Made by a program: the position numbers and the translations under genes. From assembly GCA_017506865.1 (NCBI GenBank), contig JAFCMP010000004.1:62001-126000 (forward strand): a DNA stretch of 64,000 nucleotides, written 5' to 3'. This document shows, piece after piece, positions 1 through 64,000 of this stretch. Origin of the DNA: Tribonema minus (taxonomy: Eukaryota > Sar > Xanthophyceae > Tribonematales > Tribonemataceae). The stretch's first letter is position 1, and every line of letters starts with the position of its first letter. The notes under the pieces were generated by a model. It was not told where the DNA came from. It ran no database searches and saw nothing but the letters and a program-made list of their open reading frames with translations.

Positions 1-1217
1 CGGTCGGGGAAGTCTAGGGGGGATCTGAGCTGGACGGCAGAGTCTCTGGGGTTGAGCGATAGCGATGAGGAGGGGGAGAGCGAGTCGATAGAGTCTGAGT
101 CGGATGTGACGGGGCTGGGGGGGACGTCCATCGGCACGCGGCTGGCGCGGCTGTCGTCGCAGCAGAGCGACAGCTCCATGGGCATCTCCAGCAGGTGAGC
201 GGTGGTGCTGTGATTGGGAATTTGAGATTCATTATTGGCTGCTGCAAACACGCGATTGGCTCTGGTTTTGCAAGCTTGCTGGCCCCAATCGACAGTGTGC
301 GTTTGTCTTTCGAGTCCTGACCTCAACCCTTTTTGTAAAGCCTAACCCTAAGCCTTTCCAACCCTAACCCTGCTCTAACCCTGAATTGCGTGCTGCTGCC
401 ATCAGAGCAAGTTCGATAGTGCCCGCCTCACCCAGCCTAGAAAACTTCACACCTAGCCAGCCAGCCTATAAAAGTTCACCAACTCACGTCACGCTGTCTG
501 CTGCAATTGCATTGGGCCCCACCTCAGGGGCGGCACCAGCGGCGGAGGCCCTGCCACCCCCTCATCCCTAGGGGGACAGTGGGCAGTTACACCCAGGGGG
601 CTCACGCCACTGGACATAGCCACGCCCTCAGTGCGAAGCACGGCGACAAGTGGATATGTCAGCCCAGTGCTCAGCTCTGCAGCAGCCAGCTGGGTGTCTA
701 CACCTGGTGCAGGCGCCAAGCTGGGCGTGCAAACAAGGTGAGCAGCAGTGCTCAATGCGGTGTTGGCGTGTGAGCGCTGCTGCTGATGCTTTGAAGTTGT
801 GTCAAGGGGATGGTGCTGTGCGTTTGTGAGAGCGCGACAGCACGCGCACACTTCTGGCTGCTACATATGTTGTGACAAGAACAGGTCACTACTGCGAAAA
901 TGCCCCCTTGAACACTTGCAAGTTGACTGTCTGTGGCTGTTGTTTGCCTTGAGAGGATGCTTGCCTTGCAGAGAGTCGGCATTCATTGCAATGTGAACAA
1001 CTATTACTTTCAGTGCTTGCTGAAGCTTGACATTGCTGCTGCAATTGAGTGCTTGACTTGTGGCAGAGCAGCAGTCATTCACCATTCATGTGAGACAGTT
1101 TCTTGGACTGAACCTAACCGAAACCCTCATAGCTGATCAGCATTGTCCTCTGTGCCCTGTTGTGCTGTCTGCAGCGAGCTTTCTGTTGATGACAATAAAT
1201 CAGACTTGAACGGCTGA
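1..1217 (+). CDS. 3' end of an unrecognised Ser/Gly-rich protein gene
   Basis: Three exons join in phase: 1-194, 528-737 and 1175-1217, ending in TGA at 1215-1217. The donors are CAG|GTGAGC and AAG|GTGAGC, the acceptors CTCAG|G and CTGCAG|C, and each junction splits a codon after two bases. The visible part is about 149 residues and the 5' part lies outside the window. The first exon is acidic and Ser-rich (SDSDEEGESESIESESD), the second is rich in Gly, Ser, Thr and Ala, and the last ends SDLNG. No domain is recognisable; it reads like the disordered tail of a larger protein. Frame continuity across three exons makes the coding call solid, but the function is unknown. Confidence 0.7.
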
Positions 1218-3170
1218 AGCACCCCCCCACACCCAGCAGCAAGAGCGGCGCAAGTATGCGGCTAGACACATTGGATCAGCTGCAAATGCGCATCAGCGCT
1301 CAGCACTAGCAACAACACGGCGTACTGGAACTCCCAGCATTCGTTTGACATGCATCTCCTGAGCTGGTATCATAGCGCAGGTTTCCTGGGCATGGTTCAA
1401 AGGTAGAGGTGGGGGGGGGGGGCATTAGGCTCCCGATGTGGCACCATGAGGCTTTTAACGGGTGCACTTGTGCAGCCAAAGGGGGTAGTGCCGTGTGCGT
1501 GAGAATGGTTGCATGTGTGTTTCCTACTGCACCCGTTTTGATTTTACGTACGTGTAAGTAAGGCCCCTTGGGGCCTGGCGTACTGCCAATGTCACCAATA
1601 ACTAGTCACGCCATGATGTATACGATTTCTGTGTGCGCCGCTGCCGTCTGCATTTTGCCGTACGCGCCATTAAGCGTTGCAGACAACCTGCATGCAATGA
1701 ACTCCACATCTGTACAGTACCAGTACTCATGGACTGAAAGAATCCGGGTGCACAGCGTGATCCTAACATACACATTCTATTATGCCGCAACTTAGACCAC
1801 CTGTACTTTTACTCCAGTGCTGTACTCTCAGCCCCAGAAAGGCTCCATGACAATATGACCAACACTGTGCTGTGATTCACAAGCTGACGGATGCCAGTGC
1901 TAGTGCACAGCCGTTGGCGTGCTGCCGCCTTGTGAGCCAAACGCCTGCAAGGCATCGTCGACTGAACCACAATGAAGAAGCCTGAAAGTAACACCAGCCT
2001 TGTAAGGATTCCCCTCAGGTAATAGTTGTACTGCGGCACGCGTCGTATCAGATGACACGCATCAGGTCAGCATCCACCATCTGGAGCTCTCAAGCACGGG
2101 CCAGTTGGATGGAAATGAATTCGCGTAATTTTCTCCAAGATTAATAAACTTTGCATCCTATATGACTCATAGGTGACATTCTTAAAACCAGGCATGTGCG
2201 GATAGTTCAACGCAACACAACATGATGAAAACGCCATTTTGTGCGGGTGAGCACACGTGTGCTCCTTTCATGAGCAAAGCAACTGGTGTCCTAAGGTATC
2301 ATGTCCATCACAGGACTCTTGAGACTTGCAAAATGTTGTTGCAAGCTTTTCACCTTCAATTGACATTGGACATGGCAGGCATTAGTATGCTGTCTCACAC
2401 GAAGCTATATTTACCTGCCCGCAATGGGCCCAACTGTGGGAATACAACCAGGTCAGCAGCATGAACAAGCACCACAAACTAGTCTGTGACTTGCATGGTC
2501 ACTGACTCTCTTCCTGGCAAACCCACACGCTAAGATCTGCAGCATAGAAAGCACAGCAATGCTGCAGTTGCCTACAGGATGTGGCCAACAATTCATTTCA
2601 AGTTTGTGTTTCCAGCATGAGTGACAGACACCACAAGAGGTGGGGCAAAGACAAGGCGAAGAACGCACACCAGGTCTGCCAACCTCAAGTTGCTGAGCCA
2701 TACATGCAAAAGCAGCAAGAACAAGCAAAATGATGTTGCAGACTGATCTGGACTTGTACTCATGATCTTTTATTTATACAGTAGCAGCCCCAAGGTGTGG
2801 GCTTGCACAGTGCATGCATCCAAACTGCTTGAAGCTGCATACATGCGCAACATCTGGTGCACTTGCCACCATTGCTATTCCTGCCACACCAGAACAGCGG
2901 CGCTGCGACAGCGAAGACTGTATCTGAAAGTGGTAAAGTGCAACCCTCTAGTATACATTTGTATACACATACGTATATGAAGCCCACCAATTCTACGCTT
3001 GCTGTACATGTCCTTCTGTGCAGATAATTTACAGTCAGAAGCACGCTCATCTGCCAGTACTGGTGACCCAGTGTATGTGTTTGCCCCACTCAAACCCAAG
3101 CTGCTGACACTCAAAACTGGTGCCGTGGCGACACAAGCGCTTGCGCCGTCGCCACCACGTGTGTAGGCCT
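1218..3170. other. Spacer without a supportable gene
   Basis: This stretch is AT-richer than the flanking exons. It holds a G-run near 1410-1420 and short ORFs on both strands, none with coding composition, joinable splice sites or a recognisable motif. It separates the 3' ends of two convergent genes and probably includes both 3' untranslated regions. Confidence 0.5.
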
Positions 3171-3244
3171 ATTAGTCGTGCTTGAGCAGCTCAGAGGCTG
3201 ATATGGCTGCTCCTCAATGTTGTCGATGCAGAACGCAACAGGCG
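3171..3244. repeat. Decayed copy of the 3' end of the bicupin gene
   Basis: This segment repeats, with substitutions and small gaps, the last coding bases and stop region of the adjacent gene (3256-3334), displaced by about 85 bp in the same orientation. The shared core is TAGTCGTGCTTGAGCAGCTC. It lies just beyond the stop codon, so it would fall in the 3' UTR or flank. Confidence 0.7.
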
Positions 3245-3256
3245 TATTAGCGCTTA

Positions 3257-5509
3257 CTAGTCGTGCTTGAGCAGCTCAATGACCAGGGCTTGATACGGTT
3301 GGTCCCCAATGTTGGTGACGGAAAACTCCACAGGACCCTCAACCCACATATCACCTCCATAGCGCTGCAGCGCTTTGTCGAGGAATGGGCTGTTCTCGCC
3401 CTCCGTGGTCAGCTTGCCATCGCTGACGCTCAGTACAACTGCGAAAAACTGCCACCTGCAAGATGAAGAGAATCAAGAAAGGCAATTGAAATGTGAGTGA
3501 TTATGTGTGCAGTGGTCGCCTGACCCTAACCATTACCCTATTCAATCCTAACCCTAGCTATGCGCTACATGCATACCACGGACAGAAATCCTGTGATCTG
3601 TGCAAACTGCATGTACTGGACGTAGGCTCCATGGGTGTGACAGTGTCATGGTGTGTGACCGTGGCAGAAAAAAGGTGCAGCATGAGCCGTGGTGAACATG
3701 ATGGTTGATACGCCTTTGATTTATGCCAGCAATCACGGGTTGGACGGCACTGCAACGATTCTGAGTAGTTGCATCTTCTGCCACTGGCCATGATACGTTG
3801 ATCATCATTAAAGTGCATGTTTCATCAAACCTGGCGCTTGGTGTTCTGCAGGTGGCAGAGCAGCGCAGGCGCTGGTTGAAGAACTAAGCTAACTGACCCC
3901 ACTACAGCAAACTGAACGGGCACCCGCTGAGGTTACTTCAATATTGCCAATATTCAATCATTCATTTCAAAAGGCCCTTATATCTTGTTGCAAGACAAAT
4001 TGTACGAGTCGTCTGCCCACTTGCAGCTCTTCAGTGGCCATCCTGAAAGTTGACACCATTGCGGAACACTGGTACGCAATGCGCATCAACCACTTGAAAG
4101 GCTGCACTGGACGTCATCAGCCACCGCTTACGCTAGGTCCTTAAATTGTTTACCTGAGGCGAACGTGCAGCATACTTCAAAATACCTGCAAACAACAGTT
4201 TGGTTATTGAGAAGTCTGTTGCGACACCAGCAGGCTTAACAGCAAGGACTGCTCACATACCAGTTCGCAATACAATGACAGTACTAGCATGTCACCTAAC
4301 TCTGCCAAGACAGGGTACATGATGACTGACTGCGGAGACCTTCAGTCGCAATGCAACAGGTTGATGTAGATGAGGGTCATACGATGCCACTACTAGCATG
4401 GCATAGGTGTTGATGTAAAGAGAGTACATACATGATGACTCATTGCAGAGAGTTCACGTCACAATGCAGCAGTTTCAAATACTTGATGTCATTGTGCTGC
4501 CCAAGTGCAAGAGTTCACCTGTGAATGCCAGTAGACTCCCCTGGCCCTATCTCCAAGTGGTACACACGCGCAGTCCCCTCACGACTGTACTTAGTGTCAA
4601 GAGTGTAGGCAGGGTGCTTCAGTGGCTCCCCGCCATCAATGGGCGGCGATTTGAGGAATTCGAGCGCAAAGAAGTCGCTGCGGTGCGGAAACGATTCCGC
4701 CAGCGTCACCTGTGGCAAGAGAGGTTTGTGCCATGGGAGGTAAAAGAGGCTGGGTAAGAACCAGGCAGGGACCCAAACAATGCATGAAGCTGGTTGCGAG
4801 TGTCTGGTAATTACTGCTAGTCAGGTCCCAGCGCAAGCTGGTGAGGACTGGGATGAAGGTCGAGCTGAATTGAGGTTGAGCTCAAATAGGCGCAAGCACC
4901 ACATGATGGTCCACATCATATCAAATGCACACGTACACTTGCAACACGTGGTATGGCTGTCTACCCTAATGACAGACAGCGAACACACAAGAGGCGTACT
5001 TGATCGATGCTGCGGTGGTGGTAAGCCAAACATATTTTGCTCCACAAAGGTGTCACATACTCAACAGCCAAATCACAGTGAGAATGCTGTCAGCGAAATG
5101 GCGTGAATTTGTGTCTGCCCACAAAGAGTTATTTGCGTAGAGGTCGATGAAGTGTTTTTGTAAAACGAGCTCCGAAGATGTGCACCAACAGCCTCACCTG
5201 ATGCACCATAGGGCCCTCCGTCTTGTTCAAATTCCACCACTGTGATCCTTTCTTAATGTCTTGGTCAAATTCCTTTCCCTCTGCCGTCTTAGCCTTGCAA
5301 GGGCCATCGGTCAGCGCCCTGTAGAATGTATCCTCCGTATGCTTGTGCATTTCGCAAGGCCGGCCTGGTACCAGCTTGACTCGATAGCTGTATACCCATG
5401 AGTTCGAGAACTGCTTGACGTGCATCGGCTCAGCGTGCACATTCTGCTCCGTGCTGCGGGCTGCCTTGGAGCTGCCGACATTGCCATTGAGTCCGATGCT
5501 GTCGGTCAT
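3257..5509 (-). CDS. Two-cupin (bicupin) protein, RmlC-like fold
   Basis: Three exons on the minus strand (5509-5198, 4709-4519, 3455-3257) join in phase to give about 233 residues. The first junction falls after the codon for GPMVHQ; the second makes an Arg codon joining GESTGIH to WQFFAVVLS. Two cupin half-domains can be read. The first, residues about 40-104, has PGRPCEMHKHTEDTFYRAL, with the His-x-His of a metal-binding cupin. The second, residues about 150-233, has ARVYHLEIGPGESTGIHRW and later VEGPVEFSVTNIGDQPYQ, and keeps only one His, so it probably binds no metal. No signal peptide is apparent. The substrate is unknown, since cupins range from dioxygenases to isomerases and storage proteins. 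A possible extra exon at about 4157-4188 was left out because it breaks the frame. Confidence 0.75.
4282..4475. repeat. Degenerate tandem duplication, period about 109 bp
   Basis: Two imperfect copies begin with TACTAGCATG at 4282 and 4391 and share ACATGATGACT and CAATGCA blocks. They lie in intron 2 of the bicupin gene. No clear match to an exon edge was seen here. Confidence 0.5.
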
Positions 5510-6079
5510 GGCTGATTCAGCTGTGTTCTTGGAGTGGTTCTCACTGCGGTACAGTTCACGTGTTCAGCGTTCACGAGGCTGCTGTCAGTTGTTTTCGTTG
5601 ATGTGGTGCGACGCGTGTGATGGAATTGGTCTCGGCTTTGGCTGTGTGTCAGCAAAGGAATAGAACACACTTCACGAACGCACGAACTTCACCTTCAACT
5701 AAACGACTCACACACACACACTTATATGACAATATTCTAATATGCTAAAGGTAGAACTCAATAAAGGTAGAATAACCCACAGAAAAATGCACAATGGTTT
5801 CATGCACGTATGCATTGACAAATGGTCTGAGATGGATCGTCCGTGGGCAAGACCATGTTGCGATACCTGCTGGCAGGCAGTGCAACGACACTCCTGGCAC
5901 ACGTAGCCGGAATATGATACAAAGCACCTGCATGCAAGCATCATGCACGCACCACTACACACACAAGTGCAACTAAAAGAAGAGCCCAAAAGTGTGTTGC
6001 AAGTTCAAACCTCCAAATTCTATCATATTATGGAGCCCTCAAGTGCCAACCTCAACTTCCATTGAGCCCAAAACAGCGC
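5510..6079. other. Spacer between bicupin and trehalase genes
   Basis: This spacer holds the 5' flank of the bicupin gene and the 3' flank of the trehalase gene. A short CA run lies near 5709-5721. Overlapping small ORFs here lack coding character. No other element was recognised. Confidence 0.5.
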
Positions 6080-8794
6080 TTAGCAACCTGCTGCACATGC
6101 CTCTTTCACTGATGACTCCAGAGATGGCGAAGCCGCCGCCGCTGCGCTGTCACTGTAATACCTCTTCAACCAGTCCAACGCAACCCCATTGGTCCACCCG
6201 AACCCTACTTGCGGCTCATACTCCCCCCCCTTGCCAACTCCCCCCGTGCGCTGCCCATCCAGCTTCTCATGCATGAAGCCCGTTTCTGCCCACGCCTGAT
6301 GCGCCGAGCGCAGCCACTCAAGCGCGAGCTTATCTGCCAGCTCCTTACCCCCGACAGTGGCCCTGAGACCCTCGACTATGAGCCACTGCAAGGGGGGCCA
6401 GCTGACCGGCATGTCCCACTGCTGCCCAGATGCCACCAGGCTGGTCATCATCACGCCCCCGCCGCCGTCGAGCAGCCCGCTGCTGAGCAATGCCGCAACC
6501 GTGGCCTCGCGTCGAAAGACTTCGCCAGCCCACAGCGGCACGAAGCACGCAGCCGTCACGTGTTCGGACTGCGTGCAGCCTACGAACGCAGTGGTGCGGG
6601 TGCTTGCATCATCGGCGGCGGGGGGCAGCACCAGGTCCCTCCACAGACTGGCAGTTTCGTCCCACATGAGGTTGAGCATCGCTGCTGCCCGCGCTTCGGC
6701 AGCGGTGCCGTATGTTGTGCCGTCATCCGGACTGCCCAGCAGGGTGCAGAAGTGTGCCAAGTTCGTCTCGTACCTGCAGCAGGGTGAGGCACGCGAAGTG
6801 GTGAACTGCGCCGCCGATCGCAAGTAGGGAGACACAGCAGAAGTACGCTTCGAGAAATTGACAGAAGCACTTTTGCGCATGTGCAGGCGCAGACGTATAC
6901 ATACCCTGAGCACTGCTGCACCATCGCAACCAGGATGGATGCAGTACAAGTATGACAAACGAAGCAAAAAGATCGCTGAGCTCTATTGCATACTGCGTCG
7001 TGAGCGTGAATGAAAATACCTTAAACGAGGAGCTGCTCCTAATACTGCGCAACAGGAGTCAACGCCTGCAATCAGCATACAGGCAGCGATTGGCATTATG
7101 CAAAACTTGGGGCATTTGAGAGAGCGGTAATACCTGTGAAAGACGCGCTGAAGCAAATGGGTTTCATTAATGCAAATCAGCTGCATACATACTACCAGCT
7201 TTGACTACATCATTGACCAAGGGGTGCAGTTCTGGTGTCAAGTAAGCAAGAGCAGGTGCAGTGCTGTGTTGGCTTGCTTTTAAGAGCCAACTGCATGCAA
7301 TGCCCTTTTCTGCATGGTCAATTACGCAAGAAAGGTGCAGTGCTGTGTTGGCTTGCTTTCAAGAGCCGACTGCATGCGATGTCCTCTTCTGCATGGTTAT
7401 ATGAGTCACAAAGCTGAGTGTTGAGGAGAGGTGTGGTAAGCACAATGTGCCTCAGGTGCACCGAACTGAAAGAGCCAACGGCGGGCAGTTGACAACAGAG
7501 CAGTCGGCAACTTCAATTGGCCAGTGCAGCAATGAAGAAGTTCAAGCTTGTCCAGTACCTACATGATCTCAATCGCTTCAAAAGCAGCATGCGCCGCACA
7601 AACGACTACACGCATGGGTGATTGTCAAGGTATGTTTTGAGGGGTTGGACAACATGCCACTGCGGATGCCGCACGACGCTTGACCGACATGTCACTGCAA
7701 GTACTATATGCGTCCACTCACCTGTAGAGGAAGGCATTCAGGCCCACGGGCACGATACGCGTGATCTGCGTATCTCTCAACTGTCCCACGTGCGCTGCTG
7801 CCGCATCGCCACCCCCATCGCCACCGCCGCCACCACCATCACCCGTGCCGTCGCTGCTACTGCCCTTCAACCACCACCGCGAGCTGAAGTCCCAACCGCT
7901 CTCCGCTGCCGCTGTGAGCTCCGCCAATACGCCGCTGTCGCCAGCGCTCGTGGCGAGGTCTTCTCGGTACGACTCCGGTCGTGGGCGCGCTGCGGCGGCG
8001 TCGCACCAGTAGCGGTTGAGCACATGGCCTGCTATGGTGACGCTGCGCTGCAGCATCCAGAACCTGTACTCCTGCTCCAAGACCGGCAATGCCTCCTGGA
8101 GAAACGCTAGTCCGTTCTCCTGCTGCCCCGTGGTCGTTCCCTCGGCGGTTGTGGCAGTTACGAGGTCGAGGACCATGTCGCTCAGGAGCGGGGGCTGCGT
8201 GCGCTGCGTGTAGTACAAGCGGCCGCCATTTGGCACGTGGCCGAATGTTTTGACATCGTCCAGGAGGTTCTGCACTACGCCCTGCGCTGTCTGTGCCATG
8301 CCGCTGACCAACAGCCCCTTGCAGATCCAGTAGGAGTCCCAGTAATAGCTCTCCCTGAACCGCCCTCCTGGGACAACTACCGCATTTGCACGGTGCAGCA
8401 GTGAATGCCTCTGCGGATTGGCCTTCACATCAGGACTGACTTGCCGCGTTAACCCCGGCCAGAGGGCGTGCAACGCTGCAGCCCAGCGCGCCATGTCCGG
8501 CTGCCGTATCGTTGTTATGAATGGTAAATCTACGACAAAATCTGTAGGACTGTGAGGCAGCAAGTCAGCGCCCACATCATCGAAGTGCGTAGCTACAAAT
8601 GCTGTGAGGGCTTGCACGCTTGTTTTGTCGTCCTCTGCCAGCTGTGAGAACGCTTTCAGGATGTGTTCTGGGTCTGCCTTGGCAGGCATGTCGACGAAGG
8701 TCTTGCTGTCCTTGAAGACGCCCATGGCCTGCACGGCATGCAGCAATGGCCCTTCGCAGAACAGCGAGGCAGCACCACTGGATACAGCTGCCAT
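6080..8794 (-). CDS. Trehalase, glycoside hydrolase family 37
   Basis: The enzyme hydrolyses alpha,alpha-trehalose to two glucoses. Two exons (8794-7722 and 6773-6080) join in phase at an Arg codon (FLY-R-YETNL) to give 588 residues, normal for the family. The first GH37 signature is PGGRFRESYYWDSYW at about residues 142-156. The second region reads QWDMPVSWPPLQW (about 476-488), a variant of the usual QWDxPNGWPP. The glycine-rich lid reads KGGEYEPQVGFGWTNGVAL (about 539-557). By family knowledge the catalytic acid is the Asp of ESGWDFSSRW (about residue 302) and the base is the Glu of GGEYEPQ (about 542); both are present. A Gly/Asp-rich insert follows at about 311-330. No signal peptide is obvious, which suggests a cytosolic neutral trehalase. 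Confidence 0.93.
7245..7405. repeat. Tandem duplication, period 81 bp, in trehalase intron
   Basis: Two copies about 90% alike start with GCAAGA at 7245 and 7326 and share GGTGCAGTGCTGTGTTGGCT. They lie in the single trehalase intron. No similarity to trehalase exon edges was noticed, so this duplication seems purely intronic. Confidence 0.85.
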
Positions 8795-9822
8795 CGTCCT
8801 GTGTCTGAGCGCTGGATCTTTAGGTTTGAAGTTGTCTTACTTCAATATTCTGTGATTGATTTGGAACTGTCTTAGGATCAGGGTTAAGGCCTTGTGTGGA
8901 GTTTTTTGCAATGCAAAATTTGCATATACTGTATGCATTTGCATACAGCAAGTGTGTGCAAATGCATTGGCTTAAGACCCGTGCGTAGCGCAAATAAAAT
9001 CCATGCGAAATGCTGTTGAGTGTTGTCCTGTGTACGCATGTATACACTGAAACGACCTGGTGAGCTCTCTCCTTGTATGGCATTTGCAGCGCTTCACGTG
9101 TAATATGATCAATGAAACCACACAAGATAATTATGACATGAGCACTGTGTTTGGATCTGCTGAGATGCGTATGCGAGACAGTGCACACCTGCAAGCTGCC
9201 ATGTCCCGCATTGCAACAAACTTTGGCAACCTGCCACAATCTACCTGCTCTGATGTGCGGGTTACAGAGGTGACACAGCATCGCGGGGCAAAATCACCAA
9301 TGCGCTCTCATGAGGTCTAATGACAAGCAAAAACAACTCATGCGTTGCGGCGATTGTGTTGAGCAAACATATGCCACTACACAAGCTGTAGCAAAGTCAA
9401 CAACTGCTATTCGCAGCATCATGCCACTGCACTGCGCCGAGGTGCGGAAGAAGCGGGAATGAAGCCAGCAACAAGCATCTCGAACAACTTGTGGCCAACA
9501 GCACAGCATGAGGAAGCAAACACACACAACCTAATAATGAAGCAAAAATGAGTACATGTAGGATACGTCACTGTCCGAATACCTACACCAGAAAGGCTGA
9601 CCGCAGGTCTTGCCCACTAAAATAGGTGGCAGCACACACAATCGCCAAGTGAAAGTGGCGCACTGCCTGTTTGTGCCGTGCCGTCTACTTAGAACTGCTG
9701 CCGAGGCCCCCCTGCTCAAACTTACTGCTTTGTACAAACATACACATGACACATGATGATCGTGCAGCGGCGCTGCTGCGCGCCAGGCTCTCCTATGTGC
9801 CATACTTTACCCTCCCGATTTC
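8795..9822. other. Spacer between trehalase and LHC-like genes
   Basis: This contains the trehalase upstream region and the 3' flank of the next gene. A TGCATATAC/GTATGCATTTGCATAC palindrome-like patch occurs near 8919-8946. The ORFs here look like chance ORFs, and I see no further gene. Confidence 0.5.
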
Positions 9823-11031
9823 TCATGCAAGACCAGATGCCATAAGGGCAATGGCAAGGATTGCCAAGCGGCCGTGGCCCACTTCTGCGTGCCTTGCTAG
9901 CACAGTTAACCTTTCCCCGGCTCCGATAACAACCTCCTCCGAGACCTGCCCGCGAGGCTCGCAGGCTGCGGCAAGGAAACGCACAACGCGCGAAACTGCC
10001 GTACCTGCTGCTGCCGAGCACTTCTGCTCCAGAGTCTGGCCATTCCCCCAGAAGAAATTAGCCTCCAGGGCCGCAGCGACTGCGACCGTGCTGGCAAGCA
10101 CTGTGGGGAGCGTCGCGTGCCCCCCCGCCTGCGCCAGAGCCGCTGCTGGCTCAAAGATACGGCTGCCGGACATGAGGTCGTTGATGGTGATGCCAAGAAG
10201 CGCCAGCATCGCCGCGCGAGAGTGCTTGACTTCCGCCCGCTCCAAAAAGTTGGGCCCGCCTAGGGCATCGTCAATGGCCACCTGCAGCTGCGCCATCAGC
10301 GATGGGGATGTCACAGCTGGCGCAGTCGCGACCTCCTCGAGGCCGCGCAGGTTCTTGGCCATTTCGTAATAGTGGGTGTAGGCGGCCAGCAAATCCTCGT
10401 CGGTCCACTGATGAACCGATGCTGCTGAGTCTGTTGTTGACGCAAGCCGTACCTGCGGCGAGGCCTTGTAGTGCAGCTGCTTCAATTCGCTAAGCCTGCT
10501 GCCGCTGGTGGTTTCCGCTACGGCTTTCAGCGAGCTCTCCAAGTACGGTCCCTCGTAGTCGCTTTCGGGACTCGCGCCCTCCTGACTGCTGAACCCGCTG
10601 ATCATGCCGCCCCCTTCGTCGCCGCTTTCCTCGTCGTCATCTACGACAGCGCCGCCTCCCGAGGGTGCAACTTTGCGCTTCCTCAGATTCCTGCTCTTCC
10701 AAAAGTTGCTGTAGTATATAGACTTGGCTTCCTTGGCGTCGTAGACCACAAAAGGTGGTGCATCCTTCGCCTGCTCCATCTCAAGCTGCGCCTTCCTATT
10801 CCGCAGCGACTGGTAGAGGTCGCGGTCGCTTATGTCGCCCATCCAAAGAATGCCTCCGGCGCGCCTGTGCTGGCACTGATGATGTTGGGACACTGGCGTG
10901 CCGTGAAAGGCAGCCGTAAGTTGCATGGTGCTCCACAGCAGCGCCAAGCAGCAGTGAGGAGAGGCGCGCCTGCTGCCGTGGCGCCTGCAATGTTCTGTTC
11001 GCTGCGCTGGAAGTTTAGATTGATGCTCCAT
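9823..11031 (-). CDS. LHC-like (chlorophyll a/b-binding-like) plastid protein with long N-terminal extension
   Basis: A single exon of 402 residues runs from the ATG at 11031. An in-frame ATG at 11064 would add 11 residues, but the later one starts a more transit-peptide-like, Arg/His/Ser-rich N-terminus. The C-terminal third carries two LHC-type helices with the E-x-x-H-x-R-x-A signature: LERAEVKHSRAAMLALLGI and RHAEVGHGRLAILAIALMA. A hydrophobic stretch, TVLASTVAVAAAL, lies between them, giving the three-helix layout of ELIP and LHC-like proteins. In this family the Glu and His/Arg bind chlorophyll and pair the helices. The middle (about 90-240) is an acidic, low-complexity region of unknown function that begins SDRDLYQSLRNRKAQLE. 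A thylakoid stress or assembly role is inferred. Confidence 0.75.
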   Translation of the reverse strand: MEHQSKLPAQRTEHCRRHGSRRASPHCCLALLWSTMQLTAAFHGTPVSQHHQCQHRRAGGILWMGDISDRDLYQSLRNRKAQLEMEQAKDAPPFVVYDAKEAKSIYYSNFWKSRNLRKRKVAPSGGGAVVDDDEESGDEGGGMISGFSSQEGASPESDYEGPYLESSLKAVAETTSGSRLSELKQLHYKASPQVRLASTTDSAASVHQWTDEDLLAAYTHYYEMAKNLRGLEEVATAPAVTSPSLMAQLQVAIDDALGGPNFLERAEVKHSRAAMLALLGITINDLMSGSRIFEPAAALAQAGGHATLPTVLASTVAVAAALEANFFWGNGQTLEQKCSAAAGTAVSRVVRFLAAACEPRGQVSEEVVIGAGERLTVLARHAEVGHGRLAILAIALMASGLA

Positions 11032-11577
11032 GGCGCCGCGCTCTGTGTCTGAATATATAGTCAAGGCTCTCTCTTGCCCTCGCTGATATCCTCTTCTACT
11101 GCCGCCTCGCTGTACTGTCGCGCTTTAGTCAAATCTGACACATCGAAGTCCGTCCCGGACTAGCTTCCTGAACCACCTTGCGTTGGGTAAGGCAGCTGAG
11201 CACTGTCCGCCGTAACTGCTGGCCCTGGCACTTGTCGTCAGCTGCGCCTGTGTTTGCACCTCTACTCTGGTGGACTAACGATCCTGGGGCCTTGCCATGC
11301 AGCGCTCCACAAAAGTTGTGATGCCTTCACTTTCGCAGAGAACAGGAAGATGCCACCAAGATCTGAGGGTTAGGGTTAGGGTTAGGCTAAGTTGGCAGCA
11401 CTGTGCGCTCCGCTCAAGATGTGAAAATTCATTTGACTTCGCATCGCCCAGCAATGTGTCGGTGCAAACGGCAAAGCCTGGTTGTCCGTGTCACAATGCA
11501 TTGGCGCAGGCAGTACTGCAGCACAGCAGGACATGAGCTTTGGCACGGTCATGTACATATACGCATGTGCCTACATA
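11032..11577. other. Spacer with telomere-like repeat
   Basis: This lies between the LHC-like gene start and the end of the PPR-like gene. It contains a three-copy GGGTTA run (11367-11386). No gene is supportable here. Confidence 0.5.
11367..11386. repeat. Interstitial telomere-like (TTAGGG) run
   Basis: There are just over three head-to-tail GGGTTA units in the spacer. Similar short runs recur across the window in both orientations. Confidence 0.9.
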
Positions 11578-12966
11578 TTACGGCATGTTGCCCTCTTCCT
11601 TTTCTTGCTTTTGAGCTCTGAGCCTGGCAGTCAGCGTCAGCGTATCCTGATTGCCGCTGCTGGCGAACTCCTTTGCCAGTTTCAGCCCTTGATCATAGTC
11701 CCCCAGCCTCAAGTACGCCACCAGAGCGATGTTGACTGCTTGCACGTCCGGCGCAAGAAACGTGGCCTTCAGATCGGCAAACAGCTCTAGCAGCGTTTTC
11801 CACTCTTGGGCTTGAGCACAGCCTAGGAAGGCTGCCTTGTATGTCATGGCGCTTGGCTCCTCACCTCTGGCTTTGATGTGGTTGATCATCTCAATTACTT
11901 TGCGCCACTGGCCCGCCACCTGCCAAAACAAAGTGCTGGTCAGTGCGCTGTAGAAACGCTTTGGGCCATTGACTGGGTTTCTGTTGCTGCGGCATTGAGC
12001 TGAAACGTGACTTATGGTTTGGGGTGAAGGCAATGTTGGCTTGCTGGCAAAACCCTCAAACCGTCTGGCCGTTTGTGCTGAGGCTTACACAGGTTAATAA
12101 CAGAACTGGGCAACTGCGCGCGCAACACTGATTAGCAGCAAATAGCAATGAAGAGGGCTAGGTCTTGGCAGACTCCAGATGAACTGCACCAAATTATGGC
12201 TGTCAGAACATGCAAGCAACATCATAAGTTTTGCTGAGCCAGTCATCTTTGTTGAGCAGCAACACAACCCATGTGCAGAGCCCAGACCCCTCTGCACTAC
12301 CTGGAGACATTCACATCATATGATGCTGTGTGGTATGCCGTGTGCTGCTGTTTTGCTAAGCAAGTCAAGTGGGTCAAAGTGGAAGTAAGCAGAAGCAACA
12401 AGATGCAGTGGTGGCAAGTCACGTTGCCTCGAAGTGATCCTAGGCTTTTGCGAGAGCTTGTCAACAATGTTAGCTTCTGCTGAAGGGCAGCACAGTTGGC
12501 AATAGCAACTCACCTGTAAGACGTCAACCACGCAATTATAGGTCGTTTCCGACGGATTCAGCCGCCTGTCCCACATATCCTCCAGCATGGCGAGAGCCAG
12601 CTCCCACTGTCCCTCATGAGCGTAGGCTGCGATCACGAGATCAAACACCGTCGTGTCGAGTGCCAGGTCGCTTGATTTTGCATGTTCAAACAACTCGATC
12701 ACTCGCTCCCACTGGTGCAGCGTGCTAGCCAGCGCCATGTCGTAGTGGAGGTCCTTGACACTCGTGGGAGGAGGTGGCGGCGTCGAAACAAATGAGTTGT
12801 GTCTTGCAGGCCAGATGCGCTGAGGATCTGCCAGCACTCCGCTTCGCCAAGCTGCTCTGTTCATGAGGTGGTGCAAGCCGCGCCTGCTCAGCTGTAAGGC
12901 AGCTGATGGCGCAGCGGCACTGCGACGACAACAGCACAAGGCCGCTTGCTGCACACACCTTCGCAT
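11578..12966 (-). CDS. PPR-like helical-repeat protein, probably organellar
   Basis: Two exons (12966-12514 and 11919-11578) join in phase 0 (YNCVVDVLQ to VAGQWRKVIE), giving about 264 residues. The N-terminus (MRRCVQQAALCCCRRSAAA) is basic and Ala/Arg/Cys-rich, like a mitochondrial or plastid transit peptide. From about residue 75 helix-turn-helix repeats of 35 residues can be read: TVFDLVIAAYAHEGQWELAL, then a unit with LNPSETTYNCVVD, then EEPSAMTYKAAFLGC, then APDVQAVNIALVAYLRLGDY. These fit pentatricopeptide repeats, which bind organelle RNA. There are few repeats and no editing domain. An upstream in-frame ATG (13098) is less likely because it would put a GA-repeat tract into the coding sequence and overlap the divergent gene. 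Confidence 0.75.
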
Positions 12967-13091
12967 ATTGCTTCGAGCGCTAGCCCCGAAAAATCTTTCC
13001 ACCTTTCTCACCTTTGAAGTTAAGCCCTTGAAGTTGACAAAATTCAGAGAGAGATCTCGAGAGAGAGAGAGAGAGCCTGCCATCACACACG
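12967..13091. promoter_or_regulatory. Compact divergent promoter region (PPR-like / PIG-F-like)
   Basis: Only 125 bp separate the two start codons of head-to-head genes. The interval contains a GA-repeat tract (about 13050-13075). A shared bidirectional promoter is inferred from spacing; no TATA box was identified. Confidence 0.5.
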
Positions 13092-13775
13092 ATGGCAACA
13101 GGAAGCGGGCGGTTTCCCCAATTGCGGCCGTTGCAAGAAGCGGGATGCTGCCTGCTGTGCAATGCTCTGGCGCTGCTGCCTTTGTTACCGGAGGTATCCT
13201 TGCATCACGATCTGGAGCAGCCAGTGAGGTACCACCGCTTAGCTCAAACTACGCTGTATGCGTGCGCAGCAGCGCTCGTGGTCACACGTTTTGTGCTTCA
13301 GCCCCCTTCTGCATTACGTGTGGTCTACGACGTGGGCATCGCCGCAATGATTTTGACAGCCGCGATGGCGCTACTCGGTGCTCCGCTGCTGCACTCAGGT
13401 GTCATTCACACTGGAGCAGCAGGGATAGTCATTGCGGCCATGAGCTACCAGCAGCCAGGGCCTCATCTGGTACGGCGGCTTTGCGGGGGTGGAGCTGCGA
13501 CGTCATTCTTCGCAACTGATGAGACCGGTGAACCTGTTGCTGCTGGTGTAGAATACAGCAGCGCCGGCGCAGCCGACAGCAAGGCAATGCGGGGGATGCT
13601 CTGTCTAGCTTGTGCTTGGCTGGGGAGTACAACAGCAGCACTGGACAGTAATCAGTCATGGCAGAGATGGCCGCTGCCGGTCCTTATGGGTGGTCTTGTG
13701 GGGTTGGGTATAAGCACGGTGACAACAGCAATCGCACTCATATTACCCTTGCGTGGCGCCTCCAGGAACCACTGA
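13092..13775 (+). CDS. PIG-F/GPI11-like GPI-anchor biosynthesis protein
   Basis: A single exon encodes 227 residues with about five or six hydrophobic segments (around residues 15-35, 55-70, 80-100, 103-118, 165-180 and 195-220), as expected of an ER multipass protein. The best family clue is near the C-terminus, ALDSNQSWQRWPLPVLMGG, which fits the PIG-F pattern of LDWDxPWQxWP followed by a last membrane span. PIG-F partners PIG-O and PIG-G (GPI7) in adding ethanolamine phosphate to the GPI glycan in the ER. The N-terminal half diverges from animal PIG-F, so the call rests mainly on topology and this motif. Confidence 0.65.
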   Translation: MATGSGRFPQLRPLQEAGCCLLCNALALLPLLPEVSLHHDLEQPVRYHRLAQTTLYACAAALVVTRFVLQPPSALRVVYDVGIAAMILTAAMALLGAPLLHSGVIHTGAAGIVIAAMSYQQPGPHLVRRLCGGGAATSFFATDETGEPVAAGVEYSSAGAADSKAMRGMLCLACAWLGSTTAALDSNQSWQRWPLPVLMGGLVGLGISTVTTAIALILPLRGASRNH

Positions 13776-14406
13776 CAGGTGTGTGCGGGTGCATTGTATT
13801 TGTATCTGATGTACATGTAGTCACAACAGTTGTGAGTGTGCATGTGCTTTGGTAGAGGGGGTACAGACTTATGGTTTCAGGATGAATACAATCAGCGGCT
13901 CGTCAACGTGTCTAATCCTAGGCGCTAGACGGCAGCACCGCTAAAGGCAGTGTGGATATGTTGATCATTTCCTGCAATATCAATGCAGAAGCACACACGT
14001 GGTTGGTGCACCACGCACTCCGTGAGGCACAGATGTGGCTGTTGCTTTCTGGAGCTGCCTTATGCAATTGTCTGCTCATGCCTTGTGCATTTGTCTGCTC
14101 ATGGCTTAGTCCCGCTTTGCTGTTCAATCATTGATGTCTGGGGGTGAAAGCCCATGTCAAGGGGCTCTTCAGAGCTCAAGAGTTGTCTTGCCTGCTGGCC
14201 CAACTTGCGCCATAGGCATGCCTTGACATCAGCGATCAAGGATTTCAATGAGTGAAGGCCTTTGCTCAAATTCTCTCCTGCTCATGGTGCCCAGCATCCC
14301 TCGCTGATCATTGGCAACGAGAACTGGCCAATCAAAGAGATGTGACAGAGTTGAAGTTCCCTTGCTGCTGCCGTTTGTGTTGCGTGAGAAAGCGTGCAGC
14401 TGCAGC
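13776..14406. other. Spacer upstream of cytochrome b5 reductase
   Basis: It contains the PIG-F-like 3' flank and the b5 reductase 5' flank. Small ORFs here have no support. Confidence 0.5.
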
Positions 14407-16554
14407 ATGGCGGTGAAAGACGGCATGGCGTCTTTAAAGGATGCTGGCGTCGATATAGAGGTAGGTGGAGCCTTGAGTTTGCAAACTGTTGCCGTGAGTG
14501 CTATTTGCGTTTTAAGTCCGCGCTGACCCGGGGACTGCGCCCCCTGCTACTGCTGCACTGCCTTGCAGAACCCTGCTACCCTCTGGACGATAGCAGCCGT
14601 GCTTGCGGCGACTGTGGCTATTGCGCTGGTGCTGCTTGGTGGAGTGAAGGCTAAGCCGAAGTTGGCACTGAGCAAATCGGAGTATAGGCCCTTTGTGCTG
14701 CAGGAAAAGCAGAACATCTCGCGCGACACAAGGCTGTTCAGGTTTGCCCTGCAGTCTGCGAAGCATGTGCTGGGGCTCCCTATCGGGCAGCATATATCAC
14801 TAAAGTTCATCGATGGCGCTGGGAAAATGGTCACCAGGTCCTATACTCCCACCAGCAGCGACGATGAGGCAAGTGCTGCAACTGCTTGGCAAAGGGGCAT
14901 TCTCCTTTTGCGATGATGGTCAGGCTGTGCAGCACCTGTGGTAATTCATCGTGCAGCCAGTAGCACGCTTGTCACCCTCGCCCTGCTGTCAACTGACGTT
15001 TGCTTGACTGCCAAGCTGACCAACTGAGTGCTCTGCCAAGTGCTGCTCAGCAACTCCTACTAACATGAAGCATGACATCTGGCGCTTCGCTGCACGGTGC
15101 AGGTGGGCTACGTGGACTTTGTCATCAAGGTGTACTTTCCGAATGAGCACCCTAAATTTCCCGATGGAGGCAAGATGTCATACCACCTGCACGACCTCAA
15201 AGTCGGCGATACCATCGACATGATGGGACCCAAGGGCTCCCTCGAGTACAAGGTAATTGCAACAAGTCGCCACCTTGATTGTGTTGTGCATCGTGGCCTA
15301 GGCTGCCTGTGTGAAACGGCGAGTTGTCTGCGACTCCAGCTCGCGAGCCGCTGTCATCAGGAAATTGAATGTCCCCGCTTCAGTCTTTACTTCACCTTTA
15401 TTTGCAAAGTGGCTGATGATGCGTTGTTGGTTTCACATCCATGCAACACATGTCATATGATGTGATCATCACGTTAAGCGCCACACTGGGCGCACGAAGA
15501 CTGCTCCTCTACGGCCATTCACGAGCAATACATGTCACAGAGATGAGCATGCATCTGCTGGCAGGTCTTTTCTCCTGGACCGGCATGCTTAAATGGCTGT
15601 CATTCTTTGCCTCCGCACAGGGCAAAGGGCTGTTTTCCATCAGGAAGCGGGAGGACCGGCAGGTGAAGAGGATTGGCATGCTGGCAGGGGGTACGGGCAT
15701 CACACCCATGCTTCAGATCATGAACGCCATCAGGAAGGAGAACAGCAACATTGAGCTTAGCCTCATCTTCGCCAACCAGTCGGAGCAGGACATTCTGCTC
15801 AGGGACATGATCGAGGCCTTCCCGGTAAGTTCTCGGCTACAGCCGCTGCTCGCTGCTGCGTCAAGCAGAAGTGTAATATGGGCCCCAAGAGCAGGCACGG
15901 ATTTTGTTGAAGTTGCAGTGTGCACTGTTGTCATAGACTTCTGGGCAGGAGTCTGAGTCTGCTGCGCTTCGCGTACAATTGCCCCGGCGCGTTTGCTGCT
16001 GTCATCTCTGCCACGTTTTGCTTGACACAAGGTACTTTCAGAAGCAATGCTGCTGGATGGTCGATGCTCGCATTGCTTGGAGCATCCAATTGCACCCGTT
16101 TCATTGTATAACCCCTCAAACAACCCACCATATGGCGGGACCTTTGGTGGCAATATCCTGATGAATTCTTTGAAGTACATAATGAGTTCCAGCGTGCCTG
16201 CACGCTGCTGAAACAGCTACATAGTGCTATCCTCTCATGCGCAGCACGTGTCCAACTCTCGCTGCACTACCAGACAACTAGTGTTACTGACTCTTGCTGG
16301 CCTCATCCACTGCGCCTCTTGCTGCCCAGATGAAGCACGCAAACTTCAGGTATCACTTCACGGTGGACCGGCCATCCGAGGGTTGGACGGGGAGTGTTGG
16401 ATTCATCACCGCAGATATGATCCAGGAGCACCTGCCCCCCCCAGGCGACGATACTCTCATACTCATGTGCGGGCCGCCGCCAATGGTGAAGTTTGCCTGC
16501 ATCGCCAACCTGGAGAAGTTGAAGTACACGGACGACATGTACTTCAGCTTCTAG
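14407..16554 (+). CDS. NADH-cytochrome b5 reductase, membrane anchored
   Basis: Five exons (14407-14460, 14569-14868, 15103-15252, 15621-15824, 16330-16554) all join in phase 0, giving 310 residues. The enzyme passes electrons from NADH through FAD to cytochrome b5 for lipid desaturation and related reactions. An N-terminal anchor ([20 protein letters not shown]) precedes the FAD-binding domain with [10 protein letters not shown] and [11 protein letters not shown]. The NADH domain has [15 protein letters not shown] and [19 protein letters not shown], and ends YFSF. The anchor suggests the ER or outer mitochondrial membrane. Intron 2 begins with GC (GATGAG|GCAAGT) instead of GT. The first coding exon is only 18 codons. 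The family call is secure from motif order and length. Confidence 0.95.
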
Positions 16555-17656
16555 CGCGTGCGCGGATGGCGCTGACCACCGAGGCAGCTGTAGCGTGGAT
16601 GCCGTTGCTACTTTGTGCGTTTCTGTTACACTTGTTGCAATGAATTGGTATCATGTCACAACACGACACCTTGTGCTTAATGCATGTTGCTTGCGTGCCA
16701 TAACACGTGTACATTTTGTCACCTGTCGGGAGTCACATGCACATGCAATGGCTTGATGATTGCTGCAACTTGTTGCAAATGATCAGACTCACCCTTTAGC
16801 ACTTCGGATATGTGCTCTGTTGAGGACAGGTTTGTATGCTTCGTGATCACCCATTACTACTACCATTGTTCATTGGGATCAATGCCACAAATACCCAATA
16901 ATGAGAGTGGTGATTTGAGCTTGCAGTCGTGCACAGTATCCACTTTCATGCAGGATGCGCTCTCAGCATATTGACCAGCACATTGCACCATCACCCACAC
17001 TTACCTGGAGGAAGGGCAGATGGCACTAGCGGCCACCAGTGCAGGCCACGTCTGCATCAGCTGCTGCATAAGCATGTCATGGCTAGTTGTGAGTCGTGCA
17101 TCGCGGATACACACATGAGTGCGCCTTTAAATGCAACTGCCGCACGCGCGCTTGATCCTGGACTGTCCATCAATGACCGTTGCCACACGCAGGTGGGGGG
17201 TGCAGGCGACGCATGCAATGACTCCTTCCTGGTATGATTACTGCAGATCGGCATCAACCTTACACATGTCAGAACTTCACATGTGTCATGCAGCACAGGG
17301 ACAAAGCGTACAAGTGGCGCCACGCACATGGAATGCACATGTCATGCACGAGGCAGTGAGCGTTGTGCACGTGTACACCGTGGGCTAGACCTCACCTTCA
17401 CCCATGACCATGTCCGTTGTGCAGTGCGAATAATGTGCGCCCTTGTTGACACAGTTTCACAGCGCCTATGCATACATGTCGTGTGTGACATCATCAAGCC
17501 TTTGCGTTGCATCGGTCTGTTGTCATTACCCAAGAACGCCTTCACTTGTGCAAGACTGCTGGCATCCAGCACGTTCAGCCTATTCACAAGTCTGTGTTGC
17601 GAAATGAGGTGGGCATTTGCGCACAGGGAGTGCAATGCCTGCGCCACATTCCGATC
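16555..17656. other. Convergent spacer
   Basis: This lies between the 3' ends of the b5 reductase gene (+) and an unrecognised gene (-), so it should hold both 3' UTRs. Several short overlapping ORFs exist on both strands with no coding signature. No RNA gene was recognised. Confidence 0.5.
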
Positions 17657-18694
17657 CTATGCTGCAGCCTGGTCCTCACATAGTGTGGTGAGCACCGTCA
17701 GCGTGATTCCATGCCTGCTATGATCAGAACCGTGCCCCCCTCGCACCGCTTCACAACAGTCCAGGCTTACATTCAGACCGACTGTGTGGTCCACAGAAGA
17801 GATGATGCTCAGTGGCACAGCATCATCTTGACCCCTTGGCAGCGGCGCGTGTGTGGTCTTGGCGACGTCCAAGTAGCGCTGCTGCTGCCACTTCCAGCTG
17901 TTGAGGCCCAGCTGCTCATCCGCCAGAGTCGCATTGCACTCCTGCTCCACCGCGTACACCGCCACCGGCTGCCTCGTTGCTATGCGCAGCGCCACTTTCA
18001 GCACCCGGCTGTTTGAGGGGTGCGCCTGGCACTGCTGCTTGACGATGGCTAGCGCGCTGCTGTCGCCGCTGACGTCCCAGGCAGGCGCGGTGGCGACAAC
18101 GTGTTGCGTCACCAGACGGAAGAGCTGGTGCAGGCGGCACATGAGCACCACACGGTAGCGCAGCGCAGGCCATGCCGCACTGGTGCCATCCTTCTGCGGC
18201 GGCTGCAGTTCTCCTGCTGCGAGAGCCACGGCTACCACCAGAGAGGGGTCTTCCCTCATGACTGCAATGCGGAGACTCGTAGGGTGCGGCAGCCTGGCTG
18301 TTTTGGCCAGCGCCAGGATGCGGTCCCACTCTCTGCCGAGCTGCTCCGTCTCAGTCACCGACTGTTCCAGGTCGGCTGTGAGCACGCGCAGATCCGAGAG
18401 CCTACGAGCAACACTGCTGCTGTCCCCTAACACCAATTGCCTGATGTTCTGCTGCAGCGCGTCCCACTTATCCAGCAGCCTGTCCTCACGTCGCCTGATC
18501 TCTGCCGCGAAGGCTGCCGCCGTCTCAACGCAGGCTGGCTTGTAGTTGTGTCCTTCGAGCGTTGTTAGCGCCTCCAGGGTCGTCGCGGCCTGGTCGAGCG
18601 AGCCAGCAGTCCAGTCACGTCTGTTGCTCACATCAGCTGCCTTCGCCAGAGCTTCAGCGATTGCGGCCATGAGAGCCTCGTTGCTGGCCGCCAT
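17657..18694 (-). CDS. Unrecognised helical protein
   Basis: An open single-exon frame of 345 residues starts at the ATG at 18694; an earlier in-frame ATG at 18739 is possible. Residues about 1-135 look alpha-helical and partly coiled-coil: MAASNEALMAAIAEALAKAA, then AAAFAAEIRRREDRLLDKWD, then a DLEQSVTETEQLGREWDRIL stretch. A more mixed C-terminal half follows with ALRYRVVLMCRLHQLFRLV. The last 30 residues are less convincing and the true 3' end could be spliced. I do not recognise the family. The gene is head to head with acetyl-CoA synthetase (296 bp between start codons). Confidence 0.6.
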   Translation of the reverse strand: MAASNEALMAAIAEALAKAADVSNRRDWTAGSLDQAATTLEALTTLEGHNYKPACVETAAAFAAEIRRREDRLLDKWDALQQNIRQLVLGDSSSVARRLSDLRVLTADLEQSVTETEQLGREWDRILALAKTARLPHPTSLRIAVMREDPSLVVAVALAAGELQPPQKDGTSAAWPALRYRVVLMCRLHQLFRLVTQHVVATAPAWDVSGDSSALAIVKQQCQAHPSNSRVLKVALRIATRQPVAVYAVEQECNATLADEQLGLNSWKWQQQRYLDVAKTTHAPLPRGQDDAVPLSIISSVDHTVGLNVSLDCCEAVRGGHGSDHSRHGITLTVLTTLCEDQAAA

Positions 18695-18990
18695 GATGCT
18701 ACTCCCACCTCGAGGACGAGGACAGGGTGGCAGCGACACCGAGTGAAAAAGGCCTCACGCGGATCTGGAGTTTTGCAGTTTGTTGTTGGAGCTGCTAGCT
18801 GCTTTGTGATGACTGAACTTCGCGAACTCGAGACTACTGGAAAGATCGTTCAGCTGCTGGTCTTCACGCTGAGCGGCCGCCGGGCCGAAGCTTTTTGTCA
18901 AAATTGGCCTCTCGACGAACAACTTCAACTCCCGCCTTGAATTTGTGAGGATCTTGCAGTACAGCAAGCCTGAGCCAGCGAGCAGCTAGC
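18695..18990. promoter_or_regulatory. Divergent promoter region (unrecognised gene / acetyl-CoA synthetase)
   Basis: About 296 bp separate two start codons that point away from each other. A GCGGCCGCCGGGCCG GC patch lies at about 18873-18887. The promoter role is inferred from position. Confidence 0.45.
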
Positions 18991-21900
18991 ATGGAAGCTG
19001 AGACGCATGGCAAGACAGGCGTGGTGAATGACGAAGTCATCAACGAGGTGCACCCCCCAGTTGGTGTGTCGTCTCTCGACTACAAGGCTCTGTACGAAAG
19101 GAGCTTGGCGGATAGCGATGGATTTTGGAGCGAGCAGGCTCGCAGCCTGTTGACCTGGTTCAGCGACTTCCAGAACGTGCAACAGGGCTCTTTTGAGACC
19201 GGGGACATTGCATGGTTCACGGCCGGCAAGGTGCGCTGTGCGTGTGCTTCACGGTAACCGGTGCTTCAAATGCCGCTCTGGACTCATGTTGTGTGTTGGC
19301 GTGAATTCGCAGAGAGCCTGGACGTTCTATCAGCAGCAGAGGCAGCAGCTGGGCCGCGTGAGCAAATATTATGAATTGCGTGCGCCTACACCGCCGCAGT
19401 GCATAGCTAGAACCGCCATCGCTAAATACCGGCGATCCTTGAAGCGTCGGCCATGCTAGAGCTCGGCAATGGACTGCGGATCTCGCTGCACATTAAAGGC
19501 TTTGCTGAATCATTGCAGCATCGCCGAGCTGCTGCCCATCATGCTGGTGTCTGTGCTCCATCATAAGGGAAATAAACCCTAGCGGTGCCTTGGCACGCTC
19601 ACACTTGTCCAGGCAGGCGGCGCGCTCTGCGCTCACTGAGCGTCTTCACATCCCTGCTCTACGATGCTCCAGTAAAAATTGCATTGCAATTTATGTCAGC
19701 AAACATGATTTGCCTCATCTTCAATTCAATTGGTCTCATTCATTTTCACAGCAGGAATGTTGCGCGACCTGACCTGCTGCCACTGCCCTACAAAATAATC
19801 TGTTCTGCGCAGCTCAACGCCTGCTACAATGCGGTGGACAGGCACATCCCTGCGCGTGCCAACCAGGTCGCCATCATTCACGAAGCGGATGAGCCTGGGC
19901 AGTCTACAAAGATCACCTATGCGGAGCTGCTGGCGAAGGTGTGCCGGGTTGCCAACGCCATGAAGGAGATGGGCGTGCGCAAGGTATGTAGGTAGCATTA
20001 CTTCATAGTGTAAGCATAGTATAATGGTTGAATAAAACATTGAAGTAAGGTATTGCCACATAGAAGTTTGCAGCATGTGCCACATCTTTCAGTGTGTAAC
20101 TTGCATGGTCTCTGTGGAGGCATACAGCAGGTGCAGGCTTATTGCATCCGCTGCTATAACTACCACTTAGAACTATCACGAGACGAATTTGACTGTCATG
20201 ACATCTGCCACTTTAGCAAGCCATAGGTCGTCGAGATATGTTCGCTGGCGCATTTGGTGGCAGCAAACATTAGTCTAGTGAATATGCATCCTGCAACTGG
20301 TTAATGGCTCACCGAGAAAGCAATGATGCATCCCCAGGTGCAGAGTTTTTCGAGCTCTGCATACTACAGGTGGGTTCGGCTAAGCCAAGGCTACTCTAAA
20401 CTGATTGCTACGCAAAGCTCAAAGTCATAGCTCCTCGCTAGGGCTACACACCACGCAGGTGCTGCACGCACCAGCTGCTGTGCATTGCACTCAACCTTCC
20501 ATACCCGCCGCCTGTTGATTCCGGCGAAAAGAGCCAGGCATCTGCTGAGCCTCCTGTGGTTGCGCCAACCGGTTGTGGCTGCTGCGAGACACTGCAACTG
20601 CGCATTGTCAACACTCTTCTCACTCGGTGCTAAACCTTCAGCCGCATCATGCCAAAGTTCATTCTAACGTAATCTTGCAGCTGTAACAGTCGCTGAGCAC
20701 CATCTCCCTGTGCAACAAAAACCTGTTTTTCCGCTCGTGCCCCAGGGCGACTTTGTCATGCTGTACATGCCCTTCAGCCGCATGCCAAAGTATTCACACA
20801 TGCAGTCTTGCAGCTGTAACAGTCGCTGAGCACCTTCTTCCTGTGCACCACCACCCTTTTTTCCACCCATGCCCCAGGGCGACTTTGTCACGCTCTACAT
20901 GCCCATGGTCCCGGAGGCGGCCATCGCCATGCTGGCCTGCGCACGCATCGGCGCACCGCACTCCGTCGTTTTTGCGGGCTTTAGCGCGGATGCCCTCAGG
21001 GACCGCATACTCAACGCGTCCTGCAAGTTTGTGATGACTGCGGATGAGGGCAAGCGCGGTGGGAAGACGATTCCGCTCAAGAGGATTGTGGACGCGGCGT
21101 GCTCGGGGTGCCCGTGCGTAAAGACGGTGTTCGTGTTCAAAAACACATGCGGTGAGTGGCGGGGGTTGACCCCAACTTCAAATACTTCCATCAGGGGTAC
21201 GGTTGAAGTTGGGGTTAAGTTCAGGTTGAGAGTTTGTCGCGTTGGTCTTTTGAAATCAGGGCTGTTTAATTATATCATCTGCAACGGGTGTGGTTTCATA
21301 CACATGTTGAGAACAGTGGAAACAGTAGACTTGTCCCATGCGTGCTGATGGTGTTTGTGTTCAAGAACACGTGCGGTGAGTAGGGCGGGGTCAGGGGGTG
21401 CGGTTGAAGTTGGGGTTGGGTTGAGTGTAAGGGTTCATTGCTGGTCTTTACAATTAGGACTTTTTGTTGAAGGAGCATCTGCCATTGACAGATTTGGTTG
21501 CAGTCACACGTTGAGGAAAGTGACAACAGTAGCCTTGTCCTGTGGTGACGTCACCAACGGTGGGAACGTTGCTCCAATCTCCCTTGTTCGGGCCTTGCAT
21601 GGGTACATGATATGTGTGCTAGCTGGGCGCTGGGACGTGTTGGCGCAGCTGCAAAAGCTGTAAGTTAAAAGATTTGAAGTTGGGGCGATGCCGTATGAGA
21701 TGCTGAAACGGTGTAGTTGCTGCGGATGAAGCAGAAGGTCTTACGGGCGCCCTAGAGTACACGCCTGTTATAAGGAACGAAGATTGAAGTGACTGAGGAT
21801 GAGGCAGATGAGCTATGAGGCACCGAAGAATAAACGCTTTACTCAGGGAAGGAGTGTCAAAGTTAAAGTGTCAAAGGCGCCGTAGAATAAACGGTTTCTT

Positions 21901-24900
21901 CAAGGAAGGAGTCTGAACACCTTGAAGCACTCGTCATTACATTGATCACGTCTGTTCTTCATAGTAATACACTCAAATGCACTCACTTGCATAGTCTGAT
22001 GTGCTGTGTCTGACCTGTTGTGACCTACAGCGGACGTGCCTTTTGCTGCCACGAGAGACGTGTGGATGAGTGAGCTCCTGCCCAACATGAGGCCGTACTG
22101 CCCTTGCGAAGCCATGGACAGTGAGGACACCCTGTTCATCCTATACACCTCTGGATCAACAGGACAGCCTAAGGGGTTGGCGCACACCACCGCTGGCTAC
22201 CTCCTCCACACGGTGCGTCTCCACGCTCAGCAGCATATTTATCAGTGGTGTCAGCAGTCCCGAATGCACCAGATGTCAGTATGTATGTATTTGTCGAAGT
22301 ATGTGGCAGCGTTTGCATGCATGTCAAGCATCACACAATCAAGGGGGTTCGGCAGAGCATACACTATCGCGTTGGTATACTTGGATAGCAAAGGTGAACC
22401 ATGTTTGCTTGCCCGTTTTCTTCTTGTATGAGTGCTTGAGCATCTCTTGTAAACACAACACGCGCGGCAGCCACTCTCACAGGCTCGCTTCGCCTGCTGT
22501 CTTGTATGGCATCTAAATGAGTTGAACCCCCTTAAACATGCGAGGAAGGGCAAATTCCAAATATGTATATGCTGAAGGACAGCTGTTGCTACGCTTGCAA
22601 CTGCCTCATTGCCAGGCCCAAAGTACTGTCTGTTCCCTTAATTCTCACTATTTCCTTCTGCGCCTTGATCCGCTTGTTCATACATGCATACCCTTGTTTG
22701 ACTCCACAGGCCCTCACGACCAAGCACGTGTTTGACCTGAAGGAGGGAGACGTGTACGCCTGCGTGGCAGATGTGGGCTGGATCACAGGGCACTCGTACA
22801 TTGTCTATGGGCCACTGATCAACGGCACCACCAGCCTCATGTTTGAGAGTACACCGCTGTACCCGGACCACGGCCGCTACTGGGATCTGGTGCAGGTGGG
22901 TAGTATGTAGGTAGTCTATGAGTTGGTCACAGTACCTGCAACCACAGTGCTCAGCGTACACTGCTCTACCCGGGCACGGGTGCCGAGACCTGGCATGTAG
23001 GCATGGTGGTGTGGTAAACTACGTGCTGTCTTTGAAACTGCCTCAACAGTACAAGATCACCGAAAACAGCAAAGTGGCATCACGTTTCATGACTCCATGG
23101 GGGTGGCAACGGCGCCACGCCGCACAGCTGCCTCACATCTCCTTGCAGCCAGCCGCACTACTCCCTGTACACGTCTGGCATCTGGGGTCAATGTCGCCGT
23201 CCAATAGCCGTTTGCAGTGCCTACTACAACTATGACGTCGCCGTGGACGCACAGCACGATGTGGCGCATGATTTCATGAGCGAGCGGCAGTACTTGGCGC
23301 ACGCCTTCTCTCTTCTGAAGGAGCAGCAGCTGTACGGCGTCACCGCGTCATCTGTGGCTATTGGCTATTGGCTATTGGACACAGATGGCCCTGAAGGATG
23401 TTTAGGACGTCTGCCATGAGCGGGAAGAAGAGAGAGGCGTGCGCAGAGTCTGCCGCTCGCTCATGAAGCCATGCGCCACATCGTGATGTGCGTCACAGCG
23501 GCGTAATAGTTATAATAGGCACTGCACACAGCGTCTGTGCCCGGCACTGCGACATCCCGATCTACGCACAACAGTGCATTGTGCATGGAGGCAGCAGCCT
23601 CGTGCTGGCGAATGCAGGCGCGGTTGAAGGGGGCGGCCAATCCTTAGCCGCGCTTCTCCAGCTCAGCCGCCTACATGGTGGGGCACAGGGCAGCACCTAG
23701 CCGTTAATCAGCACGGTTAACACTGCATGCGCATACATGATATGACAATTTGGTGTGAAAGTATTGTTGCGTACACAGTCCTGGGCGCATTTTTCAGACA
23801 TTGTGTCCACTGGTTTAGGTGTCTCGCATGGAGGAGCATTGTCACATGTGTACACATGCAATCACCTACTGCGCACAGGCCTGACGCATACGTGCAAACA
23901 ACCTTGACCGGTGGGAGTGTGCAGTGCAGCAGCTGCTGAGTAGAGTGCGCTGTGGCCATAATGACAGGACAGTAGTATTTCCTGTATACTGTCCATGGTC
24001 TGTCACCTTCCATTTTCCTGTTGATAAGCAGTGGCTGGGTTCGTCCATGCAGTACCTCAAGTTGAAGTGCGCATGCCATCGTGATTGCGTTGACAACATA
24101 GTCTATACGTGCGCTTTGCATGCTGCGTCATTGCATACATTCTGCAATGCTCCTGATAAGCTCAGGGACCATGACCATCAACTCTGCGCTTGCATGTGCC
24201 GTCTAACCCGCTCCGCACCCACCCAATGCAAACCCTTAGGGCCAGGCTACCTACCCCCAATCCCAAGCGTAATCCTAACCCTAACGCTGCCACAACGCTC
24301 CGCAGACGCACAAGGTGAACCAGTTCTACACAGCGCCCACGGCCATCCGTGCTCTCATGCGGTTCGGCCCGGAGATAACGGAGAAGTACGACCTGTCATC
24401 GCTGCGCGTACTGGGTACGGTGGGGGAGCCCATCAACCCTGAGGCGTGGCGCTGGTACAACGAGCACGTGGGCAAGGGGAAGTGCAGCATTGTGGACACG
24501 TGGTGGCAGACGGAGACAGGGGGGCACCTCATGACGCCGCTGCCTGGCATCACGCCCATGAAGGTGAGGTCTGAGGTTGAAGTTAAGTTGAAGAGTTCAG
24601 GCCTTGGGGGCACCTCATGACGCCACTGCCGGGCATCACGTCCATGAATGTGTGTGAGTATGCTGGTGCCTTTGCTTGAATTATGAAGGTGGACATGTCA
24701 CATGGCTCCCGTCCATGGAAGTCGGGCATAACGCCCATGAAGGTGTGTGGGGGGGGTACGGGGTGCCTTGGGGTGAAGTACCGGAGGCTGAAGTTGAAGC
24801 GAACATTTCAGATGGATCCCGCTCATGAAAGCCGGCGGTGTGGTGCACGTCACATGTCGCCTGAGGGTAGAGAGCCATGAATCGTGACTCTCTGCAGATT

Positions 24901-27317
24901 GAAGTTGAAGTTGATAATGCGTGGGCTGTCTGGCATCGCGCGCTTGAAGGTAAGGGCTCTGGTGCATGTCGCGCATCGGCTCGGGTTAGATGCGCATATT
25001 CGCGCCTGGTGACTCCACGTGTTGAAGTTGCAGTTGAATTGTCCGCGACTGCTTGGCATCACGTCCACAACTGTGCATGTGATTTGTGGATCATCCTGTT
25101 GAGAGTGCATGTGCAGCATTGCTCAGGTAGGGTGTGGCAGCTTGCGCACAACGGCAGGCAGCATCTGCAGATAAGCATGCCAGCGCAGCCTCGGTCACAC
25201 GATGACGCAATGCGACTGTGCACCACTGTGTAGGTTGTTGGCAGTGCCGCTGACGATGTGCCTGTGCACTTTAGACGGCATGTCAAGTGCAAGTGACCCT
25301 GTGCTCTGCACTAGGCAATAGGGAAGTACGTCAGCGCTTGACAGCTTTTGTGCACACCTGACATCGCAGCAAGTCATTGCCCAAATGACAGCGCAAGAAT
25401 CAAGCACTCTTGACCTTGTAAATGCAACCTGGCCACTGGTATGACTGTGCCATCTGGTGGCTTTGACATTCACGTACAGACGCTGCAACTCCGCTGACAT
25501 CTGCTTGCAATGCTCTGATTGCAGGCGCTAAACTCAAGTACCTCGGACCTGCTGTGCCTGAATGTATGCGAAGTGTTACCGGACACCTGAGTGTGTACCT
25601 CAGAGCACAAGCAGCAATAATGCCAACATAACCTACACCAACTGTACCTCCCCATGCTTCCATATATGCGCAGCCCGGCTCGTGCTGCTTCCCGTTCTTT
25701 GGCGTGGAGCCCGTAGTCCTGGACCCCAAGGACGGACACGAACTCACCGGCAACGACGTGGAAGGAGTTCTGGCAATGAAGCGCGCATGGCCCAGCATTG
25801 CGCGCACCGTGTATGGGGACCACGAGCGCTACCTGAGCGTATACATGAACCCCTACAAGGGGTACTACTTCACAGGGGATGGATGCCGGCGCGACAAGGA
25901 CGGGTACTACTGGATCACGGGGAGGGTGGATGACGTGCTCAACGTGTCCGGCCACAGGTATGTAGTGCTGGGGGTATGCTTTGAGGGGTATGCCTGAGGG
26001 GTAGGGTATGCATGTGTGAAGAGGCTGGGGAATGTTGGCATCAGTTGATGATCTCGCGGAGGGTGAATGACGTGGGGTTGCTGAGGGGCATGTATGTATA
26101 TCAATGCTTGGTGTAAGTTGAAGTTTACCCAGGTCGGCGTGAACCGTCTGGCATGCGTGCACATAAGCTCTTGGTATTGCTGCTGCTGCGCGCCCACATG
26201 CGATTGAAGTCACAGTTCAGACCACCCCTGCATTATCAATACAACATCTGAGATGCAGGCTTGTTGAATGCCATTGTTGAGTGTGCTCCTGTGCTCTTGC
26301 TCCCTGCGCAAGTGCTGCAAGCCTTCGTAGCCACAGCAGTGACAGTGACAGTCGTGCATCACACCATTCCCCCACCATTGTGCGCCGCAAACTTGCAGGA
26401 TCGGCACCGCGGAAGTGGAGAGTGCCCTGGTGGCACACGCCTCAGTCAGCGAAGCGGCCGTTGTGGGGTTCCCGGAGCCGGTCAAGGGCCAGGGCCTCTG
26501 CTGCTACGTGACACTGACAGCCAAGGCTGTGGAGAGTGGGGATCTGGTGGCGGAGCTGCGCATGCAAGTGCGACAGCACATTGGCGCTTTTGCGACGCCT
26601 GACGTCATTGTCATATCGCCGGGGCTGCCCAAGACGCGCTCGGGGAAGATCATGCGGCGCATCCTGCGCAAGGTGCGCTCGCGCTCGCGCCTGCAATCTA
26701 ATCTGCGTGCGTGCGTATTCGCTGCAATTCAGGTTCTTGTAGAGGCTTGCGCAGAGTCTTATGTACATGTGGGTGGCCGAGCGTGTGCCTGTGCGTATTA
26801 CCTATTCGCGAGCATGATTTGTAGTCCGTGTGCGGCTGCGTCTTACTTGTGCGCGTCACTTTGGTTAGGGTTCACGACCGCGCCTCTGTATGTACGCATC
26901 TTGCATTGTCAAGTGCTGTACTCTGTATTTTGTACTCTGTACATAGGGTATGGCGGTGCATAGACCCCTTTCGTAAGCCCTTGGACTGTGCATCAGCATC
27001 TTTTTCGGGTGATTGTAGCAGGGAGTTGCGTGCGCATGTTGCACACGCACGCCATTGCCCTCTCAACTTGCCTGGCAACAACACGACATCAACCACAACA
27101 GAACTTTGTGACCGCTGCTCTTCACTTTTTGGCTTCATGTGATAGACACTCACACACAGACTCTGTTGCACTCTGCACACAGGTGGCGGAGGGAGAGTCC
27201 GACAGCTTGGGCGATGTGTCCACCCTGGCTGACCCCAGTGTAGTGGAGGTGCTCATTGCCAAGGTCGCTGACGTCATGGCAGAAAGGAACAACAGGCGCA
27301 GCAGTGTAACTGTTTGA
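18991..27317 (+). CDS. ACS: Acetyl-CoA synthetase (AMP-forming)
   Basis: Nine exons join in frame to about 668 residues: 18991-19230, 19813-19983, 20878-21151, 22031-22212, 22710-22895, 24306-24563, 25674-25957, 26399-26672, 27183-27317. The enzyme makes acetyl-CoA from acetate, ATP and CoA through acetyl-AMP, the entry route for acetate as carbon source. Family motifs appear in order: [34 protein letters not shown] (ATP loop), [77 protein letters not shown] and [15 protein letters not shown], whose first Lys after SG is the catalytic, acetylation-regulated residue. No clear transit peptide is seen, so it is probably cytosolic. The introns are long and hold several decayed copies of exon edges. 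Confidence 0.97.
20641..20908. repeat. Duplicated acceptor and start of acetyl-CoA synthetase exon 3, period 132 bp
   Basis: A 132-bp unit is present twice. It includes TCTTGCAGCTGTAACAGTCG, a pyrimidine tract, GTGCCCCAG and the first bases of the exon (GGCGACTTTGTC). The upstream copy has its AG at 20744-20745; the real one is at 20876-20877. The upstream copy runs on through about 8 codons that resemble the exon before diverging. Confidence 0.9.
21118..21560. repeat. Duplicated end and donor of acetyl-CoA synthetase exon 3, period about 224 bp
   Basis: The exon end and donor (GTGTTCGTGTTCAAAAACAC, then ATGCG|GTGAGT at 21151/21152) recur at about 21350-21380 as GTGTTTGTGTTCAAGAACAC, then GTGCG|GTGAGT. 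The intron sequence after both copies also aligns (GGTTGAAGTTGGGGTT, later CACACGTTGAGGAAAGTG versus CACATGTTGAGAACAGTG). Confidence 0.9.
21728..21915. repeat. Degenerate tandem repeat in acetyl-CoA synthetase intron 3
   Basis: Imperfect units of about 55-65 bp share GAATAAACG, AAGGAAGGAGT and GCGCC blocks. No link to an exon was seen. Confidence 0.5.
22949..23010. repeat. Decayed copy of the end of acetyl-CoA synthetase exon 5
   Basis: GCGTACACTGCTCTACCCGG followed by GCACGGGTGCCGAGACCTGG resembles the exon end TACACCGCTGTACCCGGACC followed by ACGGCCGCTACTGGGATCTGG about 105 bp upstream. It is in the same orientation, inside the intron. Confidence 0.6.
23209..23533. repeat. Foldback (long inverted repeat) in acetyl-CoA synthetase intron 5
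   Basis: Two arms of about 112 bp (23209-23320 and 23421-23533) are imperfect reverse complements. For example, CGATGTGGCGCATGATTTCA in arm 1 faces TGAAGCCATGCGCCACATCG in arm 2. The loop of about 100 bp holds three GGCTATT units flanked by ATCTGTG and CACAGAT, which could extend pairing. Arm 1 has an open frame ([20 protein letters not shown]) that may be a remnant of some coding sequence. It could be a MITE-like foldback or a hairpin RNA source. Confidence 0.75.
24533..24745. repeat. Triplicated end and donor of acetyl-CoA synthetase exon 6
   Basis: The real exon end GGCATCACGCCCATGAAG|GT (donor at 24564) is followed by copies ending CATCACGTCCATGAAT|GT at 24649/24650 and GCATAACGCCCATGAAG|GT at 24742/24743, with periods of 86 and 93 bp. 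The first copy also repeats GGGGGCACCTCATGACGCC. A fainter copy (GCATCACGTCCACAACTGTG) lies near 25053. All stay in the same intron and strand. Confidence 0.85.
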
Positions 27318-27752
27318 GCCGCCGGCAGACGTGTCATGAATACCTGCCCGCTGAGGCCTTGGCCTGGGGCTGAGATAGTCGGGCACTGCAAGTCGACAGT
27401 GATGCTGCAGTTGGAGTTGAGCAGGTAGATGGCAGCAGCATCAGCGGCACAGGCAGCGCCATTGGCAGCAAACGTGGGTGGGGTGTTGGTGAAACCTGCT
27501 ACTATAGCTGCAGATATGCCCCTGTACCCCTTCCCCCGCCACACACACACACACACACACACACGCCGCCGCCCACTGCCCAATACCACCCTCCAACAAG
27601 ATGAACTGAACTGCATTACACAAAGGCAAGATTAGACGAGAGGCACAACATGCCCTCATGGTGATGGAAAACAGCTCTTGATGGAAGTATCTGTTAAATG
27701 GACACTCGCTGTGAGCGTGAACATGCTGCGGCTCTTTGCGATGCACGTGTTG
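27318..27752. other. Convergent spacer with CA microsatellite
   Basis: This lies between the acetyl-CoA synthetase stop and the end of the minus-strand PDZ/IQ gene. It holds a (CA)n run at about 27540-27564 preceded by a C-rich patch. A reverse-strand TGTAA near 27612 could be the algal-type polyadenylation signal of the minus-strand gene. No gene is seen. Confidence 0.5.
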
Positions 27753-30700
27753 CTATCGTTCATGCACCTGCGCATGCTGTCGTCGCTGCTGCCTTTGCCC
27801 AACGTGCTCTAAACTTATGATTTCAAACTCTGGATAGACGCGTGGCGGCAACTTCAACTGCAACGCCCCTGCACAAACTACCGCTCGTAAACCCTCTACC
27901 GATACCGAGCAGCCTGGCGGAACAGGCCCTCTGCCAATGGCTTCTCTTTGTGGCCACAGCCCATACTGCTCTGCAAGCGCGTCCAACACGGCGTTCGTGT
28001 CGATCGCAGCAGTACCTACTTCATCGCCTTCAGCACCAACTTGAGTGCCATCGCCGCCGTCGCAAAACAGCGCAAGCGCACTGGCCTCCTCGGCGTACGC
28101 GCACGCCCGCTCCGCGTGCTGCAGCCATACGCTCAGGCGCGCATCGCGCAGCACATCTGTGCGCCGCGCCGCCGCGCGCCGCCGCGCCGCCGTCTGCAGC
28201 GCGACCACCGCCGCGCGAAACGCCACATAGCGGCGGCGCTGCGCACGCACGGAGCTCCAGCTGCAGCACCAGTGCGCCACGCGTGCCGCTGCCCAAGAGC
28301 GCAGGCACTGGCGGCGCTGGTGCCTGCGGAAGCACTGCTGGATCTGGCGTGCGCGCGCGCTCAGCAGCAGACTGCGCACGCGCTGCCGCCGCCGCTGCAG
28401 CTGGTGGTACACGCGCAGCAGCTCCTCTCGCTCTGCGGCGCTGGCCGCGGCTGCGGTGATGCGCGTGAGGCACTGGCTGCCGCACGTGGGGCATGCGCAC
28501 TGAGGGGAGAAGCTGGCATTGTCTGCATTGTTTACACGTGTCGTGTGTCCGCACGCGCTGCACACGAGGAGCTGGGAGCGCGGCTGCTGCGCCGCCGCTG
28601 CGCTGCCGCTGTGGGAGTTGTCCCCGGTGACCTCCGCTGTGCGCACGTGCTGCAGTTCATGCTCCTGCATGGCTTCTTCTGTTGTGCACTGCGCCGGCTT
28701 GCTGGCAACAGAGCTGCTGTCATGTGACAATTGCTCATCTGCACACTCGTTGCGTATTGCCTCTGCTGGTGACATTCCCGCTTCGCTGTCTCCTGTGTCC
28801 TCTGAACGGCTACGACTGTCAGCCTCCCGCTCAGCTGTCGTCGCTACCGCCGCTGCTGCATGCTCTTCCTCCAGTGCGGCCTTGACATGTTGCACGTGAC
28901 GCCGCGCCAGCAATGCACGTGCCGCGCACTGCACCGCCACCGCTGCGCACTGCTGCCGCTGCTGCTGCGCTGCCGCCGACGCCGCAGCGCGAACGGCCGT
29001 CCCGCGCCATACTCTCTGCAGCGCAGTCGCAGCGCGCCGCTGCTGCTGCGCCACAGCGTAGTGCTTGCGCGCCAATTTCTGGCGCGCTATTGCCTGCACT
29101 GCGACTGCTGCGCGAGCCACGAGTCGTGCTTGCTGGCGCTGCTGCTGCGCTGCAATGGCCGCCTGCTGAGCGTGGTGGCGGACGATCTGAGTCCGGGCTG
29201 CGCGCTGAATGACGAGCGCTGCTGCCGCCTGCGCGTGCTGCAGTGAAGACAGATCCAATAATGGAAACGCAAGCCTCAAACCGGTGCAGTGGGTGCATGT
29301 CTGCATTGCACATTGCCATATGGGTCCTGACGTGGTTGGGCGCGCTTTGACTCTGCAAAGAAGACTGACTGCCGACCTAACTGCACAGTTGCATTCGACT
29401 CAATTGCCAGGCTTTCGTCTTAAGTGCACAAGAGGAGTATCTAGTCAACTGCAGCAGCTTCAAAGCACTCCAGACACGAGATCAGGCGAGTCACCTGTTG
29501 CCGTACGCGCTTCATCTCCGCCACCTGCCTTCGCGCGCGCCACTGCCGCACCGCCCTCTGCGCCGCCACCGCTGCCTTATTCTCACGCGCCTGCGCCGTC
29601 CGCAGCCGCAGTGCAGCAACGACGCGCCAGGCCCGCCACCGCCGCCACCACAGCTGCACCCGCACGCATGCCTGCACTTGCCGCTCGTGTAGCGCTGCTG
29701 TGTAAATGACAGCAGCGAAGCGGCGCCGCGCGTGCGCCTGAATGACCGTTGCCGCTGCGCACTCTACGCGGAACGCCGCAACTCTCTCCGCCGCGGCCCG
29801 CTTGTAACTGAAAACGATGACGCGGGAGACCTCGTGTATGAGCCTGCGGCGGCGCGCCGGCGTTGAATATGGGTCGTTGATCCAGTCCTTGGCCACAACT
29901 TCAAGTGCCACATGGCTCAACCGTGTGTGTGCTGCTGTCGTAGCGTCCGTGGCAGCTGCGCTGCCGCTGCCGCGCCTGAACACTATGCTGCGCGCTGTCT
30001 GGGCGAGCACGTGTCTGCGGTCGTAGAGTCCCGCAGCGGGCAGCGGTGCAGCAGCAGTGACGCAGCCCGGATGTTGGTGTTGTGATGTTGTCAATGGGTT
30101 GGCGTCGGCAAAAGCCATGAGTACGCATTGTACCTGTGACCAAAGAATTGCGCTGGCTTCATATTGCGTATCAGCTGAGCTCGGCCCTATCAACTGCTCC
30201 ATGCTCCGCGCTCTGGCGAGGCGGTAGTGCGACCCAGGATCTTCAACTTGCTCTTGCTGTCGTTGCCTGCGTGCTGCTGCTGTGATGTCCAATTGCGATC
30301 GAGTGCGTGGTATTTGCGATGATGGGGAGACTACTCCAGGACGTTCATCACAGTGCGAGAGCATCAGTGCAGCCTCGTTTGGCGATTCTGATGGCACATG
30401 CACATCACATGCTGGCGCCGGCGAAGAGTGCGCCTGCGCCTTGATGCAAGGTTCTAGCTCTGGTGTTTGAGGAGCTGCTGGCGGCTGTGCAAACGTCAAT
30501 CTTCTTCGCTGTGAGGCCACCTCTTTCATCAGCAGCATGATCTGGCTGGGCAGCAAGCCTGTCACGCATGTCCCGTTCACAGCCCAGAGAAGCATGCCAA
30601 CCTGTATTGCTCCCCCGTGCCTCTCAGCTACCGATCCTGGCTCCACGCCTATAACGATGAATGCGCTGCATGGCTGCTGTTGCCGCTTCATGGGGTCAGC

Positions 30701-30877
30701 TGGCGGTCCAGCATCGTGCCATCGGAAGCGGATGCCCGCAGGGTGGCCTGCCTCGAACCACAAGTCAACCAGTCGGCGCCGCTTGTGGGTGGTTAGTAGC
30801 GAGCTCATATGATGCTTGTAGCCTGCATCATGGGTCAGACTCTGCGACCGCAACAGCACATCGCCTGCACGCGTCAT
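27753..30877 (-). CDS. PDZ-domain protein with many IQ motifs and a zinc ribbon
   Basis: Two exons (30877-29495 and 29237-27753) join in phase 0 (RVRQQ to HAQAAAALVIQ), giving about 955 residues. Residues about 40-130 read as a PDZ-like domain: FIVIGVEPGSVAERHGGAIQ, then GMLLWAVNGTCVTGLLPSQI. A disordered stretch follows, then an Arg/Ala-rich half with repeated IQ-type calmodulin-binding helices (ATVIQAHARRRFAAVIY, ALVIQRAARTQIVRHH, ALQRVWRGTAVRAAA, VAVQCAARALLARRH). Between IQ clusters is a four-to-five-Cys motif, CSACGHTTR then CACPTCGSQC, like a zinc ribbon. A cytoskeletal or ciliary scaffold regulated by calcium is a reasonable inference. I know no family with exactly this domain order. 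Confidence 0.75.
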
Positions 30878-31006
30878 GATGCCGGATCACTGGCTCACAC
30901 TTGCACTGCACTACCGAGAAACAATCTCAAAACTCTAAACCGTTTCACCTGAAACCGTTTTTCATTTCCTTTCCTTGATGATGCATGAGAGCGACTGCGA
31001 TGTACG
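30878..31006. promoter_or_regulatory. Compact divergent promoter region (PDZ/IQ / FAM227-like)
   Basis: There are 129 bp between opposing start codons. It contains a pair of AAACCGTTT-like boxes (TAAACCGTTTCACCTGAAAC then CGTTTTTCATTTCC near 30937-30970). Co-regulation of two possibly ciliary genes is an inference. Confidence 0.45.
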
Positions 31007-34000
31007 ATGGGCTCTGACTCGGCAACTGGTTTAGCAATGGAGCGGCGCAGCATCACCAGCATGATGGATGCAAAGCAAGATCTGCAGCAGCACCAGGGCA
31101 CCAGCAGCAACCCAACCTCTGCCTCGGCTGCAGGCAGAGTAGGCTGGAGCAATGTCGTCAACTTGCTGCCGCCGCCACTCAAACCAGAGGAGAAGTACAA
31201 CATCACTGCAGCGAACCGCAGGTGAACGCAGTAGTTATGGTCACTCCTTTTGATGCTGTGTTGTGACCTATACAATGTTCAACATGCAACTTCATTTCAC
31301 ATGCGTTGTGTCATGTAGATTCGAGGAGCTCGCGGCCGATGCTGGCATCGAGTACGACGCGGATGACTTCCACCTCGAAGACCTCAAAATGTACGGAGTG
31401 GAGGCGCGTGCTCAAGCGGGCGCGGACCCCGAGAGCGACGACGACAGCAATGCAGACGAGCTGGTCATGCAGAAAGAAATGGCCGGAGGTAACCAGAAGC
31501 TGGCGCAGAAGGAGAGGAGCATATATCAGATGGTGGACAACATGTCGAAGCGCTTGAGCGCGCTCAACGCCACCGCCATCGATCGGTTCGCCGGCTGCCA
31601 GGCCGATCTCGACGAGGCCTCCCCGCAGTGCAGCGCCGCTGCAAACGGCCTGACTGCCACCGCCATGAGTGGCACTGCGCCAATTGACGATGGCGCCGAT
31701 GAGCACGCACCTGTTTCAACTGCCAGTGCCACTAGTGCCACTGGTCACAAGGGTGGTGGGACGAATGGCGGTGTGGCAGAGACGGTGACTGCAGCAGGAC
31801 TACTGCGCACGACCGCAAATGCGAGCGCCAAAGCCGCCAACGCGGCGGACGACGCCCATGTAGCAGACGCCGCGCGCGTCACTTTCAGACACGCGGCGAG
31901 CACCGACGCAGGGCGAAAACTTGAGCTCCTCTTCGAATCTCGCGTGCTCAGAGGCATCGGCTCACGAGCGAATGGCAGTGTCACTAAACGCGCCAGTGGC
32001 GGCAACGGCGGCAGTGGCGGCGGAGGCGGTAGTGGCGGCGGTGGCGGCGGAGGTGGCGGCGGCGGCAGCGGCGGCGGCAGCGGCGCCGCCAGCAAGAGGA
32101 AGGAGCTGCGGCGGCTGGAGGCGCGGCGGCATGAGCGCGTTGCGTATGAGCGCAAGCTGCAGGTACGGTAGGTATGGGTATGATGGTACATGGAAACGAA
32201 TCAAAAAATCGTAGAGCTCTAGATCGTAGAGCTCCAGGTGACAAAGTGTGTTAAGCCGTCATATTGAATGCATTCCGCCAATGACTGTGGTCGCCGCTGC
32301 TGTGGCAATTGGCCATGAGTCAAACAGTGCCACCATAATCACTTTAGTTGAATGACTTCTGTGTGCAAGCTTTTTAGCGTTTGAGGCATGGGTGTTCAGT
32401 ACATGCGTGTTTGGTCATGTGATGTGACACTGAAGGCCTGCGGGTCGTTGGCAGGTGCCAATGCAGATGATATTGCTGCAGTCATTTTGAAGTAACGGTC
32501 TGCCACTAGAGCCCTCTGGGTGCTAAACGCTACACCTCGGCAACCGTGCAGTGCTCTTGGTGCTGAGTGTTCAAGTTCAATTTGCAGCATGCCTGTCCCA
32601 CGCCAACCATAAGCAAGTTTGCATCGCGCTCCTGTGTGTTGCTCTTACAGTAAGTAGTACACCGTCTGCTTTCTAAGTCTTTCTTCAAGTGGGATAGACC
32701 AACAGCCATGCTTGATGCAACAGTTTCCTCCAGCAGTGCTCAGCACCGCATATACAGGTCATCTGCTCGCGATGCACTGCAATGCAACCGGCAAAGAGCA
32801 GACGGCGTACCCGTGACATTGGTTCTTGAGCGCATAGTCACCATCTGGTTGTACAAGCATGAGTGTGTGGAACGCACTGTTCGCCTCGTACCCCACTGGC
32901 GGACCTGGTCGTGGGTAAGTTTGTGACGTCATGCACAACGCTCAACGCAGAGGCACCCTGATTGCAGGTATGTTGTGTTCATGAGGATGTGTAGGTATAA
33001 GGCAGCATCCTGCATCAGCGCTCAGCTCCCCTCCCCGCCCCGCAGGCAACCCGAGTTGTGGCTATAGTATGTGTCTTGATGGGGGGTAGATGTGCATGTA
33101 TGTTTCCATCTTACAACAGCGCTCAATCAATGCCGCGCCCCCCGCCCCCACCCCCAGGCCAACTTGGAGCGCTACCTCACGCTTAGGCAAACCGGTTGTG
33201 GCTACAGTGTATGTGATGAGGGTATGCATGTATGATTCCTGCTTGTGACAAGCGCTCAATCAATGCCGGTCCCCCCGCCCCCCCCCGCAGGCCAACCTGG
33301 AGCGCTACCTCACGCGCAGCGTCAGCGACGTGCGCTATCAGACGCCCGATCAGCTGCGCCGCGCAAGCCGTGACAACGCCGCCTGCACAGAGAGCCGCAG
33401 CCGCGTCCTCTCGTTCGAGCTAGAGAGGGGGCACGCGCGGCACGAAGAGGGGGGGTCTCCGGGGGGGGCGGCAGGGGGGGAAACGGGGGGGTGGTGGGGG
33501 GAGGAGGAGTTCCCCATTCCCGTGTCGCAGTTGGAAATGAGCCCGAGGCTGTTGCTGGGGTATGCTTGCGAGAGGATGGTGCTACCGGGGGGGGCGCGTA
33601 TGTTTAGGCACTTGGTGCTTACGCCGCCGAGCCAGAGGATATTTGTGTACATGTTCTGGCTGGCGCACTGCAAGTTCTTCCAGGAGGACAGCGGCGCGCA
33701 GCAGGAGCACCTGCTGAGGCTCATCAGCGACCTGTATGTTGAGGTGCGTCAACGGTGAAGTACAAATTTGAAGTTACACATGGGTATGATAGGTGACAGA
33801 CTTGGGAGAAGTGTGAGGTTCTGGGTCACTTGAAACCGCTCATTCATGTGGTGTAATTCGCATGGTCCGCCGCAGAATGGGCGGTGTCAGCAACCTGTGA
33901 TCTCAGCGAAGCTTTGCAATCCTCCAGGCCTGTTGCTTTATGCAAAGAGAAACCCAGGCATGCACTAAGTTCAACACTATAATCTGTCTCTGCTGCTTTG

Positions 34001-37000
34001 AGATGCAAAGCAGTGATGGTGCTCAGCAGGAGCACATGTTTTGCCCCGTCAGCAACATGCGTGTTGTGGATTGGAAGGAGGGGAAGGGGAGCGCTGGTAG
34101 ACGTATGTTGCTTACAGCAAACACCATCAACAGCACACCAGGAAACCCCATTCCCCACGACAAATGCACATCAAGTCAGTGCTGTACCCATTGACATACT
34201 TATTGTCATTGAAGTGTTGCCATCCCCCTCTTGTGCCCTTTGCAGATGCTGGTGCTAGGCGACGAAATGGCCGAGTTCCGAGATCTGTTTTTCCTGTACT
34301 ACCCCTATGCAGTGGCCAACGCCATCATATGGGGCTTCTTCTACCTGTGCCCGGGTTCGCGCCACCTCTATGGCATCGTCTTCAAGCGTATACTGTACCT
34401 CGACTCTGTCCGTGTACTCACAGGTATGTATGTATGCAAGGGCCCTTGCCTACTACTGCTAGCCCTAACCCTATTACTACTCTCCTCAACAATCAGATAA
34501 CCCTAGTCCTTAGGGTGCATGAGCGAGTTGACTCAGCCTCAGACTCAGACTTTGTCCCTCAGCCTCAGGCGTGACTCATGGTGTGCAAGCTGCACAAAGC
34601 ACTGCTTTATGCGCACCTTGCCATACATGCTGGGGAAGGGTTAGGGTTAGGGTTGGCCTTAGGGTTAGTAAGCCTCCTAAGCGCGTAGAACCAACTGTCA
34701 AGCGTGCAATGACTGACTCGCAATCAACGCTACATGGCAGTGCGCAGTGGTGTGGCAATACGTGCCTAGCACACAGCAGTTCTTCATCAGCAATGATGTG
34801 CCTGCTTCCCAGCAGTCCTATTATATGTACATGTATACATGGTGTGCTCATGATTGACTGCCTCAACCCACTGAAACCTAACATCAGCCGGTAGCTCAAT
34901 GGTTGGCAACGGGAGGCATGCAAACATCAAAAGTAGTGCACCATTCGGGTCGGGTGTGCCTCTATACACATACCTAGATGGTTGCCGTTATGCATGATGC
35001 ATTTGCAGCAACTTACTTTTGTAACATGATGAAACGCTCTGGTAGACAGTGTTACCTTGTTCTGTTGTTGTGGTGCAAGCAGCCTGCAGGACAGGACTAT
35101 CACATGTACATGCACAAGGCCTTTATAAATACAAGTCCATGCGTACATGCGCAAGTAGATGTCTGAAGCAGCTCGAACGAAGACCACCATTCGGCATTGA
35201 AGCCCCATATTTGCTGCTCTGTGGCATTGTCAACACAGTCCGCAAACCCTATACATTGAGATGAGCACACTGTCGTACTGCTACACCCATACCTTGTGCC
35301 TTCATTCGTGTGCGTCAGCGGTACTGTTTACACCTCTGATGACTCCTGACTCATAGAGTGACTCACGAGCCTTGTGCCCCCATGCACTTGTGCCATCACG
35401 GAGTGCAGGCATAGACGTCATGCCAACATCTGTTCTGGAAATACGAGCACGGGCATTCCCCGATGAAGCCCAGGAGGACGCAAACGCTGCTGCGTCGGTC
35501 AGTGACGGCGACTGTCTGCCGCCCATGCTGGGCCACAATCTGTTGCAGATGACAACACAGGTGCGTCAACACTGGTGTTGAACTTGAACTTGCGCTGCCC
35601 GTGTGTGACGTGGCTCATTCGTGTGTGAGTCTGAAGTTGAAGTGCGGGTACAACGCACCAGCGTTGTCTCTCTTTTTCACATCATAGCATACGCCAGATG
35701 CCGGTTGATAGGTTACAAATAAAGACGATGCTGAGCAATGCGGCGTGTGTGCACCAAGGTGACTGCACTGCTAGGTAGCACTTGCATGTTCAACATCACC
35801 TCAAGAATGGCACGTCAACAGCATGTCCAAACGCATGCAGCAGCCCCTGGGGCATGAAGACAAACTCGACTACAGTCATGCCAAGAAGAACCTGCAACAG
35901 TTCGAAGGCCTCCTGCTGACAAAAAAAAAGAGGCTGACAACCACCCTGCACTTTCTGAGTCAACTGGCGCCAGACACAACTGTCAACACCAGCTACCCCT
36001 GCCCCTTCCTGATGCATGCTCCCCCTCACAGGCAGCAGCGGCGGTAGCGGTGGCCGCAGCAGCAGCAGTGCCCTCCTCCGCTTCCGCCGCTGCCTCCATG
36101 GACCTCAGCCGCACCATGCGCGGCGGCAGCAGCACATGCGGCAGCAGCAGCAATGCCAGCAACGACGGCAGACCCACTGTCACCACGAATGCATGCGACA
36201 GCTGCTGTGAAGGGGGTTCTGACACTGCGGATGGGAAGAGTAAGGGCAAAGCCGACCCGTGCTCGATTCGTACGCTGCGACCGGATCCACTAGAGGGGTT
36301 GAAGGGGGACAGGAGTACCCTGAGGTTTCGGCCTGCACAGCCGGAAGGGCTGGCGAGTTTGAGGCCGCATCAGCAGCGAGTGCCGTTTGACACGTCTCAG
36401 GTGGGAGGTTGATGTGGTACTTCAACTTCACAATCTCTGCTGCTGAGATACTTTGTGTTGAATAGCCTGAGGCGGCATCAGCAGCGCGTGCCAGCTGACA
36501 CATCTTAGGTAGATCATTATGATGTGATACTTCAACCTACTAGGTGCACCCCGTGCTGCTGCTGATATTTACGTGGTAGTAGTTGGAGGCCGCGTCAGTC
36601 CTTGCATGCCATGCTTGATACGTATCAGGCATGATCAACTTCATCCTCCCCCCCTAACCCCCCACCGCCACACGCAGGTCAGCCGCATAGTGCAGGCCTA
36701 CCTAAGCACTGCCGACAGCACGGCGGCGCGGCACAACGAGCGCATGGGCCGCAGAACCCCAACACACATTCTCAACCTTAAACCCTAACCTCAATGCCTC
36801 CGTCACATGCGCGCTCCAAGCTTCGAACCCTATTCCCCCCATCACGCATGCAGATCAGCCCCTGCGGTGCAATGACCACACAGCGGCAGACCCTAATTGT
36901 GCATTCTAACTTCAAACCCTAACGCCACCCTAAGCCTAAACACGCATGCAGGTTAGCCCCATGGTGCAGGCCTACCTGCGCACTGCGGACAGCACGGCGG

Positions 37001-37525
37001 GGCGGCGCAGCGACCGCATGGCCGCAGACCTTGGTTATGTTACTATCCTCAACTTCAAACCCTGACCCCCCCAATGCCACTGCCACATTCGCATACTAAG
37101 CAATGAATCCTAACCTCCCCTCCTCACCCTGACCCAAACCCTAAACACACACGCAGGTCAGCCCCATGGTGCAGGCCTACCTGCGCACCGCGGACAGCAC
37201 GGCGGGACGCCGCAGCGAGCGCATGGCGCGCACGGTGCCGGTGCGCTGGTGCGACACAGGCGGCGCTGACACCTTCAGGCGCTTTGCCAGTCGCCGCGAG
37301 CAGCACGAGGCACTGGCGGCGCAGCGTGACAGCGCTCGGCGAGAGTTTGAAGCGGGGTCGCGGGATGGAGAGTTGAAGTTGAGGGAGGCGTTGAGGGGGG
37401 TGGAGAGGGAGCGGCGGAAGTGTATGGGGGGGGGGGCGAAGCAGATGGCGCTGGCGAGTATGGCCATTGCGGCGGAGCAGCAGCAGCGCGTGGCGCGGGC
37501 GCGCACGCGTGCGCAGAGGGCGTGA
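31007..37525 (+). CDS. FAM227-like protein (FWWh domain)
   Basis: Exons: 31007-31221, 31319-32162, a short uncertain exon ending at 32914 (perhaps from about 32861), 33291-33743, 34246-34423, 35409-35560, 36032-36400 and 37157-37525. All other junctions keep phase. The FWWh core appears as SQRIFVYMFWLAHCKFFQED, then QQEHLLRLISDLYVE, FRDLFFLYYPYAVANAIIWG and YGIVFKRILYLDS. Near the C-terminus FDTSQVSPMVQAYLRTA fits the family's conserved SPLVQ-type block. The N-terminal half is Ala/Thr/Gly-rich with a poly-Gly/Ser tract encoded at about 31995-32090. The C-terminus is a basic helix (EQQQRVARARTRAQRA). FAM227 proteins are poorly characterised and occur mainly in ciliated eukaryotes. A conserved-looking ORF at about 35823-35960 was not included. 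Confidence 0.75.
33045..33325. repeat. Triplicated acceptor and start of FAM227-like exon 4
   Basis: The real exon begins GCCAACCTGGAGCGCTACCT at 33291. An upstream copy begins GCCAACTTGGAGCGCTACCT at 33158 after CCCCCAG, and a more decayed one at 33045 (CGCAG|GCAACC). The preceding GCGCTCAATCAATGCCG and C-runs repeat too. Periods are about 113 and 133 bp. Confidence 0.9.
34018..34075. repeat. Decayed copy of the end of FAM227-like exon 4
   Basis: GTGCTCAGCAGGAGCACATG, then CCCCGTCAGCAACATGCGTG and TTGTGG, mirrors the exon end GCGCGCAGCAGGAGCACCTG, then GCTCATCAGCGACCTGTATG and TTGAGG|T. It lies about 325 bp into the same intron. Confidence 0.7.
34440..34675. repeat. Scattered CCCTAA/TTAGGG units in FAM227-like intron 5
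   Basis: Short CCCTAA units (34462-34505) and GGGTTA units (about 34636-34670) face opposite ways within one intron, with a GACTCAGCCTCAGACTCAGA patch between them. Confidence 0.7.
36355..37240. repeat. FAM227-like intron 7 built of copies of both flanking exon edges
   Basis: The upstream exon end (CATCAGCAGCGAGTGCCGTT, then GACACGTCTCAG|GT) recurs at 36467-36538 (CATCAGCAGCGCGTGCCAGC, then TGACACATCTTAG|GT) and weakly at 36585-36645, each followed by an ACTTCAAC-like motif. The downstream exon start (CAG|GTCAGCCCCATGGTGCAGG, real AG at 37155-37156) is preceded by copies starting at 36678, 36854 (with an internal gap) and 36952. These reproduce about 80 bp of exon, for example GCAGGCCTACCTGCGCACTG and GACAGCACGGCGG. 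Every copy is on the same strand. Confidence 0.95.
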
Positions 37526-38698
37526 TGTATGTAGGTATCGGTGTTCTTTCATCGGCTTCGGTGCGACAAGTCCTGTAGTTTATGGTAGTACGAGGCTATG
37601 ATGCACAGCTTCCAGTGTGCAGGCTGATGGCTGCATGGAGCGAATACATGACTGATAGAGAGGACATGCACTGAAATGTTCATCGTCATCACTGCCTTTT
37701 TATGTGGCTGATGCTCTGTGCATGTGTCCATGATGCACAATGACAAATCAGATTTTGATTTTGCAATGTCATGCAATGAGGGGAGCAGTCAACAAGTGAA
37801 CGGGCAGCACTGACATGCCACATGAGCTCTCACAAACAAGATATCACACCATCAATCAGCCAAGTATGAGAGTGAAATATGTGCTGTGGCAATCCACCGG
37901 TGGCTTGATGGCAGGTTCATCATTCAGTGTACGACAGTTTGTGTGCTGCAGTGCTCACTGCCTCAGACCTGCTGCGGCAGAGACCTGCTGCGGTGAAATC
38001 TCGTGTACACGCGTGCTGCATACGCCTTGCTCTGTACAGTGTGGTCATGTGCCGACTGCTGTCGTGGATAGCGAGGCTGTGTACTGCACAACATGAATGA
38101 CCGTGCTAGCTGCTCTCGTAGATGCTCAGAGGAGGCCATTCCACATTAGGAACTTCAATTGCAGGCCCTTACACCTCACTCCCAGTGCTACTACGTGCTA
38201 CGAGTGACCGGCCAGTTATGTAGTGGTTCTGTGGTGGCGCGCCCCATATGCACATACATATATATATATCTACAGACTTGACTCTACGCAGACTACTGTG
38301 AATGGTTGTTGAAGTTCAGACACCACAACGCTCAGGTATTGACATAGCTATCGCTCTTGCACGCGTCCGAGCTGTTGCGTTGGTGTGCGCAGCGGCGTGC
38401 AGTGTCTGCTATCAAACAGCCCACCACCTTGTGGCAGCGATTGGTACACAAATCCCCATATGAGTGCAGTGTGCTGCCTTTGTACCAGCGAAACCCCCGG
38501 CCCCCTGAACCCCCCCTATTGACTCAAAGGCCAATGTTGCTCAGCCAACCCTCACCCCACCCCCTGGCATGGTCGCCCAATGAGGGAGAAGGCAGGAGGA
38601 AGGAGCCCTAGGGTCAAGAATACCCAAACCCTGACCCTACCCCAAACCCTAATGATGCCCCCCTAACCCCAAGGGAGTGCAAGAGCGGGGGGGCATTC
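37526..38698. other. Convergent spacer
   Basis: This holds the 3' flanks of the FAM227-like gene (+) and the methyltransferase gene (-). It has an (AT)n-like ACATATATATATATC patch near 38257-38272 and degenerate CCCTAA/CCCCTAA units at about 38585-38675. No gene was recognised. Confidence 0.5.
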
Positions 38699-38803
38699 AA
38701 ATCTTCTCGACCCAGTGGCACACGAGCCACATGATGTGCCTTGCGGTGCTCACGTCTTCTTGACAAGTGGTACATAGGCTACATCCATGAGGTGCCTTGT
38801 GGT
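38699..38803. repeat. Decayed copy of the methyltransferase 3' end, period about 53 bp
   Basis: The coding end and stop region (38752-38803; CGTCTTCTTGACAAGTGGTA, then CATAGGCTACATCCATGAGG) is repeated immediately beyond the stop (38699-38751; ATCTTCTCGACCCAGTGGCA, then CACGAGCCACATGATG). The stop codon sits at the junction of the two copies. Confidence 0.8.
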
Positions 38804-41800
38804 GTAGCCCTTCTCCGTTCTGTCCACCTGCATGAGCTCCTGGGGGCCGCCATAGGGGCCCACGGGGATGAACATGCGCCCCCCCAACTTCAACTGGTGC
38901 ACCTGTGATATGTGCACAACAAGGGTTAGGGCAAGGGTCAGAATGAGGGCTGGTGATGAGGCCGTTGCAAAACGCTCATGCTGTACCTTGATGCATTTGT
39001 TATCTGAGACAACCATTTACGCCAACTGGCCTCCCTCCGCAACGCGCACAGGTCCCAAGGCTGTTGCACATGTGCAAGCAACGGTATACGCAGGCAGTCA
39101 CATGTATGCGCATATCATCTCAGAAGCTCAGCTTGCCGCTGCAGTAATGGGCACCTGTGACATGGCATCTCGGTGATCCCTGGCTGTCTGCTCTCTAACT
39201 TTGCATGTGGTGCGTGTGCTGCTGCATGGTGATTGGGGCCAGGGTTAGGGTTGGCTAAAGGATCAGTACGCATGGCTCAGGTGCCTGCAGGAGCTTGGCG
39301 CATAGCTGCAGCAACTCCTCTGCCAGGTTCAGTTCAGGCCGTATATTTTCACTGACTTCATTGTCGCACTATGTGAAGACACCCTGCAGAGGAGGTAAGC
39401 TTGCACTATACTCAGAGCTTTATTATAGAACAAATTTTTATGCTATGCTGCACATAGTTGGTGTGCGCCAGTTTTCTGAAACTGCACGGCAACGCCTCTG
39501 CATAGAGTTGAGGTTATGGCAAATTCCATGACTGTTGTCAGATACGTAAAGGGCAGAAAGTAGATTGTGAGCTACCGCGCCTGACACTTCATCCGATTAC
39601 TTTGAAAGCAAGCGTTGATGTCGGTCAGTGCCACGCACCGTACTGCCAAACCGTGACGGTTACACCATGCACTCGAGCATCCGAATACATCACAGTACAT
39701 GCGTACTCCCAGAGCAGTACACTATTGTACTGCTGACCGTACACCCACCAGCTTGGGAGGAATGGTCTCCGCCGCCGCCCCCACGTGAATGGCATCAAAG
39801 GGGGCCACTTCGGGCCACCCCTCCCACCCATTGCGCGTCTCCAGTATGATCCTTTCTGAGGTGATTAAGTCGCCATCGTCGCGCCTTATGTTGACTTCGC
39901 TGAGGTTGACCAGGGGGGCTAGGTAGTCAATGCCCCAGACCTTGCCCGTCTTGCCGACCATGCGCGCGAACACTGCGGATGCGCGCATACATGGAGCAGC
40001 AGCAAGTACATGAATGGTTAGTCAAGTTGGGGCAATCGCGGGTCCTGACACAACAGGGTAATAGCAGCATATTCACACTGGGTCGTGGGCAGCATATGGA
40101 TTGCGCACACAGTTGCTGGCAGGTGACATGCTGCGCTGCTTATGTGGGTCTCATGCTGCACTTGCTGGACCGTCAGCGAGATGACTTGACTGTCGAATGG
40201 ATGCATAATACAAAACACATGCGGACCGATGAGTGATGGCACCTACATAAGATACATATCTATGGTTACATACAGGTATTGTGCTATACATGCTGGTTCG
40301 TCAGTGAACGAACTTGAGTATACTTGCAAAATGCATGAGTGCAGCAGGCGCGGAAGCACCAGGTAAACCATGAAATTTTGGCTGGAACTCATTTCTGCGG
40401 AAGAAATGTCACAGAGGCAGCTTATTCATAGGCCGTTGAGCGACTGTGCGGCATCGCATGCAACCTTCGTGTTTCATTAGCAATACATGCACCAGACATG
40501 CACACCGCTACGAGTGGTAATGCCACGCATGCGAAAACAGCAACTTCCTCAGTGGCACAAGGGATAAGAGCCGAAGTTTGCATAAGCATTTAATCGCTGT
40601 TAGGTACACGCGAACGCCTTTCTCAGGTCACGCACGTTGAGGCACTACACACATACCTTTCCCCAAGTATCTACTGCTATCGAAAGTGCTCCAGAATGCA
40701 CACATTTTGACGGATCTGCAAGTACAACATCTACAACAGCGAGCACCAAGGTGTTCCATGGCATCCGCTGGAACACCTCAACTATGACCTAACATCATAT
40801 ACCTGCAGCAACGCAGGTAGTGACATATGAGACCTGTGTGTAGACCTCCAGTGAGGTAGGTATATGCATACACGTCTCCTGTACAGATACATACCTGCCG
40901 CAAGGTACCCAGACCCGACCCCTATGTCCAGCACCTTCCCCCCCTCCGGGGGCAGCACGGGTGCCAGTATCTCTGCCGCCGCGGCGTGCATGTGAGGCGC
41001 GGATATGGTCTGGGCGTGGCCAATTGGCTGAGGCATGTCATCGTACGGGTGCGTTGGTGCGTAGTAGCCCCTGTCAGTGTCGCGCATCGCTTGGCGGACC
41101 TTGGCATCTTTGATGATGCCGGACTCTGCAACGGGGGGGATGGGTTGAATTGTCGTCAGTGAATGGATTTGTGAGTCAATGATGGCGTTGTGAAGAATGA
41201 ATGTGCTGGTGATGCTATATCTTGAAAGGTGGGCAGTACTGGGATGCGTTGCGGTGTCTACAGTTGACAAAGTGGGAGACCTTACTGGAATGGGTATCGT
41301 CATCGCATCAGGGCTGAGCATCATAATCAAGACAATACTCGAGGCGAGTATGGTATCCTGATAGGCTTGGTGCGCTCGACTATACAGTTCTGACCTGCAC
41401 GATAGGTCATCTGCAGCAAATCAATGAATGTACTTCACATGCTACCTATCATGCTCGTACACATGCGCATGGCACTCGAGACTGGGAATCGACATCACTG
41501 TGGCACAGACATGCTTGATTTTTGTACATGCGAATGACCGCATGGCTACATTCCTTGCATTGCTGCCCCTGGTGTATACATAGACACAGCATCTACGCAG
41601 AGCCTTGCTGACATTGTGGTTGCGCAGAACCGCTTGAACCAGTCGGGTGCGCATACCATTATTATGTTCAGCTTCAAATTAGGATCCTGCTAGCACACCA
41701 CCAACGCGGGCCATCACAGCAGCGTGTCAGGTTGATGGAGACTTGTGTTGGTCAGATGGATGTGATTGCTCTCAAGCAGACCATATATACTATGTCTGCT

Positions 41801-42341
41801 GTGTTCTATGGCAAGAGTTCATAGATTATCCTCAGTGGTGCCTTGTGAGGAATCGAGTGAAAGTAACTGACTGCCCGCGTTCAGGTGAGGTGAAATGCTT
41901 GCAGCACAGTGCAATACCATTCGTTGGACGGAAAGCAATGAGCGCGAGGCTGAAGCGGTACTCACTCCAGAGATTGTCGACCAACTCCTTATTGGTGTTC
42001 CCACTGCACCGCCAGGGCCCTGCAAGATGCAGGGCAAGAGAGGCAATCGCTTGAAACTGGTGAAAACATGAATGACATCACTCAATGTCAGCAGGTCCTG
42101 TAAGATGCAAGGACAGGAGCGGCAATCGGTTGAAACTGGTAGAAACATTAATGACATCACTCAATGTCAACAGGCCCAGCAGCCCCCGGCAGCTGTGTCC
42201 ACGACAGAACCACGGTCAACTCAAGTATGAGGAAGACATGCGCTAAAGATGTGTGGGCACGGCAATGCCGAAGTTTGGATCTGCATGTGTCGATCGCTCG
42301 GCTTCAGGCACCCCCTCCCGCAGGCGATGCTTACCTTTCAT
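38750..42341 (-). CDS. PCMT: Protein-L-isoaspartate O-methyltransferase
   Basis: Five coding exons (42341-42335, 42019-41966, 41125-40895, 39972-39749, 38902-38750) join in frame to 222 residues, the usual length. The enzyme uses AdoMet to methylate L-isoaspartyl residues and so repairs aged proteins in the cytosol. The sequence follows the family from end to end: CSGNTNKELVDNLWKSGIIK, MPQPIGHAQTISAPHMHAAA, KVLDIGVGSGYLAAV (AdoMet motif I), TGKVWGIDYLAPLV, FDAIHVGAAAETIPPKLV, LKLGGRMFIPVGPYGG and LMDVAYVPLVKK. The first coding exon is only ATGAAAG, and the GGG codon it starts is completed by exon 2. The gene is head to head with a calcineurin-B-like gene. Confidence 0.95.
42017..42174. repeat. 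Tandem duplication including methyltransferase exon 2 acceptor, period 78 bp
   Basis: Two copies about 85% alike share TTGAAACTGGT, AATGACATCACTCAATGTCA and the minus-strand acceptor TGCATCTT(G/A)CAG|G. The copy nearer the exon is the working site; the farther one keeps an AG acceptor. Confidence 0.9.
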
Positions 42342-42504
42342 GGCGCAGACTGTAGTTAAAACCAGGTAGACGAGAGTTACTAGGCGCAGGAGTTTTGCCT
42401 TGCCGCTGCTAGGCATCCGGGAGTTTGGCAGATTTTCGCAGGCCGCGACTCGCCCTCTTCAAGTCCAAGGAGATGGAACTGCCGAAAGAGTTTTGAGGCT
42501 AAAG
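42342..42504. promoter_or_regulatory. Divergent promoter region (methyltransferase / calcineurin-B-like)
   Basis: There are 163 bp between opposing start codons. No TATA box was identified; the role is inferred from spacing. Confidence 0.45.
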
Positions 42505-44037
42505 ATGGTGCGCCTCGGGAAGCTTGTGGCTGGCGGAGGCGTGGCAAACAGGACACAATGTAAGAGCTACAGCTACAGTGCCTGCCTGCTAAAAGCAAGC
42601 CTCATTGCTTATTAGAACTCCACTCCGGTTTGCAAAAATCTGTTGTCATGCTCGCATGCATGCTTGTCAGTGCCTGTCAGGGCGTGTTTTGTGTTGCTAG
42701 CTACATTGCATGAACCGTCTCCTCTCACAGCAATGCTCGTGTGAAATGATTGTCCACATGGCTACTGATGTCGGCACTGGACATGACAGTTCATTGACAA
42801 CGTTCCTGCTGCCTCTGCTTTTGTGTTGCACAGTCTCCAAGTCACAAATAGAGAGGTTACAGAAGCGCTACCAAACTATGGCTGATGCCAGTGGACATGT
42901 TACAATTGAAGAGCTGTGCCTGCAGCCCGAGACGGTGAGGCTTGTATGCAATGATGTACTGCCTTTGATCAGAATCCAATTACATTGCTCATCTGCATCT
43001 GCATCTGCATCTGCAGATGCACATCGTGTATCTGCACCTTCAATGCAGTATGATGACCTGCCCTGTTCTTGCACATGATGCGACGGCGCAATGTGCTTGC
43101 GCTTCTCGACGCATGCCACCATGTTGTTTACCATCGCATCTCTTTGCCACCGTGAGCCGCAGGTGTTTGTACCTCTGTTTGGGATGTTTGTGCGGCACAA
43201 GCTGCGCAAGAAAGCGGCCGCGAAAGAGCCAGTACGGCAGGACACAGAAGACTCAGACTCTGACTCAGAACAGCCCTTGCCGGAGCCCACCGTCGTAGAT
43301 CTGACCACGTTCATCGAGGTGCTGTCAGCGTTTTCACCGGGCACTCCAGCCGAGGAAAAACTGAAAAGTGAGCAGATGCCTTGCTGTACACAGCTGTTTT
43401 GCAAATCAGTGCTCGATACGGATGCTTCTTGCTGCGATGCTGCGTGCTCGTTGTGGCTGGCTCAAGTGATGGGTTGCCACGTTGCTCAATGCCATGGCCG
43501 ACTGAGCTGTGCTGCAATGCTACATGATGTTGTACATGCATGTAGCTCGTAAAATTGAATGCTATCAGAAGTATTTGTAGCGGTGTGAGTGTGGCTGAGT
43601 GCAGGGCAGCATGCCGAGTCTGTGTGATGTTTGCCAGCGCGCGCCAGTGCGATCACCCACCGCTACGGTGCTAACAATGACCATGATCATGCATGAATGC
43701 ATGAATTGATGAGCCTCATTCATGCATGATCATGAAACCGTCCCGGCGGTTCAAACTGCTCCTCACTCACACGCATGCTCCGCTCCTTCCTATGCCACCG
43801 CAATCCTCTGCAGTTCTGGCTTCGCTGCTACCGGCCAATGAGGAGGGCTACGTTGAGCCGCATGCACTGTTTCGCTTTTACCACGGCTTGAGCGGGGGAC
43901 TGATGGACAGCACAGCGGTGCGCCGAATGTGTGATGAGACGGCGTTGCACCTGTCAGGCGACAAGGAAGGAGGCGTGCCTCAGGAGAAGCTGCTGCACAG
44001 CGCCCTGACCCTCTCAAAGCTGACCGTTCACATGTGA
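42505..44037 (+). CDS. Calcineurin-B-like / CHP-type EF-hand protein with degenerate EF-hands
   Basis: Four exons (42505-42559, 42834-42934, 43163-43367, 43814-44037) join in frame to 194 residues. The opening, NRTQFSKSQIERLQKRYQTM, fits the FSxSQIxRLYxRF block at the start of calcineurin B homologous proteins. The next helix-loop-helix (MADASGHVTIEELCLQPE) and VVDLTTFIEVLSAFSPGTPA match the following EF-hand helices. The C-terminal pair is recognisable by position (EGYVEPHALFRFYHGLSGG). Almost none of the loops keep the Asp/Glu ligands, so calcium binding is probably weak or lost. An acidic insert (DTEDSDSDSEQ) sits between EF1 and EF2. In animals CHP proteins bind Na+/H+ exchangers; the partner here is unknown. 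Confidence 0.7.
43682..43734. repeat. Perfect 18-bp inverted repeat with 17-bp loop
   Basis: CATGATCATGCATGAATG at 43682-43699 is the exact reverse complement of CATTCATGCATGATCATG at 43717-43734. It lies in intron 3 of the calcineurin-B-like gene, about 80 bp upstream of the last acceptor. The arms are themselves rich in CATG. Confidence 0.95.
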
Positions 44038-45037
44038 TCCCACCCGTTTTTCAGTAGGCAGTGGGGGTTCCTTGGTGCTAGTCTGGAGTTATGGGATGTG
44101 GTCGGCCAGCCACAAACCAGTCATCTGTGCGTGCTGTTAAACTGCAGTCGCGGAAATTCTGACAAGAAGTCTATGCACCGTATACCTCTGAGTATATTGG
44201 TACTTCTATGTAGGGTACATGCAGTAGAGTTGCATGGTTTGCAATGGTGTATATGTTTTCTGTATGTAAGTGGTGGGTGTTTGCATGCGGTAGCAAGGCA
44301 ACGAAAGGAAGGGATGTCAGCACGGTGTGGGTTTGATAATGTCAACTTGCACTTTTTGCGAAGCTTTGTAGCTTGCCTTGCGGCTTCCCACAAGGTGTCC
44401 CCTTTACGCATTTGTTTTTGTGCTAGCTGCATTTCACTTCATCGTCGTAAGCCTCAGATCTGCATACATGCTTTGAAGCACAAGCAGGGCGCATGGGTTG
44501 TCTGCATCTGCGCATCTTGCTGTTACACTCCCATGGTTTGTGAGCACTTCAATGGCAGAAGGCATGCTACCTGTACACCTCAGTTCTGACATGATTTTTG
44601 CATGACATGAAATGAATACATGTATAGGCGCAACACATGGCGCTGCTTGCTTGGTTCCATATCCCTGCCAAATGCCACATACTGGCTCGCAGCAAGAGTT
44701 GTTGCAACCTTCAGCAAGATCTCAATTTCAAATTCTAAAGTTGGATCGCCTTCCCTCCGCCAGTGCCTGCAACAATGAGGTCCGAATTTTCTGCTGCAAG
44801 CATCCAGTTGCATGCGCGTTCATGCGTTTCAGTGGTTCTGCAACTCCTGCAGAGAACGTAACGCCAAAGCTTCCGCATTGTTAACATCATTCAGACACTG
44901 CCACAACCACTTCCATCCTGTAAGGGATGCCTGTGGTGCCAGCTCTGCACACATTGTAAACAAGCGCACACACCATCAAAGAGGACAAACGAAACGGATA
45001 CCTTGATCATGTCATGGGACTAGTAGTATTGACAATG
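44038..45037. other. Convergent spacer
   Basis: This lies between the 3' ends of the calcineurin-B-like gene (+) and the LSm11-type gene (-). A TGTAA at about 44264 could be the polyadenylation signal of the plus-strand gene. Small ORFs are unsupported and no RNA gene was seen. Confidence 0.5.
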
Positions 45038-45886
45038 TCATCTTCTGCCCGACAATGCGTGCTGGCCCTGTGTTTGCTCCTCCCAGCACATGACAACATT
45101 GTCGCCCCGGATCAGCAGCTGCTTCAAGTATCGTTGCCGTTGCCTGAGCTCGCCACGCTGTGACTGTTGCTGGTGCTGCTGCCGATTCGGATTTTCCTCT
45201 TGATGCTGCTGGTGATGATGCTGCTGCTGCTGGCTCTCTGTTCGCTGCCGCTGCTGCTGCTGCTGCTGCTGCTGCAGGGGGGTATAACGCTCCGTGACGT
45301 CAACTATCACCATGTTGAAGTGCTTGTCGAAGGCCTTGAGCAGCCCCGCGCACACTCCCCGCACGCTGTTCACGTAGCGAATCATCACGCACACCCTGCG
45401 ATTCTCGCGCCACATGCGCCCCAAAAAGGACATGGGCCCAGTGCCCTGCGGCCCTAGAGCCACCTGCATCACCAGCGCCAGCGGATCGGCCTGCTGCATG
45501 TGCTGCTGCGTTGACGCTTGTCGCTCGTGCGCAGTCGGCTGCGCTTCTGCGGCAGCGCTCCGCATATGCCGCTGCTGAGCGGTGCCTGACTGAGCCTTGG
45601 GGGGTCGCGTAACGGTTCGGTCGGGGTGATCCGCTGGCAGCAGCGGCCGGAACTTGGTGATGTTGTCTAGGGGCTGCGCGTTGGGAACGGGCAGAACGAC
45701 ACCATCTGCTTGCAGCGCAAACAGCGCGTTGAAGTGTCGGGATCGAAAGTTCAACTGTTCGTCCGCTACGTGTCTGTGTTGCTGATCCGCTTGTTGAGAG
45801 GGGACGCCCAGTGACGCAGAGCTAGCAGTGACAGCATGCGGTGGCAGGGGCGGCGGAGGAGGTGGTATGAGCTGCTGTGCTTCACC

Positions 45887-45927
<41 letters not shown>

Positions 45928-46484
45928 CGGCAGCACCTGCTTCTTCAGGGTCATTCAGGCCGAACCGTAGGCATATGTCGCGCACAGCGGCATCGGTGAC
46001 AGCAGCGGGCAGGGGCTGCTGGTATTTTTTTGCGAGCTTGGCACTCAGCTGCTCCTGGCGTTGACCGAACTTTGCCTCTATCTGCAGCAGCGGCATCAGC
46101 GTGCGATAGACAAATTTAAAGTCAGCACACGGTCTGCATGCATGCCTACATTTGTGGAAGACGACAGTGTGCCTGGAAGGGTGAACAAAGCCTCAAGGTG
46201 AAAAAAACCAAGGTTTATGCTCAGTGCAGTGAGTGCACACGCACTACAGTACAAAAACTGCTGGTGATGGCGACACCAGCACTTAAAAAGCAACATGTCA
46301 CAGTGCACGTAATTCAGAACACGTTGGCGCTTGACTCTTCTGGTGCTGTGTACCTGACCTCCATTATGACGCCCCTGGACAACTTCTCTGGCATGTGCTC
46401 CGCATAGTACACCACCAGCCTGCACCAGAGCGATGTACGCAACGGACGATCCAAGTGCGGCAGCTGTAGCTCTGATGGCTGCAT
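45038..46484 (-). CDS. LSM11: U7 snRNP LSm11-type protein with extra N-terminal motif
   Basis: Two exons (46484-46359 and 46081-45038) join in phase 0, giving 389 residues. The Sm fold is split as in LSm11. Sm1 reads VCVMIRYVNSVRGVCAGLLK then AFDKHFNMVIVDVTERY (about 270-305), followed by a long Gln/His-rich linker, and then Sm2, LKQLLIRGDNVVMCW (about 360-375). LSm11 with LSm10 replaces SmD2/D1 in the U7 snRNP that cuts replication-dependent histone pre-mRNAs. The N-terminus carries a different motif, RLVVYYAEHMPEKLSR then KFGQRQEQLSAKLAKKYQ, resembling a short helical module seen at the start of many protist proteins. Poly-Ala (near 45900) and poly-Gln (near 45260) runs come from GCA/CAG repeats. 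The nuclear role is inferred from the family. Confidence 0.8.
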
Positions 46485-47184
46485 GCGTCACCTTGCACGC
46501 GAGCTTCAGAGGTTTGTTTGAACTGTAAGGCTAAAGGCAAGTTTTGCTCAACTTCAAAGCTGAACTCTTGCCGGTACTTCGTGACAGTACTGTGTACTTG
46601 CGCGCGGACGGGAGGCGCTCTGGATACCTGCGCTGGAGATTGCTAAGGCGCGTTCTGGTCTGCGGCGGGTGAGCATGAGCTGCAATGCGACCTTGATCAT
46701 TGCTGCTAGCTTAGCCATTTCAAGAAAGGACCGTTGTCAAGTTGGGCACTAGCGACCTCTGAGTGGAGCTGGCAGTTGTTGTTGTTCCAAGCCTCAGGTC
46801 AATCGTTTTCAGCAGACCATGTCAGTCGGTTGGCCCTGGCAAACGCCAATCGTTGTCACAGGCAGCGGATTACGTTAGGCCTTGGGTCTGATAAGTTTGG
46901 ACCTGCCCTCTTGCTGCAAGAAAGCACTGCATTTACGACCTACGGCCCTCGCAGTAATGCCTTTCGGAAACTTGTTGATTCCTGGGCAGCTGAGGTGGTG
47001 TTGGCGCCCATGCGGACACGGTTGATCTGATTGCAAAACCTGTTGCTGTCGTCAAGGCCTCTGAGTGATCGTGTGTGCCGGCACGGTCTGTATTCACATT
47101 TTCCCATCAAAATCCTGCGCATTCACAAAATGCACTGGTCTCTGTATCGTGGCTCAATGCGCAGCGAGCGGGCAGCAGCGTAGG
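46485..47184. other. Divergent spacer (LSm11-type / hypothetical gene)
   Basis: About 700 bp lie between opposing start codons. It may contain an unrecognised 5' exon of the plus-strand gene, and promoters for both. No gene could be supported. Confidence 0.4.
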
Positions 47185-48238
47185 ATGAGAGGAGACGCTC
47201 GGGTCAACACCACTGGCAGGCGTGCCATCGTCGATCTTCAATACGTGCGCAGGCCTAGCACGCCGCCGCCTCCAACGCCCGTGCCTCCGCCGATGGTGGC
47301 CGGTCGAAAGGCATGGCCGGGCGGAAAGCTTGTGTCCAACAAGCGGCAGGCGCTATACAAATTCCTGAAGCGAAAGCAGGTGGGGACCTTTGACGCGTGT
47401 ATAGTGAAGTGCTTAGGTTTTGATGCTGAGGATGATATACTATGCTATCGCCATCAGTGTTGAATGTTCCACACAAGTCTATACGTTCTGTTTCTTTAGG
47501 CTTTCGTAAAGTGTGTACTACCTGAACGCACCAGCTTCTTGAGTTCATAGCATGTCCGCAGTTCATTCAACAATGTATGGCCGCGTTATACTGACGCACT
47601 GCTCTCTTGTGCGTTAGCCATTGCGAGCAACACTTTGGTACACTGCCATGCTGAGCAGTGTGGAACTTGCCCTTTCTCAACTGAGCACTGATTCACACGC
47701 TGACTGTGCATCTCAACTTCAACTACTCTCCCCGCTGCAGGACAACGGGGAGCAGCTGACAGATGCTCAGCTTCACACGCTCGCCGCGATAGTGCGGGAG
47801 AACAGCACTGGAAGCAGCAGCAGCAGCGGAGGCGGCAGCAGCAGTAGCGGCAGCACCAGGAATTTTAGCAAACAGGACATAAATGGGCCGCTGCTGCTGA
47901 ATCAGCTTGCGGCGAAAGCGGGCATTGTTGAAGTGGCAGGGCTCAGCAGCAGCGACAGTTACAGCGATGAAGGCTTCGAGGTGGAGATGGTGGCGTGGGA
48001 TGCGCGGCCCAAGCCCCGATTAACAAAACCTAGGGCTTTTGCCGCAAAGACTTCTGCTGCATCGAAAAAGGTGCTCAAGAAGATCAACTTCAAAAAGGGC
48101 AAATATGCGCCGAAGCAGCGGAACAGGGGGGGCAGGGCGCAGCGTGGCAACAAGGGTTTAGCGCCTGCCAGCAGAGCAGCGGCAACGGTCGACGATCTAG
48201 AAGCGCAGCTATCGAACGGTCTGAAAGCGCAGCGTTGA
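47185..48238 (+). CDS. Unrecognised basic, low-complexity protein
   Basis: Two exons (47185-47379 and 47741-48238) join in phase 0 (YKFLKRKQ to DNGEQLTDAQLHTLAAIV), giving 230 residues. The first part has a Pro run (RRPSTPPPPTPVPPPMVAGR) and then KLVSNKRQALYKFLKRK. The middle has a Ser/Gly tract and an acidic patch (DSYSDEGFEVEMVAWDARPK). The end is very basic (KVLKKINFKKGKYAPKQRNR, then GGRAQRGNKG) with RGG-like character, suggesting a nuclear or RNA-binding protein. No family was recognised, and an upstream exon cannot be excluded. It is divergent from the LSm11-type gene. Confidence 0.55.
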
Positions 48239-48760
48239 TGGATGATTCGGTGATTCTGTCCAGCGGTTCGAGTGGCTTGTGCTTTGTGCAAATGGCGTTA
48301 TATTGAGCACATCCACTGGTTTCGGGGGGCACTACATAGTCAAGGTGGTCAGATGGACTGACATGGTCTGTGTACATACACACACCGTTTGCCAATAATG
48401 CTGAGGTTTCTGGCGGATCTTGGGCTCCACGCGGATTTGTGGGACAGTGCATGCCTGACCCAGTGCTAGACTCATGTCGCCTTCGTGCAAGTGTCTGTCC
48501 GTTGCCACTGCAACTTTCACATGCAGCCTGCTTATTCTCTTTGCACAAGTGCAAGTGCTGCAGCCTGTGTCGAATGCTGCACCAAACCTGCTGACTCTGC
48601 CACTTGATAACTCGTCCATCAACATCATTACATCCTGCCATTGCAAGTATTGTCTGCAAATGTGACGAGCACGTATTCGCTCAGTGATGTACTTATAGCA
48701 GCCCCAAGGTGGGCTTGATGCGTTGGATAAGATTGCAAAAAACTAAAATCGGACGGGCCC

Positions 48761-49213
48761 TTAGAGCCCTGCGTTGCAGGCTTGTACTAGACTCATGGGG
48801 GGTAGACACAGCGGCACCCAGTCTGAGCCACACCTATCGTAGCCGATGTCTCCATCTCTTGAGCGAAAACGCCGGAGGACCGCGGTTATGCCTCTAGTAT
48901 ACATTTGGGCCAGAGGCGCCCGGTCCTCGATTCCTTGCCTAAGCACGCCGCTGACGTGCCTGGCCGAGGTTCTCTTTCTTGCGTGTTCAAGCAAACGATC
49001 TACAGTGTGCCCTGATGCTATCCGCATCCCCATGTTCCAATATCCCCTGCTGCTGCCCAAAGCCGTATCCTCACCACACGCGACTCCGCAGCTCCTGCAC
49101 ACAGTCAGAGCCAGCATCTCCCATCCCCTAGCTGCCTGATGCACCCTCGCCACCATCAGCGCCACCGCAAGCGCTGCCGCACCTCTCGGTGCTAACGAGC
49201 AGCTGGTGTACAA
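48761..49213 (-). CDS. Weak hypothetical ORF
   Basis: A 150-residue open frame lies in a GC-richer island, with Arg/Ala-rich composition (EHARKRTSARHVSGVLRQG). It has no recognisable domain, and plus-strand frames through the same island are also open for nearly 100 codons. It may be a chance ORF or a fragment of a mobile element or gene. Confidence 0.25.
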   Translation of the reverse strand: MYTSCSLAPRGAAALAVALMVARVHQAARGWEMLALTVCRSCGVACGEDTALGSSRGYWNMGMRIASGHTVDRLLEHARKRTSARHVSGVLRQGIEDRAPLAQMYTRGITAVLRRFRSRDGDIGYDRCGSDWVPLCLPPMSLVQACNAGL

Positions 49214-50012
49214 TGGGCTGGTGCGCCCGTGCTTTTCATGTACCTACTCGTGGGTTGTGTCCTTCAGTGCGTGACGCTTCCCCATGTGTTGTCATGCTTG
49301 CTGCCTTGGGCACCAGATGGCATACTGTATGTCTATACTTCAAGATCTCAAAGGCATTGTTGCACATGCTGCAATTCATGGCTATCAGGCGCCGCAGTTT
49401 TTGGTTCGGCTGGGCACAGTCCACCAGGACATTGCATCCGTCATACTTTTCCAAGGGTCGTATTCGCGCACACCGCTGTTAGCATGCACAGATGTACGTC
49501 ATGCACGCAAATCGTCATGAGCACGATCAGCTCCTTGGCCCTCAACTAGGGCAAAGGTTGAGTTTCCGGTTGCACACATTTCAAAGCAATGTCTGTAATT
49601 TGATGGACAAGAGCTTTGACTCAAAGCTGGCTGCACATATACATCTTGAAAGAGTTGTGCGTCAGATGATGTGTGACGAGCGCAGAACACAGGAAAGACA
49701 ACAACAAAAAGATCACGCACAGCGCAGTTGATAAGAGCAGCTTGGTGTGTATTCCATCATGCACAACTTTAAGCTGCCAGCGCCACATGTCAAAACCACC
49801 TGTCAGGGCACAACTGTCGTCTGTGCCCCCAGTAAACCCGCGCGATACATACCCCATGACAAACTACATACTATACCCCATAGCAAGCCGTCCTCTGATC
49901 TACAATCACTGACACAGCAGTGTGCGAGCCCATATGACTGCCTTTGTCGCACACTCGTGAGACCACCATGGCATCGTCTACTGACATATTTTCGACGATC
50001 CCCTGCTGCGAT

Positions 50013-50120
50013 GTGTGCGTGCGCGCGTGTGTGTTGCCGTATGTGTGTGTTGTGTGTGTGTGGTGTGGTGGTGGTGGTGGTGGTGTGGTGTGGGGGGGGG
50101 GGGTGAGGGGGAGTGGGGGA
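50013..50120. repeat. GT/GGT/G-rich simple repeat
   Basis: TG dinucleotides grade into TGG and then a G-run of about 14 and GGGGGAGTGGGGG. The strand asymmetry could allow Z-DNA or G-quadruplex formation. Confidence 0.9.
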
Positions 50121-50690
50121 TAGTATGCGCATGCGTGGGTGACAGTATCACCAGTATCACCATGGCTGAAACTACAACAAAACGCTCACGTATAGGTGCC
50201 GCTACTGTTCCTAGTGCCAGGCTTGACCTCTTCACTGGGGCTTGGCGTGAATGCAGGGGCAGCAGCAGTGCTCAATCCCGCGTCACAGACTCCCATCGCA
50301 TGCGCACACGCATACAGCAGTGCGCTGCTAGGTAGGCAGGTATGAACCTCGATGCAGCTGGCGCGCCGCTAGCCCCCGCTCGAAGACTAGGCCGGTGCCC
50401 TGACACCGACAAGCGCCCAGCGCAGATTCCAGCGCAGAAGTAGAGTGTGTGTGTGTAAACCCCAGGCACAGGCTCTCGCACACAGGCAATGGCAATGGCA
50501 ACGCCAGGGTCGCATACGCCGCCGCGGATGCGCAACGACGGAAGGAACTAGGTCTACTACTGCTAGGGTTTGTGGGCCAGCGCTCAGCGCAGCGCTGCGA
50601 CCTTGCTGCCGTTGCGTCGCATCGCCCTTCTCAACAACAACCCCTGGAAGCTGGGTATGGGGGCTTGACCTGACCCCCAGGGCACCTTGC

Positions 50691-50830
50691 GGTGGCAGCG
50701 ATCAGCACAGCGCCAATCGGCCTCGCGCAGCAGCGCAGCGACGCCCGACCCTACCTACATACCCCCTCCCCCCCCCCAAGGCAGCGATGTGGCAGCACTC
50801 AGCACAGCGCCATGACCTCGCGCAGCAGCG
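50691..50830. repeat. Decayed copy of the CCT gene 3' end, period about 85 bp
   Basis: The stop-codon region of the CCT gene (GGCAGCACTCAGCACAGCGC, then CATGACCTCGCGCAGCAGCG) is repeated just beyond the gene end at about 50691-50742 (GGCAGCGATCAGCACAGCGC, then CAATCGGCCTCGCGCAGCAG). A fainter version may lie near 50575-50620. Confidence 0.8.
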
Positions 50831-53147
50831 CCTCGTCGTCCTTCTTGACAAAGCGCCCCTTGACGCGCATGCGCGTGTCGGCAAAGTTCTTGCGCACGTC
50901 GTACTTGACCGTCTTGGTCCAGATGCGGTGGTGCCGCTTCTCCATGAAGCGCTGCACGCGCCGCCGCCGCGACTCCGGCGAGTACGCCCCGACCATCCGC
51001 CCGTCGGTGTTGGCCGGCGGCGCAAACCTTCGCACCACCGGTTTAGGGACTGTTACAGTGCGTGTAACTGCCTTGCGGGTGGTTGGGCGCGTGGCGGCCA
51101 CAGGTGTGGCGTGCGGTGGCGAGGGGGTAGGGGGCTCTGTGTCTAGGGTAGGTATCATGCCGAGGTGCTGGTCGCCCAGGGCGCGGAGGTCGTCGCCTAG
51201 GCCGTGGGCCAGCTCTAGCGTGAGGTCATCTGTTGAGAAGCACAGCAGGAGGCAAGCATGTGTGATGAGGTTCAGAGCTTCTGAACACTAGCGTGAGGTC
51301 ATCTGTTGATAAGGCACAGCACAGGCGAGTATGTCTCATAAGATTCAGAGCTGCTGGACACGTGTGATGGCGACTCGTGAGGGTCTGTCAAACAACATTT
51401 TGACACAAGGTATGTACCCTTTGAAGGCGCGTGACAGGGGACCCACTCACGACTCTACTCGCAGGTGGCACACGTCCAGTGGCTGCAACAAGCAAGCGCC
51501 GCTGCACAAAACAGTCAGTTGAGCACCACTTGTTGTGCCGAGAGTTGCAACTGCTGTAAGTGCTGCACCTCCATACTCTATTGCAAATGTAAACCTACAA
51601 CAGGGAGCCCAGTTCTGAAAATGCGGCCAGAATGACTACAGGGCTGCAATCAGTAAGAGGTCATAGCACTTCCCCTGCTTTACATGAGGTCTGTACTGCC
51701 TCCACAAACCAAAACGCTCAGTAAGTGGGGGGTCAGCCTCACCTGTGAACGAGAAGTGAAACTGCGGACTGAACCCCATTTCTTCCCCCCCACCCCCCTG
51801 CTCATCCCCCTCTGCACCCTCTACATCCGGATCCTGCTCCGTATCGCCAGCCAGGTGCTTTGAAGAGGCTATGGGAAGGGGGCCAACGGCACGGGCTACG
51901 CGCACACGCGAGCGAGTGGTCATGCGGATGGTGCTGGCAGGGTCGGATGGCGGTGAGGCAATGTTGTAGTTGTTGTTGAAGTTGCAGGAGGCATCGCTCG
52001 GCGTGTCCTGGGGGCGGCGCGCTGCGCTCTCAGCCTGCACAGTGGCACATGTTTGGGTGTTATCAAGTCAGTCACTGGATGTGTGTGGCGCAGTTGCGGT
52101 AAAGAAGCGTGGTGACTTATTTAGGTCAGAGCTGCCAATGTGTTGTGCAGAGAGGAACAATCCGTCGATTGCGCGCACGCCTTTGCTGTGCGTGCATGTG
52201 CGATGACAGTTGAAGTACTCTCTGTGACTACTGCCAGCCTGCTTCCACCAAGAGCTACACTCTCGGAGCTAACGCACCCGCAGCACCACAAAGTTGCGCC
52301 ACCGTCAACAATCTGACAACAGATGCAGTCAACCAACAAACTCGTACAAATACGTGCATGTAGCCCCAGCATACGCCGTGAGACCACAGCACTACAACAG
52401 TGAGCCACACACAACGCACGAGAAAACAGCGTGCCATACCTCATCAGCGCTCATCCCGTGCGTGTGAGCGCTGCTGCTGTCACCATCGTACGCCCCGCTC
52501 CCGCTCGCGTCCGCGCGGCCACCATAGTCATGGTGGTCATCATCCTCCCCAAACGCGACGCCAAAACTCATGTTCTCTAGACCCCCCAGCTGCTCCTCCA
52601 GGCCCGCGCCGAGAAACGTTCCCGCCAGGCTGCTGTTGCTCGCTGTGCCCAGGCTGCCAACGAGCAGCGCTGCCTCGTTGAGACTGCGACGGGCGCCGCC
52701 GCCGCCGCTGCTGCCGCCGCCGCCGCCGCTGCTGTCGGCGACGCTGCTGCTCCTGCTGCCGCGGCCTGCCGCGAGGAAGGCGTTGGCGACTGCCATGGCG
52801 GTGTCTGCGTCATCTTGAAACAGCGCGTCGCCGGCGGTATCGTCAAAGTCGTTGAGGCTCACGGATAGGAACCCTAGGTCTAGGTCTTGCAGGAGGTCTA
52901 GGGAGCCGCGGCGGTTGAGGAGGCCGCGCTGCATGAGGGCCACGAGGTGCGACGAGTCGCCGCTGTCGTAGCAGTCCAGTGCGGTTTGCAACGCCGCATC
53001 GCCGCTGATGATGAGGTTTTTGAGGATGCCCTTCTGGCTCTTGTCGATGAGGCCCCTCTCCTCCAAGTCGGAGGCACTTTTGTGAGCATGGCAGGAGCGA
53101 GGATGACAAGCAGCGTGTACGGTGGTGTTTAGGCATTTGGCCGGCAA
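50799..53147 (-). CDS. CCT-domain transcriptional regulator
   Basis: Three exons (53147-52440, 52034-51743, 51229-50799) join in phase, giving about 476 residues. The C-terminus carries a CCT (CONSTANS, CO-like, TOC1) motif: RRRRVQRFMEKRHHRIWTKT, then VKYDVRKNFADTRMRVKGRF and VKKDD. In plants and green algae CCT proteins act in light, clock and flowering or starch control through NF-Y partners. There is no B-box or response-regulator domain. The N-terminus reads LEERGLIDKSQKGILKNLII, then SGDAALQTALDCYDSGD, a helical segment found in some plant CCT proteins. The middle is Ser/Gly-rich and acidic. The start ATG at 53147 is tentative, as a short upstream exon could replace its first 23 residues. 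Confidence 0.85.
51211..51360. repeat. Duplicated acceptor and start of CCT gene last exon, period about 75 bp
   Basis: The real exon edge on the minus strand is CTCAACAG|ATGACCTCACGCTAG. In plus orientation, TAGCGTGAGGTCATCTGTTG at 51216-51235 recurs exactly at about 51291-51310. The intron sequence after it also recurs (AGCACAGC, ATGAGGTTCAGAGCTTCTG versus ATAAGATTCAGAGCTGCTG). Confidence 0.95.
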
Positions 53148-54311
53148 ATCATGGAGTTTGAGTGTGCTGGACAGAAGCGCTAACCGCAGCAGCTACAGGC
53201 ACGAAAAGGAGCCGAGATCATGTGTCAGCGTTCAAGGTGCAGATGACCCGGAACCGCCATGCTGCTGGCGACGCCGACAATGCCAGCAACATTAGTGTTG
53301 CGTGCTGGTGGAGACGGTACATCAACTAGTGTAGCGTTACGCATGCATCACAATGCAAAGCACCTCCGAGTGCTTCGCAGTGTAAAGAATTCTTTCTGGC
53401 CAGCAGCGTCAACATTGCACCACATGCAGCACACCATCCATGCGATCCATACCTGCGAAGCCGTCCGGATATAGAGCCTGCTCTTGCCCTTTTCATGTGG
53501 CTGACTTCCCAGCTACTGGGGGTGAACATCGGGGGCGAGTGCTGCGAGAGCACGGCGGCTTGCGCAGCGGAGTCTTGGACAAGGACACCCTTCAGGAAAG
53601 GGTCTGTCGGGCAGTCGTGATCACCGCCTGTGGTCGTCATTTTATGGCGCATCCCGGCGTAGCTTCGTGCTGCAACAGCTGTAGCAGCTCCCGAGTGTAT
53701 CGCTGAAGAATGGCGCTGGCTGGGTCACCGAGTTGGTACACCTTGTCCGCTACTACAGGTTGTTCGCTGCGGTCGACCAGCAGGCGCAGATGCCGATGGA
53801 ATGGAGATGTCGCCGCGAATAAAGCGAGTGCACCGGCGGCGGCGTCCTGACAGCCTCTGGAGCAAAGGATCCTGCAGAGTGTAAAAACCCGTGGCTTCGC
53901 CGCTGCCGTTCTGGAAGTGGCTGGCGTTGATGCGTTGTCTCAGTGGCAAGTGTGAATATTTCCAGCACTTCTTGCCTTGCTCGTCTGTCGCTCTGTGCTG
54001 CAGGACGCTTGCTTGCAATGACGCTGCAAAGCTCTGAAGTATGCAATTGAGTCGAGACGGACTTCTTCACTAGGGAGGGGGATTTTGAGTTCCGGGGGTT
54101 TGTTATCAGCGACGCGCGGATGTCCTTGCCGCCGATCGCGGGTTCAGCGCTGTAGCTACGTCTCCCAGACCTTGCAGCTGGTGGGTTGTCTGGCCTGGAG
54201 CGAGCGAGCTGGATCGCGCTACATCGTTGTACAAGATTCCTTCAGATGCACAACTGTTGATCCAGCTTTCGGCACAGCTCTCACAGCGTCGTGTTGGTAA
54301 CCCGGACGAGC
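53148..54311. promoter_or_regulatory. Spacer with upstream regions of CCT and CLPTM1 genes
   Basis: This lies between two divergent gene starts but is interrupted by an unrecognised minus-strand exon (53637-53939). Promoters must lie at its two ends; no specific elements were identified. Confidence 0.4.
53637..53939 (-). CDS. Unrecognised exon or small gene without an in-frame start
   Basis: An open frame of 100 codons ends in TGA (53637-53639) and has no ATG, so it must be spliced if real. Its amino-acid pattern looks genuinely coding: FHRHLRLLVDRSEQPVVADK, then VYQLGDPASAILQRYTRELL and QLLQHEATPGCAIK. An acceptor is possible at TCTGCAG|GATCC (about 53870) or at the CGCCAG just downstream of the TGA that bounds the frame. 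A possible first exon starts at an ATG at 54070 (MKKSVSTQLHTSELCSVIAS), about 240 bp from the CLPTM1 start. I do not recognise the family. Confidence 0.45.
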   Translation of the reverse strand, partial: DNASTPATSRTAAAKPRVFTLCRILCSRGCQDAAAGALALFAATSPFHRHLRLLVDRSEQPVVADKVYQLGDPASAILQRYTRELLQLLQHEATPGCAIK

Positions 54312-57300
54312 ATGGAGCCTCAGGAGGAGGATGCCGGGGCGAGAAACAACCTGGAGGCAGTGGCGGCGGCACAAGGCGAGCAGCAGCGGCACCCACATCT
54401 GCTGGCTCCCGTCGAAGGCCAGCAGCAGCAACAGCAGCAGCGGCCGAGCTTATGGGAGACAATATTGAAGTCTGCTCTGCTGTATATAGCATTCAGCCTC
54501 TTCACACGCCACCATATGGCCAAGTCAGTGGCCCAGCAGCGGGCACAGATGGAAGCCGTGGACCCCGATGCTCTCGCAGAGCAGGCGCTCGCCCCTCTTT
54601 CAGTGGAGGAGGTCGATGTCTCGCCTCTCAAGGAGTTCTTTGGCGTACAATCCAAGCGACTGCCGCAGTTCCCGGAGTATGATGCGAGGGGGAGGCCGCT
54701 GCCGCTGCAGCGCTGCACTTTCAAGCCTGGTCAGGTGAGGGTGTCAATTCAATCACGCATTAGTGACACGTTGCAGAGCAGCAACGCAGCATTGTATCAC
54801 AGTGACTTCCAGCTGCCTCATAATCTAGATGACGAAAAACAAGAAACACCGAGTGGATGACACGTTTGTTGCTGATGTGTTGGTGATGTTGGCATCTGCT
54901 TTTGTCGCTTTGTGTATGCTTTCCTGCTGCTCAAGAGTGCCGCAAAGTATGTAGCGGAATACGCCAACAGCTGCCAGATTTGCAGCCACAGCTAATAGCA
55001 CCGCTGCCTTTGATTGCATGACCATGCCGGTTGTGATGGTGTCTCTGTGTTACTAGCAGGGACCTTTGGCCCCCCACCTCAGTGTATACAAACAAACACA
55101 GCATCATGACGCATGACGTCATGCCATGTTGTTGTCCACATCCACTGCCAGGTGATGGACCTATACGTATACAAACAAGAGGGCGCCAACGGCACAGCCG
55201 CCGCCTCACACAAAGACGCACTCGCTTCAGGCGAGCTCCTGTGGCTGGAGAAGGGCCTGACCTTTGACTGGCAGCCCAGCAATACCCGCCAAAAGGACGC
55301 AACCATCCCCCTATCACCAACGCTCGCCAACAACGGCTCCGCATGGGCCCACATATTCCTCACCAAAGCGGGCGTGAGCCCGGACCCGCGGCACCCCACG
55401 CACCGCCCCCCGGATGTGACGCACGTTGTGCATCAGCTAAACACGTATCGGCCTCTGCCGAAGGCGCGCAAGGCGCGGAACTTGCTGGCCAAGGGGGGGA
55501 AGGGGGGTGGGGTGGAGGAGGAGCAGGGGGAGGGGGAGCGGCGGGAGGGCGAAATAGGCAACTTCTGGAAGCCTACGCTGGCGATACAGCTGGTGGACAT
55601 GACGGCCGACTTTCAGCGCAACCACATTCCGGCCGTGTTTGCGGAGGATATTAAGTTCCACGCCGCGACCGGCAACTACTACCCCATCGTCGTCGTCAAT
55701 GAGTTCTGGCTGCAGACGAAGCACTACACGGCGCTCAACGCGACCGCGCCCGCAGCAGCGCTCGCCATGAGCTACCGCCCCGTGGGCCTCGGCAAGTGGC
55801 AGATCATGAGCCAGCTGGCGCGGCAGTGGCGCACGCGCGCGCGCATGGGGCTGCAGAGCGAGAGCGAAACCGACTCGATTGTGGACATGCTGGGGGACAC
55901 GTCGCCGTGGCTGCTGGTGCTGACGTTCCTCATCTCCGCACTGCACTCCATCTTTGACTTTCTCGCGTTCAAGAGCGACGTCAGCTTCTGGCGCAAGCGG
56001 CGCTCGCTGGAGGGCCTGAGCGTGCGCTCCATGGTAGTCAACTGCTTCTTCCAGATAGTCATCACGCTGTACCTGTTTGACAACGAGACGTCCTACCTGA
56101 TTCTTGTCAGCAGTGCGGTGGGGCTGGCCATTGAGCTGTGGAAGGTGAGCTTCTGGCGCTGCATGCGCGCTCTAACCCGAGAGCTAGGGTTTGTCAGGCG
56201 AAGGCTCAGCGCATGACGGGGACTGTGGATGATGTGAATTAGTTGTGAAGAGAGAGATGCCAGAGCGTGCCTTGTCATGGCAGTTTGCCAGCCAACCTCG
56301 AAGTCAGTGAGCAGACTTCAAGTCAATGATTTGGCATACACACGTTGGCACCCCTTCCTCCGCACCCTTCAACACACGCGCAGCTGTCTCACATCGCACA
56401 CCGTCCCCAATCTACCGCCATCGCTACGCTATTGTTGCTGCAGCTTGGGAAGGCGTTCTCTGCCAAGTGCGAGTGGGCCCCTGGGCGCCTCTTGCCGAGC
56501 ATCACCATGACCGCGTCAGCCAGCTACGCCAAGTCGGAGACGCGGCGGCACGACGAAACTGCCACTTCTCACCTCCTGTTTGTTGTGGTGCCGCTGGTGG
56601 TGGGGTACACTGCGTACAGCCTGGTGCAGCGGGAGCACAGGGGGTGGTACAGCTGGGTGCTCAACAGCCTCACGGGGTTTGTATGTGAGTGCTCCTGCTG
56701 TGACTCTGACTCTGACTTGACCTGTTGCCACCTGAATCGAGCTACCAGAGCAGGGTGCTCAAGAGCCTCATGGCTTCGTATATGAGTGGTCCTGCTACAA
56801 CTCTGACTCTGACTTTGAACTGTCGCCTAGTAACCCTATACAGGCTTGAGGGCTGGTATGTATCTGAGCGTGCTTGCGGTGACCCCGACTCTGACTCTGA
56901 CTCTAGCTGCCATCACGGCGCTGCTGGTTGGCGCCACTTTTGCAGCAGTTTGTTGCATACTACGCATGTAGAGGAACATTGACCGTGGCAGTGTGTTGAA
57001 TGAGCGTGTTGAGTGGATGTCGTGAAGCAGATACATGGCATCACATTGGGACAGGCCTTTCACGATGAGTTTTGAACTCCATGCTTGTGGAGCAAATATG
57101 TGTCTAACAGCATTCTTATGTGATACTCGTAGGTGCATCATAGTTGATGCAGCATCAGAGGGTGGCATTGCTGAGTTTTGGGCGTCTTCTTTCAGCAGCA
57201 ATAATGGCATTTACCAGTACAAACTAACCTTCACATCCGGCAATCAGACTTACATTTCTTGCTGTGCTGTTCCTCCGCTGCTTCTCATGTGCTGCTGTGC

Positions 57301-60300
57301 TGGGTTTTCATGGGGGCGTTGTTATCCTTTGGTGTCGCATCTCTTCGCCATCAGACATGTGAGTGAGGACAATGTGTGCAGACTCCATCCATCTGGCTGG
57401 GTATGAATGTTCATGGTATACCTACGGTAACGCGTAGCCGCTTCTCTCAGACAGCAGTACGGCGGTTTTTTTTTTCCAGTTTCCTCGACCACAGGGCATA
57501 CGGCGGTGTGATTATTGCAGCTTTGCATTCCTGTACAAGCTCAGGCGTGCAGCACGTGTTGTGAGCGTGTGACACTAACGATAAGCCCAAGCGCCACATG
57601 GCGCACTGCATGGTAGGTAAGGTAGCCTTGCATGCCCATCGCAATTTCTATTGCAACTTCATAAGGATGTACCCATTGCAACCGCAAGAGGTTGGGTCAT
57701 CTTGTTCATCAGCGGATCCATTAGTGACCAGTGCATCTCGTGGGCACTGTTTTATGTTGGCCATGCTCGCCATTATTGCTCTTTGTTGCATGTTTGCACT
57801 GCTGTCAGTGATACCTGTCATCTATTTGCATCGCATCATGTCACAGCTGTAAATGCATTACTGGTGTTGCAGGTTTGGGTTCATCGCGATGACCCCTCAG
57901 CTGTTCATCAACTACAAGGTCAGTGCCTGTGGCTTACTTTGCCTTGAAGGCTGCATTTGAACCTTAACACTGTAGGTAAACATAGTTTGAAGTATGCATC
58001 CTTTGTAACAACACTCATGTGGATACATGCTTATGTTGATGTATACTACTTCCCCCGTTTTAAGTAGGGCACCGGCACTGTTGGTGCTGCCTGCGTTAAG
58101 TGAGACTTTGACATCTAGAAATCTTCATGTTGAAGTGCAGCACGCTCGTCAGGTGTGGCCTTAGTGCAACTGTGAGTGAAAGGGTAGGGCAGGTATGTAG
58201 GGTTAGGGTTAGTTGATTAGGGTTATGGCAGGTAGTAGTGATTATGTGGCTGTGGCCTAAGTGCAATAATGCATGGCAGGTCACGGAAGGTGTGTAGGGT
58301 TAGGGTTAGGGTTAGCTAATCCTCAGGACAGGGCAGGTGTGTGCTAAGAGATGCTTCCGCATGAATGACCTGGGCATTCGAAGCTCCTGGCAATGCAAGC
58401 ATAGTTGAGGTTCTACACCTAGGAAAGGGTCCATAATTAGAATCAAGTACCTGAATGGCTTGAATTCATGCCGAATAATTGCTTGTATGCGGATTCTATG
58501 TGCAAAATGCTTGCTTGCTGGTGAAATCCTGACTGATGAATCAGTGATGGTCCATTAAAATCTGCTGCGGCAGAGTGCTGCTGCTACCAGTTTGATGTCC
58601 CAAAATATGTGCATGTACCCACTTTCGATAGGGCATTATGGGGCCATGTTATTTCTCGCACTTGTGCTGCCTGCTTGGCGGAGCTCAGAGTGCAAAGCGC
58701 ATAGTATGTATGTTCACCAAAAGGCTAAAGTTCAGGTCTAGCAGGGTTACATGGTGTTAAGGCGGCAAGTCACCTTAGGGTTAGGGTTAGGGTTAGGGTT
58801 AGGGTTAAATTAGGGTTAGGGTTGGTCAACCGCATTTGTGTGCTCGGGCCTGAAGGATACAAAAGCTTGTGGGTTGCTATGTACGGACAGGGGCTTGACT
58901 TTTACTCTACCTCCAGCCTTAGTCCAGCGCCAACCCCAAATGGTGCATAATGCTCTCATTTCCCACATGCACAGCTGCTGCAAGCTGAATTGAAGTACTT
59001 TTGAAACCGATAGTTGCAGTAGATTGACACTTCAGAACGTGTCGTGTAGATCGATACTGCTGGGTTTCTTTGAGTGACCACAAGTTGAAGTTATGCACCT
59101 TGCTGATTTAGTGACAAGATCAGCGCGATTGCCTGCTGATATCGTGCCCCCTGTGCTGCTTGTTGTGCAGTTGAAGAGTGTGGCCCACCTGCCCTGGCGG
59201 ACTATGGTGTACAAGAGTCTGAACACGTTCATCGACGACTGCTTCGCGTGAGTCACGAGTCAGGGGTCATGAGTCACCTGGTGTTCATGCCTGCGCCCCT
59301 CCAAGTGTTTAGAGCTGTTGTATAGAATGTGGTGTGTTGCATGGTGGACACATGTATGCACTGCTAACTGTTGAGCGTCAGTTCAATACACTTCACATCG
59401 CCTTTGCAGAACTGCAGTGGTGTTGTCACATATCATGGCCACTTCGGTTAGCTATTACTGCATATGTAGGGTGAGAGCTATGCGCCTATTCACTCCATGG
59501 GTAGAGCGGTGGTTTTCTCACTGATGAGTGCTATAGACCCTTGTGCAGAAAAGAGGTGCCGCTTTCCAGCGGAGATGCAGCTGTAAAGTTCTTTAACATT
59601 TCCTGAGACATGCTGTTGCCCCCCATTTGATTGATTATCGAGTTGCATCATGCTGTAGCCTCACTTGCTTTCTACGGATCCAGATTCTCAGCGTATGTGC
59701 CCTGGGTGCTGTTCTCGTGACACCATTAATTTCATCACTGCTAATCCTATTTCAGATGCCCTTCACCCCAACTTGCACGCTTTCACCCACACCCCGGTGC
59801 CTGTGTCCAGGTTTATTATCAAGATGCCTTGGATGCACCGCCTGGCCTGCTTCCGAGATGACATCATCTTCTTCGTTTACTTGTACCAGCGGTGGGCGTA
59901 TAGGACAGACTACTCTCGCGTCAACGAGTATGGCCAAGTCATGGTGCCCAAGCCCGAACAGGTAAGGGTGAGGGGTGAACTTAAAATTGAAGTTGAGGGC
60001 ATACATCAGGCAGACAAAGCTCGTGTGAATCTGTGTTCCGGGATGTGAATCAGCATTTCATATACACTTTTAGTCTGGTGCAACGGCGGTAGGTGATTAG
60101 AGCTATTGTCAGCAAAGTCAAGGGTGTCTGTGGTTCAATCTGTCAAGCACACACAAATGCTTGTGATCATACTTCAAGGGCATGTGTTCCGTGAAACATG
60201 CCAATTCTTACTGCATCACACAGTGAGGAAGCATCACATCAATGGGAGAGCAAGATTGAGCCTGACGGGCTGTGCAGCACTCACACACCTTCACAAATCA

Positions 60301-60763
60301 AATCAGATGTGCAGATCTGTCACAAATTCTTCGGAGGTTCAGGTCAGGTTCTTAGCTTTCTCGCTGCCACCGTGCAACGCTTGCCAACACGCTCCTCCCA
60401 TTGTATGTGACTGTTATTTATTATTCAAGGCACTGAATCCCCGTTCAACCCCTAGTCTACCCCACTCGTGGCACTGTTGCCAGGGGGTAGAGCATCACCA
60501 TGACTTCATGTCGCCAAATCCATCACAGCATGTGATTTCCGCCACTTTCTCAGCCAATGCTGCATTGCGCTCGTCCAACAATGCAATCTGTTGCTGCATC
60601 TGGTGCTCGGTCTTCACAGGAAGCAGAGCTCACAGCGACCACCGAATCCATGGAGCCGAATGGTATGCCAGCGCCGGCACAAGCACAGCCAGCAGCTGCG
60701 GCCGCGTTGCCGGCAGAATCTGTGAATGAGCCGGTGAAAGCCGCAGCTGAACAGAGCAGATAG
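54312..60763 (+). CDS. CLPTM1: CLPTM1 (cleft lip and palate transmembrane protein 1) family
   Basis: Seven exons: 54312-54734, 55152-56144, 56444 to 56680 or 56684, 57873-57918, 59171-59247, 59811-59961, 60620-60763. It encodes about 620 residues. The order matches human CLPTM1: an N-terminal membrane span, a large lumenal domain (VMDLYVYKQEGANG, PTLAIQLVDMTADF, YYPIVVVNEFWLQTKHY), then membrane helices (WLLVLTFLISALHSIFDFLA, FKSDVSFWRKRRSLEGLSVR), EHRGWYSWVLNSL, FGFIAMTPQLFINYK, LKSVAHLPWRTMVYKSLNTF, FRDDIIFFVYLYQRWAYR and an Ala/Pro/Glu-rich tail. In animals CLPTM1 is an ER protein that retains GABA-A receptors; related proteins act as lipid scramblases. Exons 3 and 4 do not join in phase, so a small exon is probably missing. 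The in-frame ATG at 54291 is less likely. Confidence 0.92.
56655..56905. repeat. Repeated end of CLPTM1 exon 3
   Basis: The exon end and following intron (GGGTGCTCAACAGCCTCACG, then TTTGTATGTGAGTGCTCCTG, then repeated GACTCT units) recur at 56752-56827 (GGGTGCTCAAGAGCCTCATG, then TTCGTATATGAGTGGTCCTG, then ACTCTGACTCTGAC). They recur more faintly at about 56849-56905. The GACTCT units occur in all three. Confidence 0.9.
58195..58315. repeat. Two interstitial TTAGGG runs in CLPTM1 intron 4
   Basis: Short TAGGGTTAGGGTTAG runs at about 58198-58212 and 58295-58315 sit in a duplicated context (GGCAGGT, GTGTAGGG) about 95 bp apart. Confidence 0.8.
58775..58824. repeat. Longest interstitial telomere-like (TTAGGG) array
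   Basis: About seven TTAGGG units, interrupted once by AAA, lie in CLPTM1 intron 4. This is the longest such run in the window. Confidence 0.95.
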
Positions 60764-62039
60764 CCTTCAGCCATGACATTCAAGACGGAACGCTCTTTGA
60801 GGTTACTGATACAGGTACGCAATGGATGAGCTCTACATGTCACATTTTGGCCCATCGAAGTTCAAAGATAATTTATGTTGTATGCGTTGAGCCACAATTC
60901 TGAGTATACATGTCCGTGAATTTCCATCAACCGGCACACAGCAGCGCCCGGCTATAAGCTCCATCCAACTACATAGTGTTGCATGCTGCAAGAATCCATT
61001 CTTATGTTTGCGTACAGTTTGTCTCCTGACGGGAGCACTTTTGTGATGAACTTTGGCTGGAGCAACATTGCCGTGCAACTTCAATGCCATGCCTGTTCGT
61101 TTTCTGCAGGGACAGCACCAGTGAGCTGACAAAGTTGCAACAAAAATGCGTGAAATTGTTCCAGCACGCCATAGTACTGAGATCTGTCCGTTCTTAGTGT
61201 TTTGCACATGGTCTCACAGAACCAAGCCCACTTTACGTAATCAAGCCCACCTTTTATAGTGTTTCGCGCATGGTCTCACAAAACCAAGCCCACCTTGGAT
61301 CTTCTGTAATCAAGATCAAGAGCACTGACGTCTGTTCTGATGCCGGTGCATGCATTTGACGTCTCAGGCACCGTGGAGCGCTGACACCAGATGACATGAC
61401 ACTGCCTCACGAGAACATGTCAACTGCCACAAGCCGTTGAGCGATGCCACACGATGCAGACCATCTCAGTGCTCAGGCTGACACAGCTGCCAGACCTGCC
61501 AGGTCCCCGCGTTGCGCTTCCGTTGCACACACGTTACGTCGTCCATCACACACACAATGCCGCTGGCAATGCAAACTTGAGTGAACTTGAGCAACTGCAG
61601 AGCGCGACTGTTGAGGTTTTGCGTGTTTGCATATATGATAGGTATGCTCGTCCTGCGTCACACCGCACACTGCCCACATGCTGCCAAGCAGCCGCAAGTG
61701 CCAAAATTACTTCACTTGCTGATGCAGACTGACATCTACATGTAGGCCACATGAACTGATGCCATCCAAAGCATGTTGTGCATTGATTGCAGTGCTTATG
61801 TCATGTGGTACCAATGTGGCATGTCGTGGCTTCAGGCGCCATGCTGATTGGAAGGCATCATGCAAAGCCATACATAGGAGTTTGGAACCTGCCTCCCATG
61901 ATATGCATGCCTCGGAACGGCAATAACATGGTCACACATGCACCGACAGAACAGAACAGGACAAAAGTAACAGTTGCTGCAGCCACGTCAATGAACGGCG
62001 ATGTGTTTATTTAAGGGCAACGACGACTGACATCTAGAC
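60764..62039. other. Convergent spacer
   Basis: This lies between the CLPTM1 stop and the end of a minus-strand gene. It includes the 61194-61296 tandem repeat. No other gene or RNA was recognised. Confidence 0.5.
61194..61296. repeat. Tandem repeat, period about 62 bp
   Basis: Two copies share GTGTTT(T/C)GC, CATGGTCTCACA and AACCAAGCCCAC(C/T)TT. A third partial AATCAAGCCCACCTT lies between them. Confidence 0.9.
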
Positions 62040-62540
62040 TTATGGCAATCCTTTGCCATCCTCTGCTGCCTTTTCTTTATCTGGTCGTTTTGCTCCTCTC
62101 CGGCGCTTGTGTTTAGCTCCCCCTGCACTTGCAGCTGCTCTAGCCGCTGCGGCCACATCAGAGGCCTCCTTGTGTGCGCGCTTCTTTGCAGTTTTTCTGC
62201 AGTACTGCTCCTGCATGGCTGCCACTTGCGCCTTGAAGGCATCGCTATCCTGTAAGCTGACCTGTGACGTGTGAAAATATACAAAACACAACAGCATCAA
62301 GACCCTTGTTACTGGAATTGCCACCACCTCAAGGAAAATTGATACAGATACTACGTTTTTACGCATGCACAGGGCCGCACTTCAGCAATGCTGCGTACAT
62401 GAACATGGCATTAGGATGCTTTGCTTCAATTGGCGTTGGCGGCGTGCGTGGCGATCGCCTTGCACGAGCCATTTGTCGCTGCTTGTCGACGTACAGTCGA
62501 CAGCGCGAGGCTGCTGCGCCCTGATGCACCCATCCAACAC
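62040..62540 (-). CDS. Unrecognised basic protein, last two exons
   Basis: Two exons (62540-62371 and 62261-62040) join in phase: AKHPNAMFMYAALLKCGP to VSLQDSDAFKAQVAAMQEQY. The tail is strongly basic (KHKRRRGAKRPDKEKAAEDG) and Ala-rich, typical of nucleolar or chromatin proteins. A preceding exon may lie at 62810-63069 (starting MATAVSCSQKLQTLLQINLK) and would join in phase at a Gly codon, but its sequence is less convincing. The family is not recognised. Confidence 0.5.
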
Positions 62541-63069
62541 CTGTCAAAGGCGCGATGCTGTGCAATGACATGCAGCTCAAAGGAACGAAGCTGTGAGGCC
62601 GATGGAGGTCTCTTGCCTCAGTGTTGACAGTACACGGATAGTTACGGTACGTGATCAGTGCTCACTACAGATGGTGGCTGCTTTGGCAGTGCGAAATGCG
62701 TGGCCCTCTACAAGCTGCAGGTACCGTTTCAGCAATTATGTAAAGCGAGTCGGATTTGCTTTCTGTTGCATCACGAGCTGTGCATGTGCGATGCACTCAC
62801 TGCTTCAGACCCTGAAAGGTGGCAGTGCTTAGCTCTGCATGGCCAGCTGCGTGGCAAAGCGTCATCATACACGCTCTCCGCTCCTCTCTACCATCCCAAT
62901 GTGAGCGTATGCATTGCCCCCGTAGGACATCGTTGATTGATTGCTCAGGAACGGGGCTCGCTGTCTGCAGCGTTATCCCATTCACTAGTTTTGCATCTGA
63001 TTCCAATGACTTGAGGTTGATTTGCAGCAGAGTTTGCAGCTTTTGACTGCAAGAAACTGCAGTTGCCAT

Positions 63070-64000
63070 TCAATGGTACTGTTATTGTGGCGACTATCAC
63101 TACGATCTTTTGATTCGTTTTCATCAAAGGTGCGCCTGTGGCACCGCGAACGATGGTACTTGCAGAAGCCACCACTTGAACCCAGATGTGGGTCCTTGAG
63201 TAACCGCACACACTGCACTGCAATCTTTGTCGTGGAAATAACGTGCTAGTGCCCGATGAAACCGCCCAGATTCATTCACATGATGTCATATCTGGAGAGG
63301 AAATTTGCGACAGGTGGTATCGGGCTGCACGTGTCACTACACTATAATACTTGTAGGCAAAGCCTATGGGCCTGCGAGCGAAGCTGACGTGATCTGTGCC
63401 GGCCCATAACCTCCGGTTAATCCTGCTCTGATGTTAAAGCTGGTGTGTTTCAGAATCACTACCTCATTGAAAAACTTTGAAATGATACAGCAACCAACTA
63501 CAGGTACTAGTACACTATAGTGTGGGGGACAGTCGCTTGCGGATGCTTTGTTGAGGGTGATATGGGGGGCCCGGTGAACCACCGTCCCGCTCATCAAGGA
63601 GGCGATGCTTTGCTTAGTTATATAGCCTTTCTTTCTAGCGTCAGCGCCTGGCGCCCAGTGACTCCCTCTGCTTATCTTTATGATATCGGGGTTCACGTAG
63701 ATAGCTACAATCTCCAGTTCAGGGCCCATCATGGTAAGGGCCTGCATGAACACTTTGAGATGGAGTCTGCGTGGAGCTGGGTGGCCCTAAGACGGGTCTG
63801 CCTGTGGGGGGAGAGTCTTGTAGCTTTGTTTGGTATCCCTGCTAGTATGTGGGGGACAGTCGCTTGCGGTTGCTTTGTTGGGGGTGATGTGGGGGGCGGG
63901 GTGTGGTGTGCAAGCTTTGCATGCTACATCCAAGAGTGAGAACAAGGCGACACACCTACAACATGGCATTTCCCCAGCCACAAGTGGAATATGATAAAAG
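63070..64000. other. Window end, repeat-bearing region without clear gene
   Basis: A 129-codon minus-strand ORF (63364-63753) overlaps a directly repeated segment and has no recognised domain. Because the segment is repeated and lies at the window edge, it may belong to an interspersed repeat family. Confidence 0.4.
63521..63904. repeat. Direct repeat of about 57 bp, spacing 327 bp
   Basis: TGTGGGGGACAGTCGCTTGC starts at 63521 and again at 63848. It is followed in both by GGATGCTTTGTTGAGGGTGA-like sequence and a G-run. It could be the ends or repeat units of a mobile element, but no element type can be assigned. Confidence 0.85.

What the first reader, a model, noticed from the sequence alone, without database searches (positions are those of the whole stretch)
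3171..56905. Decayed tandem copies of exon edges fill introns and 3' flanks of six genes
At about a dozen exon boundaries or gene ends (bicupin, acetyl-CoA synthetase, FAM227-like, methyltransferase, CCT, CLPTM1) the neighbouring intron or flank contains same-strand, partly decayed copies of the exon edge together with its splice site and adjacent intron. Periods run from about 50 to 225 bp. The working copy is the one continuous with the open exon. Many copies keep GT or AG. This suggests a continuing process (replication slippage or unequal exchange) that duplicates exon-intron borders, lengthens introns and supplies decoy or alternative splice sites. I know of no standard annotation category for it.
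Basis: seen in the sequence. Interest (0 to 1): 0.9.

Follow-up and report, generated by a model that had tools for sequence, protein, structure and literature searches.

The report
Tandem duplications at exon edges
In this stretch of a eukaryotic (probably green-algal) genome, short pieces of DNA have repeatedly been copied next to themselves, often across the edge of an exon, so that worn copies of exon ends lie in introns; this looks like ordinary copying error that splicing hides, perhaps with an unproven preference for exon edges.

Summary
Same-strand repeats less than 600 bp apart far exceed inverted ones (44 v 2). Eleven arrays (offsets 73 to 224 bp, two to perhaps six copies) reach an exon border or coding end, in all six named genes. 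Exon-edge 60-mers match their own flank at 12 of 126 borders, against 0.03 expected from other flanks and 0 inverted. The main pairs are 66 to 91% identical, so they are not duplicated reads, and share no sequence between genes. Decoy copies look like unused DNA: kept splice sites near expectation, no coding-position bias, offsets in all classes mod 3. Best reading: random short tandem duplication, tolerated at borders because splicing hides the extra copy, and visible longer there because selection holds one copy. That may not explain the amount: 11 of 14 strong loci touch a border against 4 to 7 expected, but p runs from below 0.001 to 0.17 with exon set, repeat cut-off and control. A border-biased process stays open; no more of this genome was available. 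Border-crossing tandem duplication is in print (potato RdRp; human boundary repeats), so this is a dense new example, not a new category.

The parts
3167..3334 (-). T1: two copies (offset 85) of about the last 77 bp of the bicupin coding end with its stop codon; working copy 3258-3334, decayed copy in the 3' flank
   Evidence: (76%, E 3e-7)
20635..20904 (+). T4: two abutting copies (offset 136) of intron end + acceptor + 27 bp of ACS exon; working acceptor before 20878
   Evidence: (84%, E 9e-33); frame continuity
21111..21540 (+). T5: two abutting copies (offset 224) of 41 bp of ACS exon + donor + intron; working donor after 21151
   Evidence: (66% with gaps, E 1e-11)
24520..25110 (+). T6: perhaps six copies, about 86 to 123 bp apart, of the end of an ACS exon (donor after 24563), decaying into the intron; copies 4 and 6 are weak
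   Evidence: (copy 2: 91%, E 1e-11; others E 0.08 to 42)
33044..33315 (+). T7: two copies (offset 141) of intron end + acceptor + 25 bp of FAM227-like exon; working acceptor before 33291
   Evidence: 81%, E 7e-28
36360..36536 (+). T8: two copies (offset 108) of 41 bp of exon + donor; working donor after 36400; last codon of the decoy exon part is a stop
   Evidence: (78%, E 9e-8)
36640..37300 (+). T9: four copies of intron end + acceptor + exon start (my working acceptor before 37157; gene finder put it at 37175); the nearest decoy 36952-37026 still reads open, 5 differences of 75 compared, all at third codon positions, plus a gap
   Evidence: (90%, 85%)
42016..42177 (-). T10: two abutting copies (offset 78) of the acceptor region and 4 bp of an isoaspartate methyltransferase exon; working acceptor at 42019/42020
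   Evidence: (86%, E 1e-19)
50571..50851 (-). T11: three copies (offsets 99, 217) of the coding end of the CCT gene, decaying into the 3' flank
   Evidence: (81%, E 9e-8; third copy E 0.28)
51215..51361 (-). T12: two abutting copies (offset 73) of intron end + acceptor + 15 bp of CCT exon; working acceptor at 51229/51230
   Evidence: (84%, E 9e-14)
56651..56901 (+). T13: three copies (offsets 98, 179) of 34 bp of CLPTM1 exon + donor; working donor after 56684; both decoy donors have lost GT
   Evidence: (82%, E 9e-14; third copy E 0.02)
25913..26074 (+). weak pair (offset 137) near ACS donor 25957
   Evidence: E 0.99, 25 bp
33693..34069 (+). weak pair (offset 325) at FAM227-like donor 33743
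   Evidence: E 0.99, 73% of 52 bp
4316..4475 (.). tandem pair (offset 113) inside a bicupin intron, not at a border
   Evidence: E 0.007
7237..7397 (.). tandem pair (offset 80) inside a trehalase intron, not at a border
   Evidence: 89%, E 2e-22
61195..61296 (.). tandem pair (offset 62), noncoding, not at a called border
   Evidence: 90%, E 9e-8
63521..63903 (.). spaced direct pair (offset 327), not at a called border
   Evidence: 91%, E 8e-15

Best explanation
Short tandem duplication (units of about 60 to 230 bp; 1 to 5 bp of overlap where copies abut cleanly) is a frequent mutation in this genome. Those wholly inside exons are removed by selection (inferred from their rarity). Those that include one exon border, or a coding end, leave the mRNA unchanged as long as the outer site is used, so the extra exon edge drops into the intron or 3' flank and decays. 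Border arrays stay recognisable longer because one copy is held by coding selection, and existing copies can seed more. Shown: tandem structure, same strand, decay, position. Inferred: the mutational mechanism (slippage, staggered-break fill-in or unequal exchange) and that the outer sites are the ones spliced.
For: Direct v inverted pairs within 600 bp 44 v 2. Exon edges match own flank 12 of 126 v 0.03 expected, inverted 0. Over 17 aligned pairs, decoy exon parts are 86% identical (602 columns), noncoding parts 83% (704 columns), in the direction expected if only one copy drifts freely in the exon part. Differences in decoy exon parts: 36 at third, 46 at first or second codon positions (T9 recounted; without the two weak pairs at 25957 and 33743, 32 v 33; frame ambiguous for T10 and T13): no sign of coding selection. 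Offsets fall in all three classes mod 3. Tandem coverage (E<=0.01) of coding bases is 12% in the first 20 bp from a border, 0.8% at 50 to 100 bp and 0 of 8,428 bp beyond (exons scoring 10 or more). Purely noncoding arrays exist (4 of 15). In simulation an anchored copy raises detection about 1.05 to 1.5 fold.
Against: The border share exceeds what this neutral model gives. Exons scoring 5 or more: 28 to 31% predicted, 11 of 14 seen, P 1e-4 to 4e-4. Exons scoring 10 or more: 25 to 28% predicted, 10 of 14 seen, P 3e-4 to 8e-4. All 107 exons: 41% predicted, P 0.005 for 11 of 14, 0.012 for 11 of 15. By rotation, which keeps clustering, 11 of 15 has p 0.079 with all exons and 0.023 to 0.0008 at middle cuts; 10 of 15 at the strictest, 0.0035. 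So something beyond anchored neutral decay may be at work, or the window is a chosen extreme. Weak repeats inside exons also exist: 9 of 342 exon-interior 60-mer tests reach score 30, 0 reach 38.
Confidence: 0.7

Rival explanations
1. A border-directed process: breaks, nicks or polymerase stalls arise preferentially at exon-intron junctions (for example through spliceosome, R-loop or nucleosome edges) and are repaired with tandem duplication, so introns grow from their edges.
For: Excess of border loci, 1.2 to 3.2 fold, p from below 0.001 to 0.17 by exon set, cut-off and control; exon-edge 60-mers have local copies three times as often as noncoding 60-mers (12 of 126 v 36 of 1,115, Fisher p 0.002); apart from the telomere-like one, the arrays with three or more copies (T6, T9, T11, T13) all sit at borders.
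Against: With all 107 exons the p-values are 0.015 and 0.006 (14 loci), 0.096 and 0.041 (16 loci), 0.088 and 0.17 (19 loci), rotation and conditional placement, and 0.079 for 15 loci. After the 1.5-fold detection bias the 60-mer excess has p 0.02. Some arrays are far from any called border. The window was selected for the pattern, so p-values are optimistic. Units start and stop at no fixed place relative to the junction (exon part 4 to 77 bp).
Confidence: 0.17
2. The copies are kept for function: spare or alternative splice sites or alternative exons.
For: 13 of 16 decoys keep GT or AG (hand count); the nearest FAM227 decoy (36952-37026) has 5 of 5 differences at third codon positions.
Against: 13 of 16 is near the 12 expected (P 0.39); pooled codon positions show no bias (36 v 46); the T8 decoy ends in a stop, both T13 decoys lost GT; offsets are not multiples of three as a rule.
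Confidence: 0.06
3. A mobile or shared repeat family (such as Introners) inserted at borders.
For: Several unrelated genes show the same arrangement.
Against: Other flanks (borders at least 2.5 kb away) reach score 30 in 3 of 14,831 comparisons against 12 of 126 own flanks; nothing at Rfam gathering scores.
Confidence: 0.02
4. Assembly artefact (false duplication of reads).
For: None seen; short tandem copies can be mis-assembled in principle.
Against: The main pairs are 66 to 91% identical, with insertions and deletions, unlike duplicated reads.
Confidence: 0.02

Closest known systems
Tandem genomic duplication across an intron-exon boundary (potato RdRp gene, PMC4974935; passages seen, parts of the abstract among them)
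   Same: A tandem duplication crosses the boundary of an intron and the next exon and carries the acceptor signals with it
   Different: There the duplicate gave a new intron; here the copies seem simply to lie inside a lengthened intron or 3' flank and decay, at about eleven places in 64 kb
Internal tandem repeats at exon-intron boundaries of human genes in segmental duplications (De Grassi and Ciccarelli 2009, PMC2812944; outline and passages seen)
   Same: Tandem repeat units that lie on exon-intron boundaries and change intron structure
   Different: The human cases vary between paralogues and have RNA support for altered splicing; no RNA and no second genome is at hand here
[quoted passage not shown] PMC2891723, abstract and passages seen)
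   Same: Local tandem duplication of gene sequence that holds splice-like motifs
   Different: That model duplicates an exon-internal AGGT and creates an intron; here existing splice sites are duplicated and no new intron is called between the copies, except that T9 is undecided
Close direct repeats and short local duplications in eukaryote genomes (Achaz; Thomas; Messer and Arndt; recalled, not seen in any call)
   Same: Excess of nearby same-strand repeats over inverted ones
   Different: Relation to exon borders was, as I recall, not the subject

Membership tests
Short tandem duplication (local direct repeat) | Copies adjacent, same strand, far in excess of inverted pairs | tested here: met
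   44 direct v 2 inverted within 600 bp; 130 v 119 farther apart
Short tandem duplication (local direct repeat) | Copies private to the locus, no shared family | tested here: met
   3 of 14,831 edge-to-other-flank comparisons reach score 30; 12 of 126 own flanks do
Tandem genomic duplication intron gain | A new intron bounded by the two copies | tested here: not met
   In the called genes the copies lie at one border and the intron runs on; T9, T6 and T13, where the gene finder also called small low-scoring exons in decoy copies, are less sure
Minisatellite at exon-intron boundary (human ITR type) | Tandem units overlapping an exon-intron boundary | tested here: met
   11 of 14 loci at E<=1e-5 contain a called border or coding end
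Minisatellite at exon-intron boundary (human ITR type) | Unit number varies between paralogues or individuals | not testable with these tools
   no second genome or individual held
Introner or transposon-derived introns | Homologous sequence at many unrelated genes | tested here: not met
   within this window only
Duplicated alternative exon | Copy keeps reading frame and is under coding selection | tested here: inconclusive
   Pooled decoys show no coding bias; FAM227 decoy 36952-37026 has 5 of 5 differences at third positions, too few to judge

The most novel reading that the evidence does not exclude
Tandem duplication in this genome is targeted at exon-intron junctions, so that introns grow from their edges by repeated copying of the splice-site region; the arrays of three or more decaying copies are records of repeated events at the same junction.
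Probability: 0.17. Interest if true: 0.8.

Novelty: new member of a known kind. Interest (0 to 1): 0.38.

Why it matters
If general in this genome, border-crossing tandem duplication would be a main source of intron growth and of spare splice sites, and the decoys would date the events. If the border excess holds genome-wide beyond detection bias, it would point to DNA damage or repair linked to splice junctions, a testable and surprising idea. As it stands the window shows mainly that splicing can make such duplications harmless.

Tried and rejected
Gene finding: the first version drifted into hundreds of micro-exons and was discarded; (minimum exon length, stop check across junctions, score-filtered retraining) was used from then on. 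Its terminal and low-scoring exons are unsure, and it chained neighbouring genes on one strand. It also called small exons inside decoy copies of T6, T9 and T13 (listed), which I read as decoys.

Border statistics change with exon set and repeat cut-off; one search gives all 107 exons and cuts 5 and 10 for 14, 16 and 19 loci, five cuts for 15 loci. At E<=1 the count is 14 of 19 (p 0.088 by rotation, 0.17 by conditional placement with all exons), but one of these (28380-28988) is a coding repeat in an IQ-rich gene and two are weak, so I do not lean on it. Dropped: the telomere-like pair at 58154 and that region; HSPs under 20 bp, exons under 40 bp or scoring under 5, and 2 of 128 borders with flanks under 60 bp.

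Replication elsewhere: no whole genome is held; scans of viral contigs and genome contigs with a CLPTM1 exon found no relative; the cap for metagenome contigs was zero and it was not scanned. So there is no second window. Rfam (gathering scores) and ARAGORN found nothing.

In one search the T9 exon start was set two bases off; its codon-position counts were redone and the corrected totals are given. One search added the binomial values for 10 of 14.

Literature: nine searches; in the rows listed (often a small part of the hits; one search had none) I saw no report of such arrays in green algae. Most subscription papers are not held, so this is weak evidence of absence.
Full report
What the window is. 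The 64 kb hold spliced genes of a eukaryote, by gene content and style probably a green alga (inference; no name is given and no genome is held). A gene finder written for this window called 107 exons, 20.5 kb coding, many introns being several hundred bases long.

The repeats are real. Self-BLAST with E<60 gave 44 direct pairs at distance below 600 bp against 2 inverted; at 600 bp or more there are 130 direct and 119 inverted. At E<1 the near counts are 32 and 0, the far ones 30 and 21. The main near pairs are 66 to 91% identical and differ by substitutions and indels, so they are not duplicated reads. Five pairs abut with 1 to 5 bp of overlap (offsets 136, 224, 78, 73; 80), the signature of tandem duplication. 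Four border arrays have three or more copies, the outer ones weak.

Where they lie. Fourteen loci pass E<=1e-5; 11 contain a called exon border or coding end and none is wholly exonic. Four are donor-side (21151, 24563, 36400, 56684), five acceptor-side (20878, 33291, 37157, 42019, 51229) and two are coding ends (3258 and about 50806; the latter was called as a donor, but a stop codon follows in the open frame). T4 and T5 flank one exon, as do T11 and T12, so the loci are not all independent. The working copy at 20878 is supported by unbroken alignment of the joined protein to a solved acetyl-CoA synthetase across that junction.

Exon-edge 60-mers (exons of 40 bp or more scoring 5 or more) were compared with their own flank and with the flanks of borders at least 2.5 kb away. 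Own-flank scores of 30 or more occur at 12 of 126 borders; the rate in 14,831 other-flank comparisons (3 hits) predicts 0.03; inverted own matches 0. One of the 12 belongs to the FAM227 decoy that the gene finder called as an exon. Copies are therefore local and private. But noncoding 60-mers also match their own flank, in 36 of 1,115 tests, and exon-interior 60-mers their surroundings in 9 of 342 (none at score 38 or more), so local duplication is general; edges exceed noncoding three-fold (Fisher p 0.002), about two-fold after the 1.5-fold detection advantage of a selected copy estimated by simulation, with p about 0.02. The noncoding count includes the intron parts of border arrays.

Is there a border preference? 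Rotating the annotation against the arrays (which keeps clustering) gives, for 15 loci with the telomere-like one left out, 11 observed against 7.9 (all exons, p 0.079), 7.0 (p 0.023), 6.3 (p 0.006), 5.6 (p 0.0008) and, at the strictest exon cut, 10 against 5.3 (p 0.0035). In one search, with all exons, rotation and conditional placement give p 0.015 and 0.006 for 14 loci, 0.096 and 0.041 for 16, 0.088 and 0.17 for 19; with exons scoring 5 or more, 0 of 3,000 rotations and 0.0001, 0.006 and 0.001, 0.002 and 0.018. A simulation of uniform duplication, removal of exon-internal events and decay with one anchored copy predicts 28 to 31% border arrays with exons scoring 5 or more (11 of 14 seen, P 1e-4 to 4e-4), 25 to 28% with exons scoring 10 or more (10 of 14 seen, P 3e-4 to 8e-4) and 41% with all exons (P 0.005). 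Per base, tandem coverage is about 10% within 100 bp of strong borders and 2% beyond 400 bp; with all exons the slope is weak: 6 to 7% within 100 bp, 5.5% from 100 to 400, 1.8% from 400 to 800, 0 of 1,034 bp beyond. I read this as a suggestive excess that one window, chosen because it showed the pattern, cannot settle.

Do the copies do anything? In decoy exon parts differences are 36 at third and 46 at first or second codon positions (32 v 33 without the two weak pairs), identity 86% against 83% in the noncoding parts, offsets in every class mod 3. By hand count 13 of 16 decoys keep their GT or AG (7 of 7 acceptors, 6 of 9 donors), where about 12 are expected (P 0.39). The T8 decoy ends in a stop and both T13 decoys lost their donor. 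The exception worth testing is the nearest FAM227 decoy, 36952-37026, still open and with 5 of 5 differences at third positions, which may be a young or an alternative exon.

Mechanism. The anatomy is that of short tandem duplication with little shared sequence at the joint, by slippage, fill-in of staggered breaks or, once two copies exist, unequal exchange (inferred; the sequence does not tell these apart). A duplication that contains one splice site leaves the mRNA unchanged if the outer site is used, so it can be tolerated, unlike most inside an exon; at E<=0.01 coding sequence more than 100 bp from a border shows no tandem coverage (0 of 8,428 bp).

Comparison with what is known. A tandem duplication crossing an intron-exon boundary is described in a potato RdRp gene, where it gave a new intron (PMC4974935, passages seen). 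Tandem repeats at exon-intron boundaries that alter human introns are described in PMC2812944 (outline and passages seen). Tandem genomic duplication is a reviewed mechanism of intron gain (PMC3443670, passages seen; PMC2891723, abstract and passages seen). This case differs in apparent outcome, intron lengthening with mostly inert decoys, and in density. I therefore call it a new member of a known kind.

Noticed in passing
window 346-372, 3524, 11367-11390, 34632-34667, 36652-37139, 38647-38926, 58200-58314, 58772-58823: Telomere-like TTAGGG/CCCTAA runs and single units are scattered through introns and flanks: TAACCCTAA occurs 16 times in noncoding sequence against 0.06 expected; some lie inside the FAM227 arrays (T9).
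   Followed up: partly
window, e.g. 21173, 21203, 21404, 24899, 24905, 25022, 37050: The motif TTGAAGTTG (with its complement) is about 24 times over-represented in noncoding sequence (16 v 0.66 expected), several times within or beside the arrays of the acetyl-CoA synthetase introns.
   Followed up: partly
window 36952-37038: The nearest FAM227 decoy reads as an open in-frame exon and most of it (36970-37038) was called as an exon by the gene finder; it may be an alternative or newly duplicated exon.
   Followed up: partly
window 63521-63576 and 63848-63903: A 91% direct pair 327 bp apart, not adjacent copies, in a stretch without a confident gene.
   Followed up: no
window 27958-30781 (- strand): A gene that looks rich in IQ-like repeats (by eye, not searched); its coding repeats gave a weak local-repeat hit (28380-28988).
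   Followed up: no
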